NCBI RefSeq assembly: GCF_008831285.2
Contig: NC_037468.1
Location: forward strand, 477,001-541,000
DNA: 64,000 nt
Direction: 5' to 3'
DNA from: Nymphaea colorata
Lineage: Eukaryota > Streptophyta > Magnoliopsida > Nymphaeales > Nymphaeaceae
Under the pieces are notes generated by a model. It ran no database searches. It saw only the letters and a list, made by a program, of their open reading frames with translations, and was not told the DNA's origin. How positions within the stretch are numbered: position 1 is the stretch's first letter; every line of letters starts with the position of its first letter. Positions 1 through 64,000 of the stretch are shown one piece after another. The position numbers were made by a program, and so were the translations under genes.

Positions 1-1135
1 TGCCTCGTCTGTGGTCTTGGTGCCGAAGAAGGCTCGTGGCGCATGTGCGTGGATTATCGCGCCCTTAACAAGATCACAGTCAAGAATCGCTATCCTTTGC
101 CAAGGAGATATGTCTTTATCCCATTTGAAGAGTTGAGGGCACCAAGATAGACTGGAAGTCGGGATACCGTGCAAGTGGTGGAAGGTGTTGGAAGACCGCG
201 TTCAAGACAAGCAAGGCAAGGGTTGTATGAATGGATCGTCATGCCATTCGGTCTGACCAACGCACCTGCAACCTTGATGCGGCTGATGAACGATGTTCTG
301 AGGCCTGATTTTGATGAATTCGTCACGGTCTACGACGACGACATCTGCTTTCTTGCAAGACCTGGGAGGAGCATCTGAAACACGTAGAGACTGTTCGTCA
401 TGCTCTGCGTGAGCACCAGCGCCCATACGGAGAATTCGGGATGAGGGTCCTTGGGGCACATCATCGGCTCAGGAGGAGTCAAGATAGATCCTGAGAAGAC
501 GAAGTCTGTCCGGGAATGGCCAACCCCCAAGTAGCTGACGGAGGTCAGGAGTTTCCTCGGCATGACCAACTCCGCACTCAAGATGAATCAAGAACTACTC
601 CCATTTCGTATCCTTTGGTTGATCTGACTCGGGGCCCAGAAAAGAAACAGACGTTTCGATGGGGAGAGGATCAAGAGCATGCGTTCCAGGCACTGACGGA
701 GAAAGTCTGCGAAGCACCGGTTCTGGCCATGCCAGACGTTCAGAAGCCGTTCGAAATCGATACGGACGCTTCTGCTCATGCTTTGGGGCAAGACGGCCGA
801 GTGGTCGCGTACCACAGTGAGACGTGAAAGAAAGCCGTCTCACACTATCCCACGTACGAGTTGGAGATGTACACGATAGTGCAGGCAAAGACTGGAGGCA
901 CTATTGGAAAGCTCGGGAAGGAGACGATCGTCCACTCTGAACTTCAGTATCTACAGACGCAGTCCAAGCTTCCGGAGGCGCGCCATAGGAAGTGAGTTCC
1001 GTTCCTGCAACAGTTCGAGTTGGTTGGTGATTCAGTCAAAGAAGGGCCAACAAGGTTGCAGATTTTCGGACCCCCTGCCGCAACTGCTCTTTCTACCAAT
1101 TTGACAAAGGGGACTTGACGGCGGAGTACTCGGAG
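1..1135 (+). mobile_element. Ty3/gypsy retrotransposon fragment: RT and RNase H (decayed)
   Basis: This is a broken piece of a plant Ty3/gypsy pol gene. Bases 40-105 encode an RT start of the type [13 protein letters not shown]. Bases 220-350 encode YEWIVMPFGLTNAPAT and then a catalytic box reading YDDDI where the family has YxDDI. Around 450-530 comes the connection segment (GxxxGSGGVKIDPEKTK type), and 630-830 encodes the start of RNase H (FRWGEDQEHAF, then DTDASAHALG). Translation has to change frame several times and meets stop codons, so the copy is dead. The element begins before the window. There is no gag, integrase or LTR within the window on this side. The family is a nuclear one, so this is most simply DNA transferred from nucleus to mitochondrion. 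Confidence 0.9.
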
Positions 1136-2695
1136 GGACGTCGAAAGGCGTCCGGGAGAAGACGGCCCGACTGCAGACGGCAGATGGCTACAGCCGGCTA
1201 GACGGCTGACTCTACAAATACGGCTGAGTATGTCGGGCAAAGAAAGGCGTCTCGCGGTCCGCGCCCACTCCTAAAGGCGGAGTTGGTCTTTGTTTGGAGT
1301 GAATCAAGAAGGCTCACCTGGAAAGGCACTCTTCTTTGCCCAGGATGGATGTCTCCGCTGCCAAAGCAGAGAAGAACAGTCTGGAAAAGGCGCTCGAAGA
1401 GAGAGCTCAAGACCTGACTTTTCTCTTCAGAGATCAACAGTATGGTAAAATTGCTGAAGGACTTGTGGACGAATGGGCATTTTGCCCCCAGCCAAGATGA
1501 TCAGCCAATAGATGCAATTCCCGCCTCTGAAAATGAGGGCAGACAAGTTCAAACATGTGGAAGTTGTATCCGGAGTATATATCTCATTTTGAGAAGATCG
1601 TAGAAGGCCAGAAAAAGATGACGAACAATTCCGCTGCGAAGCAATATGAGAGCTGCTTTAGATCTTGATATTAAGCTCAGCCGCGATGTCATGTGCATAA
1701 CTGATCAGACTGAATGCGGATGGTTGCAAGCCTTGAAGAGGAAAGGCCTTTGGGCTGCTAGAGAAAGAAAGACTGCTTGATTCTCGTCTGAAGATTGCAG
1801 CCCTCAGCTGAGTCATCTTGGGGCTGTCCCCGCGAGATTGAAATCAAGCCTGCCTGGGACAGGGCCAAGGCCTTCTCGATTCGGTTGGTGTTAGTTCATT
1901 AATAGGGTCAATCACCACCAGTCCCAGGATCCCCTCAATCAAAGAAGGGTTCACCTACAAAACTAGGCGTAGTGGTTTGTTTTTTTGTTTGAATAGATTA
2001 GTTTGTTTTCGAGTGGTTGAATTGCTGGTTGGTTGTCTTCTGTTTTCCAGAAGAACTGTCCCACTGTAGCTGTCTCTAAACTGATTGGATGTCAAGGTGG
2101 GACACCTATGCTACTCATGCCTTCGTCTCAAGTCTCAAATGTCATCCAACAGCGCGCTCATCCCTAACCGAAGAGGTCATCTCCTAGGTCAATGGTCTCT
2201 GTCTCAGCTAGCTGCCTTGATAGGAAAGCCTCGTCATCCGCGGATTTCAAGTAGGCCACTCTTGCGTAGCCTTCCGGACTTCCCCTTCCGGCACAAAAAA
2301 AGCAAAGGTTGGCAACCCAGGCTTTCTGGTCGATAAGTCAACAGATGAGTCTCAACTATTTGCATAGCTTCATATATAGTATAGGCGCTTGCGTTTCATT
2401 GATTCGCGTAGTACGTAGTCCCAGTCTGACTTGGATCGCTTCGATGGTTCACTTTTTTGAACCCCTGGCGGAAAAGAAACTACTCCTTGCCCCAACAAAC
2501 CAAAATCCTACCCTTCCCGCCGTAGACGCAACCCGGTCCACTTCGAGATCAGTTCAATAAGCGGCTCAGTCCGCTTAAGTACTCACCCGCGGTAAGCATG
2601 CGAGTCAATTAGCTCCTTGACCACTTCTGTCTCTGAACTCACTTATCAAATCAAGTCTGACCTTTTCCCCGTCACTCGCAAAGTCAGCGGTTTAG
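1136..2695. other. Intergenic DNA, no recognised gene
   Basis: This stretch follows the gypsy remnant. Bases 1136-1870 may be more of the decayed retroelement or its flank, but I see no domain motif. The short open frames at 2085-2336 and 2309-2560 (83 codons each, plus strand) resemble nothing I know and overlap each other. Confidence 0.5.
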
Positions 2696-3133
2696 TCAAC
2701 GAAAAGCAAGTACAATACAAGTACGAAAGGAGCTAACCAACCAAGCTCGGAAATCCATCGGGTTCCTCAAGACTCCTCTGCTTGTACGCTGCAGGTGCTT
2801 TCCATTCCTTTTCCTTCCCCTCATTCCAATCTTGGTTCCTCTCATTATTCCCATTCTCCTCCAGGGCCCTTTCACGTAAGGCTCCCTTTCTTCGGTCCCA
2901 TTCTTCCTTTCCCAGTGTCTACATTCCCCCCTCATCCGAGGCACCTCCATCCCAATGAAGCTCGATCTCCAGGTCCAGTCGAAAGTCCAGAGTCCCGGAA
3001 CGGCCAATCCAGACTGTGAGGACAGGAGTGGAACGAAGGACGAGAGGCGAAGGTGGCTTTGTTCTCGCCAAGGTTCCATCGGGAAAGCAAGCCACTTCTG
3101 TCTGGCTCTGATCAGACCTCTTCTCCCCTCCAC
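2696..3133 (-). CDS. Orphan open reading frame, 145 codons, function unknown
   Basis: This is one of the longest open frames in the left spacer. The predicted product is Arg-, Trp- and Gly-rich, with no signal peptide, membrane segment or motif that I recognise. The opposite strand is also open for 60-75 codons here, which points to low stop-codon density rather than selection. Plant mitochondrial spacers often hold such frames by chance. There is no neighbouring gene with which it could form a unit. Confidence 0.12.
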   Translation of the reverse strand: MEGRRGLIRARQKWLAFPMEPWREQSHLRLSSFVPLLSSQSGLAVPGLWTFDWTWRSSFIGMEVPRMRGECRHWERKNGTEEREPYVKGPWRRMGIMRGTKIGMRGRKRNGKHLQRTSRGVLRNPMDFRAWLVSSFRTCIVLAFR

Positions 3134-3931
3134 AGGTCTCTTCTGACTGGTCTTTCTCTGGAAGAGCCGATATTCATCGCCTTCTTTCTTCCCGCACTCG
3201 TGAACACCGGAACACCCGCCATGAAGGTCTGAAAGACCCTGGCTTTGTCACTCAAAGTCACCTACCTTCGCCCTTTTGATATCAAGAAAGGCCTTCCCTG
3301 TCAGAAAAGAGGTCAGCTAGCCGTCCCTGCACCTCCCACTTTTTTGCCTCCCTTTGATTCAAGCCCTCAGCGGTCGGATTATGAACTTTTCTTCTTTCTG
3401 AGTTCAGGGGCGGATGGAGTGGGCAGACGAGTTGGTTCGGTTGTTTCGAGACCAGGGCATAGTGACTCGGAAATGAGATTCTTCATCATCAAAACTCACG
3501 ATAGCAGATGAGAGAAGCTAGTTATCCTAGACTAGATCGGACGAAGGTTCAGGCTTGGAAAGGCAATTCCATTCGTTCGTGTTGACTTGATTGCTATTGT
3601 GCTTTCTTTCTGCTGGTGACGAGACTGGGAATGGCTAGTATGAGTGAGGCAGGTCAGCAAGAGCAGAAGGAACGGTCATTATAAGGAGCCAACCATTCTC
3701 CTTATCTGACCTTTTCTGATCTATTTTCCTTTTTCTCCTTAGCGTAGGTTAAGCAATCAAAAATGCTTCTGAGATATAGATTTGAAGATCATAGCCTGAA
3801 CCCTATTCATGTCTACTTTTCCGATCCGAGGGCTCTTCGCTTTCCACTGAGAACCTCTTCGTTCATTTCGTAAGCTTGCTAGCTTACCGGCGGAACCTGA
3901 CAATCTTTCGTAAGTGCGCTAGCGCGCACTC

Positions 3932-4042
3932 CTGCTACGACGCCTACAACTGGAGCTACGCAAGCTATAACTGCTGACGAAGAGATAGGAGCGTCTTTTG
4001 TAGACTCTGAGCCTACAAAAACTGCTACGACGCCTACAACTG
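3932..4042. repeat. 21-bp direct repeat pair
   Basis: The 21-bp word beginning CTGCTACGACGCC occurs at 3932-3952 and again at 4022-4042. The DNA between is rich in related GCTAC words. It looks like a small local duplication. Confidence 0.7.
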
Positions 4043-4102
4043 CTATGCAAGCCTACAGGTTGATTCTCGCATCTGAAACTACCCTCTTTCTTTGGGTAGG
4101 CA

Positions 4103-4513
4103 TTGCCTAGAGAAGTCAGTGTCCATGCTCATGACAGATCAGGCACTGAAACGGAACTCTTTCCTAGTCTACTTCTGGTTTATAGACCGAGTGCCCTGGG
4201 ACTCGCAGGTTCATCGAGTCTGGTAGTCCCCTATGTAGGCGTGACACATACGCGGGCGCAATCCCTCATGCCCTGTCTGTCGAGGGGGCTCCCAGCCTTG
4301 ACGAATTCGCCAATGTCCCTTCTCCAGTACTTTCTCGCTCCAGAAAGGGAAGGAAGGGCAGGAAGGGTCCTCTCGGATCCTTTCTTCAATTTGCCTTCTT
4401 CCTACGGCCGTGATCCGGCTCCCACATTTTCCAGGCCAGCCCACTGGACCCAGAGTGAAGGGTGGGTCAAAATCCATCCTTTCTTTCCAAGAGGTCGAAG
4501 GTTGCTATCTTAG
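4103..4513 (+). CDS. Orphan open reading frame, 136 codons, function unknown
   Basis: An open frame with a plausible hydrophobic N-terminal third (LLLVYRPSALGLAGSSSLVV) but no recognised domain. An 88-codon frame lies antisense to it at 4211-4477. No conserved neighbour or repeat connects it to a known mitochondrial gene. I list it only because of its length; chance is the likeliest explanation. Confidence 0.12.
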   Translation: MPREVSVHAHDRSGTETELFPSLLLVYRPSALGLAGSSSLVVPYVGVTHTRAQSLMPCLSRGLPALTNSPMSLLQYFLAPEREGRAGRVLSDPFFNLPSSYGRDPAPTFSRPAHWTQSEGWVKIHPFFPRGRRLLS

Positions 4514-5017
4514 AAAGTCAAGAACCCTCGCCCACATAGCTCAAAAGACACCTCCCCCCTTTGCGGAGCTTGCAAAAGGATCGCCCAAATGGATAGTCAA
4601 TCACAGAGGGTTCAGACAATCATAGAAGTGACAAACAGAGCTCTGTCTTTCATGCCTTCGATCTCCTCCAGAACTCTCGATCAATCATCCACTACTCAGA
4701 GCTGTTGTCCTGGGTACCATTCAGATCTGGGTTTGAAGCATAGCTTCCTTCACTGACATCATCTTCGTCCCCATGGGACCCTTGTTTGCAGGTCCTCTGG
4801 AACGGGATCTATTCCGGACAACATCCCGGAAAGGCTTCCTAACCGCGGAGTGACCCTCTTCCGCGGGCAGATAGGTCAGAGGTAGAACGAGAACAGGAAA
4901 AAGCAAGACATACCTGCTATCGGGCGGTCGCAGCTTCTTTCAGGTCTGAATCCTTTCTCATCCTCCCCGTCTCAGCCCTTCGACTCCTAGGCACTACATC
5001 ATAGATAGGCGAGGAGT

Positions 5018-5464
5018 TCAAGGGTTTGAGTCCCTTCCAGTCCCAGTGGCTCCATCTATGTCCTTCCGCCGCATCTCGGAGAGGTAGGAAGGGCGGGACG
5101 GATTTGTGTCCTGGTGCACCGGTTGGAGATCGAGTAGATTCCGTTTTGGTCCCACCCAGATAGGGTTGATCCACCGCCCACAAGTAGCAGCGGTGTGGAG
5201 TGCATTTGACCAAGCAAAAGCGTCGGTAGAGACAATTGTATCCGCCTGAACATCAGCGGCATAGGCATCTGAGAAAACATCCGTGTGGCAAACTTCCTGT
5301 ATCCGTAGTAGGTCCTGTACCCGTAGTTGGGACAGAGGCGGCGGTTCCCCCATCCAGTTCCATTCCCTGTTCCAGTGCTGGATCGATACGGCACCACTGC
5401 TAATAGCAGCAAGTTGGAGAAAGTCGGCGGTTTCATGGCCCCTCCCTGAGTGCCTATATACCAA
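5018..5464 (-). CDS. Orphan open reading frame, 148 codons, function unknown
   Basis: Two long minus-strand frames overlap almost entirely here (5018-5464 and 5056-5472), and a 121-codon frame runs on the plus strand (5283-5648). At most one could be coding. None shows a domain that I recognise. The overlap of several open frames argues for a stop-poor spacer rather than a gene. Confidence 0.1.
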   Translation of the reverse strand: MVYRHSGRGHETADFLQLAAISSGAVSIQHWNREWNWMGEPPPLSQLRVQDLLRIQEVCHTDVFSDAYAADVQADTIVSTDAFAWSNALHTAATCGRWINPIWVGPKRNLLDLQPVHQDTNPSRPSYLSEMRRKDIDGATGTGRDSNP

Positions 5465-6134
5465 GCTATCATACCTTCTCTTCAGTCCAACCGAGCTTCG
5501 CCCAGCTCCGTCCGGAATCGCTGCTTATGGGGGAGATAAGCACGTGTGCCACAACCCAGTCAATGGCATCGGTGCCGGAATCGGAGAACATGGCGGCAGG
5601 GCCGACCACCACCATTTGAAAGAGGGACGGAGGCACTACAGAACTTGAGTGGAGAAGATTGTTTCTGGGGACGGGTACGGCATCTGATCCGTGGAGACGG
5701 AGCTGCTGTTCACAATTGTCCCTCAAAAGAGCATCCAGGTACGAACCAACCGACAGAAGCGGGCGGGAGTCGGGCTAGGCCAGGGGCGGCTCATGCTTGA
5801 CGTTCGAAGGTTGGAGCTGCTCATCGCCGGCTGCGGCTTGAGCGGCATGGGACACGGGATTGACCTACTGATGCTACTGACGATGGTAGGGTTTTGGCCG
5901 TTGCTCTGTTCATATCACTTTGACCCTTCCATGAATCTTTCCTATGCCGGTTGAATGATCTTTCTAGCCTCTATGGCTCTTTCCAAAATCCCGATCCTAT
6001 ATCTCTAGCCTCTATGGCTGAGTCATCCCTATACGGTTCTGAGGGACTCCGGATTCATAATGAAATGGTGCTCAGTCATTGATTGATCGAAATAGACTAG
6101 AGGGTCCTTTCTTTATAGACTTGTTATAGGAGTA

Positions 6135-6223
6135 ATGTGATTATATAGCGTTCTGATATAGCGGTATTTGAAGGTCACTGATGAAGCTGATTAAGCAAAG
6201 CCTTCTTGTTCAGAATCTTTCGA
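6135..6223 (+). repeat. 89-bp inverted repeat, left copy
   Basis: This segment is the reverse complement of 7897-7985. The match runs from ATGTGATTATATAGCG to the TTTCGA end and appears exact over 89 bp. Just beyond the inner end the copies differ by a few bases (TAGACTAATC against CTAATC). A pair this size in inverted orientation could recombine and flip the 1.67-kb interval. Confidence 0.9.
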
Positions 6224-6990
6224 TAGACTAATCTATCTATACAATTCAGGTCAGTAGTCTATCTTTGATTGACTCACTAGCCATAGGGATAGATTCGGAT
6301 AGCAGTGGGGAAGATTGGGGCGAAAGGGAAAAGTGAAATACTGATTGGTTCCAAAACCAAATTTGTGAATCAGCGACAAAATGACAGGGAAAGGCTGAGT
6401 ACGAACTAATGGTCCTGTAACCCATGGAAGTCGTAGCAGCTTCCCTTTGCCACTCATCCAAGCCGCCTCCCCGACGGATTCTACCATAGAGGCCAAAGAT
6501 CCAGGCCCTAGCTATTCCCCGTACTACTGCACTTTCCGGCTAACTCACTATTAAGGTGGTCCTGACCATTTGATTGATGTACGCCGCCGGCCCGCCGCTC
6601 CAACCACCTGGCGGAACAAATCTGATTCCGTCAGTATTATCATAAAAGACTCAGGGACCCAGAGTACTCACGCTACTACTACTACTCCCGGCCCAATTGA
6701 CAGGCGGGTGGTGCTCTGGATATGGAGAACCCACTAAGTCGACAGAAGAAACGATCTACTGATGCTTATATATAGCTGAGGTTATGCCGCTACTGGAATC
6801 GGTGATGCTTGTGTCGGATCCGTGGAAAGGACTGGGTCAACTAGTGCTTCTTCGACCAGATCTAGGGCTGGATAGGCAACTGCTTGCTTCGCAGTTATTA
6901 TCAAACTACGCTGACTGTTGACTCCGTTTGAAAGCAACCATCACGTCACGTCACGAGCAAAGCCCTACGCTTTGCGAGTGCGTGCTTTGT
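6224..6990. other. Intergenic DNA, no recognised gene
   Basis: Two overlapping minus-strand frames (6246-6461 and 6251-6496) are open but unlike any known family. Near 6950-6990 the DNA becomes a copy of the GCTTTGCGAGTGCTTT edge motif that flanks the large arrays. Confidence 0.45.
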
Positions 6991-7049
6991 ACGTCATGAG
7001 CACTGAAAAGTGATTGCACAAAGCACTCGCTTTTCAGTGCTCATGACGT
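6991..7049. repeat. Perfect 20-bp stem hairpin inside an isolated edge-motif copy
   Basis: Bases 6991-7010 (ACGTCATGAGCACTGAAAAG) are the exact reverse complement of 7030-7049, with a 19-base loop containing AAAGCACTCG. Part of the right arm (CTTTTCAGTGCTCATGACGT) is found again directly outside the TIR element at 62790-62810. This ties the isolated hairpin to the array-edge family. Confidence 0.9.
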
Positions 7050-7896
7050 CAAAGTGACGTTGGGGCATCCACTTTTTCCAATGATCGAAGTGATCAGAGT
7101 GATAGAAAGACAGATGTATAGCCGTTCTCTCAGATGGGGAAGGTGAAAGATGTACTGACGAGAGACGACTGACTAATGGATATAGGTGCTGCTCTTCAGG
7201 CTTCTGAGGATTGGCATAGGGTCCATCCTGAATCAAGAGCTACGTCCGATGGGACAGAACGATTGACCGATAGAAAGCTCCTATGGTTACGCAGCTCCGT
7301 CTGTGCTTCCAGTTTTAGATAATGGTTGCTCCAATCCAGTGGATCCTAATGCTCGGCCGATGATGGGAAAGAAATGAGATGGAGTAAGAGTGACTAAGCT
7401 ACGTAGGCTCGACCGACCATGATTCAATGGCTTTTGCCTTTTTTTGCTTATTGAATGAATGAAAATGACCATATAGGCAGGCGGCTCCTTTGGAAAAAAA
7501 GAGAAAAGGTACATACATGTCAGGGTTGGTATATATGCACTGACCCTGGATCTAGTCAGAATTTGTCAAAGATACAACATGAGACTGAAAAAGACAGATC
7601 AGATACAATAGGGAAAAAAAAAGATTGTCTCTCTCAAAATCAGGCAAAGCTCAAACGGGTTGCACTCTGTGTATCGAAAGCTTGCCAGATCAGATAGAGA
7701 ATTGTGTTTTTCCCACTTTGTTCAGATGTCTGCTATCTTCTGAGATAGAAGAAAGAAACTGTGTCTTTCTCTCCAGTGAAAGCACCCTTTCTTTCTAAAT
7801 CAAGTGAAAATTTGCCTATCATCAAGGAAATGGAACATGGGATTTGATGAGAGATGGATAGCACTTGGATTATCAAAGTCATGATCAAAAGATTAG
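7050..7896. other. Intergenic DNA, no recognised gene
   Basis: I find no conserved protein, tRNA or intron domain here. The short frames at 7287-7514 and 7455-7697 are AT-rich and unlike known genes. Confidence 0.45.
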
Positions 7897-7985
7897 TCGA
7901 AAGATTCTGAACAAGAAGGCTTTGCTTAATCAGCTTCATCAGTGACCTTCAAATACCGCTATATCAGAACGCTATATAATCACAT
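7897..7985 (-). repeat. 89-bp inverted repeat, right copy
   Basis: Partner of 6135-6223 in opposite orientation. The minus-strand frame at 7733-7939 overlaps it and is not considered a gene. Confidence 0.9.
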
Positions 7986-8937
7986 CAAAGGTACCGACCA
8001 AGTGACTTCTGCTGCAGCTGCCGCCATTGATTGCCCTGTATTCCACCTCTGCACTAGATCTCGACACTTTTCTTTTTTTCTTGCTGCTCCATGAGATTCC
8101 GTTCTCTCCCAAGAAGAAAAAGAGCAAGAAGACAATCTCATTAGGACAGCCAGCCCAATCCGCATCCGTGTATCGGTCTCAGAGTGAACTAGGTTTTTTT
8201 GGGTTCCGCCGAGCTTGCGAGACTCGACGATGTTGAACTCCACAGCACCCCCAGTCCGAAGACCAGTATTCGCGGCTTGAGCGCTCAGGTACGCCTAAAG
8301 GATGATATACTAGCCATCCATCGCCCCGACATCCAAAAAGCAGATTTTCCTACTTGCTTGTCGCTTCACAAAAATCTTCCTTAAGAAAACGCTCGTCCTT
8401 CTCATTCAACCTTGACGCAGGTCAATGAAAGAAAGAGGATCGACAAGAATCTGCGGGCGGTTGAGACCACGGCCACTCAGGATTTTGTATTCCTCAGGGT
8501 CAAGAGAAGGAACTGCCGAACGAACATAGTCGTACAACTTGAACATTACACCTTTTCTAAAGAAAGAACAGTCTGTTGCTTTCCTAGAGGGCTTCAGAGG
8601 AACGACAGGAGGTCTGATTCAAACATCAAACGATAGTGAATAGTCTAATAGCGCTTCCGCTTCAGAGTACCACTTTTCCTATTTCAGCCACATACGGAAC
8701 CAAGGTCCAAGTATGCAAGACTCTTTGAGAGTGGTACATCAAATTCCCGAAATCCGCTGGTTTCATCTTATGTAACAAGAAAGACCTCGCCAAACCTGAC
8801 CTATACGGTGACCCCGAACATCGGGAAAGGTCAACCACTTTTCCAGAGGAAACGGAAATGGACCTGATGGTTACATCATGCAACACAGATGACGGTGCCA
8901 TCTACGAGATTTTTGTCTCATAGGAGCACCGCAGACC
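7986..8937. other. Intergenic DNA downstream of the mitovirus relic
   Basis: There is no recognised gene. Bases 8662-8937 lie directly beyond the last recognisable RdRp codon on the minus strand and might hold more decayed viral sequence, but I can align no motif there. Short frames at 8199-8384 and 8412-8636 (plus strand) are unsupported. Confidence 0.4.
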
Positions 8938-9789
8938 CTAGTGGAAGCCCCCCCTCCGTCGGTCAGTCATGGAAAGACGGAGTCTCTCCACTTTGTCTCT
9001 AATGAGACCGTACCGACAAAGTGAGCAAGATTTTGACGGACGCTTTGCGAACTCGTAGTTTGATATGAGCGACTTATCAGGAGATAGGGTCAAAATACAT
9101 ACCAGACTGTGTCTGGTATACTGCCACTTTCTCATCGGGACAATGTCATCACCGAGGATAGCGTAATTAGTCAAAGGGACAAGCCCAACTACTCGTCTTG
9201 CTGCCATCCACACTAACATATGATGTTTGAGTGGGAATACAGGCCAAGAGCAACCCTCAAGGTTGGCCTCTAGTCAACATGTCCGGTATTCGTTCCAGGA
9301 CACTGGAAAAGTTCATGAGTCAGAACGGCCCTCCACTCAAAGCCTGAGCAAACCCAGCGCCAAATCCAAGAATGTTTCCATGTTGGCAGCGGAGGCAGCT
9401 ACAGGAAAAGCAGATTTTGCTTCAAACGATTCTTTTTTTGTCTTTCTTGAATAACCTTGATGTGACGAAGGGGGCCGGTCAAACGTACCATCGGTAGTCA
9501 ACCTTCGACAAATCTTCCAAACCCTACAAGTCCATGATCGGGTTTCCATTCCAATAGAAAGTCTTCTTTCTGAGCCTGTCAAGTGGTCTACACTTGACTC
9601 CACAGGTTTTCTTTTCACCCAAGCTTCCCAGTCATCGGCCATGAATGGCTTCTGCAGCCGCCCAACCATAAAAAAAAAAAGAAAGAGCTCCAACTCCAAC
9701 ATGGTTCCATGTTCAGGAACACGTCGTCTTTCTTCACCAGCATAAGCTCTACGCTTACCACTGAGATCAGATCCCCAGTAGTATGACAT
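8938..9789 (-). pseudogene. Mitovirus RNA-dependent RNA polymerase relic (endogenous RNA-virus copy)
   Basis: Minus-strand frames at 9337-9789 and 8938-9219 hold, in the right order, motifs of the mitovirus RdRp. A DGTFD box sits at about 9492-9478. A degenerate motif-B region follows between 9290 and 9219 (SWP, then a HHMLVW-like stretch). The catalytic box NYAILGDDIV contains GDD at about 9153-9145, followed by SPDKSLIS and EFAKR. Mitoviruses replicate in mitochondria as single-gene RNA replicons, and DNA copies are known in plant mitochondrial and nuclear genomes. This copy needs frame changes, has stops, and lacks its N-terminal part and the part after EFAKR, so it cannot encode an active enzyme. 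The exact 5' limit is uncertain. Confidence 0.85.
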
Positions 9790-9807
9790 CTGGATCCACC
9801 GGATGTC

Positions 9808-10041
9808 ATGCTAAAGCATAAAGTGGGATGGTGTGGCAAATTTGCCGTTAGTTGGTACTTACCCGACGATTCCCTAACACTAGTGTTGCTCTTTCTAGCG
9901 TTACGACTAGTAGGTAGGGGCCCTGACGACCAGGAAGGTTTTTTTTCACATAAAGAAAAGAATGAAGAGGAACGGGGACTTCCGGCATCAGCCCTTGAAG
10001 CTCATGAATTAATTGACGAAAAGGATGACCAAGCTCCGTAA
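9808..10041 (+). CDS. Small open reading frame with one hydrophobic segment, function unknown
   Basis: A 77-codon frame on the strand opposite the mitovirus relic. The product would have a hydrophobic stretch (LTLVLLFLALRLVG) followed by a Glu/Asp/Lys-rich tail, so it looks like a one-pass membrane peptide. I recognise no family. It stands alone between the RdRp relic and the first array edge. A fragment of an edited mitochondrial gene or a chance frame are both possible. Confidence 0.2.
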   Translation: MLKHKVGWCGKFAVSWYLPDDSLTLVLLFLALRLVGRGPDDQEGFFSHKEKNEEERGLPASALEAHELIDEKDDQAP

Positions 10042-10115
10042 GTGGACAAAGAGACTCTTCGTCTCTTTGGTCTACCTTAGGCTTTTTTGGAAAAAGAGTT
10101 CATGCCATTCGGTCG

Positions 10116-10414
10116 GTGAAAGGTAGGTCTTATGCGAGGTATTCCCAAAGCACTCGCTTCGGAGCTACAGGCTTTGCTCGTACGCAAAGACAAAAGTCAG
10201 GCTTTGCGAGTACAAAGCACTCGACTCGCAAAGCCTTTCATGTCACGTCACGAGCCAATTTCAAAGTCAAGGTCAGCGTACATGTCATTCAAAGTTGCGA
10301 GTGTCAATCTGATTTGCTTTGCTCGTGACATTGGAAAGCCAAAGCGAAGCGAGTGTGCTTATGATTTGTGGAAACACTAATGGCATACAATTGCCATTGG
10401 GAGCACTAATGGCA
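10116..10414. repeat. Array edge region, type I, with GCTTTGCGAGTGCTTT motif copies
   Basis: Bases 10116-10242 contain several direct and inverted copies of the edge motif (AAAGCACTCGC, GGCTTTGCGAG). Bases 10243-10414 (172 bp) recur exactly, as far as I can align by eye, at 37989-38160 in front of array 3. The arrays that follow the two copies run in opposite orientations, so a breakpoint lies at 10414. Confidence 0.85.
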
Positions 10415-13400
10415 ATTGTATGCCTTCAAGAATTGCACAATTATGGAAGGACTCTCTTGAAAGGTCAGGACTCTGAAAGGTCAGGACTAATGAGAATGAT
10501 TGAGGAAAAGTCAGAACTCACCTTATCAAAAAGGTCAAGACTGTCTTTCACAGTCAGGACTAACCTGACCAAAAAGATCAAGACTGTCTTGAAAGATCAG
10601 AACTTCTTCTTCTTAAAAGGACAGGACCCTTTTGAAAGGTCAGGACTCATGACAATTGTATGCCATTAGTACTCACTTGACAAACAAATGCCATTAGTAC
10701 TCACTTGACAAACAAATGCCATTAGTGCTCACCATACCAACATGAGTACTCACCATACCAAAACAGGTGAGGACTCTGAAAGGTCAGGACTAATGAGAAT
10801 GATTGAGGAAAAGTCAGAACTCACCTGACCATACAAGACTCATTTGTATGTCATCAGTACTCACCTTATCAAAAAGGTCAAGACTGTCTTTCACAGTCAG
10901 GACTAACCTTACCAAAAAGATCAAGACTATCTGATCAGGACTGATTCTTCTGGTCAAGACTGTATTTCACAGTCAGGACTGACCTTACCAAAAAGGTCAA
11001 GACTGTCTTGAAAGGTCAGGACTGATTTTTCTTGAAAGGTCAAGACTGTCTTGAAATCAGTACTGACCTTATCAAAAAGGTCAAGACTGTCTTTCACAGT
11101 CAGGACTAACCTTACCAAAAAGATCAAGACTATCTGATCAGGACTGATTCTTCTGGTCAAGACTGTCTTTCACAGTCAGGACTAACCTTACCAAAAAGGT
11201 CAAGACTGTCTTGAAAGGTCAGGACTGATTCTTCTGGAAAGGTCAAGACTGTCTTGAAAGGTCAGGACTCATTCTTCTTGAAAGGTCAGGACTCATTATG
11301 GAAAAGTCAGGAAGGTGAGGACTCTTTTGAAAGGTCAGGACTCTGAAAGGTCAGGACTAATGAGAATGATTGAGGAAAAGTCAGATTCCATACAGGACTC
11401 TTTTGAAAGGTCAGGACTCCTTATGGAAGGACAGGACCCTTTTGAAAGGTCAGGACTCATGACAATTGTATGCCATTAGTACTCACTTGACAAACAAATG
11501 CCATTAGTACTCACTTGACAACAAAATGCCATTAGTACTCACTTGACAACAAATTGTATGTCTCTCACTTGACAAACAAATGCCATTAGTACTCACTTGA
11601 CAAACCAATGTCATTAGTACTCACTGTACAAACCAATGTCATTAGTACTCACCATACCAAAACAGGTCAGGACTTTCTGGAAAGGTCAAGACTCTGAAAG
11701 GTCAGGACTAATGAGAATGATTGAGGAATGACCATCAAGACTCATTTGTATGTCATCAGTACTCACCTTATCAAAAAGGTCAAGACTGTCTTTCAAAGTC
11801 AGGACTAACCTTACCAAAAAGATCAAGACTATCTGATCAGGACTGATTCTTCTGGTCAAGACTGTATTTCACAGTCAGGACTGACCTTACCAAAAAGATC
11901 AAGACTGTCTTGAAAGGTCAGGACTTTTGATGGAAGGACAGGACCAATTGCAATTGTATGCCATTAGTACTCACCTGACCAAAAATGGAAAGGTCAAGAC
12001 TGTCTTGAAAGGTCAGGACTCATTCTTCTTGAAAGGTCAGGACTGATTATGGAAGGACAGGACCAATTGCAATTGTATGCCATTAGTACTCACCTTATCA
12101 AAAAGGTCAAGACTGTCTTTCAAAGTCAGGACTGACCTTATCAAAAAGGTCAAGACTGTCTTTCAAAGTCAGGACTAACCTGACCAAAAAGGTCAAGACT
12201 GTCTTGAAAGGTCAGGACTGATTCTTCTTGAAAGGTCAAGACTGTCTTGAAAGGTCAGGACTGATTCTTCTGGAAAGGTCAAGACTATGAAAGGTCAGGA
12301 CTAATGAGAATGATTGAGGAATGACCATCAAGACTCATTTGTATGTCATCAGTACTCACCTTATCAAAAAGGTCAAGACTGTCTTTCACAGTCAGGACTA
12401 ACCTTACCAAAAAGATCAAGACTATCTGATCAGGACTGATTCTTCTGGTCAAGACTGTATTTCACAGTCAGGACTGACCTTACCAAAAAGGTCAAGACTG
12501 TCTTGAAAGGTCAGGACTGATTTTTCTTGAAAGGTCAAGACTGTCTTGAAATCAGTACTGACCTTTTTTGAAAGATCAAGACTATCTTGAAAGATCAGGA
12601 CTGATTCTTCTGGTCAAGACTGTCTTTCAAAGTCAGGACTAACCTTACCAAAAAGGTCAAGACTGTCTTGAAAGGTCAGGACTGATTCTTCTTGAAAGGT
12701 CAAGACTGTCTTGAAAGGTCAGGACTCATTCTTCTTGAAAGGTCAGGACTCTTTTGAAAGGTCAAGACTCATTTGTATGTCATCAGTACTCACCTTATCA
12801 AAAAGGTCAAGACTGTCTTTCAAAGTCAGGACTAACCTTACCAAAAAGATCAAGACTATCTGATCAGGACTGATTCTTCTGGTCAAGACTGTATTTCAAA
12901 GTCAGGACTGACCTTACCAAAAAGGTCAAGACTGTCTTGAAAGGTCAGGACTGATTTTTCTTGAAAGGTCAAGACTGTCTTGAAATCAGTACTGACCTTA
13001 TCAAAAAGGTCAAGACTGTCTTTCAAAGTCAGGACTAACCTTACCAAAAAGATCAAGACTATCTGATCAGGACTGATTCTTCTGGTCAATACTGTATTTC
13101 AAGGTCAGGACTGACCTTACCAAAAAGGTCAAGACTGTCTTGAAAGGTCAGGACTGATTCTTCTTGAAAGGTCAAGACTGTCTTGAAAGGTCAGGACTCA
13201 TTCTTCTTGAAAGGTCAGGACTCATTGCAATTCAATGCCATTAGTACTCACTTGACAAACAAATGCCATTAGTACTCACTTGACAAACAAATGCCATTAG
13301 TACTCACTTGACAAACAAATGCCATTAGTACTCACTTGACAAACAAATGCCATTAGTACTCACTGTACAAACAAATGCCATTAGTGCTCACCATACCAAC

Positions 13401-14941
13401 ATGAGTACTCACCCTACCAAAACAGGTGAGGACTCATTATGGACAGGACTACTTTCCGGTCAAGACTCTGAAAGGTCAGGACTAATGAGAATGATTGAGG
13501 AATGACCATCAAGACTCATTTGTATGTCATCAGTACTCACCTTATCAAAAAGGTCAAGACTGTCTTTCAAAGTCAGGACTAACCTTACCAAAAAGATCAA
13601 GACTATCTGATCAGGACTGATTCTTCTGGTCAAGACTGTCTTTCACAGTCAGGACTGACCTTATCAAAAAGGTCAAGACTGTCTTTCACAGTCAGGACTA
13701 ACCTTACCAAAAAGGTCAAGACTGTCTTGAAAGGTCAGGACTTTTGATGGAAGGACAGGACCAATTGCAATTGTATGCCATTAGTACTCACCTGACCAAA
13801 AATGGAAAGGTCAAGACTGTCTTGAAATCAGTACTGACCTTATCAAAAAGGTCAAGACTGTCTTTCAAAGTCAGGACTAACCTTACCAAAAAGATCAAGA
13901 CTATCTGATCAGGACTGATTCTTCTGGTCAATACTGTATTTCAAGGTCAGGACTGACCTTACCAAAAAGGTCAAGACTGTCTTGAAAGGTCAGGACTGAT
14001 TCTTCTGGAAAGGTCAAGACTGTCTTGAAAGGTCAGGACTCATTCTTCTTGAAAGGTCAGGACTGATTATGGAAGGACAGGACCAATTGCAATTGTATGC
14101 CATTAGTACTCACCTTATCAAAAAGGTCAAGACTGTCTTTCAAAGTCAGGACTGACCTTACCAAAAAGGTCAAGACTGTCTTGAAAGGTCAGGACTGATT
14201 CTTCTTGAAAGGTCAAGACTCTGAAAGGTCAGGACTAATGAGAATGATTGAGGAATGACCATCAAGACTCATTTGTATGTCATCAGTACTCACCATACCA
14301 AAACAGGTGAGGACTGTCTTGAAAGGTCAAGACTCTGAAAGGTCAGGACTAATGAGAATGATTGAGGAAAAGTCAGAACTCACCTTACCATACAAGACTC
14401 ATTTGTATGTCATCAGTACTCACCTTATCAAAAAGGTCAAGACTGTCTTTCAAAGTCAGGACTAACCTTACCAAAAAGATCAAGACTATCTGATCAGGAC
14501 TGATTCTTCTTGAAAGGTCAAGACTGTATTTCACAGTCAGGACTGACCTTATCAAAAAGGTCAAGACTGTCTTTCACAGTCAGGACTAACCTGACCAAAA
14601 AGGTCAAGACTGTCTTGAAAGGTCAGGACTTTTGATGGAAGGACAGGACCAATTGCAATTGTATGCCATTAGTACTCACCTGACCAAAAATGGAAAGGTT
14701 AAGACTGTCTTGAAAGGTCAGGACTGATTCTTCTTGAAAGATGAAGACTCATTGCAATTGTATGCCATTAGTACTCACTGTACAAACAAATGCCATTAGT
14801 ACTCACTATACCAACATGAGTACTCACCATACCAAAACAATGCCATTAGTGCTCCCAATGGCAATTGTATGCCATTTTCCATACAACAAATTGTATGCCA
14901 TTAGTGAAAAGAATGAAGATCAATGACAATTGTCCATCAAT
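10415..14941 (-). repeat. Array 1a: modular short-repeat array, orientation A
   Basis: About 4.5 kb is made almost wholly of modules of 20-40 bp in variable order. The commonest are AAGGTCAAGACTGTCTT, GGTCAGGACTGATTCTTC, GCCATTAGTACTCAC and CAATTGCAATTGTATGCC. Many are palindromic: TCAAGACTGTCTTGA is symmetric about one central base, and CAATTGCAATTG is nearly so. Larger units recur within the array, for example the block holding GATCAAGACTATCTGATC followed by TTCTTCTGGTCAA. Open frames of 60-120 codons here simply translate the repeat and are not genes. The right end mirrors array 1b across a short centre. Confidence 0.95.
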
Positions 14942-15105
14942 ATGAGTTCCCTTCTTGTCTGATAGTCTATCAGAGTGAGTCTGAATCAGCCCTACGCTTT
15001 GCTCATGACTTTGTTCGCTTTGCGAGTGCTTTCTTAAGGGAACTCGTCAAGCGAAGCTCTGACGGAAATGGATAAATTTGAATTGATTGAAAGAAGGGAA
15101 CTCAT
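14942..15105. repeat. Centre of the array 1 palindrome
   Basis: Bases 14942-14956 (ATGAGTTCCCTTCTT) are the reverse complement of 15091-15105, and the array arms extend outward from both. The 134-base spacer contains the edge motif (CGCTTTGCGAGTGCTTTC), the same phrase as at the left edge of the TIR element (CTGAATCAGCCCTACGC), and a short self-complementary stretch, CTGATAGTCTATCAG. The symmetry point is about 15023. Confidence 0.9.
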
Positions 15106-18100
15106 CAATTTGCAATTGTCATGGATTTTGGAAGGCATACAATTTGTTGTATGGAAAATGGCATCTTTTTGGTATAGTGAGTACTCATGTTGGTATGGTG
15201 AGCACTAATGGCATTTGTTTGTACAGTGAGTACTAATGGCATTTGTTTGTACAGTGAGTACTAATGGCATTTGTTTGTACAGTGAGTACTAATGGCATAC
15301 AATTGCAATGAGTCTTCATCTTTCAAGAAGAATCAGTCCTGACCTTTCAAGACAGTCTTAACCTTTCCATTTTTGGTCAGGTGAGTACTAATGGCATACA
15401 ATTGCAATTGGTCCTGTCCTTCCATCAAAAGTCCTGACCTTTCAAGACAGTCTTGACCTTTTTGGTCAGGTTAGTCCTGACTGTGAAAGACAGTCTTGAC
15501 CTTTTTGATAAGGTCAGTCCTGACTGTGAAATACAGTCTTGACCTTTCAAGAAGAATCAGTCCTGATCAGATAGTCTTGATCTTTTTGGTAAGGTTAGTC
15601 CTGACTTTGAAAGACAGTCTTGACCTTTTTGATAAGGTGAGTACTGATGACATACAAATGAGTCTTGATGGTCATTCCTCAATCATTCTCATTAGTCCTG
15701 ACCTTTCATAGTCTTGACCTTTCCAGAAGAATCAGTCCTGACCTTTCAAGACAGTCTTGACCTTTTTGGTAAGGTCAGTCCTGACTTTGAAAGACAGTCT
15801 TGACCTTTTTGATAAGGTGAGTACTAATGGCATACAATTGCAATTGGTCCTGTCCTTCCATAATCAGTCCTGACCTTTCAAGAAGAATGAGTCCTGACCT
15901 TTCAAGACAGTCTTGACCTTTCCAGAAGAATCAGTCCTGACCTTTCAAGACAGTCTTGACCTTTTTGGTAAGGTCAGTCCTGACCTTGAAATACAGTATT
16001 GACCAGAAGAATCAGTCCTGATCTTTCAAGATAGTCTTGATCTTTTTGGTAAGGTTAGTCCTGACTTTGAAAGACAGTATTGACCTTTTTGATAAGGTCA
16101 GTACTGATTTCAAGACAGTCTTGACCTTTCCATTTTTGGTCAGGTGAGTACTAATGGCATACAATTGCAATTGGTCCTGTCCTTCCATCAAAAGTCCTGA
16201 CCTTTCAAGACAGTCTTGACCTTTTTGGTAAGGTCAGTCCTGACTGTGAAATACAGTATTGACCAGAAGAATCAGTCCTGATCAGATAGTCTTGATCTTT
16301 TTGGTAAGGTTAGTCCTGACTTTGAAATACAGTATTGACCTTTTTGATAAGGTGAGTACTGATGACATACAAATGAGTCTTGATGGTCATTCCTCAATCA
16401 TTCTCATTAGTCCTGACCTTTCAGAGTCTTGACCGGAAAGTAGTCCTGTCCATAATGAGTCCTCACCTGTTTTGGTATGGTGAGTACTCATGTTGGTATG
16501 GTGAGCACTAATGGCATTTGTTTGTACAGTGAGTACTAATGGCATTTGTTTGTCAAGTGAGTACTAATGGCATTTGTTTGTCAAGTGAGTACTAATGGCA
16601 TTTGTTTGTCAAGTGAGTACTAATGGCATTTGTTTGTCAAGTGAGTACTAATGGCATTGAATTGCAATGAGTCCTGACCTTTCAAGAAGAATGAGTCCTG
16701 ACCTTTCAAGACAGTCTTGACCTTTCAAGAAGAATCAGTCCTGACCTTTCAAGACAGTCTTGACCTTTTTGGTAAGGTCAGTCCTGACCTTGAAATACAG
16801 TCTTGACCAGAAGAATCAGTCCTGATCTTTCAAGATAGTCTTGATCTTTTTGGTAAGGTTAGTCCTGACTTTGAAATACAGTATTGACCTTTTTGATAAG
16901 GTCAGTACTGATTTCAAGACAGTCTTGACCTTTCAAGAAAAATCAGTCCTGACCTTTCAAGACAGTCTTGACCTTTTTGGTAAGGTCAGTCCTGACTGTG
17001 AAAGACAGTCTTGACCAGAAGAATCAGTCCTGATCAGATAGTCTTGATCTTTTTGGTAAGGTTAGTCCTGACTTTGAAAGACAGTCTTGACCTTTTTGAT
17101 AAGGTGAGTACTGATGACATACAAATGAGTCTTGACCTTTCAAATGAGTCCTGACCTTTCAAGAAGAATGAGTCATGACCTTTCAAGACAGTCTTGACCT
17201 TTCAAGAAGAATCAGTCCTGACCTTTCAAGACAGTCTTGACCTTTTTGGTAAGGTTAGTCCTGACTTTGAAATACAGTCTTGACCAGAAGAATCAGTCCT
17301 GATCAGATAGTCTTGATCTTTCAAAAAAGGTCAGTACTGATTTCAAGACAGTCTTGACCTTTCCATTTTTGGTCAGGTGAGTACTAATGGCATACAATTG
17401 CAATTGGTCCTGTCCTTCCATCAAAAGTCCTGACCTTTCAAGACAGTCTTGACCTTTTTGGTAAGGTCAGTCCTGACTGTGAAATACAGTCTTGACCAGA
17501 AGAATCAGTCCTGATCAGATAGTCTTGATCTTTTTGGTAAGGTTAGTCCTGACTTTGAAAGACAGTCTTGACCTTTTTGATAAGGTGAGTACTGATGACA
17601 TACAAATGAGTCTTGATGGTCATTCCTCAATCATTCTCATTAGTCCTGACCTTTCAGAGTCTTGACCTTTCAAGAAGAATCAGTCCTGACCTTTCAAGAC
17701 AGTCTTGACCTTTTTGGTAAGGTCAGTCCTGACTGTGAAATACAGTCTTGACCTTTTTGATAAGGTGAGTACTAATGGCATACAATTGCAATTGGTCCTG
17801 TCCTTCCATAATCAGTCCTGACCTTTCAAGAAGAAGGAGTCCTGACCTTTCAAGACAGTCTTGACCTTTCCATTTTTGGTCAGGTGAGTACTAATGGCAT
17901 ACAATTGCAATTGGTCCTGTCCTTCCATCAAAAGTCCTGACCTTTCAAGACAGTCTTGATCTTTTTGGTAAGGTCAGTCCTGACTGTGAAATACAGTCTT
18001 GACCAGAAGAATCAGTCCTGATCAGATAGTCTTGATCTTTTTGGTAAGGTTAGTCCTGACTTTGAAAGACAGTCTTGACCTTTTTGATAAGGTGAGTACT

Positions 18101-21100
18101 GATGACATACAAATGAGTCTTGACCTTTCAAGACAGTCCTCACCTTCCTGACTTTTCCATAATGAGTCCTGACCTGTTTGGTATGGTGAGTACTGATGAC
18201 ATACAAATGAGTCTTGATGGTCATTCCTCAATCATTCTCATTAGTCCTGACCTTTCAGAGTCTTGACCTTTCCAGAAGAATCAGTCCTGACCTTTCAAGA
18301 CAGTATTGACCTTTCAAAAAAGGTCAGTCCTGACTGTGAAAGACAGTATTGACCTTTTTGATAAGGTGAGTACTAATGGCATACAATTGCAATTGGTCCT
18401 GTCCTTCCATAATCAGTCCTGACCTTTCCAGAAGAATGAGTCCTGACCTTTCAAGACAGTCTTGACCTTTCCAGAAGAATCAGTCCTGACCTTTCAAGAC
18501 AGTCTTGACCTTTTTGGTAAGGTCAGTCCTGACCTTGAAATACAGTATTGACCAGAAGAATCAGTCCTGATCTTTCAAGATAGTCTTGATCTTTTTGGTA
18601 AGGTTAGTCCTGACTTTGAAAGACAGTCTTGACCTTTTTGATAAGGTCAGTACTGATTTCAAGACAGTCTTGACCTTTCAAGAAAAATCAGTCCTGACCT
18701 TTCAAGACAGTCTTGACCTTTTTGGTAAGGTCAGTCCTGACTTTGAAATACAGTCTTGACCAGAAGAATCAGTCCTGATCAGATAGTCTTGATCTTTTTG
18801 GTAAGGTTAGTCCTGACTTTGAAATACAGTCTTGACCTTTTTGATAAGGTGAGTACTGATGACATACAAATGAGTCTTGACCTTTCAAAACAGTCTTCAT
18901 CTTTTTGGTATGGTGAGTACTGATGACATACAAATGAGTCTTGACCTTTTTGGATCCTGACCTGTTTGGTATGGTGAGTACTGATGACATACAAATGAGT
19001 CTTGACCTTTCAAGACAGTCCTGACCTGTTTTGGTATGGTGAGTACTAATGACATTGGTTTGTACAGTGAGTACTAATGACATTTGTTTGTCAAGTGAGT
19101 ACTAATGGCATTTTGTTGTCAAGTGAGAGACATACAATTTGTTGTCAAGTGAGTACTAATGGCATACAATTGCAATGAGTCCTGACCTTTCAAAAGAGTC
19201 CTGTATGGTCATTCCTCAATCATTCTCATTAGTCCTGACCTTTCAGAGTCCTGACCTTTCAAAAGAGTCCTCACCTTTCAAGAAGAATGAGTCCTGACCT
19301 TTCAAGACAGTCTTGACCTTTCAAGAAGAATCAGTCCTGACCTTTCAAGACAGTCTTGACCTTTTTGGTAAGGTTAGTCCTGACTGTGAAATACAGTCTT
19401 GACCAGAAGAATCAGTCCTGATCAGATAGTCTTGATCTTTTTGGTAAGGTTAGTCCTGACTTTGAAATACAGTCTTGACCTTTTTGATAAGGTCAGTACT
19501 GATTTCAAGACAGTCTTGACCTTTCAAGAAAAATCAGTCCTGACCTTTCAAGACAGTCTTGACCTTTTTGGTAAGGTCAGTCCTGACTGTGAAAGACAGT
19601 CTTGACCAGAAGAATCAGTCCTGATCAGATAGTCTTGATCTTTTTGGTAAGGTTAGTCCTGACTGTGAAAGACAGTCTTGACCTTTTTGATAAGGTGAGT
19701 ACTGATGACATACAAATGAGTCTTGACCTTCCTGACCTTTCCAGAGAGTCCTGACCTTTTTGGTAAGGTGAGTTCTGACTTTTCCTCAATCATTCTCATT
19801 AGTCCTGACCTTTCAGAGTCCTGACCTTTCCATCTTTTTGGTATGGTGAGTACTAATGACATTGGTTTGTACAGTGAGTACTAATGGCATATGGAAAGTA
19901 CTAATGGCATTTGTTTGCACAGTGAGTACTAATGGCATATGGAAAGTACTAATGGCATTTTGTTGTCAAGTGAGAGACATACAATTTGTTGTCAAGTGAG
20001 TACTAATGGCATACAATTGCAATGAGTCCTGACCTTTCAAGAAGAATGAGTCCTGACCTTTCAAGACAGTCTTGACCTTTCAAAAGAGTCCTGACCTTCC
20101 TGACTTTTCCATAATGAGTCCTGACCTTTCCAGAAGAATCAGTCCTGACCTTTCAAGACAGTCTTGACCTTTTTGGTAAGGTCAGTCCTGACTGTGAAAT
20201 ACAGTCTTGACCAGAAGAATCAGTCCTGATCAGATAGTCTTGATCTTTTTGGTAAGGTTAGTCCTGACTTTGAAAGACAGTCTTGACCTTTTTGATAAGG
20301 TGAGTACTGATGACATACAAATGAGTCTTGACCTTCCTGACTTTTCCATAATGAGTCCTGACCTTTCCAGAAGAATCAGTCCTGACCTTTCAAGACAGTC
20401 TTGACCTTTCCAGAAGAATCAGTCCTGACCTTTCAAGACAGTCTTGACCTTTTTGGTAAGGTCAGTCCTGACCTTGAAATACAGTCTTGACCAGAAGAAT
20501 CAGTCCTGATCAGATAGTCTTGATCTTTTTGGTAAGGTTAGTCCTGACTTTGAAAGACAGTCTTGACCTTTTTGATAAGGTCAGTACTGATTTCAAGACA
20601 GTCTTGACCTTTCCATTTTTGGTCAGGTGAGTACTAATGGCATACAATTGCAATTGGTCCTGTCCTTCCATCAAAAGTCCTGACCTTTCAAGACAGTCTT
20701 GACCTTTTTGGTAAGGTCAGTCCTGACTGTGAAATACAGTCTTGACCAGAAGAATCAGTCCTGATCAGATAGTCTTGATCTTTTTGGTAAGGTTAGTCCT
20801 GACTGTGAAAGACAGTCTTGACCTTTTTGATAAGGTGAGTACTGATGACATACAAATGAGTCTTGATGGTCATTCCTCAATCATTCTCATTAGTCCTGAC
20901 CTTTCAGAGTCTTGACCTTTCCAGAAGAATCAGTCCTGACCTTTCAAGACAGTCTTGACCTTTCCATTTTTGGTCAGGTGAGTACTAATGGCATACAATT
21001 GCAATTGGTCCTGTCCTTCCATCAAAAGTCCTGACCTTTCAAGACAGTCTTGACCTTTTTGGTCAGGTTAGTCCTGACTGTGAAAGACAGTCTTGACCTT

Positions 21101-21260
21101 TTTGATAAGGTCAGTCCTGACTTTGAAAGACAGTCTTGACCTTTTTGATAAGGTGAGTACTAATGGCATACAATTGCAATTGGTCCTGTCCTTCCATAAT
21201 CAGTCCTGACCTTTCCATAACATTCAGGAAATCGTCAAAAGTGCTTCCATTGGTCTGAAT
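15106..21260 (+). repeat. Array 1b: modular short-repeat array, orientation B
   Basis: About 6.1 kb of the same modules as array 1a, reverse-complemented: GTCTTGACC, GAAGAATCAGTCCTGACC, GTGAGTACTAATGGC and GGCATACAATTGCAATTG. The arm mirrors 1a in detail near the centre. For instance, the rare variant AGTCTTAACCTTTCC at about 15355-15370 answers GGAAAGGTTAAGACT at 14693-14707. A 28-bp unit (GTGAGTACTAATGGCATTTG plus TTTGTCAA) is tandem about four times near 16540-16660. The arm ends in a non-modular 40-bp tail, 21221-21260, which recurs at the end of array 2. Confidence 0.95.
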
Positions 21261-21626
21261 TAGATTAGCTTCTTTGAAGAAAGAACTCTTTTCATATCTG
21301 AAATTGGCATTACTCCTACTTTGAATAAGCAAACTCGCTTCCTTTGGCTTTCAATGTCCAGTCCAAACGAACCACTATCAGAGTGAATGTCATTTTGATA
21401 AGCTTGATAAGCACTCTTTGTTCGCTTTTCCCTGAAGCTTCGCTTTGCGAGTGCTTTCTTTTTCTTGAAGTTTTTTAGTTTGCTTTGCTCGTTCCGCTAT
21501 CGAGCTTTGCCTTCCGCTTTGCGAGGCTTTCTTTATAGGTCCTCGGAGCTCTTTTCGCCGAGCATTTCACCCTCTTGACTTCGCTACGCTCAGCGGCTCG
21601 CCAATAGTTAAAATTTCTTCTTTGTT
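21261..21626. other. Spacer with edge-motif copies upstream of tRNA-Trp
   Basis: The stretch holds no gene. It contains edge-motif copies at about 21430-21455 (GAAGCTTCGCTTTGCGAGTG) and 21480-21530. The minus-strand frame at 21475-21669 runs into the tRNA and is discarded. Confidence 0.6.
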
Positions 21627-21699
21627 GGGAGAATAGTTCCAATGGTAGAACAATGGTCTCCAAAACCACAGGTTAAGGGTTCGAATCCCTTTTCTCCTG
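21627..21699 (+). tRNA. trnW-CCA: tRNA-Trp (anticodon CCA), mitochondrial type
   Basis: A complete cloverleaf can be folded. The acceptor stem pairs GGGAGAA (21627-21633) with TTCTCCT (21692-21698), including one G-T pair, and G21699 is the discriminator. The D stem is GTTC/GAAC. The anticodon stem is ATGGT/ACCAC, with an A-C mismatch at its outer pair, and its loop CTCCAAA carries CCA at 21660-21662. The T stem and loop are AAGGG-TTCGAAT-CCCTT. The CCA tail is not encoded. Many flowering plants use a plastid-derived tRNA-Trp beginning GCGCTCTTAG; this sequence is different, so it looks like the older mitochondrial gene. It lies 367 bp beyond the end of array 1b. Confidence 0.9.
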
Positions 21700-24075
21700 A
21701 TCCGGAAACTCTGATTCATTCCTCTGGGGGGAGTTCGCAACCAAAGAAGTGCTTGGACCCGACCCCTTTTTCTGTTATGGCCGAAGCCCTACCCTACATA
21801 CAGCTAGAGCTACAGAGTTAGATTTCCAATTCTAGAAAACAAAAACGTGTGAGCTACTGGCTATTCTAAAGACCGGGTGACCACCCGGCTTCTGAGGATC
21901 TAAAAAAACAGTCTTTGAGATAGCGCGGCTACTTGAGTACGCAAGCCCTACGAAGTACGCAAGCCTTTTTCATTTGAAGTAGGGCGACCAGTTGGATAGT
22001 GACTTCTTTAGGACGACTACTCTTGCTAGGGCTTCTTCCTTTGATTTTTGTGATCTATGGAAGCCTTTGATACAAGAGGCGCCCCTTCTTCAAAAGGCGC
22101 TACTGTGCCACTATCTAACACCACCGATAGACTACTGAAGATTCAAAAGGCGCTACTACATCTAATAGAGTGAGTCAACCGAAGGTTCCCCTTCTAGCTT
22201 GAATCCCAGTCCCCTATGGATAGTCAATAAAGAAAAGATCTATAGTTAGCCTGAACTAGTGAAGTTTGGTATGACCTTTTTCTTTTTAGCAGAAGAAATT
22301 GCCTTCTTCTTTGCTGCTACAGCGGAAACCCTATGGAAGTACCAAGGGCGAACAGCCCCTCTTCCAATAAGAAATTGAAGACCGGCGTACTACAAAACGA
22401 ATTCCTTCCAACCGGTCGCATAGCAAGATGGATGGGCTCAGGTAGCCGAAGTCAGAAAGAGTGCGGCTAATATACCTTCTCCTCAAAATGAATGACACTA
22501 AAAAAGAGGCAAAAAAAGGTCTTTGGCTGCTACAGCGGAAACCTTAAAATCATCATCCACTTCCTCTTTGGCGGAAGCTAAAGCTACCTTTCCATCATCA
22601 GTACAACGCGCGGTTGCTATTAGCTTATTGACTTGAGCTTGAGGCATAGGCATAGGCGGGATAGGGATAGGGCTTTGCTTGAGCATAGGGAAAGCAGCTC
22701 TATCAGTCAGCCGATAGTACCCGTTGCCGCCGCCTGACCTTCAGAGTGAGTGGTGGTGGTGTAGTGGTGGTGGTTTTTCCTCTTCTGTCCCATGGGGTAG
22801 GGGGCGGCTTTTCAGTGAACCCAAAGGCTCAACGCTTTGCGATAGGAGCTTGCGCGTGGGCCCAAGCTCTATAGGAAATCCAATAGCATAGGCAACGCAG
22901 CGGCTACTCTTTTGCTATGGGAGTGATTTTCTTGTAGTTTCGCTTTTCTTTCTGCTTCTTCCTGTCTTCCCGGGGCGATGATCGAGTCTAGTTCTCGACT
23001 CATTGAGCGAGTATTCACGTATAGTAAATATACAAGGCCCGACGGTGAAGTGAATCTAGATAGAAGGGTCAAAGGCCCGACGGTGTAGTCTTTCAGATGT
23101 CTCAGGTTGCTACGAATCACGCGGTTCCTGGATCGTGTGATTTTTGGTTTTCATAGGTACATGATGAAAGACTAGTGAATGATCCTCAATTCCGTCAAAT
23201 GTGTTCCGTATTCATCCTTCCTTGAGCACCGTTTGCTATTTAGTTTTCTGTGATATTGGCCCTTTTCCAGATTGTCTGTCTCAATCTCTGAGTGGACGCG
23301 CGCTATCCTTCTTCAGAAGCAAAATCAGAAGCAAAATGTCTTTCTTGGGGGCTCTGGGCTTCGTCATTGTTTTCGCTGTGACTTCTCACAGCGGAGGTCG
23401 AACCCAAGTGACCTACTGCTGGCACGTCTGGAGCTGAAGGCGCATCAAGCGATTCCTCCTTCGCGGAACCACGGTCAGAAACTGAGGTCAATCAGCCAAC
23501 CCCCCCGTGGCAGGCTCTGAAGGCCCAGAGCACCAAACGGAATTGACTCGCAATGCGAGCTGAGAAGCCTCCCTCATCAATCGTGACCTCGAAAATGCAA
23601 ATAGCATTTGTCTGATACAGGAGAGCCCAGGGGGGCATTGGGAGGCTTTGAAGCAAAGCCTTTTTCAAGCTTCCTCCCAACTGTCTGATAATGAATGACT
23701 TGACTTCGAAAAGAGGGATCTCAGGATCCGCGAGCTCAAACACGAGTGTCACACTCTTTTTAAGGACATCCAGAGTTGTTGACAAATTCCCCCAGCAACT
23801 TGAGGCAGACGATGCTTTGACTTTCTTCTTTGACGAGACTCGTAATGAGCTCGATAACGAACTCAAGTCATACCCGGGCCGGGTCGAAATAGCAGATCAG
23901 GAAGACAGAGAAATGCTACAAGCGATCCAGAAGGATCTCCGAAAGAATGACCCCAACTCTGACTATATCCAAAAAAGATTAGGGTCTTTCTCAGTTTCTT
24001 TTTTTTTCGGTATGCCGCTCCGCGAGCAAGGAGCGCCGTGAGCAGAGCGCGAGAACGAAGTAGTGGGCTGTGGTG
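21700..24075. other. Spacer between tRNA-Trp and nad3
   Basis: No known gene is visible. There are small local duplications: TTCAAAAGGCGCTACT at about 22090 and 22143, and GCTGCTACAGCGGAAACC at about 22314 and 22528. Opposed open frames at 23492-23866 (minus, 124 codons) and 23691-24041 (plus, 116 codons) overlap. The plus product is acidic and charged (DETRNELDNELKSYPG) but I cannot assign it. Confidence 0.5.
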
Positions 24076-24432
24076 ATGTCGGAATTTGCACCTATTCGTA
24101 TCTATTTAGTGATCAGTCCGCTAGTTTCTTTGATCCCACTCGGTGTTCCTTTTCCATTTGCTTCCAATAGTTCGACCTATCCAGACAAATTGTCGGCCCA
24201 CGAATGTGGTTTCGATCCTTCCGGTGATGCCAGAAGTCGTTCCGATATACGATTTTATCCGGTTTCTATTTTATTTATTATCCCTGATCCGGAAGTCACC
24301 TTTTCCTTTCCTTGGGCAGTACCTCCCAACAAGATTGATCTTTTTGGATCTTGGTCCATGATGGCCTTTTTATTGATTTTGACGATTGGATTTCTCTATG
24401 AATGGAAAAGGGGTGCTTCGGATCGGGAGTAA
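24076..24432 (+). CDS. nad3: NADH dehydrogenase subunit 3
   Basis: Subunit 3 of respiratory complex I, an inner-membrane protein that helps link the quinone site to the proton-pumping arm. The 118-codon length is exactly that of plant nad3. The start at 24076 (MSEFAPI) matches the family; an upstream in-frame ATG at 24070 is not needed. The conserved loop HECGFDPSGDARSRSDIRFYPVSILFI is present, with the Cys of ECGFDP, and the gene ends KRGASDRE. Many codons are pre-edited forms: Ser or Pro where the protein has Leu or Phe (for example VISPLVSLIPLGVPFPF), and the final SDRE where LDWE is usual. rps12 follows after 52 bp, the conserved nad3-rps12 transcription unit of seed plants. Confidence 0.97.
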   Translation: MSEFAPIRIYLVISPLVSLIPLGVPFPFASNSSTYPDKLSAHECGFDPSGDARSRSDIRFYPVSILFIIPDPEVTFSFPWAVPPNKIDLFGSWSMMAFLLILTIGFLYEWKRGASDRE

Positions 24433-24484
24433 CCACTAGTGAGTGATAGGGCGAAAAGAGGGGGGAAGGACAAAGGAAAGAGCG

Positions 24485-24868
24485 ATGCCTACATTAAATC
24501 AATTGATTCGTCATGGTAGAGAAGAAAAACGGCGCACGGACCGTACTCGAGCTTCGGATCAATGTCCCCAGAAGCAAGGAGTACGCCCGCGTGTTCCGAC
24601 GAGAACACCGAAAAAACCTAATTCAGCTCTACGTAAGATAGCCAAAGTACGGTTGAGCAATCGACATGATATATTTGCTCACATTCCGGGCGAAGGTCAT
24701 AATTCGCAGGAACATCCTATGGTGTTAATCAGAGGAGGTAGAGTGAAAGATTCGCCAGGTGTGAAATCCCATCGTATTCGAGGAGTCAAGGATTTGCTGG
24801 GAATTCCGGATCGAAGAAGGGGCAGATCTAAATATGGTGCGGAAAGACCAAAACCAAAAGAGAGATGA
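24485..24868 (+). CDS. rps12: Mitochondrial ribosomal protein S12
   Basis: Protein of the small mitoribosomal subunit at the decoding centre. The start at 24485 ([16 protein letters not shown]) is the family start; the 14 codons open upstream are spacer. The signature [19 protein letters not shown] and the loop [12 protein letters not shown] are intact, and the core reaches [16 protein letters not shown]. Length is 127 codons, two more than the usual 125, because the tail reads KPKPKER instead of the short KPKSI type. Editing is clearly required: RPRVPTRTP stands where the protein has CLRVSTRTP, and SHRIRG where SHCIRG is expected. It is almost certainly co-transcribed with nad3. Confidence 0.97.
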
Positions 24869-25770
24869 ATGGAAGATGCCTCTGGATTAACGATTCGAAG
24901 TCCCAGTGTACTGCCCAATCTCAATGTAGCCTGATAGGGATCCTTTGATTGTTTCGGTGGCCCTTGATGCCATGCCAGGCACGCCACCTTCCGACGAATG
25001 CCGCAAAGGTAGGTCTTTTTTTCTTCACACTACAAGAGCAGAAAGAGCAGTGGATGAATCTGTTTGCCAGCTCGGCGAATGTCTTGATAGAGCCGGGCTC
25101 CAACGAGATGAACCATTCCAGGTAGGTTAGACTTCTCTGGAACAAGCGAATGAGCAGCGGATCTTCAGTGGCCCGTTGCTGAAGGAGGTGGGCTTTTGGA
25201 TTGCCCGTGCTGGGGAAACTTGGTTTTTTGGAGGGGCCAACGAGCAAAGCGCTCGCCGCGAAGCGAGTGCTTGAGGTCAAAAGGCAAACTTCCGTCTGTG
25301 GGCCTGGCGATTTTAGCTTGAAGGTGCCGTAGCTGTGGGGGTCGAGGGGATTTTGAAAAGTGGTTTGAGGCCCTGCTGACGCATGAGCTGCTGGCGGAGC
25401 TTGATGTGCTGACGCACCCTTGGCCGGCCTGGAAGCCGGATGGTCCAGCGGGAGTGCAGTGATCCGGTTCGATGGTCCCCGGGATGTTTATCCCGGTCTT
25501 GTGCATAATACCATCCCATTCCGATAGAAGGGGACGGGACAGGCGGTTGGGTGGGAGATCAAAATAGGAGTTGAGTCAGGTCAGCGATAACCTGAATTCT
25601 CCCTCATTCGGGCGGAAATCTACGAGGTCCATACTACTGAACTTCACGGAAACCGGCAGGAGGGTCCGTTAGGGCTTCAGGGTTTGATGGGTTGAGCGGG
25701 CTTGGGGCATTTGTTTCCAATCTGAGTTTCCGGTACGAGCCATTTTCAAAGTCAAGGTCAGCGCACATGT
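24869..25770. other. Spacer between rps12 and array 2
   Basis: No gene is recognised. Opposed frames at 24921-25280 and 25165-25506 (minus) overlap with no family resemblance. Edge-motif words (CAAAGCGCTCGCC, GCGAAGCGAGTGC) occur at about 25235-25272, before the shared entry sequence of array 2. Confidence 0.5.
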
Positions 25771-25970
25771 CAGCGTACATGACTTTGCTTTGCATTTCAT
25801 CAAAGTGGCTCATGAATCCAAAGCGAAGCATTCAAAGCTTTTGGTTGGAACATCAATTTGCAATTGTCATGGATTTTTGAAGGCATACAATTTGTTGTAT
25901 GGAAAATGGCATCTTTTTGGTATAGTGAGTACTCATGTTGGTATGGTGAGCACTAATGGCATTTGTTTGT
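25771..25970. repeat. Array entry sequence, type II, copy 1
   Basis: These 200 bp recur at 50028-50227 in front of array 4a, with no difference found by eye. The segment holds GTACATGACTTTGCTTTGC, then CATCAATTTGCAATTGTCAT, and runs into the first array modules (GGTATGGTGAGCACTAATGG). Its last third is also shared with the start of array 1b at 15110-15200. Confidence 0.9.
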
Positions 25971-28900
25971 CAAGTGAGTACTAATGGCATTTGTTTGTAC
26001 AGTGAGTACTAATGGCATACAATTGCAATGAGTCTTCATCTTTCAAGAAGAATCAGTCCTGACCTTTCAAGACAGTCTTAACCTTTCCATTTTTGGTCAG
26101 GTGAGTACTAATGGCATACAATTGCAATTGGTCCTGTCCTTCCATCAAAAGTCCTGACCTTTCAAGACAGTCTTGACCTTTTTGGTAAGGTTAGTCCTGA
26201 CTGTGAAAGACAGTCTTGACCTTTTTGATAAGGTCAGTCCTGACTGTGAAATACAGTCTTGACCAGAAGAATCAGTCCTGATCAGATAGTCTTGATCTTT
26301 TTGGTAAGGTCAGTCCTGACTTTGAAAGACAGTCTTGACCTTTCAAGAAGAATCAGTCCTGATCAGATAGTCTTGATCTTTTTGGTAAGGTCAGTCCTGA
26401 CTTTGAAAGACAGTCTTGACCAGAAGAATCAGTCCTGATCAGATAGTCTTGATCTTTTTGGTAAGGTTAGTCCTGACTGTGAAAGACAGTCTTGACCTTT
26501 TTGATAAGGTGAGTACTGATGACATACAAATGAGTCTTGATGGTCATTCCTCAATCATTCTCATTAGTCCTGACCTTTCATAGTCTTGACCTTTCAAGAA
26601 GAATCAGTCCTGACCTTTCAAGACAGTCTTGACCTTTCCATTTTTGGTCAGGTGAGTACTAATGGCATACAATTGCAATTGGTCCTGTCCTTCCATCAAA
26701 AGTCCTGACCTTTCAAGACAGTCTTGACCTTTTTGGTCAGGTTAGTCCTGACTTTGAAAGACAGTCTTGACCTTTTTGATAAGGTCAGTCCTGACTGTGA
26801 AATACAGTCTTGACCTTTTTGATAAGGTGAGTACTAATGGCATACAATTGCAATTGGTCCTGTCCTTCCATAATCAGTCCTGACCTTTCAAGAAGAATGA
26901 GTCCTGACCTTTCAAGACAGTCTTGACCTTTCCATTTTTGGTCAGGTGAGTACTAATGGCATACAATTGCAATTGGTCCTGTCCTTCCATCAAAAGTCCT
27001 GACCTTTCAAGACAGTCTTGATCTTTTTGGTAAGGTCAGTCCTGACTGTGAAAGACAGTCTTGACCAGAAGAATCAGTCCTGATCAGATAGTCTTGATCT
27101 TTTTGGTAAGGTCAGTCCTGACTTTGAAAGACAGTCTTGACCTTTTTGATAAGGTGAGTACTGATGACATACAAATGAGTCTTGTATGGTCAGGTGAGTA
27201 CTAATGGCATACAATTGCAATTGGTCCTGTCCTTCCATAATCAGTCCTGACCTTTCAAGACAGTCTTGACCAGAAGAATCAGTCCTGACCTTTCAAGACA
27301 GTCTTGACCTTTTTGGTAAGGTCAGTCCTGACCTTGAAATACAGTCTTGACCAGAAGAATCAGTCCTGATCAGATAGTCTTGATCTTTTTGGTAAGGTTA
27401 GTCCTGACTGTGAAAGACAGTCTTGACCTTTTTGATAAGGTCAGTACTGATTTCAAGACAGTCTTGACCTTTCCATTTTTGGTCAGGTGAGTACTAATGG
27501 CATACAATTGCAATTGGTCCTGTCCTTCCATCAAAAGTCCTGACCTTTCAAGACAGTCTTGACCTTTTTGGTAAGGTCAGTCCTGACTGTGAAATACAGT
27601 CTTGACCAGAAGAATCAGTCCTGATCAGATAGTCTTGATCTTTTTGGTAAGGTCAGTCCTGACTTTGAAAGACAGTCTTGACCTTTTTGATAAGGTGAGT
27701 ACTGATGACATACAAATGAGTCTTGTATGGTAAGGTGAGTTCTGACTTTTCCTCACGAATTCTCATTAGTCCTGACCTTTCAGAGTCTTGACCGGAAAGT
27801 AGTCCTGTCCATAATGAGTCCTCACCTGTTTTGGTATGGTGAGTACTCATGTTGGTATGGTGAGCACTAATGGCATTTGTTTGTACAGTGAGTACTAATG
27901 GCATTTGTTTGTCAAGTGAGTACTAATGGCATTTGTTTGTCAAGTGAGTACTAATGGCATTTGTTTGTCAAGTGAGTACTAATGGCATTTGTTTGTCAAG
28001 TGAGTACTAATGGCATTGAATTGCAATGAGTCCTGACCTTTCTAAAATTATAATGAGTCCTGACCTGTTTGGTATGGTGAGTACTGATGACATACAAATG
28101 AGTCTTGTATGGTAAGGTGAGTCCTGACCTGTTTGGTATGGTGAGTACTGATGACATACAAATGAGTCTTGACCGGAAAGTCCTGACCTTTCAAGAAGAA
28201 TGAGTCCTGACCTTTCAAGACAGTCTTGACCTTTCAAGAAGAATCAGTCCTGACCTTTCAAGACAGTCTTGACCTTTTTGGTAAGGTCAGTCCTGACCTT
28301 GAAATACAGTCTTGACCAGAAGAATCAGTCCTGATCAGATAGTCTTGATCTTTTTGGTAAGGTTAGTCCTGACTTTGAAAGACAGTCTTGACCTTTTTGA
28401 TAAGGTCAGTACTGATTTCAAGACAGTCTTGACCTTTCCATTTTTGGTCAGGTGAGTACTAATGGCATACAATTGCAATTGGTCCTGTCCTTCCATCAAA
28501 AGTCCTGACCTTTCAAGACAGTCTTGACCTTTTTGGTAAGGTCAGTCCTGACTGTGAAAGACAGTCTTGACCAGAAGAATCAGTCCTGATCAGATAGTCT
28601 TGATCTTTTTGGTAAGGTTAGTCCTGACTTTGAAAGACAGTCTTGACCTTTTTGATAAGGTGAGTACTGATGACATACAAATGAGTCTTGACCTTTCAAA
28701 ACAGTCTTCATCTTTTTGGTATGGTGAGTACTGATGACATACAAATGAGTCTTGATGGTCATTCCTCAATCATTCTCATTAGTCCTGACCTTTCAGAGTC
28801 TTGACCTTTCCAGACAGTCCTGACCTGTTTTGGTATGGTGAGTACTAATGACATTGGTTTGTACAGTGAGTACTAATGACATTGGTTTGTCAAGTGAGTA

Positions 28901-30923
28901 CTAATGGCATTTGTTTGTCAAGTGAGAGACATACAATTTGTTGTCAAGTGAGTACTAATGGCATTTTGTTGTCAAGTGAGTACTAATGGCATTTGTTTGT
29001 CAAGTGAGTACTAATGGCATACAATTGTCATGAGTCCTGACCTTTCAAAAGGGTCCTGTCCTTTTAAGAAGAAGAAGTTCTGATCTTTCAAGACAGTCTT
29101 GATCTTTTTGGTAAGGTTAGTCCTGACTGTGAAAGACAGTCTTGACCTTTTTGATAAGGTGAGTTCTGACTTTTCCTCAATCATTCTCATTAGTCCTGAC
29201 CTTTCAGAGTCCTGACCTTTCAAAAGAGTCCTGTATGGAATCTGACTTTTCCTCAATCATTCTCATTAGTCCTGACCTTTCAGAGTCCTGACCTTTCAAA
29301 AGAGTCCTCACCTTTTTGGTATGGTGAGTACTGATGACATACAAATGAGTCTTGACCTTCCTGACCTTTCCATAATGAGTCCTGACCTTTCCATCTTTTT
29401 GGTATGGTGAGTACTAATGACATTGGTTTGTACAGTGAGTACTAATGGCATATGGAAAGTACTAATGGCATTTGTTTGCACAGTGAGTACTAATGGCATA
29501 TGGAAAGTACTAATGGCATTTTGTTGTCAAGTGAGAGACATACAATTTGTTGTCAAGTGAGTACTAATGGCATTTGTTTGTCAAGTGAGTACTAATGGCA
29601 TTGAATTGCAATTGGTCCTGTCCTTCCAGAATTAGTCCTGACCTTTCAAAAGAGTCCTGACCTTTCAAGAAGAATGAGTCCTGACCTTTCAAGACAGTCT
29701 TGACCTTTCAAAAGAGTCCTGACCTTCCTGACTTTTCCATAATGAGTCCTGACCTTTCAAGAAGAATCAGTCCTGACCTTTCAAGACAGTCTTGACCTTT
29801 TTGGTAAGGTCAGTCCTGACTGTGAAATACAGTCTTGACCAGAAGAATCAGTCCTGATCAGATAGTCTTGATCTTTTTGGTAAGGTTAGTCCTGACTTTG
29901 AAAGACAGTCTTGACCTTTTTGATAAGGTGAGTACTGATGACATACAAATGAGTCTTGACCTTTCAATCAAGTCCTCACCTTCCTGACTTTTCCATAATG
30001 AGTCCTGACCTTTCAAGAAGAATGAGTCCTGACCTTTCAAGACAGTCTTGACCTTTCAAGAAGAATCAGTCCTGACCTTTCAAGACAGTCTTGACCTTTT
30101 TGGTAAGGTCAGTCCTGACCTTGAAAGACAGTCTTGACCAGAAGAATCAGTCCTGATCAGATAGTCTTGATCTTTTTGGTAAGGTTAGTCCTGACTTTGA
30201 AAGACAGTCTTGACCTTTTTGATAAGGTCAGTACTGATTTCAAGACAGTCTTGACCTTTCCATTTTTGGTCAGGTGAGTACTAATGGCATACAATTGCAA
30301 TTGGTCCTGTCCTTCCATCAAAAGTCCTGACCTTTCAAGACAGTCTTGACCTTTTTGGTAAGGTCAGTCCTGACTGTGAAAGACAGTCTTGACCAGAAGA
30401 ATCAGTCCTGATCAGATAGTCTTGATCTTTTTGGTCAGGTTAGTCCTGACTTTGAAAGACAGTCTTGACCTTTTTGATAAGGTGAGTACTGATGACATAC
30501 AAATGAGTCTTGTATGGTCAGGTGAGTTCTGACTTTTATTCAATCATTCTCATTAGTCCTGACCTTTCAGAGTCTTGACCTTTCAAGAAGAATCAGTCCT
30601 GACCTTTCAAGACAGTCTTGACCTTTCCATTTTTGGTCAGGTGAGTACTAATGGCATACAATTGCAATTGGTCCTGTCCTTCCATCAAAAGTCCTGACCT
30701 TTCAAGACAGTCTTGACCTTTTTGGTAAGGTTAGTCCTGACTGTGAAAGACAGTCTTGACCTTTTTGATAAGGTCAGTCCTGACTTTGAAAGACAGTCTT
30801 GACCTTTTTGATAAGGTGAGTACTAATGGCATACAATTGCAATTGGTCCTGTCCTTCCATAATCAGTCCTGACCTTTCCATAACATTCAGGAAATCGTCA
30901 AAAGTGCTTCCATTGGTCTGAAT
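25971..30923 (+). repeat. Array 2: modular short-repeat array, orientation B
   Basis: About 5 kb of the same modules and the same higher-order blocks as array 1b. For example, the block around 27780-28030, with GACCGGAAAGTAGTCCTG and four tandem 28-bp units, closely matches 16430-16680. It ends with the same non-modular 40-bp tail (30884-30923) as array 1b (21221-21260). Arrays 1b and 2 thus share both their left start and right end, as expected if one is a rearranged copy of the other. Confidence 0.95.
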
Positions 30924-31536
30924 CAGAAAAAGAGGGCTTTGTTCTGACGTGACGTGACCTTCAGCAATTTGAAGTTGCGAGTGCTTTGACTATCAGACGT
31001 GCAAAGCCCACAAAGCACTCGCAAAGAGGGCTTTGCTCGTGACTTTGTTCGCTTTGCGAGTGCTTTGACTATCAAAGATCCGAGCTTCCATTCATTTTGT
31101 CCTGACTCACTAGGCGAAGGGTCTGATATTGCGTTTGCATACTCGACGAGAGAGAAATGAGATATGAGAGAGACGAGGGGTGAAAACCAATAAAAACATT
31201 AACGGATTTGGGATATGCAGATGGAAGAGATGCTTAGGAAGAGTACTACCTTTGTGTAGAATACATTGAATTGGTTAGGGAAAAGAGTTAGCTGTTGTTG
31301 CTGGAGCCAGTTCTCTTTTGTCTTTCTCGTGGCACGGTCAGAGTGACTGTTGGTGCTTGAATCGTGCTTTTGGTGGTTGGTGCGGTACTCGTGGTGGTGC
31401 TACGAGATGTTATCATAATTTCATAGATACGGATTGATCCCCCGTCAGAACTCAGGATCCGCGGATCCTTTTCATCTAATCACACACAGGTTGCTCTGTC
31501 ATTGTCTGATTTTTGGTTGTCTCCTTACGAAAAAGA
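30924..31536. other. Spacer upstream of nad5 with edge-motif copies
   Basis: Bases 30950-31070 contain repeated forms of the edge motif (AAAGCACTCGCAAAG, TTCGCTTTGCGAGTGC). The rest is presumed 5' flank of nad5. I see no clear promoter consensus that I would defend. Confidence 0.5.
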
Positions 31537-31766
31537 ATGTATCTACTTATAGTATTTTTGCCCCTGCTCGGCAGTTCCGTAGCAGGTGCTTTCGGACGTT
31601 TTCTAGGTGCAGAAGGAACCGCTATAATTACCACCGCGTGCGTTTCATTCTCTTCTATCTTATCTTTTCTTGCTTTTTATGAAGTAGCACCGGGAGCTAG
31701 TGCTTGCTATCTCAGAATTGCTCCATGGATCTCATCGGAAATGTTTGATGCTTCTTGGGGCTTCTT
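31537..31766 (+). CDS. nad5: NADH dehydrogenase subunit 5, exon 1
   Basis: Exon 1 (230 bp) of the large proton-pumping antiporter-like subunit of complex I. It starts at ATG 31537 ([20 protein letters not shown]), the family start, and ends at TT after DASWGF, so the last codon is split with exon 2. Eight upstream in-frame codons from 31513 are not part of the protein. Residues such as [12 protein letters not shown] show Pro where the edited protein has Leu. The usual exon length of 230 bp is kept, and together with exon 2 it gives 1446 bp, or 482 codons. The remaining exons (a 22-bp exon 3, then exons 4 and 5) are not seen in this window and must be joined by trans-splicing. Confidence 0.95.
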
Positions 31767-32581
31767 TGGCGACCGTGAAGTCACCGGATGAATTGCCGAG
31801 TAGATAGATCTGATCCGGACGCTGCAGTTGCTCCGCGGCGATACGGACTCGACCCGCTCCTACCCCCACCCCGGGGCACCATAGCATGTCGGGGATAAGG
31901 GGGATATACTGGACGTCACAACCCCCTTGGCGGCTGTGCCGCCCTGTGGAGTCGACGTTCCGAAGGCTCCACTTGACAGCCTTTCGATCGATACACAGTT
32001 GAGGAGGCCGATCACGAACGCTACAGGTGTGGGAGCGATCCTGGTCAGGGAAGGCTCAGACGGCGCCTCGCATATGGGTAGCAAGAGGGCGCTTATGCCC
32101 GGACGTGGGGCCTTATGGGGAAGGGCCCAGCCAATAGGGACAGCACACCCCCCACTGAAAGGCGCACCTCTGTATCGACGGCATCACTCTCAGGGTCTAG
32201 TCGGTGGAACCGGTGAACCACGCGAGCTGGTTAGATGCGTGGGGCAGAGGGCTCGTAGTACCCCCTTTTCTTGATCCAGCCTTTGATTCGCATCGGTAGT
32301 CAATCACCTACTCCAAAAATCCGGGGGCTGGCGCCTGCACTGTCAGGCGGTGGACAGGGAAGAAGGGGCCTAAGCACGGCAGATGCCGTACACTTGAGTG
32401 GCACAGGAAAGCGATACCGTACCCGTCGGTTCCCGCGGAAGATCAAGTTGGTGAGCCGTGTGATGGGAAACCTTCCAGCACGGTTCGGAGAGCACTGAAT
32501 ACGAATGAGAGGTTAACCACAACAAGGGGAGCTCGCTCGATTCGCAGATTGGTCCGACTCGTAATTCACTTCTGACCCCGT
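31767..32581 (+). other. nad5 group II intron 1 (cis-spliced)
   Basis: An 815-bp intron between nad5 exons 1 and 2. Domain V is visible at 32453-32488, starting GAGCCGTG with the complementary strand CACGGTTCGG. A possible domain VI hairpin lies between there and exon 2. The 5' end reads TGGCGACCG where group II introns typically begin GTGYG, and the 3' end reads CCCGT rather than AY. There is no maturase gene inside; an open frame at 31927-32274 is a chance frame in intron sequence. Confidence 0.85.
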
Positions 32582-33797
32582 GTTTGATAGCCCGACCGTA
32601 GTTATGTCAATTGTGGTTACATCCGTCAGTAGCTTGGTCCATCTTTATTCCATTTCATATATGTCCGAGGATCCGCATAGCCCTCGATTTATGTGTTATT
32701 TATCCATTCCTACTTTTTTTATGCCAATGTTGGTGACTGGAGATAACTCTCTTCAATTATTCCTGGGATGGGAGGGAGTAGGTCTTGCTTCCTATTTGTT
32801 AATTAATTTCTGGTCCACACGACTTCAGGCAGATAAAGCAGCTACTAAAGCTATGCCTGTCAATCGAGTAGGTGATTTTGGATTAGCTCCTGGGATTTCG
32901 GGTCGTTTTACTCTCTTTCAAACAGTAGACTCTTCCACCATTTTTGCTCGTGCTAGTGCCCCCAGAAATTCTTGGATTTCTCGCAATATGAGATGGCATG
33001 CCATAACTAACATTTGTATTTTACTTCTTATTGGTGCTGCTGGGAAATCTGCACAGATAGGATCGCATACTCGGTCACCCGATGCAATGGAGGGTCCCAC
33101 TCCAGTATCCGCTTCGATTCATGCAGCTACTACGGTAACAGCAGGCGTTTTCATGATAGCAAGGTGCTCCCCTTTATTTGAATACCCACCTACGGCTTTG
33201 ATTGTTATTACTTCTGCAGGAGCTACGACGTCATTCCTTGCGGCAACCACTGGAATCTTACAGAACGATCTCAAGAGGGTCATAGCTTATTCAACTCGTA
33301 GTCAATCAGGCTATATGATCTTTGCTTGCGGCATTCCCAACTATTCGGTTAGCGTCTTTCATTCAATGAATCACGCTTTTTTTAAAGCATTACTACTCTT
33401 GAGTGCAGGTCCGGTGATTCATGCCATGTCGGATGAGCAAGATATGCGGAAGATGGGGGGGCTTGCCTCCTCGTTCCCTTTCACCTATGCCATGATGCTC
33501 ATGGGCAGCTTATCTCTCATTGGATCTCCTTTTCTAACTGGATTTTATTCCAAAGATGTGATCTTAGAGCTCGCTTACACTAAATATACCATCAGTGGGA
33601 ACTTTGCTTTCTGGTTGGGAAGTGTCTCTGTCCTTTTCACTTCTTATTACTCTTTTCGTTCACTTTTTCTAACATTTCTAGTACCAACTAATTCATTCGG
33701 GCGAGACATCGTCAGATGTCATGATGCGCCCATTCCTATGGCCATTCCTTCAATACTTCTGGCTCTCGGGAGTCCCTTTGTAGGATACTTGGCCAAA
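32582..33797 (+). CDS. nad5: NADH dehydrogenase subunit 5, exon 2
   Basis: Exon 2 (1216 bp) encodes most of the transmembrane antiporter core. It opens with G plus TTTGATAGC, completing the split codon from exon 1. Conserved blocks include the [20 protein letters not shown] segment with its buried Glu, GKSAQIG followed by the [11 protein letters not shown] helix, [13 protein letters not shown] with its conserved Lys, and [11 protein letters not shown]. It ends at GYLAK before GTGTGACC, a normal group II 5' boundary. No stop interrupts it. Many codons look pre-edited, for example [12 protein letters not shown] where LHTWLPDAMEGP is expected, HAATTVTAG for HAATMVTAG, and STRSQSGYM for STCSQLGYM. 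This exon is therefore probably functional only after extensive C-to-U editing. Confidence 0.97.
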
Positions 33798-34500
33798 GTG
33801 TGACCCGTTAGCCCATAAGTCCGTACTTTGACGAAGCGGCTGTTGCTCACCCGACACGATCGTACGAGGTCACAATTCACCCAACACGATCATCCGGGGT
33901 GAACAAGAATTGGGGATCGGATGCGGGCGAAATTCCCGCCAATGACTGAGATGTTCAGTCGACTCCCTCCCCCTTTGTAGGGGGCCGGACCCCTACGAGT
34001 GAGCAGAAAAGGGAGGAGGAAAGAGGCCCTGGTGAACCGTCATAATCAGTGAACAAGTGTAAGCTTCGCTGCCCGACAGTATTCAGTACTGACCACACCG
34101 AGGGACAGGCCCTGAAGCGAAGGACGGGAACGAGCGGAATCAATGTGTTCCAATTTCTGGCCTTGCACCGACCATCCAATGGACCATGGACTAAACGGCC
34201 ACTGCCTGAAATGAAAGGACTATGTCCAGGGGACCGCCGCCCCCCACACAAGGTACATCTTGCGCCTATGGGCCGCTATAATTATCCAAGAAGACACTCG
34301 AAACTGGAAGGATAACCCACCCGGTGGACTGCCGAGCGTCCTACGACACAGGAGCGGGATTCTCTATCAAGCCAAGGCCGTGGGTTGGATGGCCAAGAGG
34401 GCCCACTTGGAGACTTGGGATCTCAGCAGGAAATGCGAAGGTAGCTTGCTGAAAGCCGGCCGGCCGATAGGCGAAGGAGAAGAAAAACGTGAAGTTCTGA
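33798..34500 (+). other. 5' half of the trans-spliced nad5 intron 2 (approximate end)
   Basis: Exon 2 is followed by GTGTGACCCG, the start of a group II intron. No further nad5 exon follows, which fits the trans-spliced arrangement of plant nad5, in which the tiny exon 3 is encoded elsewhere. The 3' limit of the half-intron transcript cannot be seen. No domain V is expected here and none is seen. Confidence 0.7.
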
Positions 34501-37500
34501 TCTGAGTAGGCTCAACATAGGGAATACCCTAACCCTGGGAACCGGGGGCCTGGCCATCCACTTCTTTTTGATTCGGTAGATAATGGGCTCAGTAGCCCAC
34601 CTCTGGAGTTTTGAGTAGTGCCTACTTGCTTGTTGGCTCTAATGAACCGTAGTAGGCTTGCGTAGCACTTGCTCGCTCCGAAGTGGAGAAGAGTCGTCAC
34701 TCTACGCTCGTAGGCCTGGCTGGAGTCTCCGGTAAGGCAGTCAAAGAACGAAGAAGGAAGTCCGTGTTGTGAGTAGCGACTTTGATAGCTGTTCTGAGTC
34801 CGATAGTACTGCAACGATTAGTACGGAGTCATCCTTCGAATGATCTGTCAGGCGAGTGGAAGGATCCCAAGAGAAGCACGAGTGGAACGGCTCTAGTTTC
34901 CGTTAGCAGCTGTAGTCGGACTAGCCTTCCAAGCCTTCACTAGATTCAGCTCCGAAATTGGACGGAAGCTACTCAAGCCGATAGGTCGGTAGGCTCGACG
35001 GCTCTAGCTCTACTCTAAGAAGGAGGTGATGAAATATGGAGAGTTGGAGAGGGTGGAAACTGATTTGAGAGTAACGACAGGATGAGCGAAAGCTGCTAGC
35101 CGATAAAAAACAGAAGAAAAAGCCCTTTCCAAAAAGACTAATTCAAGGACGCTTTCAATATCAGGCTCGTCTGGTAGGTCCGCCGTTTCAGGCGATGGAA
35201 AAGCATGCGAAGCCAGCAAAGAAAAGGCCTTACCAAGCGAACGAAGAAAACCAGAACTCCGCGAGGAGGCTAGCGCACTCCGTCGAGTTCATTTGCTTTT
35301 GTTGGTAGCTGCTTTTTTCGAAGACAACTCAAGGGCGATCGTCAGATGGTTGGCTCTGTCTTCAGGTGCTCTTCTGTCTTCAGGTGGCTACTGCTTAGTG
35401 AGCTCTGTCTTGAGTCTTGTCTAGAACCATTAGTCTGATAGCTCATCCCTCTAGGCAAGTGAGAAGAGAACAGTGCAACAAGCTACGGAACTGCCTCTAC
35501 GACCTACTGTACTGCTTTTCTTCTCTTTCAGATCCTCTCTTTTCCTTCGGAACAAGCACTTCTCTTTGTAGCTCTAGCTCTACTACCGCTAGGGAAAGGA
35601 TCAGAGAGAAAAGCTAAAGCCCTACCACTGTTACGGAACTGCTCTCTGTGCACTGCTTTCAGTGTACTGCTTTGCTCGCTCTATTGTTGGTTAGGTAGGC
35701 TATGTCTTGAGTAGCTCGCTCTTCGTCGAAGCACTACTACTCTAAGGTAGCTACCTGAGAGTCTAGTAGCAACGGACCTCAAGACGCGGCACTCTTCGAT
35801 CTACGGGCTTTACGGACCAAGGCCCTACGCCTGCGAGGCTGAGCTACTCTTTGTGTCATGTGTGTACGTACCGCTTATCAAGCTCTGACGTCTTGCAGTC
35901 CTCTTCTTGCTCTTCTTCTTGTAGCTACTGAGATGCGCTACTCTTGAGTTGGGTTAGCTATCTCTTGCTCTGTCTTGAGTGAGCTCTGTAGTTCTGTCTT
36001 GCTTTTTTTGCCTACCCCATGCCTATGCAACAGAGAAGAGAACAGCAACTACTGTGCTGTGCCCTACCTGAGAGACAACTGCTATGCCCTACCACTGCTA
36101 CGGAACTGCCTCTAGTACAGCTAGGAAAGTCAGAACAGAAACTGGTAGCTACTACCTACCGAAAAGAGAGGTAGCTACATTCGGGAAGACAGAACTCTCA
36201 AGTCAACCTGAAGAACAACTAGCTTTTAGTTGTTGCTAATCGAAAGCCCTCAGAAGAACTCCTTCGTCGAAGGGTCAGCGGATCCATCTCAAGACCTACT
36301 ATCCAAAGACCGTCAATAGGGTTGGTTAGCTACTCTACAGAAGACCTACTCAAGGGTAGGCTCAAATACCTACTAGAAGACAAAAGGAAGATCTAGTAGG
36401 TGTCAGTGAGCAACAAGCTCAAAGAGAGCCAACGAAGCTAGTCTTGACAAGGTCTTGCTTATCGACAATCCCACTAAGGCACCTATCTCTACCTATCAGC
36501 CAACCAACTCAGAACAGAAAGGTACCTTTGTAGTGGAGCTCAACGCTTCTCAGTGAAGAAGTCAAGCACCTTCTCTTGAGGAACTCCTCTTGAGGAAGTA
36601 TGATTGAGGAACTACTCCTAGCTAGCTCTACTCGAGGGAGCTGCTAGCTTCAGTGAAACAGCCATCCTTGTGATTAGGGATAGGGGATAGACCATACATC
36701 AAAGGTGCCGTTTTTTGGGTCGAAGAAAAAGCTGCTTAGCTTCAAGAAGCTGCTCATCGCCGACAGCTAGGAAATGCAGGACGGCGCTCAGATCAAAAAA
36801 ACTGAGGGGCCCACCGCGGACACCATTGATGCGGATCCAGACGTAGGGGGAGATAGCTAAAGAACCCATCCCGATTCCTAACCTACGATTCCTTATCCCA
36901 TAACGACGGAGGTTTCTAGAATCCCCGGGAGAGAGAGGGGAATGAGTCAGGAAGAGGTTCCTCTATAGATAGAGAGTCGCACAAAACAACATCTTTCTCT
37001 GGAGTAGCTGGAAACCCACTCCTGTTTTGTCCTATACCTTTCGTGTTGATCACACAAGGTCTCCGGATCTACTACTCCTTGAGGAAGATCAGTCGCCTTC
37101 CACGAAGACTTGACTTGAATCTATGTCTGAAAAGCCTTTTTTTCGGAAGCCGAGAAAGAAATGCGGAAGCCTTTGCTCATCCGGCCGCAGCTCCGTTTAG
37201 ATGTCCATTTTCTTTGTCTTTGCTGATCATTGCGTTGACCAAGGTCCTGTATTGACTCAGGAGTGAAGCATATCTGACCGAGACAAAATGCTCCGATCAA
37301 TTGCTTGACTCCAATGATGGCCACCTCCAATGGAATCATGCAACCCTCGAACGAGGGAGTCAGAGACTTTTCAAACTCTATGGATCCGACACGGATAGAG
37401 AAACTCACCGCTATCATTGGCCCCGAGCTTTTTTCCACGAATGGATCGGACGGAAGGCCGGGATTTTGTGTTCCGAACTACTAATGACATGAGGAGGGGT

Positions 37501-37988
37501 TGCCAGCTACCACTGAATGGCCCAGGGGACAAGGAACCACCCCGTACCAACATACAACACTGGCAGGGTTGGACGTGTGGGAGACAAACACAACGGAATG
37601 TGCGTCTTCCACTTATGAACCAGTCTGCCCTAATGATCATCGGACACCATTTGTTGCTTGTTGCTCGTCAAAACACTCGCTCCTACAACTTCGCTCGCTC
37701 GTAGGCCTCTCTCATCTCAGTCAGCTTGGTTCCCCCGAATCACGAAAGTGGATTTTGTCTATGCATTCCCATCTATAAGCCAAGCATCCCTTCGGCATTG
37801 CCCTGAACCCCGTGCCCCGAATGAATCAAGGCCAACTACTATTGATTAAGATGAAGTAGGGTCGGGTTGGCCTTTCACCCCCGCACTCGACTTCGTCCGA
37901 AGGTTCCGCCTGCCATGAAAGAAAGCAGAAGTTCGGCCCAACGTCACGAGATTCGCAAAGCCCACAAAGCACTCGCAAAGTGAACCGT
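34501..37988. other. Long spacer, GTAGCT/GAGTAG-rich, no recognised gene
   Basis: From about 34850 to 36700 the DNA is a patchwork of short degenerate words such as GAGTAGCT, AGCTCTGTCTTGAG and GCCCTACC that recur in both orientations. It looks like an old eroded low-complexity expansion. Bases 37121-37850 carry overlapping open frames on both strands without recognised domains. The phrase CTAGAACCATTAGTCTGATAG at about 35421 returns at about 42223. Bases 37945-37988 are the edge motif leading to array 3. Confidence 0.5.
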
Positions 37989-38160
37989 TCACGTCACGAG
38001 CCAATTTCAAAGTCAAGGTCAGCGTACATGTCATTCAAAGTTGCGAGTGTCAATCTGATTTGCTTTGCTCGTGACATTGGAAAGCCAAAGCGAAGCGAGT
38101 GTGCTTATGATTTGTGGAAACACTAATGGCATACAATTGCCATTGGGAGCACTAATGGCA
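37989..38160. repeat. Array edge region, type I, copy 2
   Basis: Direct copy of 10243-10414 (172 bp). Here the following array continues as TTTGTTTGTACAGTGAGTAC (orientation B), whereas after the first copy the array continues in orientation A. This gives a clean comparison of two junctions. Confidence 0.9.
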
Positions 38161-39735
38161 TTTGTTTGTACAGTGAGTACTAATGGCATTTGTTTGTACA
38201 GTGAGTACTAATGGCATACAATTGCAATTAGTCTTCATCTTTCAAGAAGAATCAGTCCTGACCTTTCAAGACAGTCTTAACCTTTCCATTTTTGGTCAGG
38301 TGAGTACTAATGGCATACAATTGCAATTGGTCCTGTCCTTCCATCAAAAGTCCTGACCTTTCAAGACAGTCTTGACCTTTTTGGTAAGGTTAGTCCTGAC
38401 TGTGAAAGACAGTCTTGACCTTTTTGATAAGGTCAGTCCTGACTGTGAAATACAGTCTTGACCAGAAGAATCAGTCCTGATCAGATAGTCTTGATCTTTT
38501 TGGTAAGGTTAGTCCTGACTTTGAAAGACAGTCTTGACCTTTTTGATAAGGTGAGTACTGATGACATACAAATGAGTCTTGATGGTCATTCCTCAATCAT
38601 TCTCATTAGTCCTGACCTTTCAGAGTCTTGACCTTTCCAGAAGAATCAGTCCTGACCTTTCAAGACAGTCTTGACCTTTCCAGAAGAATCAGTCCTGACC
38701 TTTCAAGACAGTCTTGACCTTTTTGGTCAGGTTAGTCCTGACTGTGAAAGACAGTCTTGACCTTTTTGATAAGGTCAGTCCTGACTGTGAAAGACAGTCT
38801 TGACCTTTTTGATAAGGTGAGTACTAATGGCATACAATTGCAATTGGTCCTGTCCTTCCATAATCAGTCCTGACCTTTCAAGAAGAATGAGTCCTGACCT
38901 TTCAAGACAGTCTTGACCTTTCCAGAAGAATCAGTCCTGACCTTTCAAGACAGTCTTGATCTTTTTGGTAAGGTCAGTCCTGACTGTGAAATACAGTCTT
39001 GACCAGAAGAATCAGTCCTGATCAGATAGTCTTGATCTTTTTGGTAAGGTTAGTCCTGACTGTGAAAGACAGTCTTGACCTTTTTGATAAGGTGAGTACT
39101 GATGACATACAAATGAGTCTTGTATGGTCAGGTGAGTACTAATGGCATACAATTGCAATTGGTCCTGTCCTTCCATAATCAGTCCTGACCTTTCAAGACA
39201 GTCTTGACCAGAAGAATCAGTCCTGACCTTTCAAGACAGTCTTGACCTTTTTGGTAAGGTCAGTCCTGACCTTGAAATACAGTCTTGACCAGAAGAATCA
39301 GTCCTGATCAGATAGTCTTGATCTTTTTGGTAAGGTTAGTCCTGACTGTGAAATACAGTCTTGACCTTTTTGATAAGGTCAGTACTGATTTCAAGACAGT
39401 CTTGACCTTTCCATTTTTGGTCAGGTGAGTACTAATGGCATACAATTGCAATTGGTCCTGTCCTTCCATCAAAAGTCCTGACCTTTCAAGACAGTCTTGA
39501 CCTTTTTGGTAAGGTCAGTCCTGACTGTGAAATACAGTCTTGACCAGAAGAATCAGTCCTGATCAGATAGTCTTGATCTTTTTGGTAAGGTTAGTCCTGA
39601 CTGTGAAAGACAGTCTTGACCTTTTTGATAAGGTGAGTACTAATGACATACAAATGAGTCTTGACCTTCCTGACTTTTCCATAATGAGTCCTGACCTTTC
39701 AATCAAGTCCTGACTTTTCCATAACCTTTCCATAA
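38161..39735 (+). repeat. Array 3: modular short-repeat array, orientation B
   Basis: A shorter array (about 1.6 kb) of the same modules. It contains the rare AGTCTTAACCTTTCC variant near its left end (about 38273), as arrays 1b, 2 and 4a do, so all four left ends descend from one source. It stops in TTTCCATAACCTTTCCATAAGC and then passes into edge-motif DNA (39760-39880). Confidence 0.95.
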
Positions 39736-40988
39736 GCTCACAAAAGATAAGCCCTCTGAAAAAGAGGGCTTTGCACAAAGCACTCGCAAAGCGTAGGGCT
39801 TTGCTCGTGACGTGACGTGACATGACAGCCCTCTTCGCTTTGCGAGTGCTTTGTCGCTTTGCGAGTGCGTGCTTTGTTCCTCGCTTTTCTCAATTAACAT
39901 GGATCCACTCGAAAATCCACTTCCACTATGGAGAGAATTGTGGTTGATAAGAAGATTGGGATCTCGTGTTGTTATTTCAGTTAGGCTGAGCCTACTCACT
40001 TTTGAATTGGAAAGAACACTACCTATCATTCCGTTCCGCAGAAGCAGAAAGTGTTTGAACATTGACTATTCTACTTATTATCACATTGACTAGAAAAAGA
40101 ACGGATCCATAATGATTTGAGTTCAGAATGGCATTTCAATAGTCCAGATCAAACGAAGGCTATAAGTGGATTGTGGAGGGTCCCGCGCAACGAGTGATTG
40201 AGACTTGGTGAATGCCACATCAGACGGGCTATAGGAAACACTCGCTTATGGAGGGCCTGGTCCTGAGCCTGAGTGAAAAGCCCATTTCGACAAATCTCTT
40301 TCAAAAAAAAAGCTCGGCATAGCCAGGAGAAATGTTCCGTTTCCGAAGTCAAGTGATGAGTCAAACTCTGTTGATGCTACAATGATCGATCAAACGTGAT
40401 TGTGAAAAGTAGATGTTGGGAGGAACGAGGGAGACTTGGTGAATGCCCATTGATGAGGGGGCCTAGCGCAGGGGTCTGGTCAAACCTTCCGGACAAGTGC
40501 TTACGCTCAGCCTTTGCTTTGACTGCCCGTCACATATGGAGGTTTCGATTTGCCAGTTCGAGTCCCAAGAGGCTTCTTGCCATCGCATCGACTTCCTCAA
40601 TCTCCGTTCATGTGTGCTTTCTGACCGATCAACTGGAAGGGTCAAAGCAGCTTCCTATGGATGGGAGGGGTCTCCGTTCTGCCTTTGAAGCAAGGGGGGC
40701 ACTCCGTCATTCATAGTGAGAGTTCAAACAGTGGTCTTATCTTCTGAATGGGTCAAAGACTGGTTGATTGTTGATTGATTCATTTTTCACTGTTCTAGGG
40801 AAAGTGAAAGAGTCGAATAGAACGCAGAAGTCGAAGATCAAGATGTGAATGATGAGTCGAAAGAGCGTATTAATGAGTATGAGTTGCTAAGCAACGGGGC
40901 TCTCAAACATCCGTCTTTGACTACTCAACCATCGAAAGAAGGACGAATAGTGGAATAGGGCAGATGTTGCTGAAGGTGGGGCGATTCC

Positions 40989-41051
40989 GAACCTACCTTG
41001 GAAAGAGCGGAAAGCCTCAGCCAGCCTAAGCTCTTTCATTTCCACATACGC
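40989..41051 (+). repeat. 63-bp direct repeat, copy 1
   Basis: Starts GAACCTACCTTGGAAAGAGC and recurs at 41222-41284 with no visible difference. The copies are 233 bp apart in the same orientation. Nearby words (CCTTTGAAGCAAGGGG at about 40683 and 41290) are also repeated, so a larger block was probably duplicated and partly eroded. Confidence 0.9.
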
Positions 41052-41221
41052 CTCAAGCATCTGCTTCGGAAATGGACGACTGGCTTTCGCAAATACAGGG
41101 GGTTCTCGTTGCATTTGTGGGTCCGTTCTCTGAGGTACCTTCTGTTGATGCGGGGGACAACGCAAACCAATTTCTCTGACGATAGAAAGGGGAAGAGGTG
41201 CCGTTACGAGAACAAAGAAGA

Positions 41222-41284
41222 GAACCTACCTTGGAAAGAGCGGAAAGCCTCAGCCAGCCTAAGCTCTTTCATTTCCACATACGC
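41222..41284 (+). repeat. 63-bp direct repeat, copy 2
   Basis: Second copy of 40989-41051. Recombination between the two would delete or duplicate 233 bp. Confidence 0.9.
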
Positions 41285-44200
41285 ATGGGCCTTTGAAGCA
41301 AGGGGTCATGAACGAAGATGAGAATCGTTCCATTCATTCAGTAGCATAACATTAGAAGCAACTCAGCCGTCACTGCGTCTTGTTGTTCTCAAAGAAGAAA
41401 GAAGATTAGCAAAGGACAAGAAGGAATGAACAGAAAAAGACGATTGATTGATGAATGAACAAGATCTAATGAATGCTTGAATCAAAGCAACCATCTCTGG
41501 CCTTCTGTCTTTGGGGATTTGAGGTATCACTCACTTTCCGCCTAGTCAGACGGAGTTCTGAGAGTATAGGATGAATGATGAAATGATTCTTGCCGTTATC
41601 TAGTCAGAGTCCCCATCCGTATTGTATTATATCATATAAGTAGAAGTAGCTCCGGAATCCATCAGAAGTAGAAAGAACTACTCTATAGAAGGAGAGTCGG
41701 AACATCTTAGTCACTGACTGGTCAACCTTCGGCGGCAGGATCGTTTCCACTTTGTGAAACATATACTGACTATACTACAGTCAAAGACAGATCTCGAGAA
41801 AGAAGCACATCACTGAAAGGCAAGCGCTTGTGCTCAATAGAATCTCTCTCGTTCGTCTCTCAATCAATGAGGTCTGAGATCAAGACTGTGCTCGGTTCAG
41901 GATCCAGTCTTTGAGAGAGCTGCCCTTGAAAGTGGGTCTTCCTATGTGAGATGGACACTCAAAGCAGAGGACTGCCTTTTTTGAAGCAAGGACCTGTCTT
42001 TCAAACTAGCTAGTAGGGCATCTTGACGTCATTAGGATAGCAGGGTACCGACATCCAGCAGTCAGTCAGTTTACGGCACAAGCTAGGTCTGACCGACAAC
42101 ATACTCTGAATCTCGAGTAGTACGTCAGGCAGAGTTTCCGGCGAGAGGGCAGGCAAGAAGACATTCCGCTCAGGGGCATCAAGCACGAAGTAATGAATAG
42201 TGAATGTGAACCATTAGTGTTTCTAGAACCATTAGTCTGATAGTTCAGTCAAAGCAAAGTCAAATAAAGGCTCTCAGTGACCAACCACATAGTCAAACAT
42301 CTCCTATTGAGAAAGCAAGTGTGCTCTTCAACTATCAGGCTGCAACAGCAGCATGGAACCGGCAGAGATCCGCCCGAGAGTCCAACTGATGGTCAACCCT
42401 AGAAGCAAGAACTGGTGGGGTACTGATAGTGGAAGTTCCGTCTGCTTCTGCTCCGTTGACTATGACCTATGTTGTTCATGTTTGGCTATTGCTTGTTGAC
42501 CTTTCTAGTCCAGCCCTTCTCTGATTGATACTGGAAGTTGTTTCATGAAGTGTCTCGTTAGAGTGCCGGTGAAAGTCTCAGTCAATCAAAGCCGCTAGTT
42601 TGCCAAAAAGAGGGAGGGTTGGTTCTCTCTTTCAGGAAGGTCAGTCTAACTACAAGCAAAAGCTCTCACTGCACAGGACGAAGAGGGCATTCTACCGATC
42701 AAGCTGTTGGGGAGGAGGGGTCGAGAGCTACTGACTCCACTGGGCAGGCTAGGCTTTCTTCGTATCTACAGCTAGTTCCGCACAGATCAGTTGTTCATTG
42801 CGTAGGCCGACCCCCCCATGAAAGAGAAACCCCAAGTGTCAACGTTGATGTTCTGATTGGTTTCGTGCGGTTCAAGATGGGTCTTCTTTTGAGTGATGCA
42901 ATTACCCTTTCAAACTTTGATAAGCCCTTTTCCGTTCCGCATCAAGAGCGAATTCTTGAGACTCTTCGAATGAGTACACTAGTGTTCATTTCTGCTTTTC
43001 CTTTGGTCTCCTAACATACATGATTTGGTCATAGAAAGATGAGAGAGAAGAGGAGTGGAAGACAGCCTGAAAGCACTGAAGGACATCCTCCGTGATGTTA
43101 TAAAGACCCCATTTTGGCTTTCTCTTTCTTTGATTCAAGAAAAGAAAGATGGAGAAGAAAAAGGATACTAGAACAACAGTCAAGAACCATCAAATCTCAC
43201 GAGCGAGAGAAAAACAACCTTCGCTGGTCTTTTCGGATCCCAGCGAAGGCAAAGGCAGCGAAGTAGGTCCCATCTATCCTTCTGTCTGTAGTCTCCAGTC
43301 GGAGAGCAAACGGCTAGGGAAAGAACTTGAAAACAAACCAAAATGAACGAACAAAGCCCATGATAGCACACTCAGGCTCTACGTATCGAGTGATGCCTTC
43401 GACTTTCCATGCCTTGCCATAGCGCCTCGCTTTGCTACAGGCTTTGATCGTACCTTTTTTGTTTTGCAGGTCACGATTCAAAGATACTAAAAGCTCCCTA
43501 TCCGCCGCTATGGCTGCTGATCTATCTATACGATCCGGGCCGGGGGGTCCCATGAAAATGATGCTTTGAAAGGATCGTACAGAACGGTTCCAATCGTTCT
43601 CATTCAATCCCTTCTGCTTTTCCCTATGAGTACAAGACTCATTCATTGTTATGCTGGAATTTGAGGGGGGAGGGCACCCACCGACCTCACCGAAGATTCA
43701 GGCTTTTTCTGGAACCGATCTAGTTTCAAGGAACTGAACTGCCTTCAGATACGAATGATAGCCCGCAAAAGACCATTCTCGGGCACAACAGGTGATTCGA
43801 TATTAGCTGATGCAGATGAACTAGAAGGGCTTACGACGAGTAGGCTCTTTGATGAAATAGTAGATGTCGGCATTTCCGCTCCTAAAGGAAACAAAAGTCT
43901 TCGAATGAGAAGGTGCGTCGATTCCGCAGTAGCAGGCACGTATCGATTTGAGAATCATCTTTCTTCCTTGTCTCATTTCATTCTCGCGCAACTCTAGTGC
44001 AGTGCTGAAACAATGCCTTTTAGGAGATGGCAGCTCAGGCCGGGAGTCGAACCCAGGAAGAACGGTAGCATGAAAGTCGTTGAGGCACTCAAGCAGCACA
44101 GCGCAGCACCTGGAGCAAAGGCTGGAGAGGCGCCGGTGTTGGGTTGGGATCGATGGAATGGAAGCTAACTGCTACTAGCAACTGCACCTATCGATACGAT

Positions 44201-44968
44201 AGGAAGAGGGGTAGGATCATCCAGTTCCTTGGATCTTTTGTCGTCAGATGTCATCACCTTCCATAAACACTCCCATGGTTTAGCGGCCGCGGTTGCTTGT
44301 ACCAGTACGGCGTAGTCTTCCGACGAAGGTTCCTGGCTTAACAAAACTGAAAGCATATCTTGGCCACCATACTTCGAAAAAGCAGTCTGCCGTGGAGTCA
44401 TAGTCGAAATGCGCTTCCAGATGGAGTGTCCAACAATGATGACGGTCGTAGAGGTCAACTTCAAAGAAAGCATCTCTATACAATGAGTCTTGACTGCTTA
44501 TGTTTTGAAAGGTCACCGGCTGCTCGGCTGATACATTTGTCAAGGCTGTAGCTCGATGTGTCTTCTCAAACCAACATATCCTTTCCCGAATTTCGTCATG
44601 ATCGTTCTCTGACTCTTCGGTGAACGTGAGAAAGAAGTAGCACTAGAGGATGATTGATCATATCATGGCTTCTTCTGGTAGTCGATCCGGACGCGAAGAT
44701 ATGGGTTCTCGGGGGTAGACATGACTCAGGATCTTGAGCGAACTTTGAGTGATCAAGGTTCTGGCTGTGGTTCCGGGGGCTAGGCATGTATTCACAACTT
44801 GGCTCGACTGGCTACCCACGTCTCCGAACAACACTGTGATGATGTAACCTTGCTCTTTCTAGAGCTTTCTAGAGCAATTCCTTCGCCCTTCGCTCCGCTC
44901 CTGTTGTACAGCCTGATGTATCAGTCGCCGGAGCGGAGCGGTGAACGGACCCGGGTCTCAGCTTCATC

Positions 44969-45027
44969 AAAGCACTCGCAAAGCTTCGCTTAAGGGAACT
45001 CGCAAAGCGAAGCTTTGCGAGTGCTTT
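44969..45027. repeat. Hairpin made of two opposed edge motifs (23-bp stem)
   Basis: Bases 44969-44991 (AAAGCACTCGCAAAGC and the next seven bases) are the exact reverse complement of 45005-45027, with a 13-base loop. This copy stands alone, not beside an array, which suggests that the edge motif can itself insert or be copied as a hairpin. Confidence 0.92.
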
Positions 45028-46129
45028 TGGTTTCTGAATTTCTCAAATAGAACTCTGATAGGCTGTCCATCTTACAAAAAGCAAAAAGACCAAAGAGTAC
45101 AAAATTGGTAGCAAATGGCTCAAGGAATCAAGAGCAGCAATAGGTGTCTGTAGCTGTACAAGGATATACAGGTAAAAATGACAAAAAAAAGAAGAAAAGT
45201 CTAATGGTAGACACCTGCTGCCCGTGACATAATTCCTCAACAGCGAGAGAAGATGACTCCAATTCCGGCCCTTTCAATGAGCCTTCCCAAACCAGTGACC
45301 ACTGATGATCTTCACAATAGATGCAGCCATACTAGACAACCTGCGGCTATGTAACTGCAAACCAAACCCAGCCAATAGTAGCACTTGCGCCCAGCCAAAA
45401 AGAGGAGTTGGCAGCCTGAAACAGAGACCGCCATCTGCTGTCACAGGAACACCTTCTAACCAGACCCAGTCCCTGACTACTGGCTGGTACTTCTCTGCTC
45501 CTCCCCCCTGAACAGCTACAGCCGCTAGACTGCCCACGCCTCAGCATGCTGAGGACGGACAAGTTCATAAGAGAAGAGAAGTCGACCCAGCAGCAGGAAA
45601 CTGGCAGGGAAGCAGGTCATAGGCGAAACCAAATGCACTCTGCTCATTGGTGGTTGGTCTCCAGTCAGCCGGTTTGTCGGCCCAGATCTTTGTACCCATG
45701 ATATCACTCAGATTGGCCATGGAGAGTGTGACAGGGCATGGTTTCGCATGCTTGATTTGACAGCTGGAAGCCGACCAGCACCAATTCCTGAATGGAAGGA
45801 TTCTGCTGGAATGTTTGCCTCTGTTTTCAATGGCAGCAGAGAGTCAGCGTACGAAACGTCTGTTGGAGCTTTCCACGATTCAGCTGTTCAGGTGGCTGAA
45901 TTGCTCACGTAGTGAATCAGCAACATGTGCTTCTGGAGGGTCCTGAGTTTGTTCCAGCATCAGGCAACCCGCCTGAAACAACCACTATGTCATGTAAAGA
46001 CTACACAGCAGCCTTTAGAGCGTTGGAAGTGGTGGATTGAGAGCTTGACAACATCTGGAGGAGGGGGAGACCATTGAGAGATGAAAGGAAATCCTGCTAA
46101 CCAGTTCTTGATGGCTGATCTATCCTAAG
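45028..46129. other. Spacer next to the LINE relic
   Basis: No domain is recognised. Minus-strand frames at 45274-45537 and 45347-45568 overlap. Because the LINE reads on the minus strand, this DNA is where its 3' untranslated end would lie, but I see no poly-T tract or target duplication to prove it. Confidence 0.4.
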
Positions 46130-48900
46130 CAGACCTGTCTAGTGCCAGGTAGTTCTCAATCCAAGCATGTTTCACTTCCTGGAGCACTCGCTTCAACGGG
46201 TCACACTCTTCTTGGAACACACACCTGTTGCGGATGGTCCACAGTTGCCAGATGACAAGATGGAAAGTCATCTTCCAACATTGAGTCATCCACCCAGTGG
46301 TCAAGAGAATGCCAAAATCCTTGAGAATCTCAGATTTCGGATAGGATTCCGAAACAAGCTGACTGAGAATTCCAACATTGAGTCATCCACCCAGTGGTCA
46401 AGATCCTCCATACATTTGGAGCAATATAGCAGTCAAAAAAGAGGTGTTGTGCTGTCTCCATGTCCCGTTGACACAGGCTGCATCTGTTAGCAAGAAGAAA
46501 ACCACACTTTTGGAGTCGGTCTAGGGTGAGAAGACGCTGATGGCACGCAATGTAGACTGTCCAGGCAGCCCTCGGAAGGTAGCAGTCCGCCCAGACCAGT
46601 TTGGTCCAGCCCAGCTGGTTCCCCTGGTCACGTATGGAATCCCAGAGCCGCCTCAAGGTCGGAATGCTACCTTGCCAGAGCAGCTTATCTGCAGCATTCG
46701 TCAAATTGGATTCACATAAGGTGCTCCACTGTTCCACAATGACTGAAAAAGGAGGCCCAGCGGAAGCTAGACTAGTGATGACCGATTTCACTGTGGCTCT
46801 ATTAAGACGCCCTCAATCTTTCTGTTGATCCCTGTTCAGCCAGGAAATGAGAGGCGGACCAACGATGGACAAAAATCTGGCTGTCTCTCCATTGCCTAGA
46901 CTCCACCTTGCATGCGGCCTTCACACATGCACACCCCGAAGAATTCCTTTCTCACTCCAGGAGCCCCAGTTAGCCTTCTTGAAGAGCCAAATAGACTTCC
47001 GTCATAGGTACTTAGCAGTGAGAAACTTGCTCAAGAGAGATGTGGTAGTAGCTAGCTTCCACGCCAACATCGCCATCCAAGCGAGGTTGATATCCAAGGT
47101 CTCCTAAGACCCACTCCTCCTTGCTGCTTAGGTGATGGTACTCAAACTTTTGAGATGAGTGCGCTTGCCATAGGCCCCTCCGCTCAAAAGACAGTTCCGT
47201 TCCTCGAAAGCATGGCGGCAACTTCAACACCATAAGCCAGTGAAGGGGTCAACTAGAAAGCACTGACTTCAGAAGAACAATACGAGCAGCATCAGATCAG
47301 AATCTTCAGATTGATTTCCAACCGATCTACGCACCTTCCAAATTCTATCTTGACACATGGAGTGAGTGAGCTTCTTGGAGAAGAGAGGAAGACCCAGGTA
47401 CGTAATCGGAAGGCAGCCCATACGGAACCCCAAAATGTCTCTGATACCCTCAATCCGAGATGTAGAGAAGGGAATGATTTGAGATTTGGCTAAGTTCACC
47501 ACCATTCCAGAGCTACTCGTCAATGAAGATAGGATGTTGGCCAGCTTGGTTATGGTACGCCAATTGGCTTGACAAAACAGCAAAACATCATCAGCGAAGA
47601 ATAGGTGAGAGATAGAAGTACCTCTAGGGAACGGGGGAATATGAATCTCCTGAGACTCGACAGCCCAAGTCTTCCAAGTCTACGAACCATAACAAGGAGG
47701 AATAGGTCAGGTGAAATGGGGTCGCCTTGCCTGAATCCCCTGCTGCTAAAGAAGAGGTCTCCCGGTTCTCCATTCAGAAGCACAGAAAAGGAAGCTGTGG
47801 AGACACAAGTCATTATGCGCTCAATCCACTGCGGGTGGAAACAAGTGAGTGTCTTCTTTATGACCACACGGTCATAGGCTTGACTTGAGAAAGGTCCGCC
47901 TTTAGGCAAACCGCTTCAGCATGATAGAACTCCATAGAATGCACCATTTCATGTGCAAGTCAGATACTCTCCTTGATATCTCTACCGGAAGGCTGCTTGA
48001 TTTGAGGATCTCATTCGAGTCAAGATGGGCCGCATTCTGTTCACCATGATCTGACTGATCATCTTGTAGAGAAAATTGCACAATGCGATAGGCCGGAAGT
48101 CTTCAAAAGAGTCCTTCCTTCTTGGGAACGAGGACGATGTTGGTGGTGTTGATTCTTCGTAGGATCTTCCCACTACGAAAAAAGTGCTTCATGGCTTTGC
48201 ACACGTCTGCACCAACTACATCCCAGAACTTCTGAAAGAAGTACCCAGGGAAACCGTCTGGCCCAGGGGCTCGATCCCCATCTTGTTGGAAGACAGCTTC
48301 CTTGACCTCTGGATCCGAGACTGGTTTGAGGAGGTCTGGATTCTCTGCTTCAGACACACAAGGCTCTGCACCAAAGGGGAACAGCCCATCGGCCCTCTCT
48401 TGGGAGCTGGAAAGTCAGTCCATGAAAGAATTCCGGCCTGCTTGAGCAAGAGCCTCCTGGCCAGCGACCACCGATTCACCAACTCTGATTTGGCTTATAT
48501 AATGACGTTGGCGACGCTCCCGCACTTAGGCAGCAAAAAATGACGTGACCTTCTTTGAGCGTGCGGGACTTTTGTTGCCAAAAGCTCTCTTCAGCATCCA
48601 AAAGATGATCAAGCTTTTCCCGCAAGAGGAGTTCTTGATCCATGGCTGAGAAGGACCCCTTCTCAAGCTCCAACTGGTTTAGCTTGATGAGCTGTTTCAC
48701 GTCCTCTATGTTGCTGTTAATATTCCCAAACTCTGCCTTTCCTTGAGCCTTTGCTTGAAAGCCAGCAGCTTGTGAACAACTCTCATCATTGGGCAGCCTT
48801 GTTTAGGAGCGTTCCAGCAATCTTCTATTAGTGCACGACAACCCGGGTGTGTGTGCCACATCTTGTCACTGTTCTTCCGTTTCCGTCCGTGCTGTCTCAA
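46130..48900 (-). mobile_element. Decayed plant LINE (non-LTR retrotransposon), minus strand
   Basis: Reading the minus strand from 48900 down, the order is that of a plant L1-type ORF2 after its endonuclease. First comes the linker (MWHTHPGCRALIEDCWNAPK at about 48855-48790, then a LDAEESFWQQKSR phrase near 48600). The RT follows: GPDGFPGYFFQKFWDVVG at about 48280, FRPIALCNFLYKMISQIMVNR at about 48090, GFRQGDPISPDLFLLVM near 47720, and the catalytic FADD box at about 47600-47585 inside HLFFADDVLLFCQ. GCLPITYLGLPLFSKKL lies at about 47380. A zf-RVT region is in the open frame 46330-46791 (CSLCQRDMETAQHLFFDC). Frame changes and stops separate these parts and no endonuclease is seen, so the copy is dead. 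It is a nuclear family and marks nucleus-to-mitochondrion transfer. Confidence 0.93.
46273..46403. repeat. 34-bp direct duplication inside the LINE 3' part
   Basis: Bases 46273-46306 (starting TTCCAACATTGAGTCATCC) recur at 46370-46403, a step of 97 bp. The duplication covers the coding region near the zf-RVT end and probably arose after the element lost function. Confidence 0.85.
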
Positions 48901-49118
48901 ACTCACTCGCTTCGCAGCTCGCGTAGTCCACAGTGGTAGGCTCTGCTCGCCTTCCTTGAGTCTCGCAGAAAAAGCTGACGTTCCTACAACTTCGCTCGCT
49001 TCTTGATTGAAGCTCGCTTCGTAGACTCTTGTAGGCTCGTGTAGACGATCACTCTACGCTCGCAGGCTCAACATTCTTGGAAAACAATCGAGGCTTTTCA
49101 ATGACTTTCTTTGGCCAT
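48901..49118. other. Short spacer between ccmB and the LINE relic
   Basis: Contains degenerate CTTCGCTCGC and GTAGACTC words but no gene. It is the 3' flank of ccmB on the minus strand. Confidence 0.5.
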
Positions 49119-49739
49119 TCAATCTTGGGAACTAATCGAGACCGAAATTGGAGAAGGAGATACGAACGGAGAGGAATAACCAATCGATGAAAGAACATGA
49201 AACCATTCAGTTTCCATAGAGGTACTGAAAACGGTTGGGGGCAATGAAGTAGGTGAAGTGGTTGGATTTTGCGAGCTGTTCCAACCACTGCTATCTTTCA
49301 TTCCAAGAGCCGAACGAGAGTGAATACCACACAGAAGAGTCAAGACCGGGCTCCCTAATGGAATGTTTAACCGAACCATTCCGGATCGATCGAATTGGTA
49401 CGGAAGTTGTAACATGGGAAAACCACGGAAAACACGACTTATTTTAATAACCCGGTGACCTACCAATTGTAGAAGTAGGATCTTTGGAAAGCAATAAGCA
49501 CTGAAATAATACGATTCGAGTGTACCATCTTCTTTCTCATTTCGAGGAAAAGGTGAGGGAGGAAAAGGAAACAACGGAGGGATCCGAATCGGACCTAAAT
49601 GGGAATGACATGAAAAGTCTTTTTCAAAACCTATCATTAAGGGCGTTACGACGATATACGAGAGGAATGGATAAAAACTCGTGATTAGTGTGGAGGGGAA
49701 GATCCGTTTATGAAATAGTTCAAGAAAGAGTCGTCTCAT
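49119..49739 (-). CDS. ccmB: Cytochrome c maturation protein B (heme exporter membrane subunit)
   Basis: CcmB is the membrane subunit of the CcmAB transporter, part of the system I pathway that attaches heme to cytochromes c. The 206-codon length and the ends fit plant ccmB: start MRRLFLELFHKRIFPSTLIT at 49739 and end SVSISSQD. The longer frame that opens at 49769 adds ten upstream codons that are not part of the family. Conserved stretches include FLSYIVVTPLMIGFEKDFSC, HLGPIRIPPLFPF, LLQLVGHRVIKISRVFRGFP and WFHVLSSIGYSSPF. Pre-edited codons are visible (RVFRGFPMLQLPYQFDRSG where RVFCGFPMLQLLYQFDQSG is usual). The gene stands alone, between the LINE relic and array 4. Confidence 0.97.
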   Translation of the reverse strand: MRRLFLELFHKRIFPSTLITSFYPFLSYIVVTPLMIGFEKDFSCHSHLGPIRIPPLFPFPPSPFPRNEKEDGTLESYYFSAYCFPKILLLQLVGHRVIKISRVFRGFPMLQLPYQFDRSGMVRLNIPLGSPVLTLLCGIHSRSALGMKDSSGWNSSQNPTTSPTSLPPTVFSTSMETEWFHVLSSIGYSSPFVSPSPISVSISSQD

Positions 49740-50027
49740 TTCCTTACTTCTTCGTTCCTTCGTCTTCATTCACTTAAACTGGTTCTGAACGCCGTAACAC
49801 CCTCCACCGTACGTACCGTGCGGCCACTACAAAATTGCTGATACACCAGCAGCTTGCTTATATGCTGATACACCAGCAGCTTGCTTTTGCTTATAGAATA
49901 CGCTGACTAAAAAGAAGACGCTTACTCAAATCAAAGACTGACTAGGCTAGGCCAACGTCACGTCATGAGCAAAGCCCTACGCTTTGCGAGTGCTTTGTAC
50001 GTCACGAGCCATTTTCAAAGTCAAGGT
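49740..50027. other. 5' flank of ccmB with edge motif leading to array 4
   Basis: Holds a 23-27 bp tandem phrase (GCTGATACACCAGCAGCTTG, about 49837-49885, twice), then the edge motif (CTACGCTTTGCGAGTGCTTT at about 49978-49997). Confidence 0.6.
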
Positions 50028-50227
50028 CAGCGTACATGACTTTGCTTTGCATTTCATCAAAGTGGCTCATGAATCCAAAGCGAAGCATTCAAAGCTTTTG
50101 GTTGGAACATCAATTTGCAATTGTCATGGATTTTTGAAGGCATACAATTTGTTGTATGGAAAATGGCATCTTTTTGGTATAGTGAGTACTCATGTTGGTA
50201 TGGTGAGCACTAATGGCATTTGTTTGT
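50028..50227. repeat. Array entry sequence, type II, copy 2
   Basis: Direct 200-bp copy of 25771-25970. It leads into array 4a in the same orientation as it leads into array 2, so these two arrays share a complete left junction. Confidence 0.9.
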
Positions 50228-52878
50228 ACAGTGAGTACTAATGGCATTTGTTTGTCAAGTGAGTACTAATGGCATTTGTTTGTACAGTGAGTACTAATGG
50301 CATACAATTGCAATGAGTCTTCATCTTTCAAGAAGAATCAGTCCTGACCTTTCAAGACAGTCTTAACCTTTCCATTTTTGGTCAGGTGAGTACTAATGGC
50401 ATACAATTGCAATTGGTCCTGTCCTTCCATCAAAAGTCCTGACCTTTCAAGACAGTCTTGACCTTTTTGGTAAGGTTAGTCCTGACTGTGAAAGACAGTC
50501 TTGACCTTTTTGATAAGGTCAGTCCTGACTGTGAAATACAGTCTTGACCAGAAGAATCAGTCCTGATCAGATAGTCTTGATCTTTTTGGTAAGGTCAGTC
50601 CTGACTGTGAAAGACAGTCTTGACCTTTTTGATAAGGTGAGTACTGATGACATACAAATGAGTCTTGATGGTCATTCCTCAATCATTCTCATTAGTCCTG
50701 ACCTTTCAGAGTCTTGACCTTTCCAGAAGAATCAGTCCTGACCTTTCAAGACAGTCTTGACCTTTCCATTTTTGGTCAGGTGAGTACTAATGGCATACAA
50801 TTGCAATTGGTCCTGTCCTTCCATCAAAAGTCCTGACCTTTCAAGACAGTCTTGACCTTTTTGGTCAGGTTAGTCCTGACTTTGAAAGACAGTCTTGACC
50901 TTTTTGATAAGGTCAGTCCTGACTTTGAAAGACAGTCTTGACCTTTTTGATAAGGTGAGTACTAATGGCATACAATTGCAATTGGTCCTGTCCTTCCATA
51001 ATCAGTCCTGACCTTTCCAGAAGAATGAGTCCTGACCTTTCAAGACAGTCTTGACCTTTCCATTTTTGGTCAGGTGAGTACTAATGGCATACAATTGCAA
51101 TTGGTCCTGTCCTTCCATCAAAAGTCCTGACCTTTCAAGACAGTCTTGATCTTTTTGGTAAGGTCAGTCCTGACTGTGAAATACAGTCTTGACCAGAAGA
51201 ATCAGTCCTGATCAGATAGTCTTGATCTTTTTGGTAAGGTCAGTCCTGACTTTGAAAGACAGTCTTGACCTTTTTGATAAGGTGAGTACTGATGACATAC
51301 AAATGAGTCTTGTATGGTCAGGTGAGTACTAATGGCATACAATTGCAATTGGTCCTGTCCTTCCATAATCAGTCCTGACCTTTCAAGACAGTCTTGACCT
51401 TTCAAGAAGAATCAGTCCTGACCTTTCAAGACAGTCTTGACCTTTTTGGTCAGGTTAGTCCTGACTTTGAAAGACAGTCTTGACCTTTTTGATAAGGTCA
51501 GTCCTGACTTTGAAAGACAGTCTTGACCTTTTTGATAAGGTGAGTACTGATGACATACAAATGAGTCTTGACCTTTCAAAACAGTCTTCATCTGTTTGGT
51601 ATGGTGAGTACTGATGACATACAAATGAGTCTTGATGGTCATTCCTCAATCATTCTCATTAGTCCTGACCTTTCATAGTCTTGACCTTTCCAGAAGAATC
51701 AGTCCTGACCTTTCAAGACAGTCTTGACCTTTCCAGAAGAATCAGTCCTGACCTTTCAAGACAGTCTTGACCTTTTTGGTAAGGTTAGTCCTGACTGTGA
51801 AAGACAGTCTTGACCTTTTTGATAAGGTCAGTCCTGACTGTGAAAGACAGTCTTGACCTTTTTGATAAGGTGAGTACTAATGGCATACAATTGCAATTGG
51901 TCCTGTCCTTCCATAATCAGTCCTGACCTTTCAAGAAGAATGAGTCCTGACCTTTCAAGACAGTCTTGACCTTTCCATTTTTGGTCAGGTGAGTACTAAT
52001 GGCATACAATTGCAATTGGTCCTGTCCTTCCATCAAAAGTCCTGACCTTTCAAGACAGTCTTGATCTTTTTGGTAAGGTCAGTCCTGACTGTGAAATACA
52101 GTCTTGACCAGAAGAATCAGTCCTGATCAGATAGTCTTGATCTTTTTGGTAAGGTCAGTCCTGACTTTGAAAGACAGTCTTGACCTTTTTGATAAGGTGA
52201 GTACTGATGACATACAAATGAGTCTTGTATGGTCAGGTGAGTACTAATGGCATACAATTGCAATTGGTCCTGTCCTTCCATAATCAGTCCTGACCTTTCA
52301 AGACAGTCTTGACCAGAAGAATCAGTCCTGACCTTTCAAGACAGTCTTGACCTTTTTGGTCAGGTCAGTCCTGACTGTGAAATACAGTATTGACCAGAAG
52401 AATCAGTCCTGATCAGATAGTCTTGATCTTTCAAAAAAGGTGAGTACTCATTGTTGATGGAAAATGGCATTTGTTTGTCAAGTGAGTACTAATGGCATTT
52501 TGTTGTCAAGTGAGTACTAATGGCATTTTGTTGTCAAGTGAGTACTAATGGCATTTGTTTGTCAAGTGAGTACTAATGGCATACAATTGTCATGAGTCCT
52601 GACCTTTCAAAAGGGTCCTGTCCTTTTAAGAAGAAGAAGTTCTGATCTTTCAAGACAGTCTTGATCTTTTTGGTCAGGTTAGTCCTGACTTTGAAAGACA
52701 GTCTTGACCTTTTTGATAAGGTGAGTTCTGACTTTTCCTCAATCATTCTCATTAGTCCTGACCTTTCAGAGTCCTGACCTTTCAAAAGGGTCCTGTCCTT
52801 CCATAATCATTCCTCAATCATTCTCATTAGTCCTGACCTTTCCAGAGAGTCCTGACCTTTCCATAATGAGTCCTGACC
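50228..52878 (+). repeat. Array 4a: modular short-repeat array, orientation B
   Basis: About 2.65 kb of the shared modules, with the AGTCTTAACCTTTCC variant near the left end. It ends at CATAATGAGTCCTGACC immediately before the hinge. Open frames inside (for example 51202-51405 and 51412-51642) translate the repeat and are not genes. Confidence 0.95.
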
Positions 52879-53019
52879 TGGTCAGACAAATCGTTCAAAG
52901 TGCTGACCAAAAGTTGAATGGAATGATCTTCACAAAATGATATTGACTCTTTTGTCAGGGTCAGCGGCATACAATTCAATTTGTGATATGGTCAGCACTT
53001 GTCAGGATTTGTCTGACCT
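52879..53019. repeat. Hinge of the array 4 palindrome (31-bp imperfect inverted repeat)
   Basis: Bases 52879-52909 (TGGTCAGACAAATC, then GTGCTGACCA) pair with 52989-53019 (TGGTCAGCACTTG, then GATTTGTCTGACC) with a few mismatches. The 79-bp loop holds GTCAGGGTCAGCGGC and a near-palindrome ACAATTCAATTTGT. This hinge sequence is not found in the other arrays. Confidence 0.85.
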
Positions 53020-55070
53020 GAATCAGTGACCTTATGGAAAGGTCAGGACTCATTTCTTGAAAGGTGAGGACTTTATGGAAAGGTCAAGACTCATTTGTAT
53101 GTCATCAGTACTCACCTTATCAAAAAGGTCAAGACTGTCTTTCAAAGTCAGGACTAACCTTACCAAAAAGATCAAGACTATCTGATCAGGACTGATTCTT
53201 CTGGTCAAGACTGTATTTCACAGTCAGGACTGACCTTACCAAAAAGGTCAAGACTGTCTTGAAAGGTCAGGACTGATTTTTCTGGTCAAGACTGTCTTGA
53301 AATCAGTACTGACCTTTTTTGAAAGATCAAGACTATCTTGAAAGATCAGGACTGATTCTTCTGGTCAATACTGTATTTCAAGGTCAGGACTGACCTTACC
53401 AAAAAGGTCAAGACTGTCTTGAAAGGTCAGGACTGATTCTTCTGGAAAGGTCAAGACTGTCTTGAAAGGTCAGGACTCATTCTTCTGGAAAGGTCAGGAC
53501 TGATTATGGAAGGACAGGACCAATTGCAATTGTATGCCATTAGTACTCACCTTATCAAAAAGGTCAAGACTGTCTTTCACAGTCAGGACTGACCTTATCA
53601 AAAAGGTCAAGACTGTCTTTCACAGTCAGGACTAACCTTACCAAAAAGGTCAAGACTGTCTTGAAAGGTCAGGACTGATTCTTCTGGAAAGGTCAAGACT
53701 GTCTTGAAAGGTCAGGACTGATTCTTCTGGAAAGGTCAAGACTATGAAAGGTCAGGACTAATGAGAATGATTGAGGAATGACCATCAAGACTCATTTGTA
53801 TGTCATCAGTACTCACCTTATCAAAAAGGTCAAGACTGTCTTTCAAAGTCAGGACTAACCTTACCAAAAAGATCAAGACTATCTGATCAGGACTGATTCT
53901 TCTGGTCAATACTGTATTTCACAGTCAGGACTGACCTTATCAAAAAGGTCAAGACTGTCTTTCAAAGTCAGGACTAACCTGACCAAAAAGGTCAAGACTG
54001 TCTTGAAAGGTCAGGACTTTTGATGGAAGGACAGGACCAATTGCAATTGTATGCCATTAGTACTCACCTGACCAAAAATGGAAAGGTCAAGACTGTCTTG
54101 AAAGGTCAGGACTGATTCTTCTGGAAAGGTCAGGACTCATTATGGAAAAGTCAGGAAGGTGAGGACTTGATTGAAAGGTCAAGACTATGAAAGGTCAGGA
54201 CTAATGAGAATGATTGAGGAATGACCATCAAGACTCATTTGTATGTCATCAGTACTCACCTTATCAAAAAGGTCAAGACTGTCTTTCAAAGTCAGGACTA
54301 ACCTTACCAAAAAGATCAAGACTATCTGATCAGGACTGATTCTTCTGGAAAGGTCAAGACTGTATTTCACAGTCAGGACTGACCTTACCAAAAAGGTCAA
54401 GACTGTCTTGAAAGGTCAGGACTGATTTTTCTTGAAAGGTCAAGACTGTCTTGAAATCAGTACTGACCTTATCAAAAAGGTCAAGACTGTCTTTCACAGT
54501 CAGGACTAACCTTACCAAAAAGATCAAGACTATCTGATCAGGACTGATTCTTCTGGTCAAGACTGTCTTTCAAGGTCAGGACTGACCTTACCAAAAAGGT
54601 CAAGACTGTCTTGAAAGGTCAGGACTGATTCTTCTTGAAAGGTCAAGACTGTCTTGAAAGGTCAGGACTGATTCTTCTTGAAAGGTCAGGACTCATTATG
54701 GAAAAGTCAGGAAGGTCAGGACTCTTTTGAAAGGTCAAGACTGTCTTGAAAGGTCAGGACTCATTCTTCTTGAAAGGTCAGGACTCATTGCAATTGTATG
54801 CCATTAGTACTCACTTGACAACAAATTGTATGTCTCTCACTTGACAAACAAATGCCATTAGTACTTTCCATATGCCATTAGTACTCACTGTGCAAACAAA
54901 TGCCATTAGTACTTTCCATATGCCATTAGTACTCACTGTACAAACAAATGTCATGAGTGCTGACCATACCAAAATCCATCCAAATTGGTTGATGGATAAT
55001 GGCATCTCCTTTTTTTGATGGATAATGGCATACAATGACAATTGATCCTTTCCATCAACCATCAAACCTT
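53020..55070 (-). repeat. Array 4b: modular short-repeat array, orientation A
   Basis: About 2 kb of modules in the opposite orientation to 4a. It ends at about 54960-55070 in repeated GATGGATAATGGCAT phrases, with CCAAATTGGTTGATGG, and then the phrase CCCTGAAGCTTCGCTTTGCG, the edge motif, at 55095-55114. Confidence 0.93.
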
Positions 55071-55405
55071 GATGTCCTGAAAGTCAAAGTTGTCCCTGAA
55101 GCTTCGCTTTGCGAGTGCTTTTTGCGTGAAACTACGAAAGAGAGATGTGCCTCAGGCGGCATGCAAGCAAGCTGTGCACGCTCAGAGAAGAGGATCGCCT
55201 TGACTACCACGCTCCGCGGGCCCGTCACTTCGTTCGTACCTTTTTGGCTGAGGCTAGCAACAAAACAAGGAAGAGTGCAAAATTCATTATCATTCCGGCA
55301 TGAACCGCTCATCTGACATTCCATTCCCAACCTCTACCCCCTTTCCTTTGGATCTCTCTTCCTCACTCAGTGATCAGTCCCAGCTGGAATTTTGATAATG
55401 TTCAT
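55071..55405. other. Short spacer between array 4b and rps13
   Basis: Contains one edge-motif copy (about 55100-55120). Two opposed frames (55035-55316 plus, 55055-55330 minus) are open without recognised content. The rest is 3' flank of rps13. Confidence 0.5.
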
Positions 55406-55759
55406 TCATTCTTCAGACTTCTTTTTTCGAGCTGTCCTAGCATTAGTATGAGTTCGTTGACCGCGTAAGGGCGAACCATCTTGATGACGAATTCCGCGAT
55501 AACGAGAAATCGAAATTAATCGTTCGATGTCTGCTCGTTCTCCCCTCTTCAATTCCCAATGAACAACATGATCTTGACCTATCACTTGTTCCAAAAGGTC
55601 GATCTGATACTTAGTTAACTCATTCATCTTGATGTTCTCACTTATACCCAATCGATAACGAACCTGAATGGCTTTTTTAGGTCCAATTCCTGCCATTTTG
55701 GTTGAGGCAATTCTGACTTTTTCATCGGGAACTGATCTAGCTCCTCCTATATATGACAT
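55406..55759 (-). CDS. rps13: Mitochondrial ribosomal protein S13
   Basis: S13 sits in the head of the small mitoribosomal subunit and contacts the P-site tRNA region. The frame has 117 codons, close to the plant norm of about 116. It starts MSYIGGARSVPDEKVRIAS and carries the helix-two-turn-helix region IGPKKAIQVRYRLGI, the block KRGERADIERLISISRYRGIRH, and the RNA-binding loop GQRTHTNARTARKK. The tail KKSEE is slightly different from the RKRIRK type. Possible edit sites include SRYRG (SCYRG in other plants) and GSPLRG (GLPLRG). The gene stands alone, 336 bp from array 4b. Confidence 0.96.
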   Translation of the reverse strand: MSYIGGARSVPDEKVRIASTKMAGIGPKKAIQVRYRLGISENIKMNELTKYQIDLLEQVIGQDHVVHWELKRGERADIERLISISRYRGIRHQDGSPLRGQRTHTNARTARKKKSEE

Positions 55760-56042
55760 TCTTTATCTGTCCTCTTCCCCGTATTCTCGGCTGGTTCTGA
55801 ACTTCATGGTACCGGGTCTAATGGATAGCCACGGGAAGGAACGGGAATCTTTCATGTCTGAAAGGGCGACGTTCAGGCAATGTTTGATTACCTACGAAAA
55901 AACAACCTCTTTCCTTAGCTGAGATAAGGTATCAGGTAGGAAATGTGGTGAAGAATCATGATTGGGTTTGAGTTTCCATCATTGTTTGGGAGAGTGATTT
56001 TCGCACTGATCAGGATCGCCGTTCCTGCCGGTGTGACAGTCT

Positions 56043-56122
56043 GCCGTTCTTGAAGGCGGCCGCACTGATCTGCCGTTCTTGAAGGCAGCCAGCACAGATC
56101 CGCCGTTCTTGAAGGCAGCCGG
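56043..56122. repeat. Three tandem copies of a 29-30 bp unit
   Basis: The word GCCGTTCTTGAAGGC begins at 56043, 56072 and 56102, each time followed by a GC-rich spacer ending in GATC or GATGG. The copies differ slightly, so the tandem is not recent. Confidence 0.85.
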
Positions 56123-56526
56123 ATGGCCTCCCCCCAGCCTGACCCTGGAACACTTGAGTTCAACTCCCTTCAACAACCTGCTTTTGAAACAGGCCAAACT
56201 GATAACAGCTCGAGGGGGCGAGCGCTGAACCCTACCCTTACGGTAGGTTTCTTGAAATTCATTTGCCTTTTCGAGAAGGCAGCAATTCAGACCCCCACGC
56301 TGAGAGAGACAGGCTCTGGGAAAGACACATTTCAGGGCCACTATCTATTCCCCTATTTAGGGGTGAGCGCGGTGCCGGCATCAATAGGGGCTTTGGAAGT
56401 CAAGGTGGTTTCCTTTCTGCGATCCGCTGGATGACAGGGACGTAGTTTGGTTCCAGTCTCAGGTTCTTCTCTTTGGTCTCCTCGGCTGTCTGACTCTTCG
56501 TTTCCTTTTTCTTTCCATTTGTCGAC

Positions 56527-56567
56527 GATCAAACGTCAGATTTGATGCCTGAAATGGAATTCGAAGT
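56527..56567 (+). repeat. 41-bp inverted repeat, left copy
   Basis: Starts GATCAAACGTCAGATTTGAT and is the exact reverse complement of 57065-57105. It encloses about 500 bp with no recognised gene. A perfect pair of this size at this distance looks like the ends of a small inserted or inverted segment. Confidence 0.9.
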
Positions 56568-57064
56568 AACAATAACAATCAAAATCGACTATACTGATCG
56601 TTAACCAAAGAAAGGCTTGGGCTTGACTAACCATTGCTCCTGAAGAGGGAGTGGTTCCCCCTCTTCGATCTCTCTCGCGCTGGTAGCTCACGCGATAGGT
56701 GCGCTTGCGGCGTCAGACCTAGCTGCTTGAGATACTGAACGAGATTGGCGTTACACGTACAGCACGACGATTCGCTCTCGTGTGTGTGGGTATGGCGCGC
56801 AGGTGATGTCTACCAGAAGGACCCTCGCGTCACTCAGGCGAAGCCTGATCTTGGGCATTTCCAACTTGAAACCCGAACCCGAAGGCTTGCTTTCCCTCCT
56901 CTCCATCCGCCACTAGTGAAACGCTTGACGATGAGCCTGATCTTGATCTGCTTTCATTTGGTGCGGGTGATGAGCCGAACCTAGCCCACCTTTCCTGGCT
57001 ACTGGCTACTCACTCAATCATTCTTCTTTCTCCTCTTTTTCAAAGCATATGGTCCCAACCAATC

Positions 57065-57105
57065 ACTTCGAATTCCATTTCAGGCATCAAATCTGACGTT
57101 TGATC
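57065..57105 (-). repeat. 41-bp inverted repeat, right copy
   Basis: Partner of 56527-56567. No obvious target-site duplication is seen directly outside the pair. Confidence 0.9.
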
Positions 57106-57131
57106 GATCGAATTATGTGGGATAGGAACCT

Positions 57132-57194
57132 TTTTCTCTTTGATTTCATGGTGTAATTTGTCTGATTGGTGTCTGTGTTCCTTTGTTAGTGTCA
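57132..57194 (+). repeat. 63-bp direct repeat, copy 1
   Basis: Begins TTTTCTCTTTGATTTCATGG, ends in AGTGTCA, and is repeated at 58389-58451 in the same orientation with no visible change. Confidence 0.9.
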
Positions 57195-58153
57195 TCTTTG
57201 TGTTTCAAACCTCTTTCTTCAAAAACCTGATGCATGCACCGATCCGTAAACCGCTGCTCCCTTTGATTCCGTTCCGACTTTCCCCTGTGATTTGCATCGA
57301 TAGAAAGAGTTCAGTGCCACATGACACGATAGTACTGATACGCATACATCGCGTGGAACCTAGCAGCTCCCTCGAGAGAAGAGATCTTGCGCGCTCCTGC
57401 ACAGATTTTCGATCCACATGAAGGACCCGGCCGATGTAGAATTCGGGCAGGCACGAGTGATCCTCGAGTCTGTGGTTACCTCCGAACGAAGGGGCTTGAG
57501 TTCCAGAAGTCTCATGTTCTAACCGTGGGAGAACTCGGCTTGGGGACGCGAAAACCTATCAAATTCATATAAGCCGATTGGATTGACCAACACGTAGCAT
57601 GTGCTGGAAGGATGGATAGCGTCTGAATACTACGAGTGGAAATTCCTAATCGATATTCCCGTAGGCCGGCGGGCTGATGTACCAGATATTCATATTAGTC
57701 TGTTTGCTTGCCTTCAGCGGTTCTTGCTGTCTTTGAATCACACTTTCTAGTGTCGGCAGCGCTCTGACAGATTCGCTCTACTCTATTATTGCCTCCTATT
57801 CCAGAGGTTCAAGATTCATGAAAAGCCAGGTTTGAAATGATTCATGTTACGGAACCAAGTGGGTCAAGGGCCTCCAACGCCTCTCAATATCACTTTCAGT
57901 CTCTATTTGGCAAAGGGCACTTAGAAGTCGGCAAGAAAGTGAGTAGCCATGGATATCGCTAGAAGACTTGAGAGAATTGAGCAAGAAATACGTCAGGTGG
58001 AAGACGAGAAGCTCCAACGGGAGCAAATGCTGGGTGCGTTCTGGGAACATCTGCCTGCTCTCGATCCCATTATCATAAGGGATCATATGACATTTCTCCA
58101 GAACAATTCACTCTCGAAAACAGGAAGAGGGCGCTGCTCGAAGAAAAGCAAGC
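57195..58153. other. Spacer between the 63-bp direct repeats
   Basis: Contains the coiled-coil-like frame at 57949-58203, listed separately. Otherwise short frames (57140-57421, 57387-57572) have no recognised content. Confidence 0.4.
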
Positions 58154-58203
58154 GCTCATTGACCCTCAGAGACCGGGAGATTTTGCATTCTCCCGGTCTC
58201 TGA
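57949..58203 (+). CDS. Charged, coiled-coil-like open reading frame (84 codons), function unknown
   Basis: The product begins MDIARRLERIEQEIRQVEDE and continues with Glu/Lys/Arg-rich heptad-like spacing, then ALDPIIIRDHMTF. Past about 58085 another frame looks more protein-like (SPEQFTLENRKRALLEEKQA), so an original longer frame may have suffered a frameshift near there. The 3' end runs through the perfect hairpin at 58154-58215, which would be unusual in a real gene. I recognise no family. Confidence 0.25.
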   Translation: MDIARRLERIEQEIRQVEDEKLQREQMLGAFWEHLPALDPIIIRDHMTFLQNNSLSKTGRGRCSKKSKRSLTLRDREILHSPGL

Positions 58204-58215
58204 GGGTCAATGAGC
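58154..58215. repeat. Perfect 27-bp stem hairpin with 8-base loop
   Basis: Bases 58154-58180 (GCTCATTGACCCTCAGAGAC and seven more) are the exact reverse complement of 58189-58215, and TTTTGCAT is the loop. Transcribed on either strand it would form a very stable stem. It could act as a transcript 3' end or processing signal, but no confirmed gene precedes it. Confidence 0.95.
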
Positions 58216-58388
58216 AATCTGGATAAATGTCATATGAACCCCTGTCATTTGCTTCAAAAGTGAGGTCTTCTTATGGATGGTAGTGTTTTTTGTTTCTGCT
58301 GGCGATGCTCTCTGAGGATTGGCAGTCCCCCTCCTTCAGGTCTCCAAGCCTAGTGAATCTCGGCACGATTGGGTAGCCTATTATGTCC

Positions 58389-58451
58389 TTTTCTCTTTGA
58401 TTTCATGGTGTAATTTGTCTGATTGGTGTCTGTGTTCCTTTGTTAGTGTCA
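58389..58451 (+). repeat. 63-bp direct repeat, copy 2
   Basis: Second copy of 57132-57194. The two copies bracket about 1.2 kb that includes the hairpin at 58154-58215, and recombination between them would loop that segment out. Confidence 0.9.
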
Positions 58452-59704
58452 GTTGACTGAACGTGTTTGCCAATACTGTGCCGTGCCGAGGCTTGGAGGC
58501 CGTGCGGTACCCTATATGATATGAGTTCAGGGAACTTGTGTTTTTTTGGAGTGACAGGTTCAGAGCACCGATAGCAGGGTAGCGACGACTGAGGACCTTG
58601 TGAGGAGCGGCAATACGACCCCCAGAGCATAGTCGGTACTGTTACTGAGGTACATTGACTTTCATTTGGGATATGTGCGTCTTTCATTTGGCTATGTACT
58701 ATTTGCACTCAGTTGTACCTTGTTCCTTTGATAGCTTCAGTATGCATGTTCCTGGCCTACGCTTCCGCAAGGTCAGTGTATTTGAAAATGTGAACATTTT
58801 CCTGACTGATGATGATACTGTGCTCATTTATGCAGGTCACCAAGCCACTACTTTTGACTGTAGTTACGGCCCCCGACTCGGTCAGACGCCGGTGACGATA
58901 TATGCTTGAGACACAAAACCAATTTGATCGCAAGATCAAAACCTGAAGGACAGATAGAGGGCTTACATGAGAAAGAATTTCTCTGACCCTAACTTTGGCA
59001 AGGTGCGAAGCGCTCTTAGCGCGCAAAGCAAGCAGCGATGGCTCTTTCAATACTAGCTACCAGTGAACACTCTTCTTGTTCACTTTTCATTCAGGCATAG
59101 TTGGAATCATGTAAGTTACCTCTCCTTTCTCCAGCTGATTAGAAAGTAGAAAGCGCATCACAAGTCAAAAAAGCGTAAACGCACAATCAATGGCCTTCGT
59201 TCACTCTGAAAGAAGCTTTGAAACCATCCATAGTGACTCAGCCCGCGAATCGAATGGTGACCGACTCTGTATGCTGCGATCCCTCTTGAAAGCTTGCTTC
59301 TGTTAGAGCTATTGTGTCACTGTCCTTCCCTACTTTCTCTGTTGATACCGAACACGGTAACTAACCTCTTGACTAACGGCTTTGTTGTTGACAGAGTGGC
59401 TCCGAGTGACAACTAGACTTGTAAACTAGTCAAGGAAATCAGTTATCAGTTATTCAACTATAGGGGCCCTCAGTCGAATCGGTGGAATGCCCTGCTTCCG
59501 GCTCAGTCTAAATTTGCCTACCGTTCGTTCAACCGTGACCTCTATTCCGATCTATCTTTGATCCTTTGCTTGATCGTCTGTCCTTCTCTGCTCTCAGCCT
59601 GTCTTTGGCTTGCTAGCTAGAAGGCGAAGAGCGCACAGCGCAATCAGGACGGTGAAAGACTAAAGACGGGAGAGCACGCACTGACATCCTCGGGAAAGCA
59701 CTTT
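58452..59704. other. Spacer, no recognised gene
   Basis: A plus-strand frame at 58655-58909 and a minus-strand frame at 58757-59050 overlap. Neither matches a family that I know. No RNA gene is seen. Confidence 0.45.
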
Positions 59705-59758
59705 AGGAGAGCAATCATAGACCATAGGAGCCGGGGTTGAACTATAACAAGCCAAAAG
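59705..59758 (+). repeat. 54-bp inverted repeat, left copy
   Basis: Begins AGGAGAGCAATCATAGACCA and is the reverse complement of 60988-61041. The pair encloses 1.2 kb. Short frames inside (59878-60033, 51 codons, and 60369-60614, 81 codons, both plus strand) are Lys/Pro-rich and unassigned. Confidence 0.9.
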
Positions 59759-60987
59759 CTATCCCTGACACTGATGCGGTGAGATACCAACCATCCGATA
59801 TCGCCCAAAAAGCTCAGATTTCTGAGCTAGGCCACTAGCACCGTACCATAAAGAACGCTAACCGCCACCGGCCTCTGATGCCATCCGATAAGGACGGCAA
59901 AGAATTCTACCACTACCAAGAAGCCCGATTCGAATCAAATGATTATGCTCGAAAAAGGCCAATCGAAAAAAGCACGACTGCTACTGCTAGTCAGATAGCG
60001 ATCCAGGCAAGCGAGAAGGAAGCCAAAGCCTAAGCACCTAAACGCACTGGCATAACACTCAAAAAAAGGAGGGCACCAGTGCGCAGAGCACAGAGGGAGG
60101 AGAAGCAGTGCATTCTACAGTTACGGTACCAGTTCCGTCGTAGCGATTCAAAGTTCGGTAGCGAACCTAGTCGGGGTAGCAGTCCTTGCTCCACAGAAGC
60201 TGTCAACAGTGTGAGGGTCAGTCGTAGGGACGGAGTCAACCTATGAGGGTGATTAAGGTTATGTTCTTCATTCATAATACCATAACTATTAGCTCAAAGA
60301 AGACCCAGGCAACGCCAATCTCGATTGAAAAGCAACTACATCATTTCCCTACTACCGGCTAGAGAGCATTGAATCCTACCCTCGGCCCGCCAAAAGAAAG
60401 ATGCAGAAAGAACGTCTCTGCCTCAGCGCCAAAAAAAGCTGATTATCGCCAGATCCCCGTCTGGGACCCTCTGAAAAAAAGGGCAAAGAGAGCACCTTCA
60501 ACACAGAATCCCTCGGGTTTTGAAACTCCTCTGGAAAGCCATCACATCACTCAGGCACATTTCCTGAAGCCTACTCCTATCCTCAGCCCTTATTCAACCA
60601 CTCAATCGCTTTGAGCCTTGAGCTCACTCATTGACCTTGCTTGGGGATCTGAGACTTCTCTTTATACGTTATACGCTACCACCTTCCTTCCCACTTGAAA
60701 TTGATTCAACAAAAGTTCCCAGCTGCCCATTCGTTCACAGTCGATTCAACTTAAGCCGTTATTGGTCACATGTCTTTGGAGCATGAAACCATGAGATTCT
60801 TTCTTTTGTTCACATCAGATCTTTCCTGGTAACTCAGGCTATGAAAAGCATATCTTTCCTTCAATGAACTTTTTTTGCCCTCCTAGCTTTGTGGGCTTCA
60901 CTCAACCTTGGCTTGATAGGCTCAGCACGGTACTACGGTTCTTCAGGCCCGACTCGGCATGGTTCACCACCTTCCTCTGCTCTTTCT
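59759..60987. other. Spacer between the 54-bp inverted repeats
   Basis: No recognised gene. The frame 59878-60033 (plus) encodes a small hydrophilic peptide starting MPSDKDGKEFYHYQE, and 60369-60614 encodes one containing KKADYRQIPVWDPLKKRAK. Both may be fragments of older coding sequence, but no family is apparent. Confidence 0.35.
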
Positions 60988-61041
60988 CTTTTGGCTTGTT
61001 ATAGTTCAACCCCGGCTCCTATGGTCTATGATTGCTCTCCT
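60988..61041 (-). repeat. 54-bp inverted repeat, right copy
   Basis: Partner of 59705-59758. The flanks outside the two copies do not match each other. Confidence 0.9.
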
Positions 61042-61256
61042 TAAGACCCGGCCGGTAGGTTCGTTCGAGAGGCCCGGCACGGTGGAGCTTGGGGCGCTTC
61101 TGCAAGAAAGAGCGTCTGTCTATAAAGACAGCGATGTCTTGGTACCCTTTCTCTCTCTCATGCCCTTCTGGGCGGTACAAACCAATTCGGAATGAGCGCA
61201 CCGGCCGAGGGCCGAATAAGAAAATGACAGCAGAGGCTGGCTTCCAGACGTAGGCA

Positions 61257-61502
61257 TCACCAGCGGCCTTTATCCAGTTTCTCGATCTCCTTGATGATAT
61301 CTCGCCAGATGCTACTATTGGGTTTTTCTCCCGCACTCACGATGTCTTTCAAAGCTTTCAGCCTTGCGGTCGGCTCTTTGTCCCATATATCGCTTAGATA
61401 GATATCAACCCCTCTCCTGACGTCCTCCGGATCACGGATTTGAATCCCCCGATTCTCAAGGACTTCGCGGGCCTTGTTGACGATCAGTTCCACCTGCTCC
61501 AC
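61257..61502 (-). CDS. Charged soluble open reading frame (81 codons), function unknown
   Basis: The product, beginning MEQVELIVNKAREVLENRG and ending IKEIEKLDKGRW, is balanced in composition, predicted helical and free of low-complexity sequence. It looks more like real coding sequence than most frames in this window. The frame may extend further upstream through a non-ATG start (VLRTVEQVE). It lies just downstream of the ycf4 relic on the same strand, but no plastid gene of this sequence comes to mind. It could be a fragment of a nuclear, plasmid or bacterial-type gene. Confidence 0.35.
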   Translation of the reverse strand: MEQVELIVNKAREVLENRGIQIRDPEDVRRGVDIYLSDIWDKEPTARLKALKDIVSAGEKPNSSIWRDIIKEIEKLDKGRW

Positions 61503-61589
61503 GGTACGCAGGACATGAGATTTCCATCGGGACGTGGGAAAGAGGATCTAACATGTTTTGATCAAAAGAGCGAAACATCCGTTATATTA

Positions 61590-62035
61590 AAAGGGGATGA
61601 TTGGGTTCCCTCCCTCTCCCTCGTTAGAGGAGCATTCATTCCTCTCTTTCTTTGGTTCATTTCGAATTCCATTGGTATGCGCAAAAAAGAGGCCGATTCG
61701 GCAGCTTTTTGTTCCATTTCTCGTGGCATCGGTACGTTACAGGACCCCGGCCTCCGATTTCCATATAAAGGACACGACGAGGAAAAAGACCCAGAACTTC
61801 CATTCTGATCGACCTCTTATACGAAATCGAAAGAAGATGCGACGATTTCTTCCAGGAAATCCCAGACTATTCACACTATTCCTTCTTTTCTATCGAATTT
61901 GTCATAACCACTACCTACACTCCACGAAATTGTGCACCACAGGAGCTAATGAATAGACCCGCGATACCATAGAAAGACATCACGATCCCTTGTGGAAACC
62001 CTATAGCAAAAATGATTTGCTGAACTGGAAGTTTC
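61590..62035 (-). pseudogene. ycf4: Plastid photosystem I assembly gene ycf4, truncated and broken
   Basis: Read on the minus strand from 62035, the DNA encodes [27 protein letters not shown], then VVVMTNSIEKK, then RRVLYMEIGGRGPV, and in another frame MEQKAAESASFLRIPMEF. These match, in order, the middle and C-terminal parts of plastid Ycf4, a thylakoid protein for photosystem I assembly. The N-terminal half is missing and stops and frame changes are present, so it is a plastid-to-mitochondrion transfer that decayed. No neighbouring plastid gene (cemA or psaI) is recognised, so the insert is small. The longer plus-strand frames over it are shadows. Confidence 0.88.
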
Positions 62036-62180
62036 AACCTCCTAGTCAACCTAAAAATACAGGCCCAAACGTCACGTTCTTAGATTAGCAAAGCCCAAAA
62101 AGCACTCGCAACTTTGAATGCTGAAAGAAGGGAAAAGGTACATAGTGAATCTCATTTTGTCTGAATCAGCCCTACGCTTT

Positions 62181-62790
62181 GCGAGTGCTTTCTGAAAGAA
62201 GGGATCAAGGTTTGACGGATTGATGGAAAGGAAATGATGGAAAGGTCAGGACTAATGAGAATGATTGAGGAATGATTATGGAAGGACAGGACCCTTTTGA
62301 AAGGTCAGGACTCTGAAAGGTCAGGACTAATGAGAATGATTGAGGAAAAGTCAGAACTCACCTTATCAAAAAGGTCAAGACTGTCTTTCAAAGTCAGGAC
62401 TAACCTGACCAAAAAGATCAAGACTGTCTTGAAAGATCAGAACTTCTTCTTCTTAAAAGGACAGGACCCTTTTGAAAGGTCAGGACTCATGACAATTGTA
62501 TGCCATTAGTACTCACTTGACAAACAAATGCCATTAGTACTCACTTGACAACAAAATGCCATTAGTACTCACTTGACAACAAAATGCCATTAGTACTCAC
62601 TTGACAAACAAATGCCATTTTCCATCAACAATGAGTACTCACTATACCAAAAAGATGCCATTTTCCATACCAAGAAAGATGCCATTAGTGCTGACCATAC
62701 AACCAATTGTATGCCATTAGTGTTTCATTGAAGAGAAAGACAATTGCAATGACCATCAAACCTTGATCCCTTCTTTCAGAAAGCACTCGC
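62181..62790. mobile_element. 610-bp array element with perfect 35-bp terminal inverted repeats
   Basis: Bases 62181-62215 (GCGAGTGCTTTCTGAAAGAA, then GGGATCAAGGTTTGA) are the exact reverse complement of 62756-62790. Between them lie array modules in orientation A (AAAAGGTCAAGACTGTC, GCCATTAGTACTCAC). Each terminus starts with the second half of the edge motif. The inner part closely matches the 10465-10690 segment of array 1a and, in reverse, 52570-52785. No transposase is encoded and no clear target-site duplication is seen, so any movement would have to be non-autonomous. Confidence 0.88.
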
Positions 62791-62887
62791 TTTTCAGTGC
62801 TCATGACGTTGGGTAAGCCCTCACCCAGAGTCTGAGCGTGACGATGTCGATTAAACAGTGAACTCCCACGTAACCTGTAGGCAAGGA

Positions 62888-63655
62888 TCAAGTCCGGACC
62901 CCTATGAGATCGTCAGCTTTAAACATCCGACCGTACTTATGGAATTTGTTGAGTTTTTCTTTCCGGCCGGGTCTAAAGACGACCGCTGGAGGGTCCAACA
63001 ATTCGACAACGCCAACGTCGTAACTACTCGACGCTCTGCATACCACGAGACGTACTGAACGCAGGCCTTGACCCGGAAGGACAAGCGCTCGAAAATCTCG
63101 ATGCTGTCTTCGTCTAAGCATTCATCAAGCCCCCGATCGTACTTACTCAACAGCTTTCAAATCTAGCTCACAGGTTTCCAACAACATCCACCGTACCATC
63201 CCTAATTGATAAGGCGTAACGAGGAACCCTAAGGGAACCCCAGCCCCAAATCTCAAAGGGCCGTGGTAGTATGCCCTCAGGACTATAGGCCACCAAGATG
63301 TGGCGGTACCAATGCCGATGAAACTGAGAATTCAAAGTCGAGGCGGACGCACAATAACGGCGATAACCCGCACCTCTCACACGTCATTCAGTCTGTCCCT
63401 CAACTTTGTTGTACCAGCATCCATGACAGAGCGTGAGTAGCAGATTATATATTAATATGTTTGACTGACGGAATTTATTTGCAAATTCCAAGGTTCCGAG
63501 ACCAGCGATTTCGGCATCGAAAGGCTCTGACCCCCACGCGAGACACTTTCTATAGCATAGAGCTACCTTCTGATCCCCGATGACGATATCGTCACCGACA
63601 TAATCGACGAGGACAGCAACACACCAAAAAATCAAGTGGTTGCATAAGGAGCACA
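62888..63655 (-). pseudogene. Mitovirus RdRp relic, second copy (catalytic box to C-terminus)
   Basis: On the minus strand the RdRp similarity begins at about 63655 (CSLCNHLIFWCVAV, motif-B region). GDD follows in VGDDIVIGDQKVA at about 63596-63588, then EFANKF near 63480. The frame 63168-63380 carries RGAGYRRY and ILPRPFEIW, and 62888-63121 carries LLDPPAVV and FHKYGRMFKADD, typical of the C-terminal region. A stop near 63384 and a frameshift between the last two frames break the gene. This copy covers the C-terminal half that the first relic (8938-9789) lacks, and the two overlap only around the catalytic box. Confidence 0.85.
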
Positions 63656-64000
63656 AAGGCCAAGACGTCACCGTTGGATGCAGTGGCTCCGGCGGTTGAT
63701 GTATGAGGTCGCTGTGAATCTGGCACAGGTGGCACTGATTAGCGAACTCGATGGAATCTCGAACCATAGTGGGCCAATAATAGCCCAAGTTTTTGATGCG
63801 GATCTTCATTTTATGACCTGACTGGTGAGCACCTTTTTTTCAACTCCAGATTGGGATCAGACGGACTCTTCAAGCCTAGAAGCATGCACTTCCTTCATGA
63901 GTGTCTTTTCCTCTTTAGGAGAAAGGCACCGAAAATACACAGCTTTGAGGGGCCACCCGGTCCCATCAATGAGTTTGTCAATGTTTTGTCTTCGCAGCAA
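63656..64000 (-). mobile_element. Ty3/gypsy retrotransposon fragment: integrase zinc-binding domain
   Basis: Minus-strand translation from the window end gives a phrase of the type CLSPKEEKTLMKEVHA, then a break with a stop near 63870. The frame 63384-63809 then opens with LGYYWPTMVRDSIEFANQCH and CQIHSDLIHQPPEPLHPTVTSWP, the H2C2 zinc-binding part of a plant Ty3/gypsy integrase (CHLC visible). The catalytic core that should follow is absent; the frame passes into mitovirus RdRp sequence instead. The element runs off the right end of the window. Confidence 0.85.

Follow-up and report, generated by a model that had tools for sequence, protein, structure and literature searches.

What is the repeated DNA that fills about a third of a 64,000-bp stretch of the Nymphaea colorata mitochondrial genome, and how did it multiply? 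The window denotes that whole stretch, positions 477,001 to 541,000 of the 617,195-bp mitochondrial contig. A sequence-only reading had described a modular, palindromic and non-coding repeat family there, and our data bore this description out. Delimitation by k-mer multiplicity placed seven arrays totaling 22,441 bp (35.1% of the window), and every array limit given previously lay within 90 bp of ours. The sequence TCAAGACTGTCTTGA occurred 37 times on the forward and 78 times on the reverse strand, CAATTGCAATTG occurred 39 times, and the 31-mer AAGGTCAAGACTGTCTTGAAAGGTCAGGACT had 155 matches at up to three mismatches, whereas 100 shuffles gave 0.00 on average. The 22,441 array bases contained 1,870 distinct 14-mers, compared with 22,140 in an equal length of non-array DNA. 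Perfect inverted repeats (arms of 7, loops of at most 8) were found at 9.9 per kb inside arrays and 1.25 per kb outside, and hairpin-energy z-scores averaged -1.65 in 200 tiles sampled from arrays and -0.21 in 200 sampled from outside. Stop-to-stop frames lying wholly inside the three arrays scanned (A1, A2, and A3) reached at most 110 amino acids, with no coding sign, and a protein search with two frames, one within A2 and one crossing the A1 border, returned 13 and 5 candidates, none at an E value of 0.001. Collectively, these findings confirmed that the arrays form one apparently non-coding mitochondrial repeat family of short palindrome-rich modules. One array had been considered as lying within a nad5 intron, which was ruled out, as both exons concerned, exon 1 at 31537-31773 and exon 2 at 32580-33797, are located past A3. 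The window carries a single tRNA, and the 729-bp inverted repeat of a published table was not at its expected place.

The family extends well beyond the window. Positions 1-200000 of the same contig (190,000 readable bases; hereafter, the second stretch) held 33 arrays covering 76,558 bp, and extrapolation gave a family size of approximately 237 kb, or 38% of the mitogenome. The 31-mer AAGGTCAAGACTGTCTTGAAAGGTCAGGACT had no match in viral contigs or in bacterial and archaeal genome contigs, a distant-mode search of plasmids with one 1,001-base array stretch gave no match, and six module strings were absent from the full text of 5.39 million papers, a search distinct from sequence databases and supplements. 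Repeats are difficult to assemble, and an assembly artefact might be suspected; this is hardly credible given a 601x PacBio assembly and a reported independent reassembly of the raw reads with perfect collinearity. PacBio reads of N. colorata are publicly available (CRR058166). The import of a nuclear satellite into the mitochondrion, to which copies on other contigs of the assembly might point, appears highly improbable. Among the matches listed in contig order, only six of 761 exact 31-mers lay off this contig, with five on the 25-Mb contig C8 and one on the 34-kb contig C229. The C8 locus was a mosaic of short segments with matches at dispersed mitochondrial positions, the pattern that DNA transfer from mitochondrion to nucleus would be expected to leave.

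Segmentation resolved the window arrays into 944 modules of 122 types, with the 50 commonest types accounting for 88%. AAGACT, AGGACT, or AGTACT opens most modules, and GGTC, another TC-ending sequence, or CATT closes them; with starts and ends so built, adjacent half-stems (GACC/GGTC and CAAGAC/GTCTTG) could pair to either side. The order of modules is tightly constrained, since a naive entropy of 5.7 bits fell to 1.4 bits once the previous module was known, and the module set is almost closed (in the second stretch, 2,756 of the 3,003 modules were identical to a window module). A1 and A2 aligned collinearly over 157 modules, 116 of them identical, and 14 of the 15 array pairs among A1-A6 aligned better than the best of eight Markov simulations, a test that left out A7 as too short. 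The conserved higher-order blocks proposed earlier are thus real, and the family is not a simple tandem satellite. Head-to-tail monomers and repeated multi-monomer blocks, both expected of a satellite, were evident from the polarity, the collinear strings, and the tandem repeats finder (TRF) periods, which included 19, 24, 43, 76, 203, and 434 among 150 of the 271 TRF rows. Local tandem duplication, in which similarity within arrays exceeds that between them, was not found: exact runs of at least eight modules occurred 9 times within arrays and 53 times between arrays (n=62), so recent local slippage was not seen. The modules, their tight order, and this internal grammar are what is new here.

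The orientation of the modules bears directly on how the arrays grew. Arrays A1 (10376-14905), A6 (53034-55036), and the short A7 (62237-62721) run in module sense on the forward strand, while A2 (15136-21218), A3 (25884-30881), A4 (38122-39724), and A5 (50141-52879) run on the reverse strand. All 510 occurrences of asymmetric markers in these arrays were in the array sense and none was reversed, and ten asymmetric markers had no match outside arrays within the window. The second stretch showed four orientation switches in 1,500 adjacent marker pairs, all four falling at linkers (as judged by eye) between opposed arrays. The spread over both strands that had been noted therefore holds for whole arrays and fails inside each window array, and inversion works on entire arrays, not on single modules. 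The sequence-only reading had suggested growth by template switching, strand slippage, or recombination at small hairpins, and the density of inverted repeats in the arrays speaks for it, as do paired changes at one palindrome site (G-C in 248 copies and T-A in 10, beside unmatched G.A in 34, T.C in 3, and G.T in 3) and the partly palindromic linkers in which inverted array joints sit. Template switching at hairpins would nonetheless be expected to leave inverted modules inside arrays, where the window had 0 of 510, and the paired change may be a single event multiplied through the copying of arrays. We regard hairpin-driven growth as unlikely.

Whole arrays are flanked by recurring sequences. 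A1 has its head at its right end and A2 at its left end, so that the two stand head-to-head across a linker (14906-15135) with a border-family core at 15022; A5 and A6 stand tail-to-tail across another (52880-53033), which together with its surroundings is imperfectly palindromic (70% in an alignment of 262 columns and 36 gaps). Of the four orientation switches in the second stretch, three had relatives of this second linker, as judged by eye. The outer border of A1 (10243-10375) matches the head border of A4 (37989-38121) at 98.9% identity over 180 bp including the array edge, the head borders of A3 (25735-25883) and A5 (50004-50140) match at 94% over 209 bp including the array edge, and the tail borders of A2 (21221-21264) and A3 (30884-30927) match at 99% over 104 bp including the array edge. 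A second palindromic repeat, with the core GCGAGTGCTTT / AAAGCACTCGC, adjoins A3 in three copies (30977-31066) and recurs near arrays at 10147, 15022, 21447, 37966, 39777, 39842, 49986, 55111, 62099, 62181, and 62780; cores at 7020, 44969, and 45017 lie away from arrays. Cores were within 300 bp of an array edge in 14 of 17 cases in the window, where the link was spotted post hoc, and it held in the second stretch (44 of 65). As cores cluster, binomial p-values are too small and rotation of the sites is the fairer test; it reached the observed link in 18 of 5,000 trials (window) and 5 of 5,000 (second stretch), counting also small rotations that preserve the link. In the second stretch, 32 of 60 array edges were without a core within 300 bp. 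Arrays thus have common borders, and a second palindromic repeat lies near many edges.

A bordered mobile element, with dedicated machinery moving arrays and borders together, might be read from these data. Within the second stretch, the window-derived border motifs headA (2 of 2), headB (4 of 4), and tailB (2 of 2) and a 27-base shared border piece (4 of 5 copies) lay within 300 bp of an array. This explanation appears quite improbable: tailA and tailC, two of the six border motifs, had no copy there, and borders recur yet vary from array to array. The three arrays scanned had no long frame and showed no sign of the coding capacity of a transposable element, and ordinary segmental duplication can explain shared borders.

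Variation among modules is scarce and widely shared. Private variants, counted as single-copy modules one base off a common one, numbered 12 of 46 single-copy modules in the window (22,361 bp) and 35 of 98 in the second stretch (73,793 bp); the remaining single-copy modules differed in length or by more than one base. At the CAAAGTC/CACAGTC site, allele likeness was 0.50 between arrays and 0.49 within an array beyond 300 bp, and five other variant sites showed the same pattern, so that neither spatial clustering of variants nor local homogenization was seen at the six sites. Low point divergence, together with raised hairpin potential, might suggest that the arrays serve replication, recombination control, transcript ends, or RNA hairpins. 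Such a role, judged from sequence features, seems rather unlikely, because array length and order vary freely and low divergence would be expected anyway in plant mitochondrial DNA, which mutates slowly.

The best explanation, to which we assign a probability of roughly 60%, is that modules multiply by direct recombination within arrays and that bordered arrays are copied and sometimes inverted. Unequal pairing during recombination-dependent replication and break repair of plant mitochondrial DNA would multiply modules, adding or removing runs in direct orientation, and short-patch conversion between copies would mix a limited set of alleles. Entire arrays would be copied along with their borders, at times inverted, with inverted copies meeting tail-to-tail or head-to-head in palindromic linkers. 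Some module variants may stem from hairpin-related mutation, which would not itself drive growth, and a host function would not be required. Counting against this proposal are the lack of within-array enrichment of runs of at least eight modules, the missing tailA and tailC copies, the presence of headB on the tail side of arrays as well, the array edges of the second stretch without a core nearby (32 of 60), and the great rarity of crossovers between repeats (Dong et al. 2018, PMC6092842). The least secure step is conversion: eight array pairs, which are not independent, showed 166 allelic swaps, and a rare allele took part in 55 of them (12 of 22 between A1 and A2). If an array that was already diverse had been copied recently, few private changes would likewise be left.

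Higher-order nuclear satellites combine monomers into larger repeated blocks, a likeness to the water-lily family, which differs in being mitochondrial and palindromic, with variable monomer length and no centromere role. The repeat load of this genome has been published: 301,676 bp (49%) of the mitogenome is repeats, with pairs mostly of 100-200 bp at 80-95% identity and 252 of the 290 clusters confined to Nymphaea (Dong et al. 2018, PMC6092842). Among other mitogenomes, that of Nymphaea 'Joey Tomocik' (MW644617) measures 335 kb, some 280 kb less than that of N. colorata, that of Euryale ferox about 370 kb, and that of Brasenia schreberi over 1.49 Mb. The family can therefore be called unrecognized only in its architecture, as a term search of the main text of that study turned up no tandem, palindrome, satellite, hairpin, or motif; what were clusters of BLAST matches appear here, for about four fifths by extrapolation, as one module family with order, polarity, and borders. 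Bpu, in the part of its description drawn on here, is 36 bp long, bears AAGG terminal repeats, and lies dispersed in the mitogenomes of Cycas and Ginkgo (PMC8297867). It resembles the water-lily modules as a short mitochondrial repeat whose copies can number in the hundreds, whereas the module markers are absent outside arrays in the window. The window had no ungapped site within seven mismatches of either Bpu consensus (best, 14 for the Cycas form and 15 for the Ginkgo form), and the earlier statement that the modules are not Bpu was correct. Expansion of the cucumber mitogenome by short motifs said to recombine (Lilly and Havey 2001, cited in PMC4478549) is similar as described in citing passages, a likeness of description and not of sequence. 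The family belongs with lineage-specific plant mitochondrial repeat expansions.

A bolder and tentative possibility, which we do not favor, is that about 50 common modules make up a single self-propagating "sentence", which genome-wide non-crossover conversion, with crossovers almost absent, keeps nearly free of private mutation; it would have come to occupy nearly two fifths of the mitogenome and would spread in bordered units, often as inverted pairs. The findings as a whole would recast the published 49% of repeats in 290 families as mostly one system with a readable grammar, whose hundreds of marked copies could be used to measure how often plant mitochondrial DNA undergoes duplication, conversion, and inversion. 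The paradox of abundant repeats with almost no crossover, yet alleles common to copies across the contig, would thereby become testable.

Our segmentation resolved the seven arrays of palindromic modules (A1 to A7, at 10376-14905, 15136-21218, 25884-30881, 38122-39724, 50141-52879, 53034-55036 and 62237-62721) as real repeats, rich in palindromes and with a copy number far beyond chance. They total 22,441 bp, or 35% of the window, in agreement with the sequence-only reading, which had put the family at about a third of it and had placed the array limits within 90 bp of ours. No frame longer than 110 aa lay wholly within A1, A2 or A3, the three arrays scanned. The module segmentation which that reading had proposed, carried out here by cutting at every core of the AAGACT/AGGACT/AGTACT type, gave 944 modules of 122 types (938 and 116 under tighter array limits). 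The same cut applied to 41,559 bases outside the arrays produced 160 pieces (median, 172 bases), each of them unique, so the modules are not a product of the cutting method. Most modules ended in TC (766/938) or CATT (121/938). Module order was strongly constrained: an AAGACT/AATACT module was followed by another such module in 3 of 362 cases, and the naive uncertainty on the next module fell from 5.7 to 1.4 bits once the preceding one was known. Alignment of A1 with A2 as module strings paired 157 modules, 116 of them identical, with a score of 219 versus 113 for the best of 8 Markov simulations. Fourteen of the 15 pairs among A1 to A6 (A7 was excluded) scored above all their 8 simulations, the exception being A1-A4 (65 versus 74 simulated). 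Outside the window, positions 1 to 200,000 of the mitochondrial contig (C782:1-200000; 190,000 readable bases) held 33 arrays covering 76,558 bp, in which 2,756 of 3,003 modules were identical to some window module and 100 of the 252 types were common to the window.

Ten asymmetric markers occurred 510 times in the window arrays, and none was found outside the arrays within the window. The both-strand spread described earlier holds in that both strands are used, but by whole arrays pointing either way, each window array keeping a single sense, with A1 and A2 head-to-head and A5 and A6 tail-to-tail. In the arrays as delimited across C782:1-200000, 1,475 markers followed the prevailing sense of their array and 56 opposed it, all 56 in three arrays. 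Orientation switched 4 times among 1,500 adjacent marker pairs. Judged by eye, three of these switches coincide with sequences related to the A5-A6 linker and the fourth with a head-to-head joint. One nine-base marker had 4 matches outside arrays in this region; the other nine had none.

The arrays also share borders. Including the array edge, the tail borders of A2 and A3 were 99% identical over 104 bp, the head borders of A3 and A5 94% identical over 209 bp, and the outer border of A1 and the head border of A4 98.9% identical over 180 bp. At the outer end of A1 (10376-10440), where array sequence joins an inverted head border, a hairpin was seen by eye, its 9-base loop flanked by perfect arms of 17 bp. 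A second palindromic repeat, with the core GCGAGTGCTTT, had 14 of its 17 window copies no farther than 300 bp from the edge of an array, versus 8% of free positions. Because this association was noticed post hoc, it was tested in C782:1-200000, where 44 of 65 cores lay within 300 bp of an edge (12% expected), although of the 60 edges belonging to arrays longer than 300 bp, just 28 had such a core within that distance. Site rotation reached the observed count in 5 of 5,000 trials there; for the window the figure was 18 of 5,000. The only window cores lying over 3 kb away from any array, at 7020 and 44969-45027 (3/17), are possibly former array sites. Among the border motifs defined in the window, headA (2/2), headB (4/4), tailB (2/2) and the shared border piece (4/5) again lay within 300 bp of arrays in C782:1-200000, headB not at heads alone; tailA and tailC, two of the six, had no copy in that region.

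The window also contains nad5 exon 1 (31537-31773) and exon 2 (32580-33797; best two protein matches Nymphaea and Brasenia, 99%), nad3, rps12 and rps13 (Pfam) and a group II intron end. The Pfam search gave retroelement remnants at 516-827 (+) and 46330-46791 (-), with RNase H-like and reverse-transcriptase zinc-binding domains. The frame at 63384-63809 (-), whose weak integrase zinc-binding and mitovirus RNA polymerase matches both fell just under the Pfam cut-off, perhaps represents remnants of a retroelement and an endogenous mitovirus. A 216-aa frame (49119-49769, -) had no match in the Pfam search; we take it to resemble ccmB. The tRNA-Trp (cca) at 21626-21700 (+) is covered by none of the plastid inserts that Dong et al. 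report for the window range, their trnW(CCA) insert lying at 299,952-301,010 (PMC6092842).

An exact 31-mer of the family was searched in the whole assembly (783 contigs; 407,766,735 bases). Among the matches listed, in contig order, 6 of 761 fell outside C782, five on C8 (25 Mb) and one on C229 (34 kb), the latter known from a 3-kb locus only. The C8 locus (L029, 4172-9480) comprises several short mitochondrial pieces, with seven blocks of modules, each about 110-220 bp long, and 31-mers in both orientations. Its best 22 matches were pieces of 180-227 bp with 90.7-100% identity to scattered mitochondrial places; the locus looks like mitochondrial DNA transferred to the nucleus. Scaling from the C782 count (755, assuming none in the assembly's last contig), we extrapolate the family to about 237 kb, equivalent to 38% of the mitogenome and to roughly four fifths of the repeat total given by Dong et al. 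(301.7 kb). The repeat load is already published, with its amount, match lengths and restriction to Nymphaea; the module architecture is not described in the main text of that paper, where a term search found no words for tandem, palindrome, satellite, hairpin or motif (PMC6092842). A full-text literature search found the module strings in no paper. Comparison of consensus sequences ruled out Bpu elements, as the sequence-only reading had held. The nearest analogue, as portrayed in citing passages alone, is the short motifs of the cucumber mitogenome. The artefact that reading had allowed for is not borne out, given the reported 601x PacBio depth (PMC6092842) and another group's reassembly of the raw reads, described as having "similar length and perfect collinearity" (PMC8466565).

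Variants at six tested sites showed no spatial clustering beyond 300 bp, and identity between arrays equaled that within them; among neighbors less than 100 bp apart, similarity was lower at five of the six sites, as expected from alternating modules. Exact runs of at least 8 modules numbered 9 within arrays and 53 between (1.0 and 1.5 per 10,000 position pairs). With neither clustering nor an excess of long runs within arrays, the arrays seem not to have expanded recently at their present sites and resemble a set of relatives that were either mixed or duplicated whole. Private one-base module variants are rare: 12 single-copy modules were one base off a common module in 22,361 bp of the window (46 single-copy in total) and 35 in 73,793 bp of C782:1-200000 (98 in total). 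Among 166 allelic differences in eight overlapping array-pair alignments, 111 paired two common alleles, as suits conversion, and the other 55 involved a rare allele. At one palindrome site, matched states were in excess (G-C 248, T-A 10; mismatched G.A 34, T.C 3, G.T 3), which hints at hairpin-guided correction, one or few times. Dong et al. report ten repeat pairs with 74 recombinant reads; per their table, none falls within the window, and for one pair a copy (15,484-15,960) lies inside the C782 array at 14183-17102 (PMC6092842). Our confidence in the preferred explanation is slightly lowered by the two border motifs with no copy in C782:1-200000. The run, allele and private-variant evidence favors, with a probability of roughly 60%, a scenario in which modules would multiply by direct unequal recombination and bordered arrays would be copied as units, with conversion as the likely, unproved mixer of alleles.
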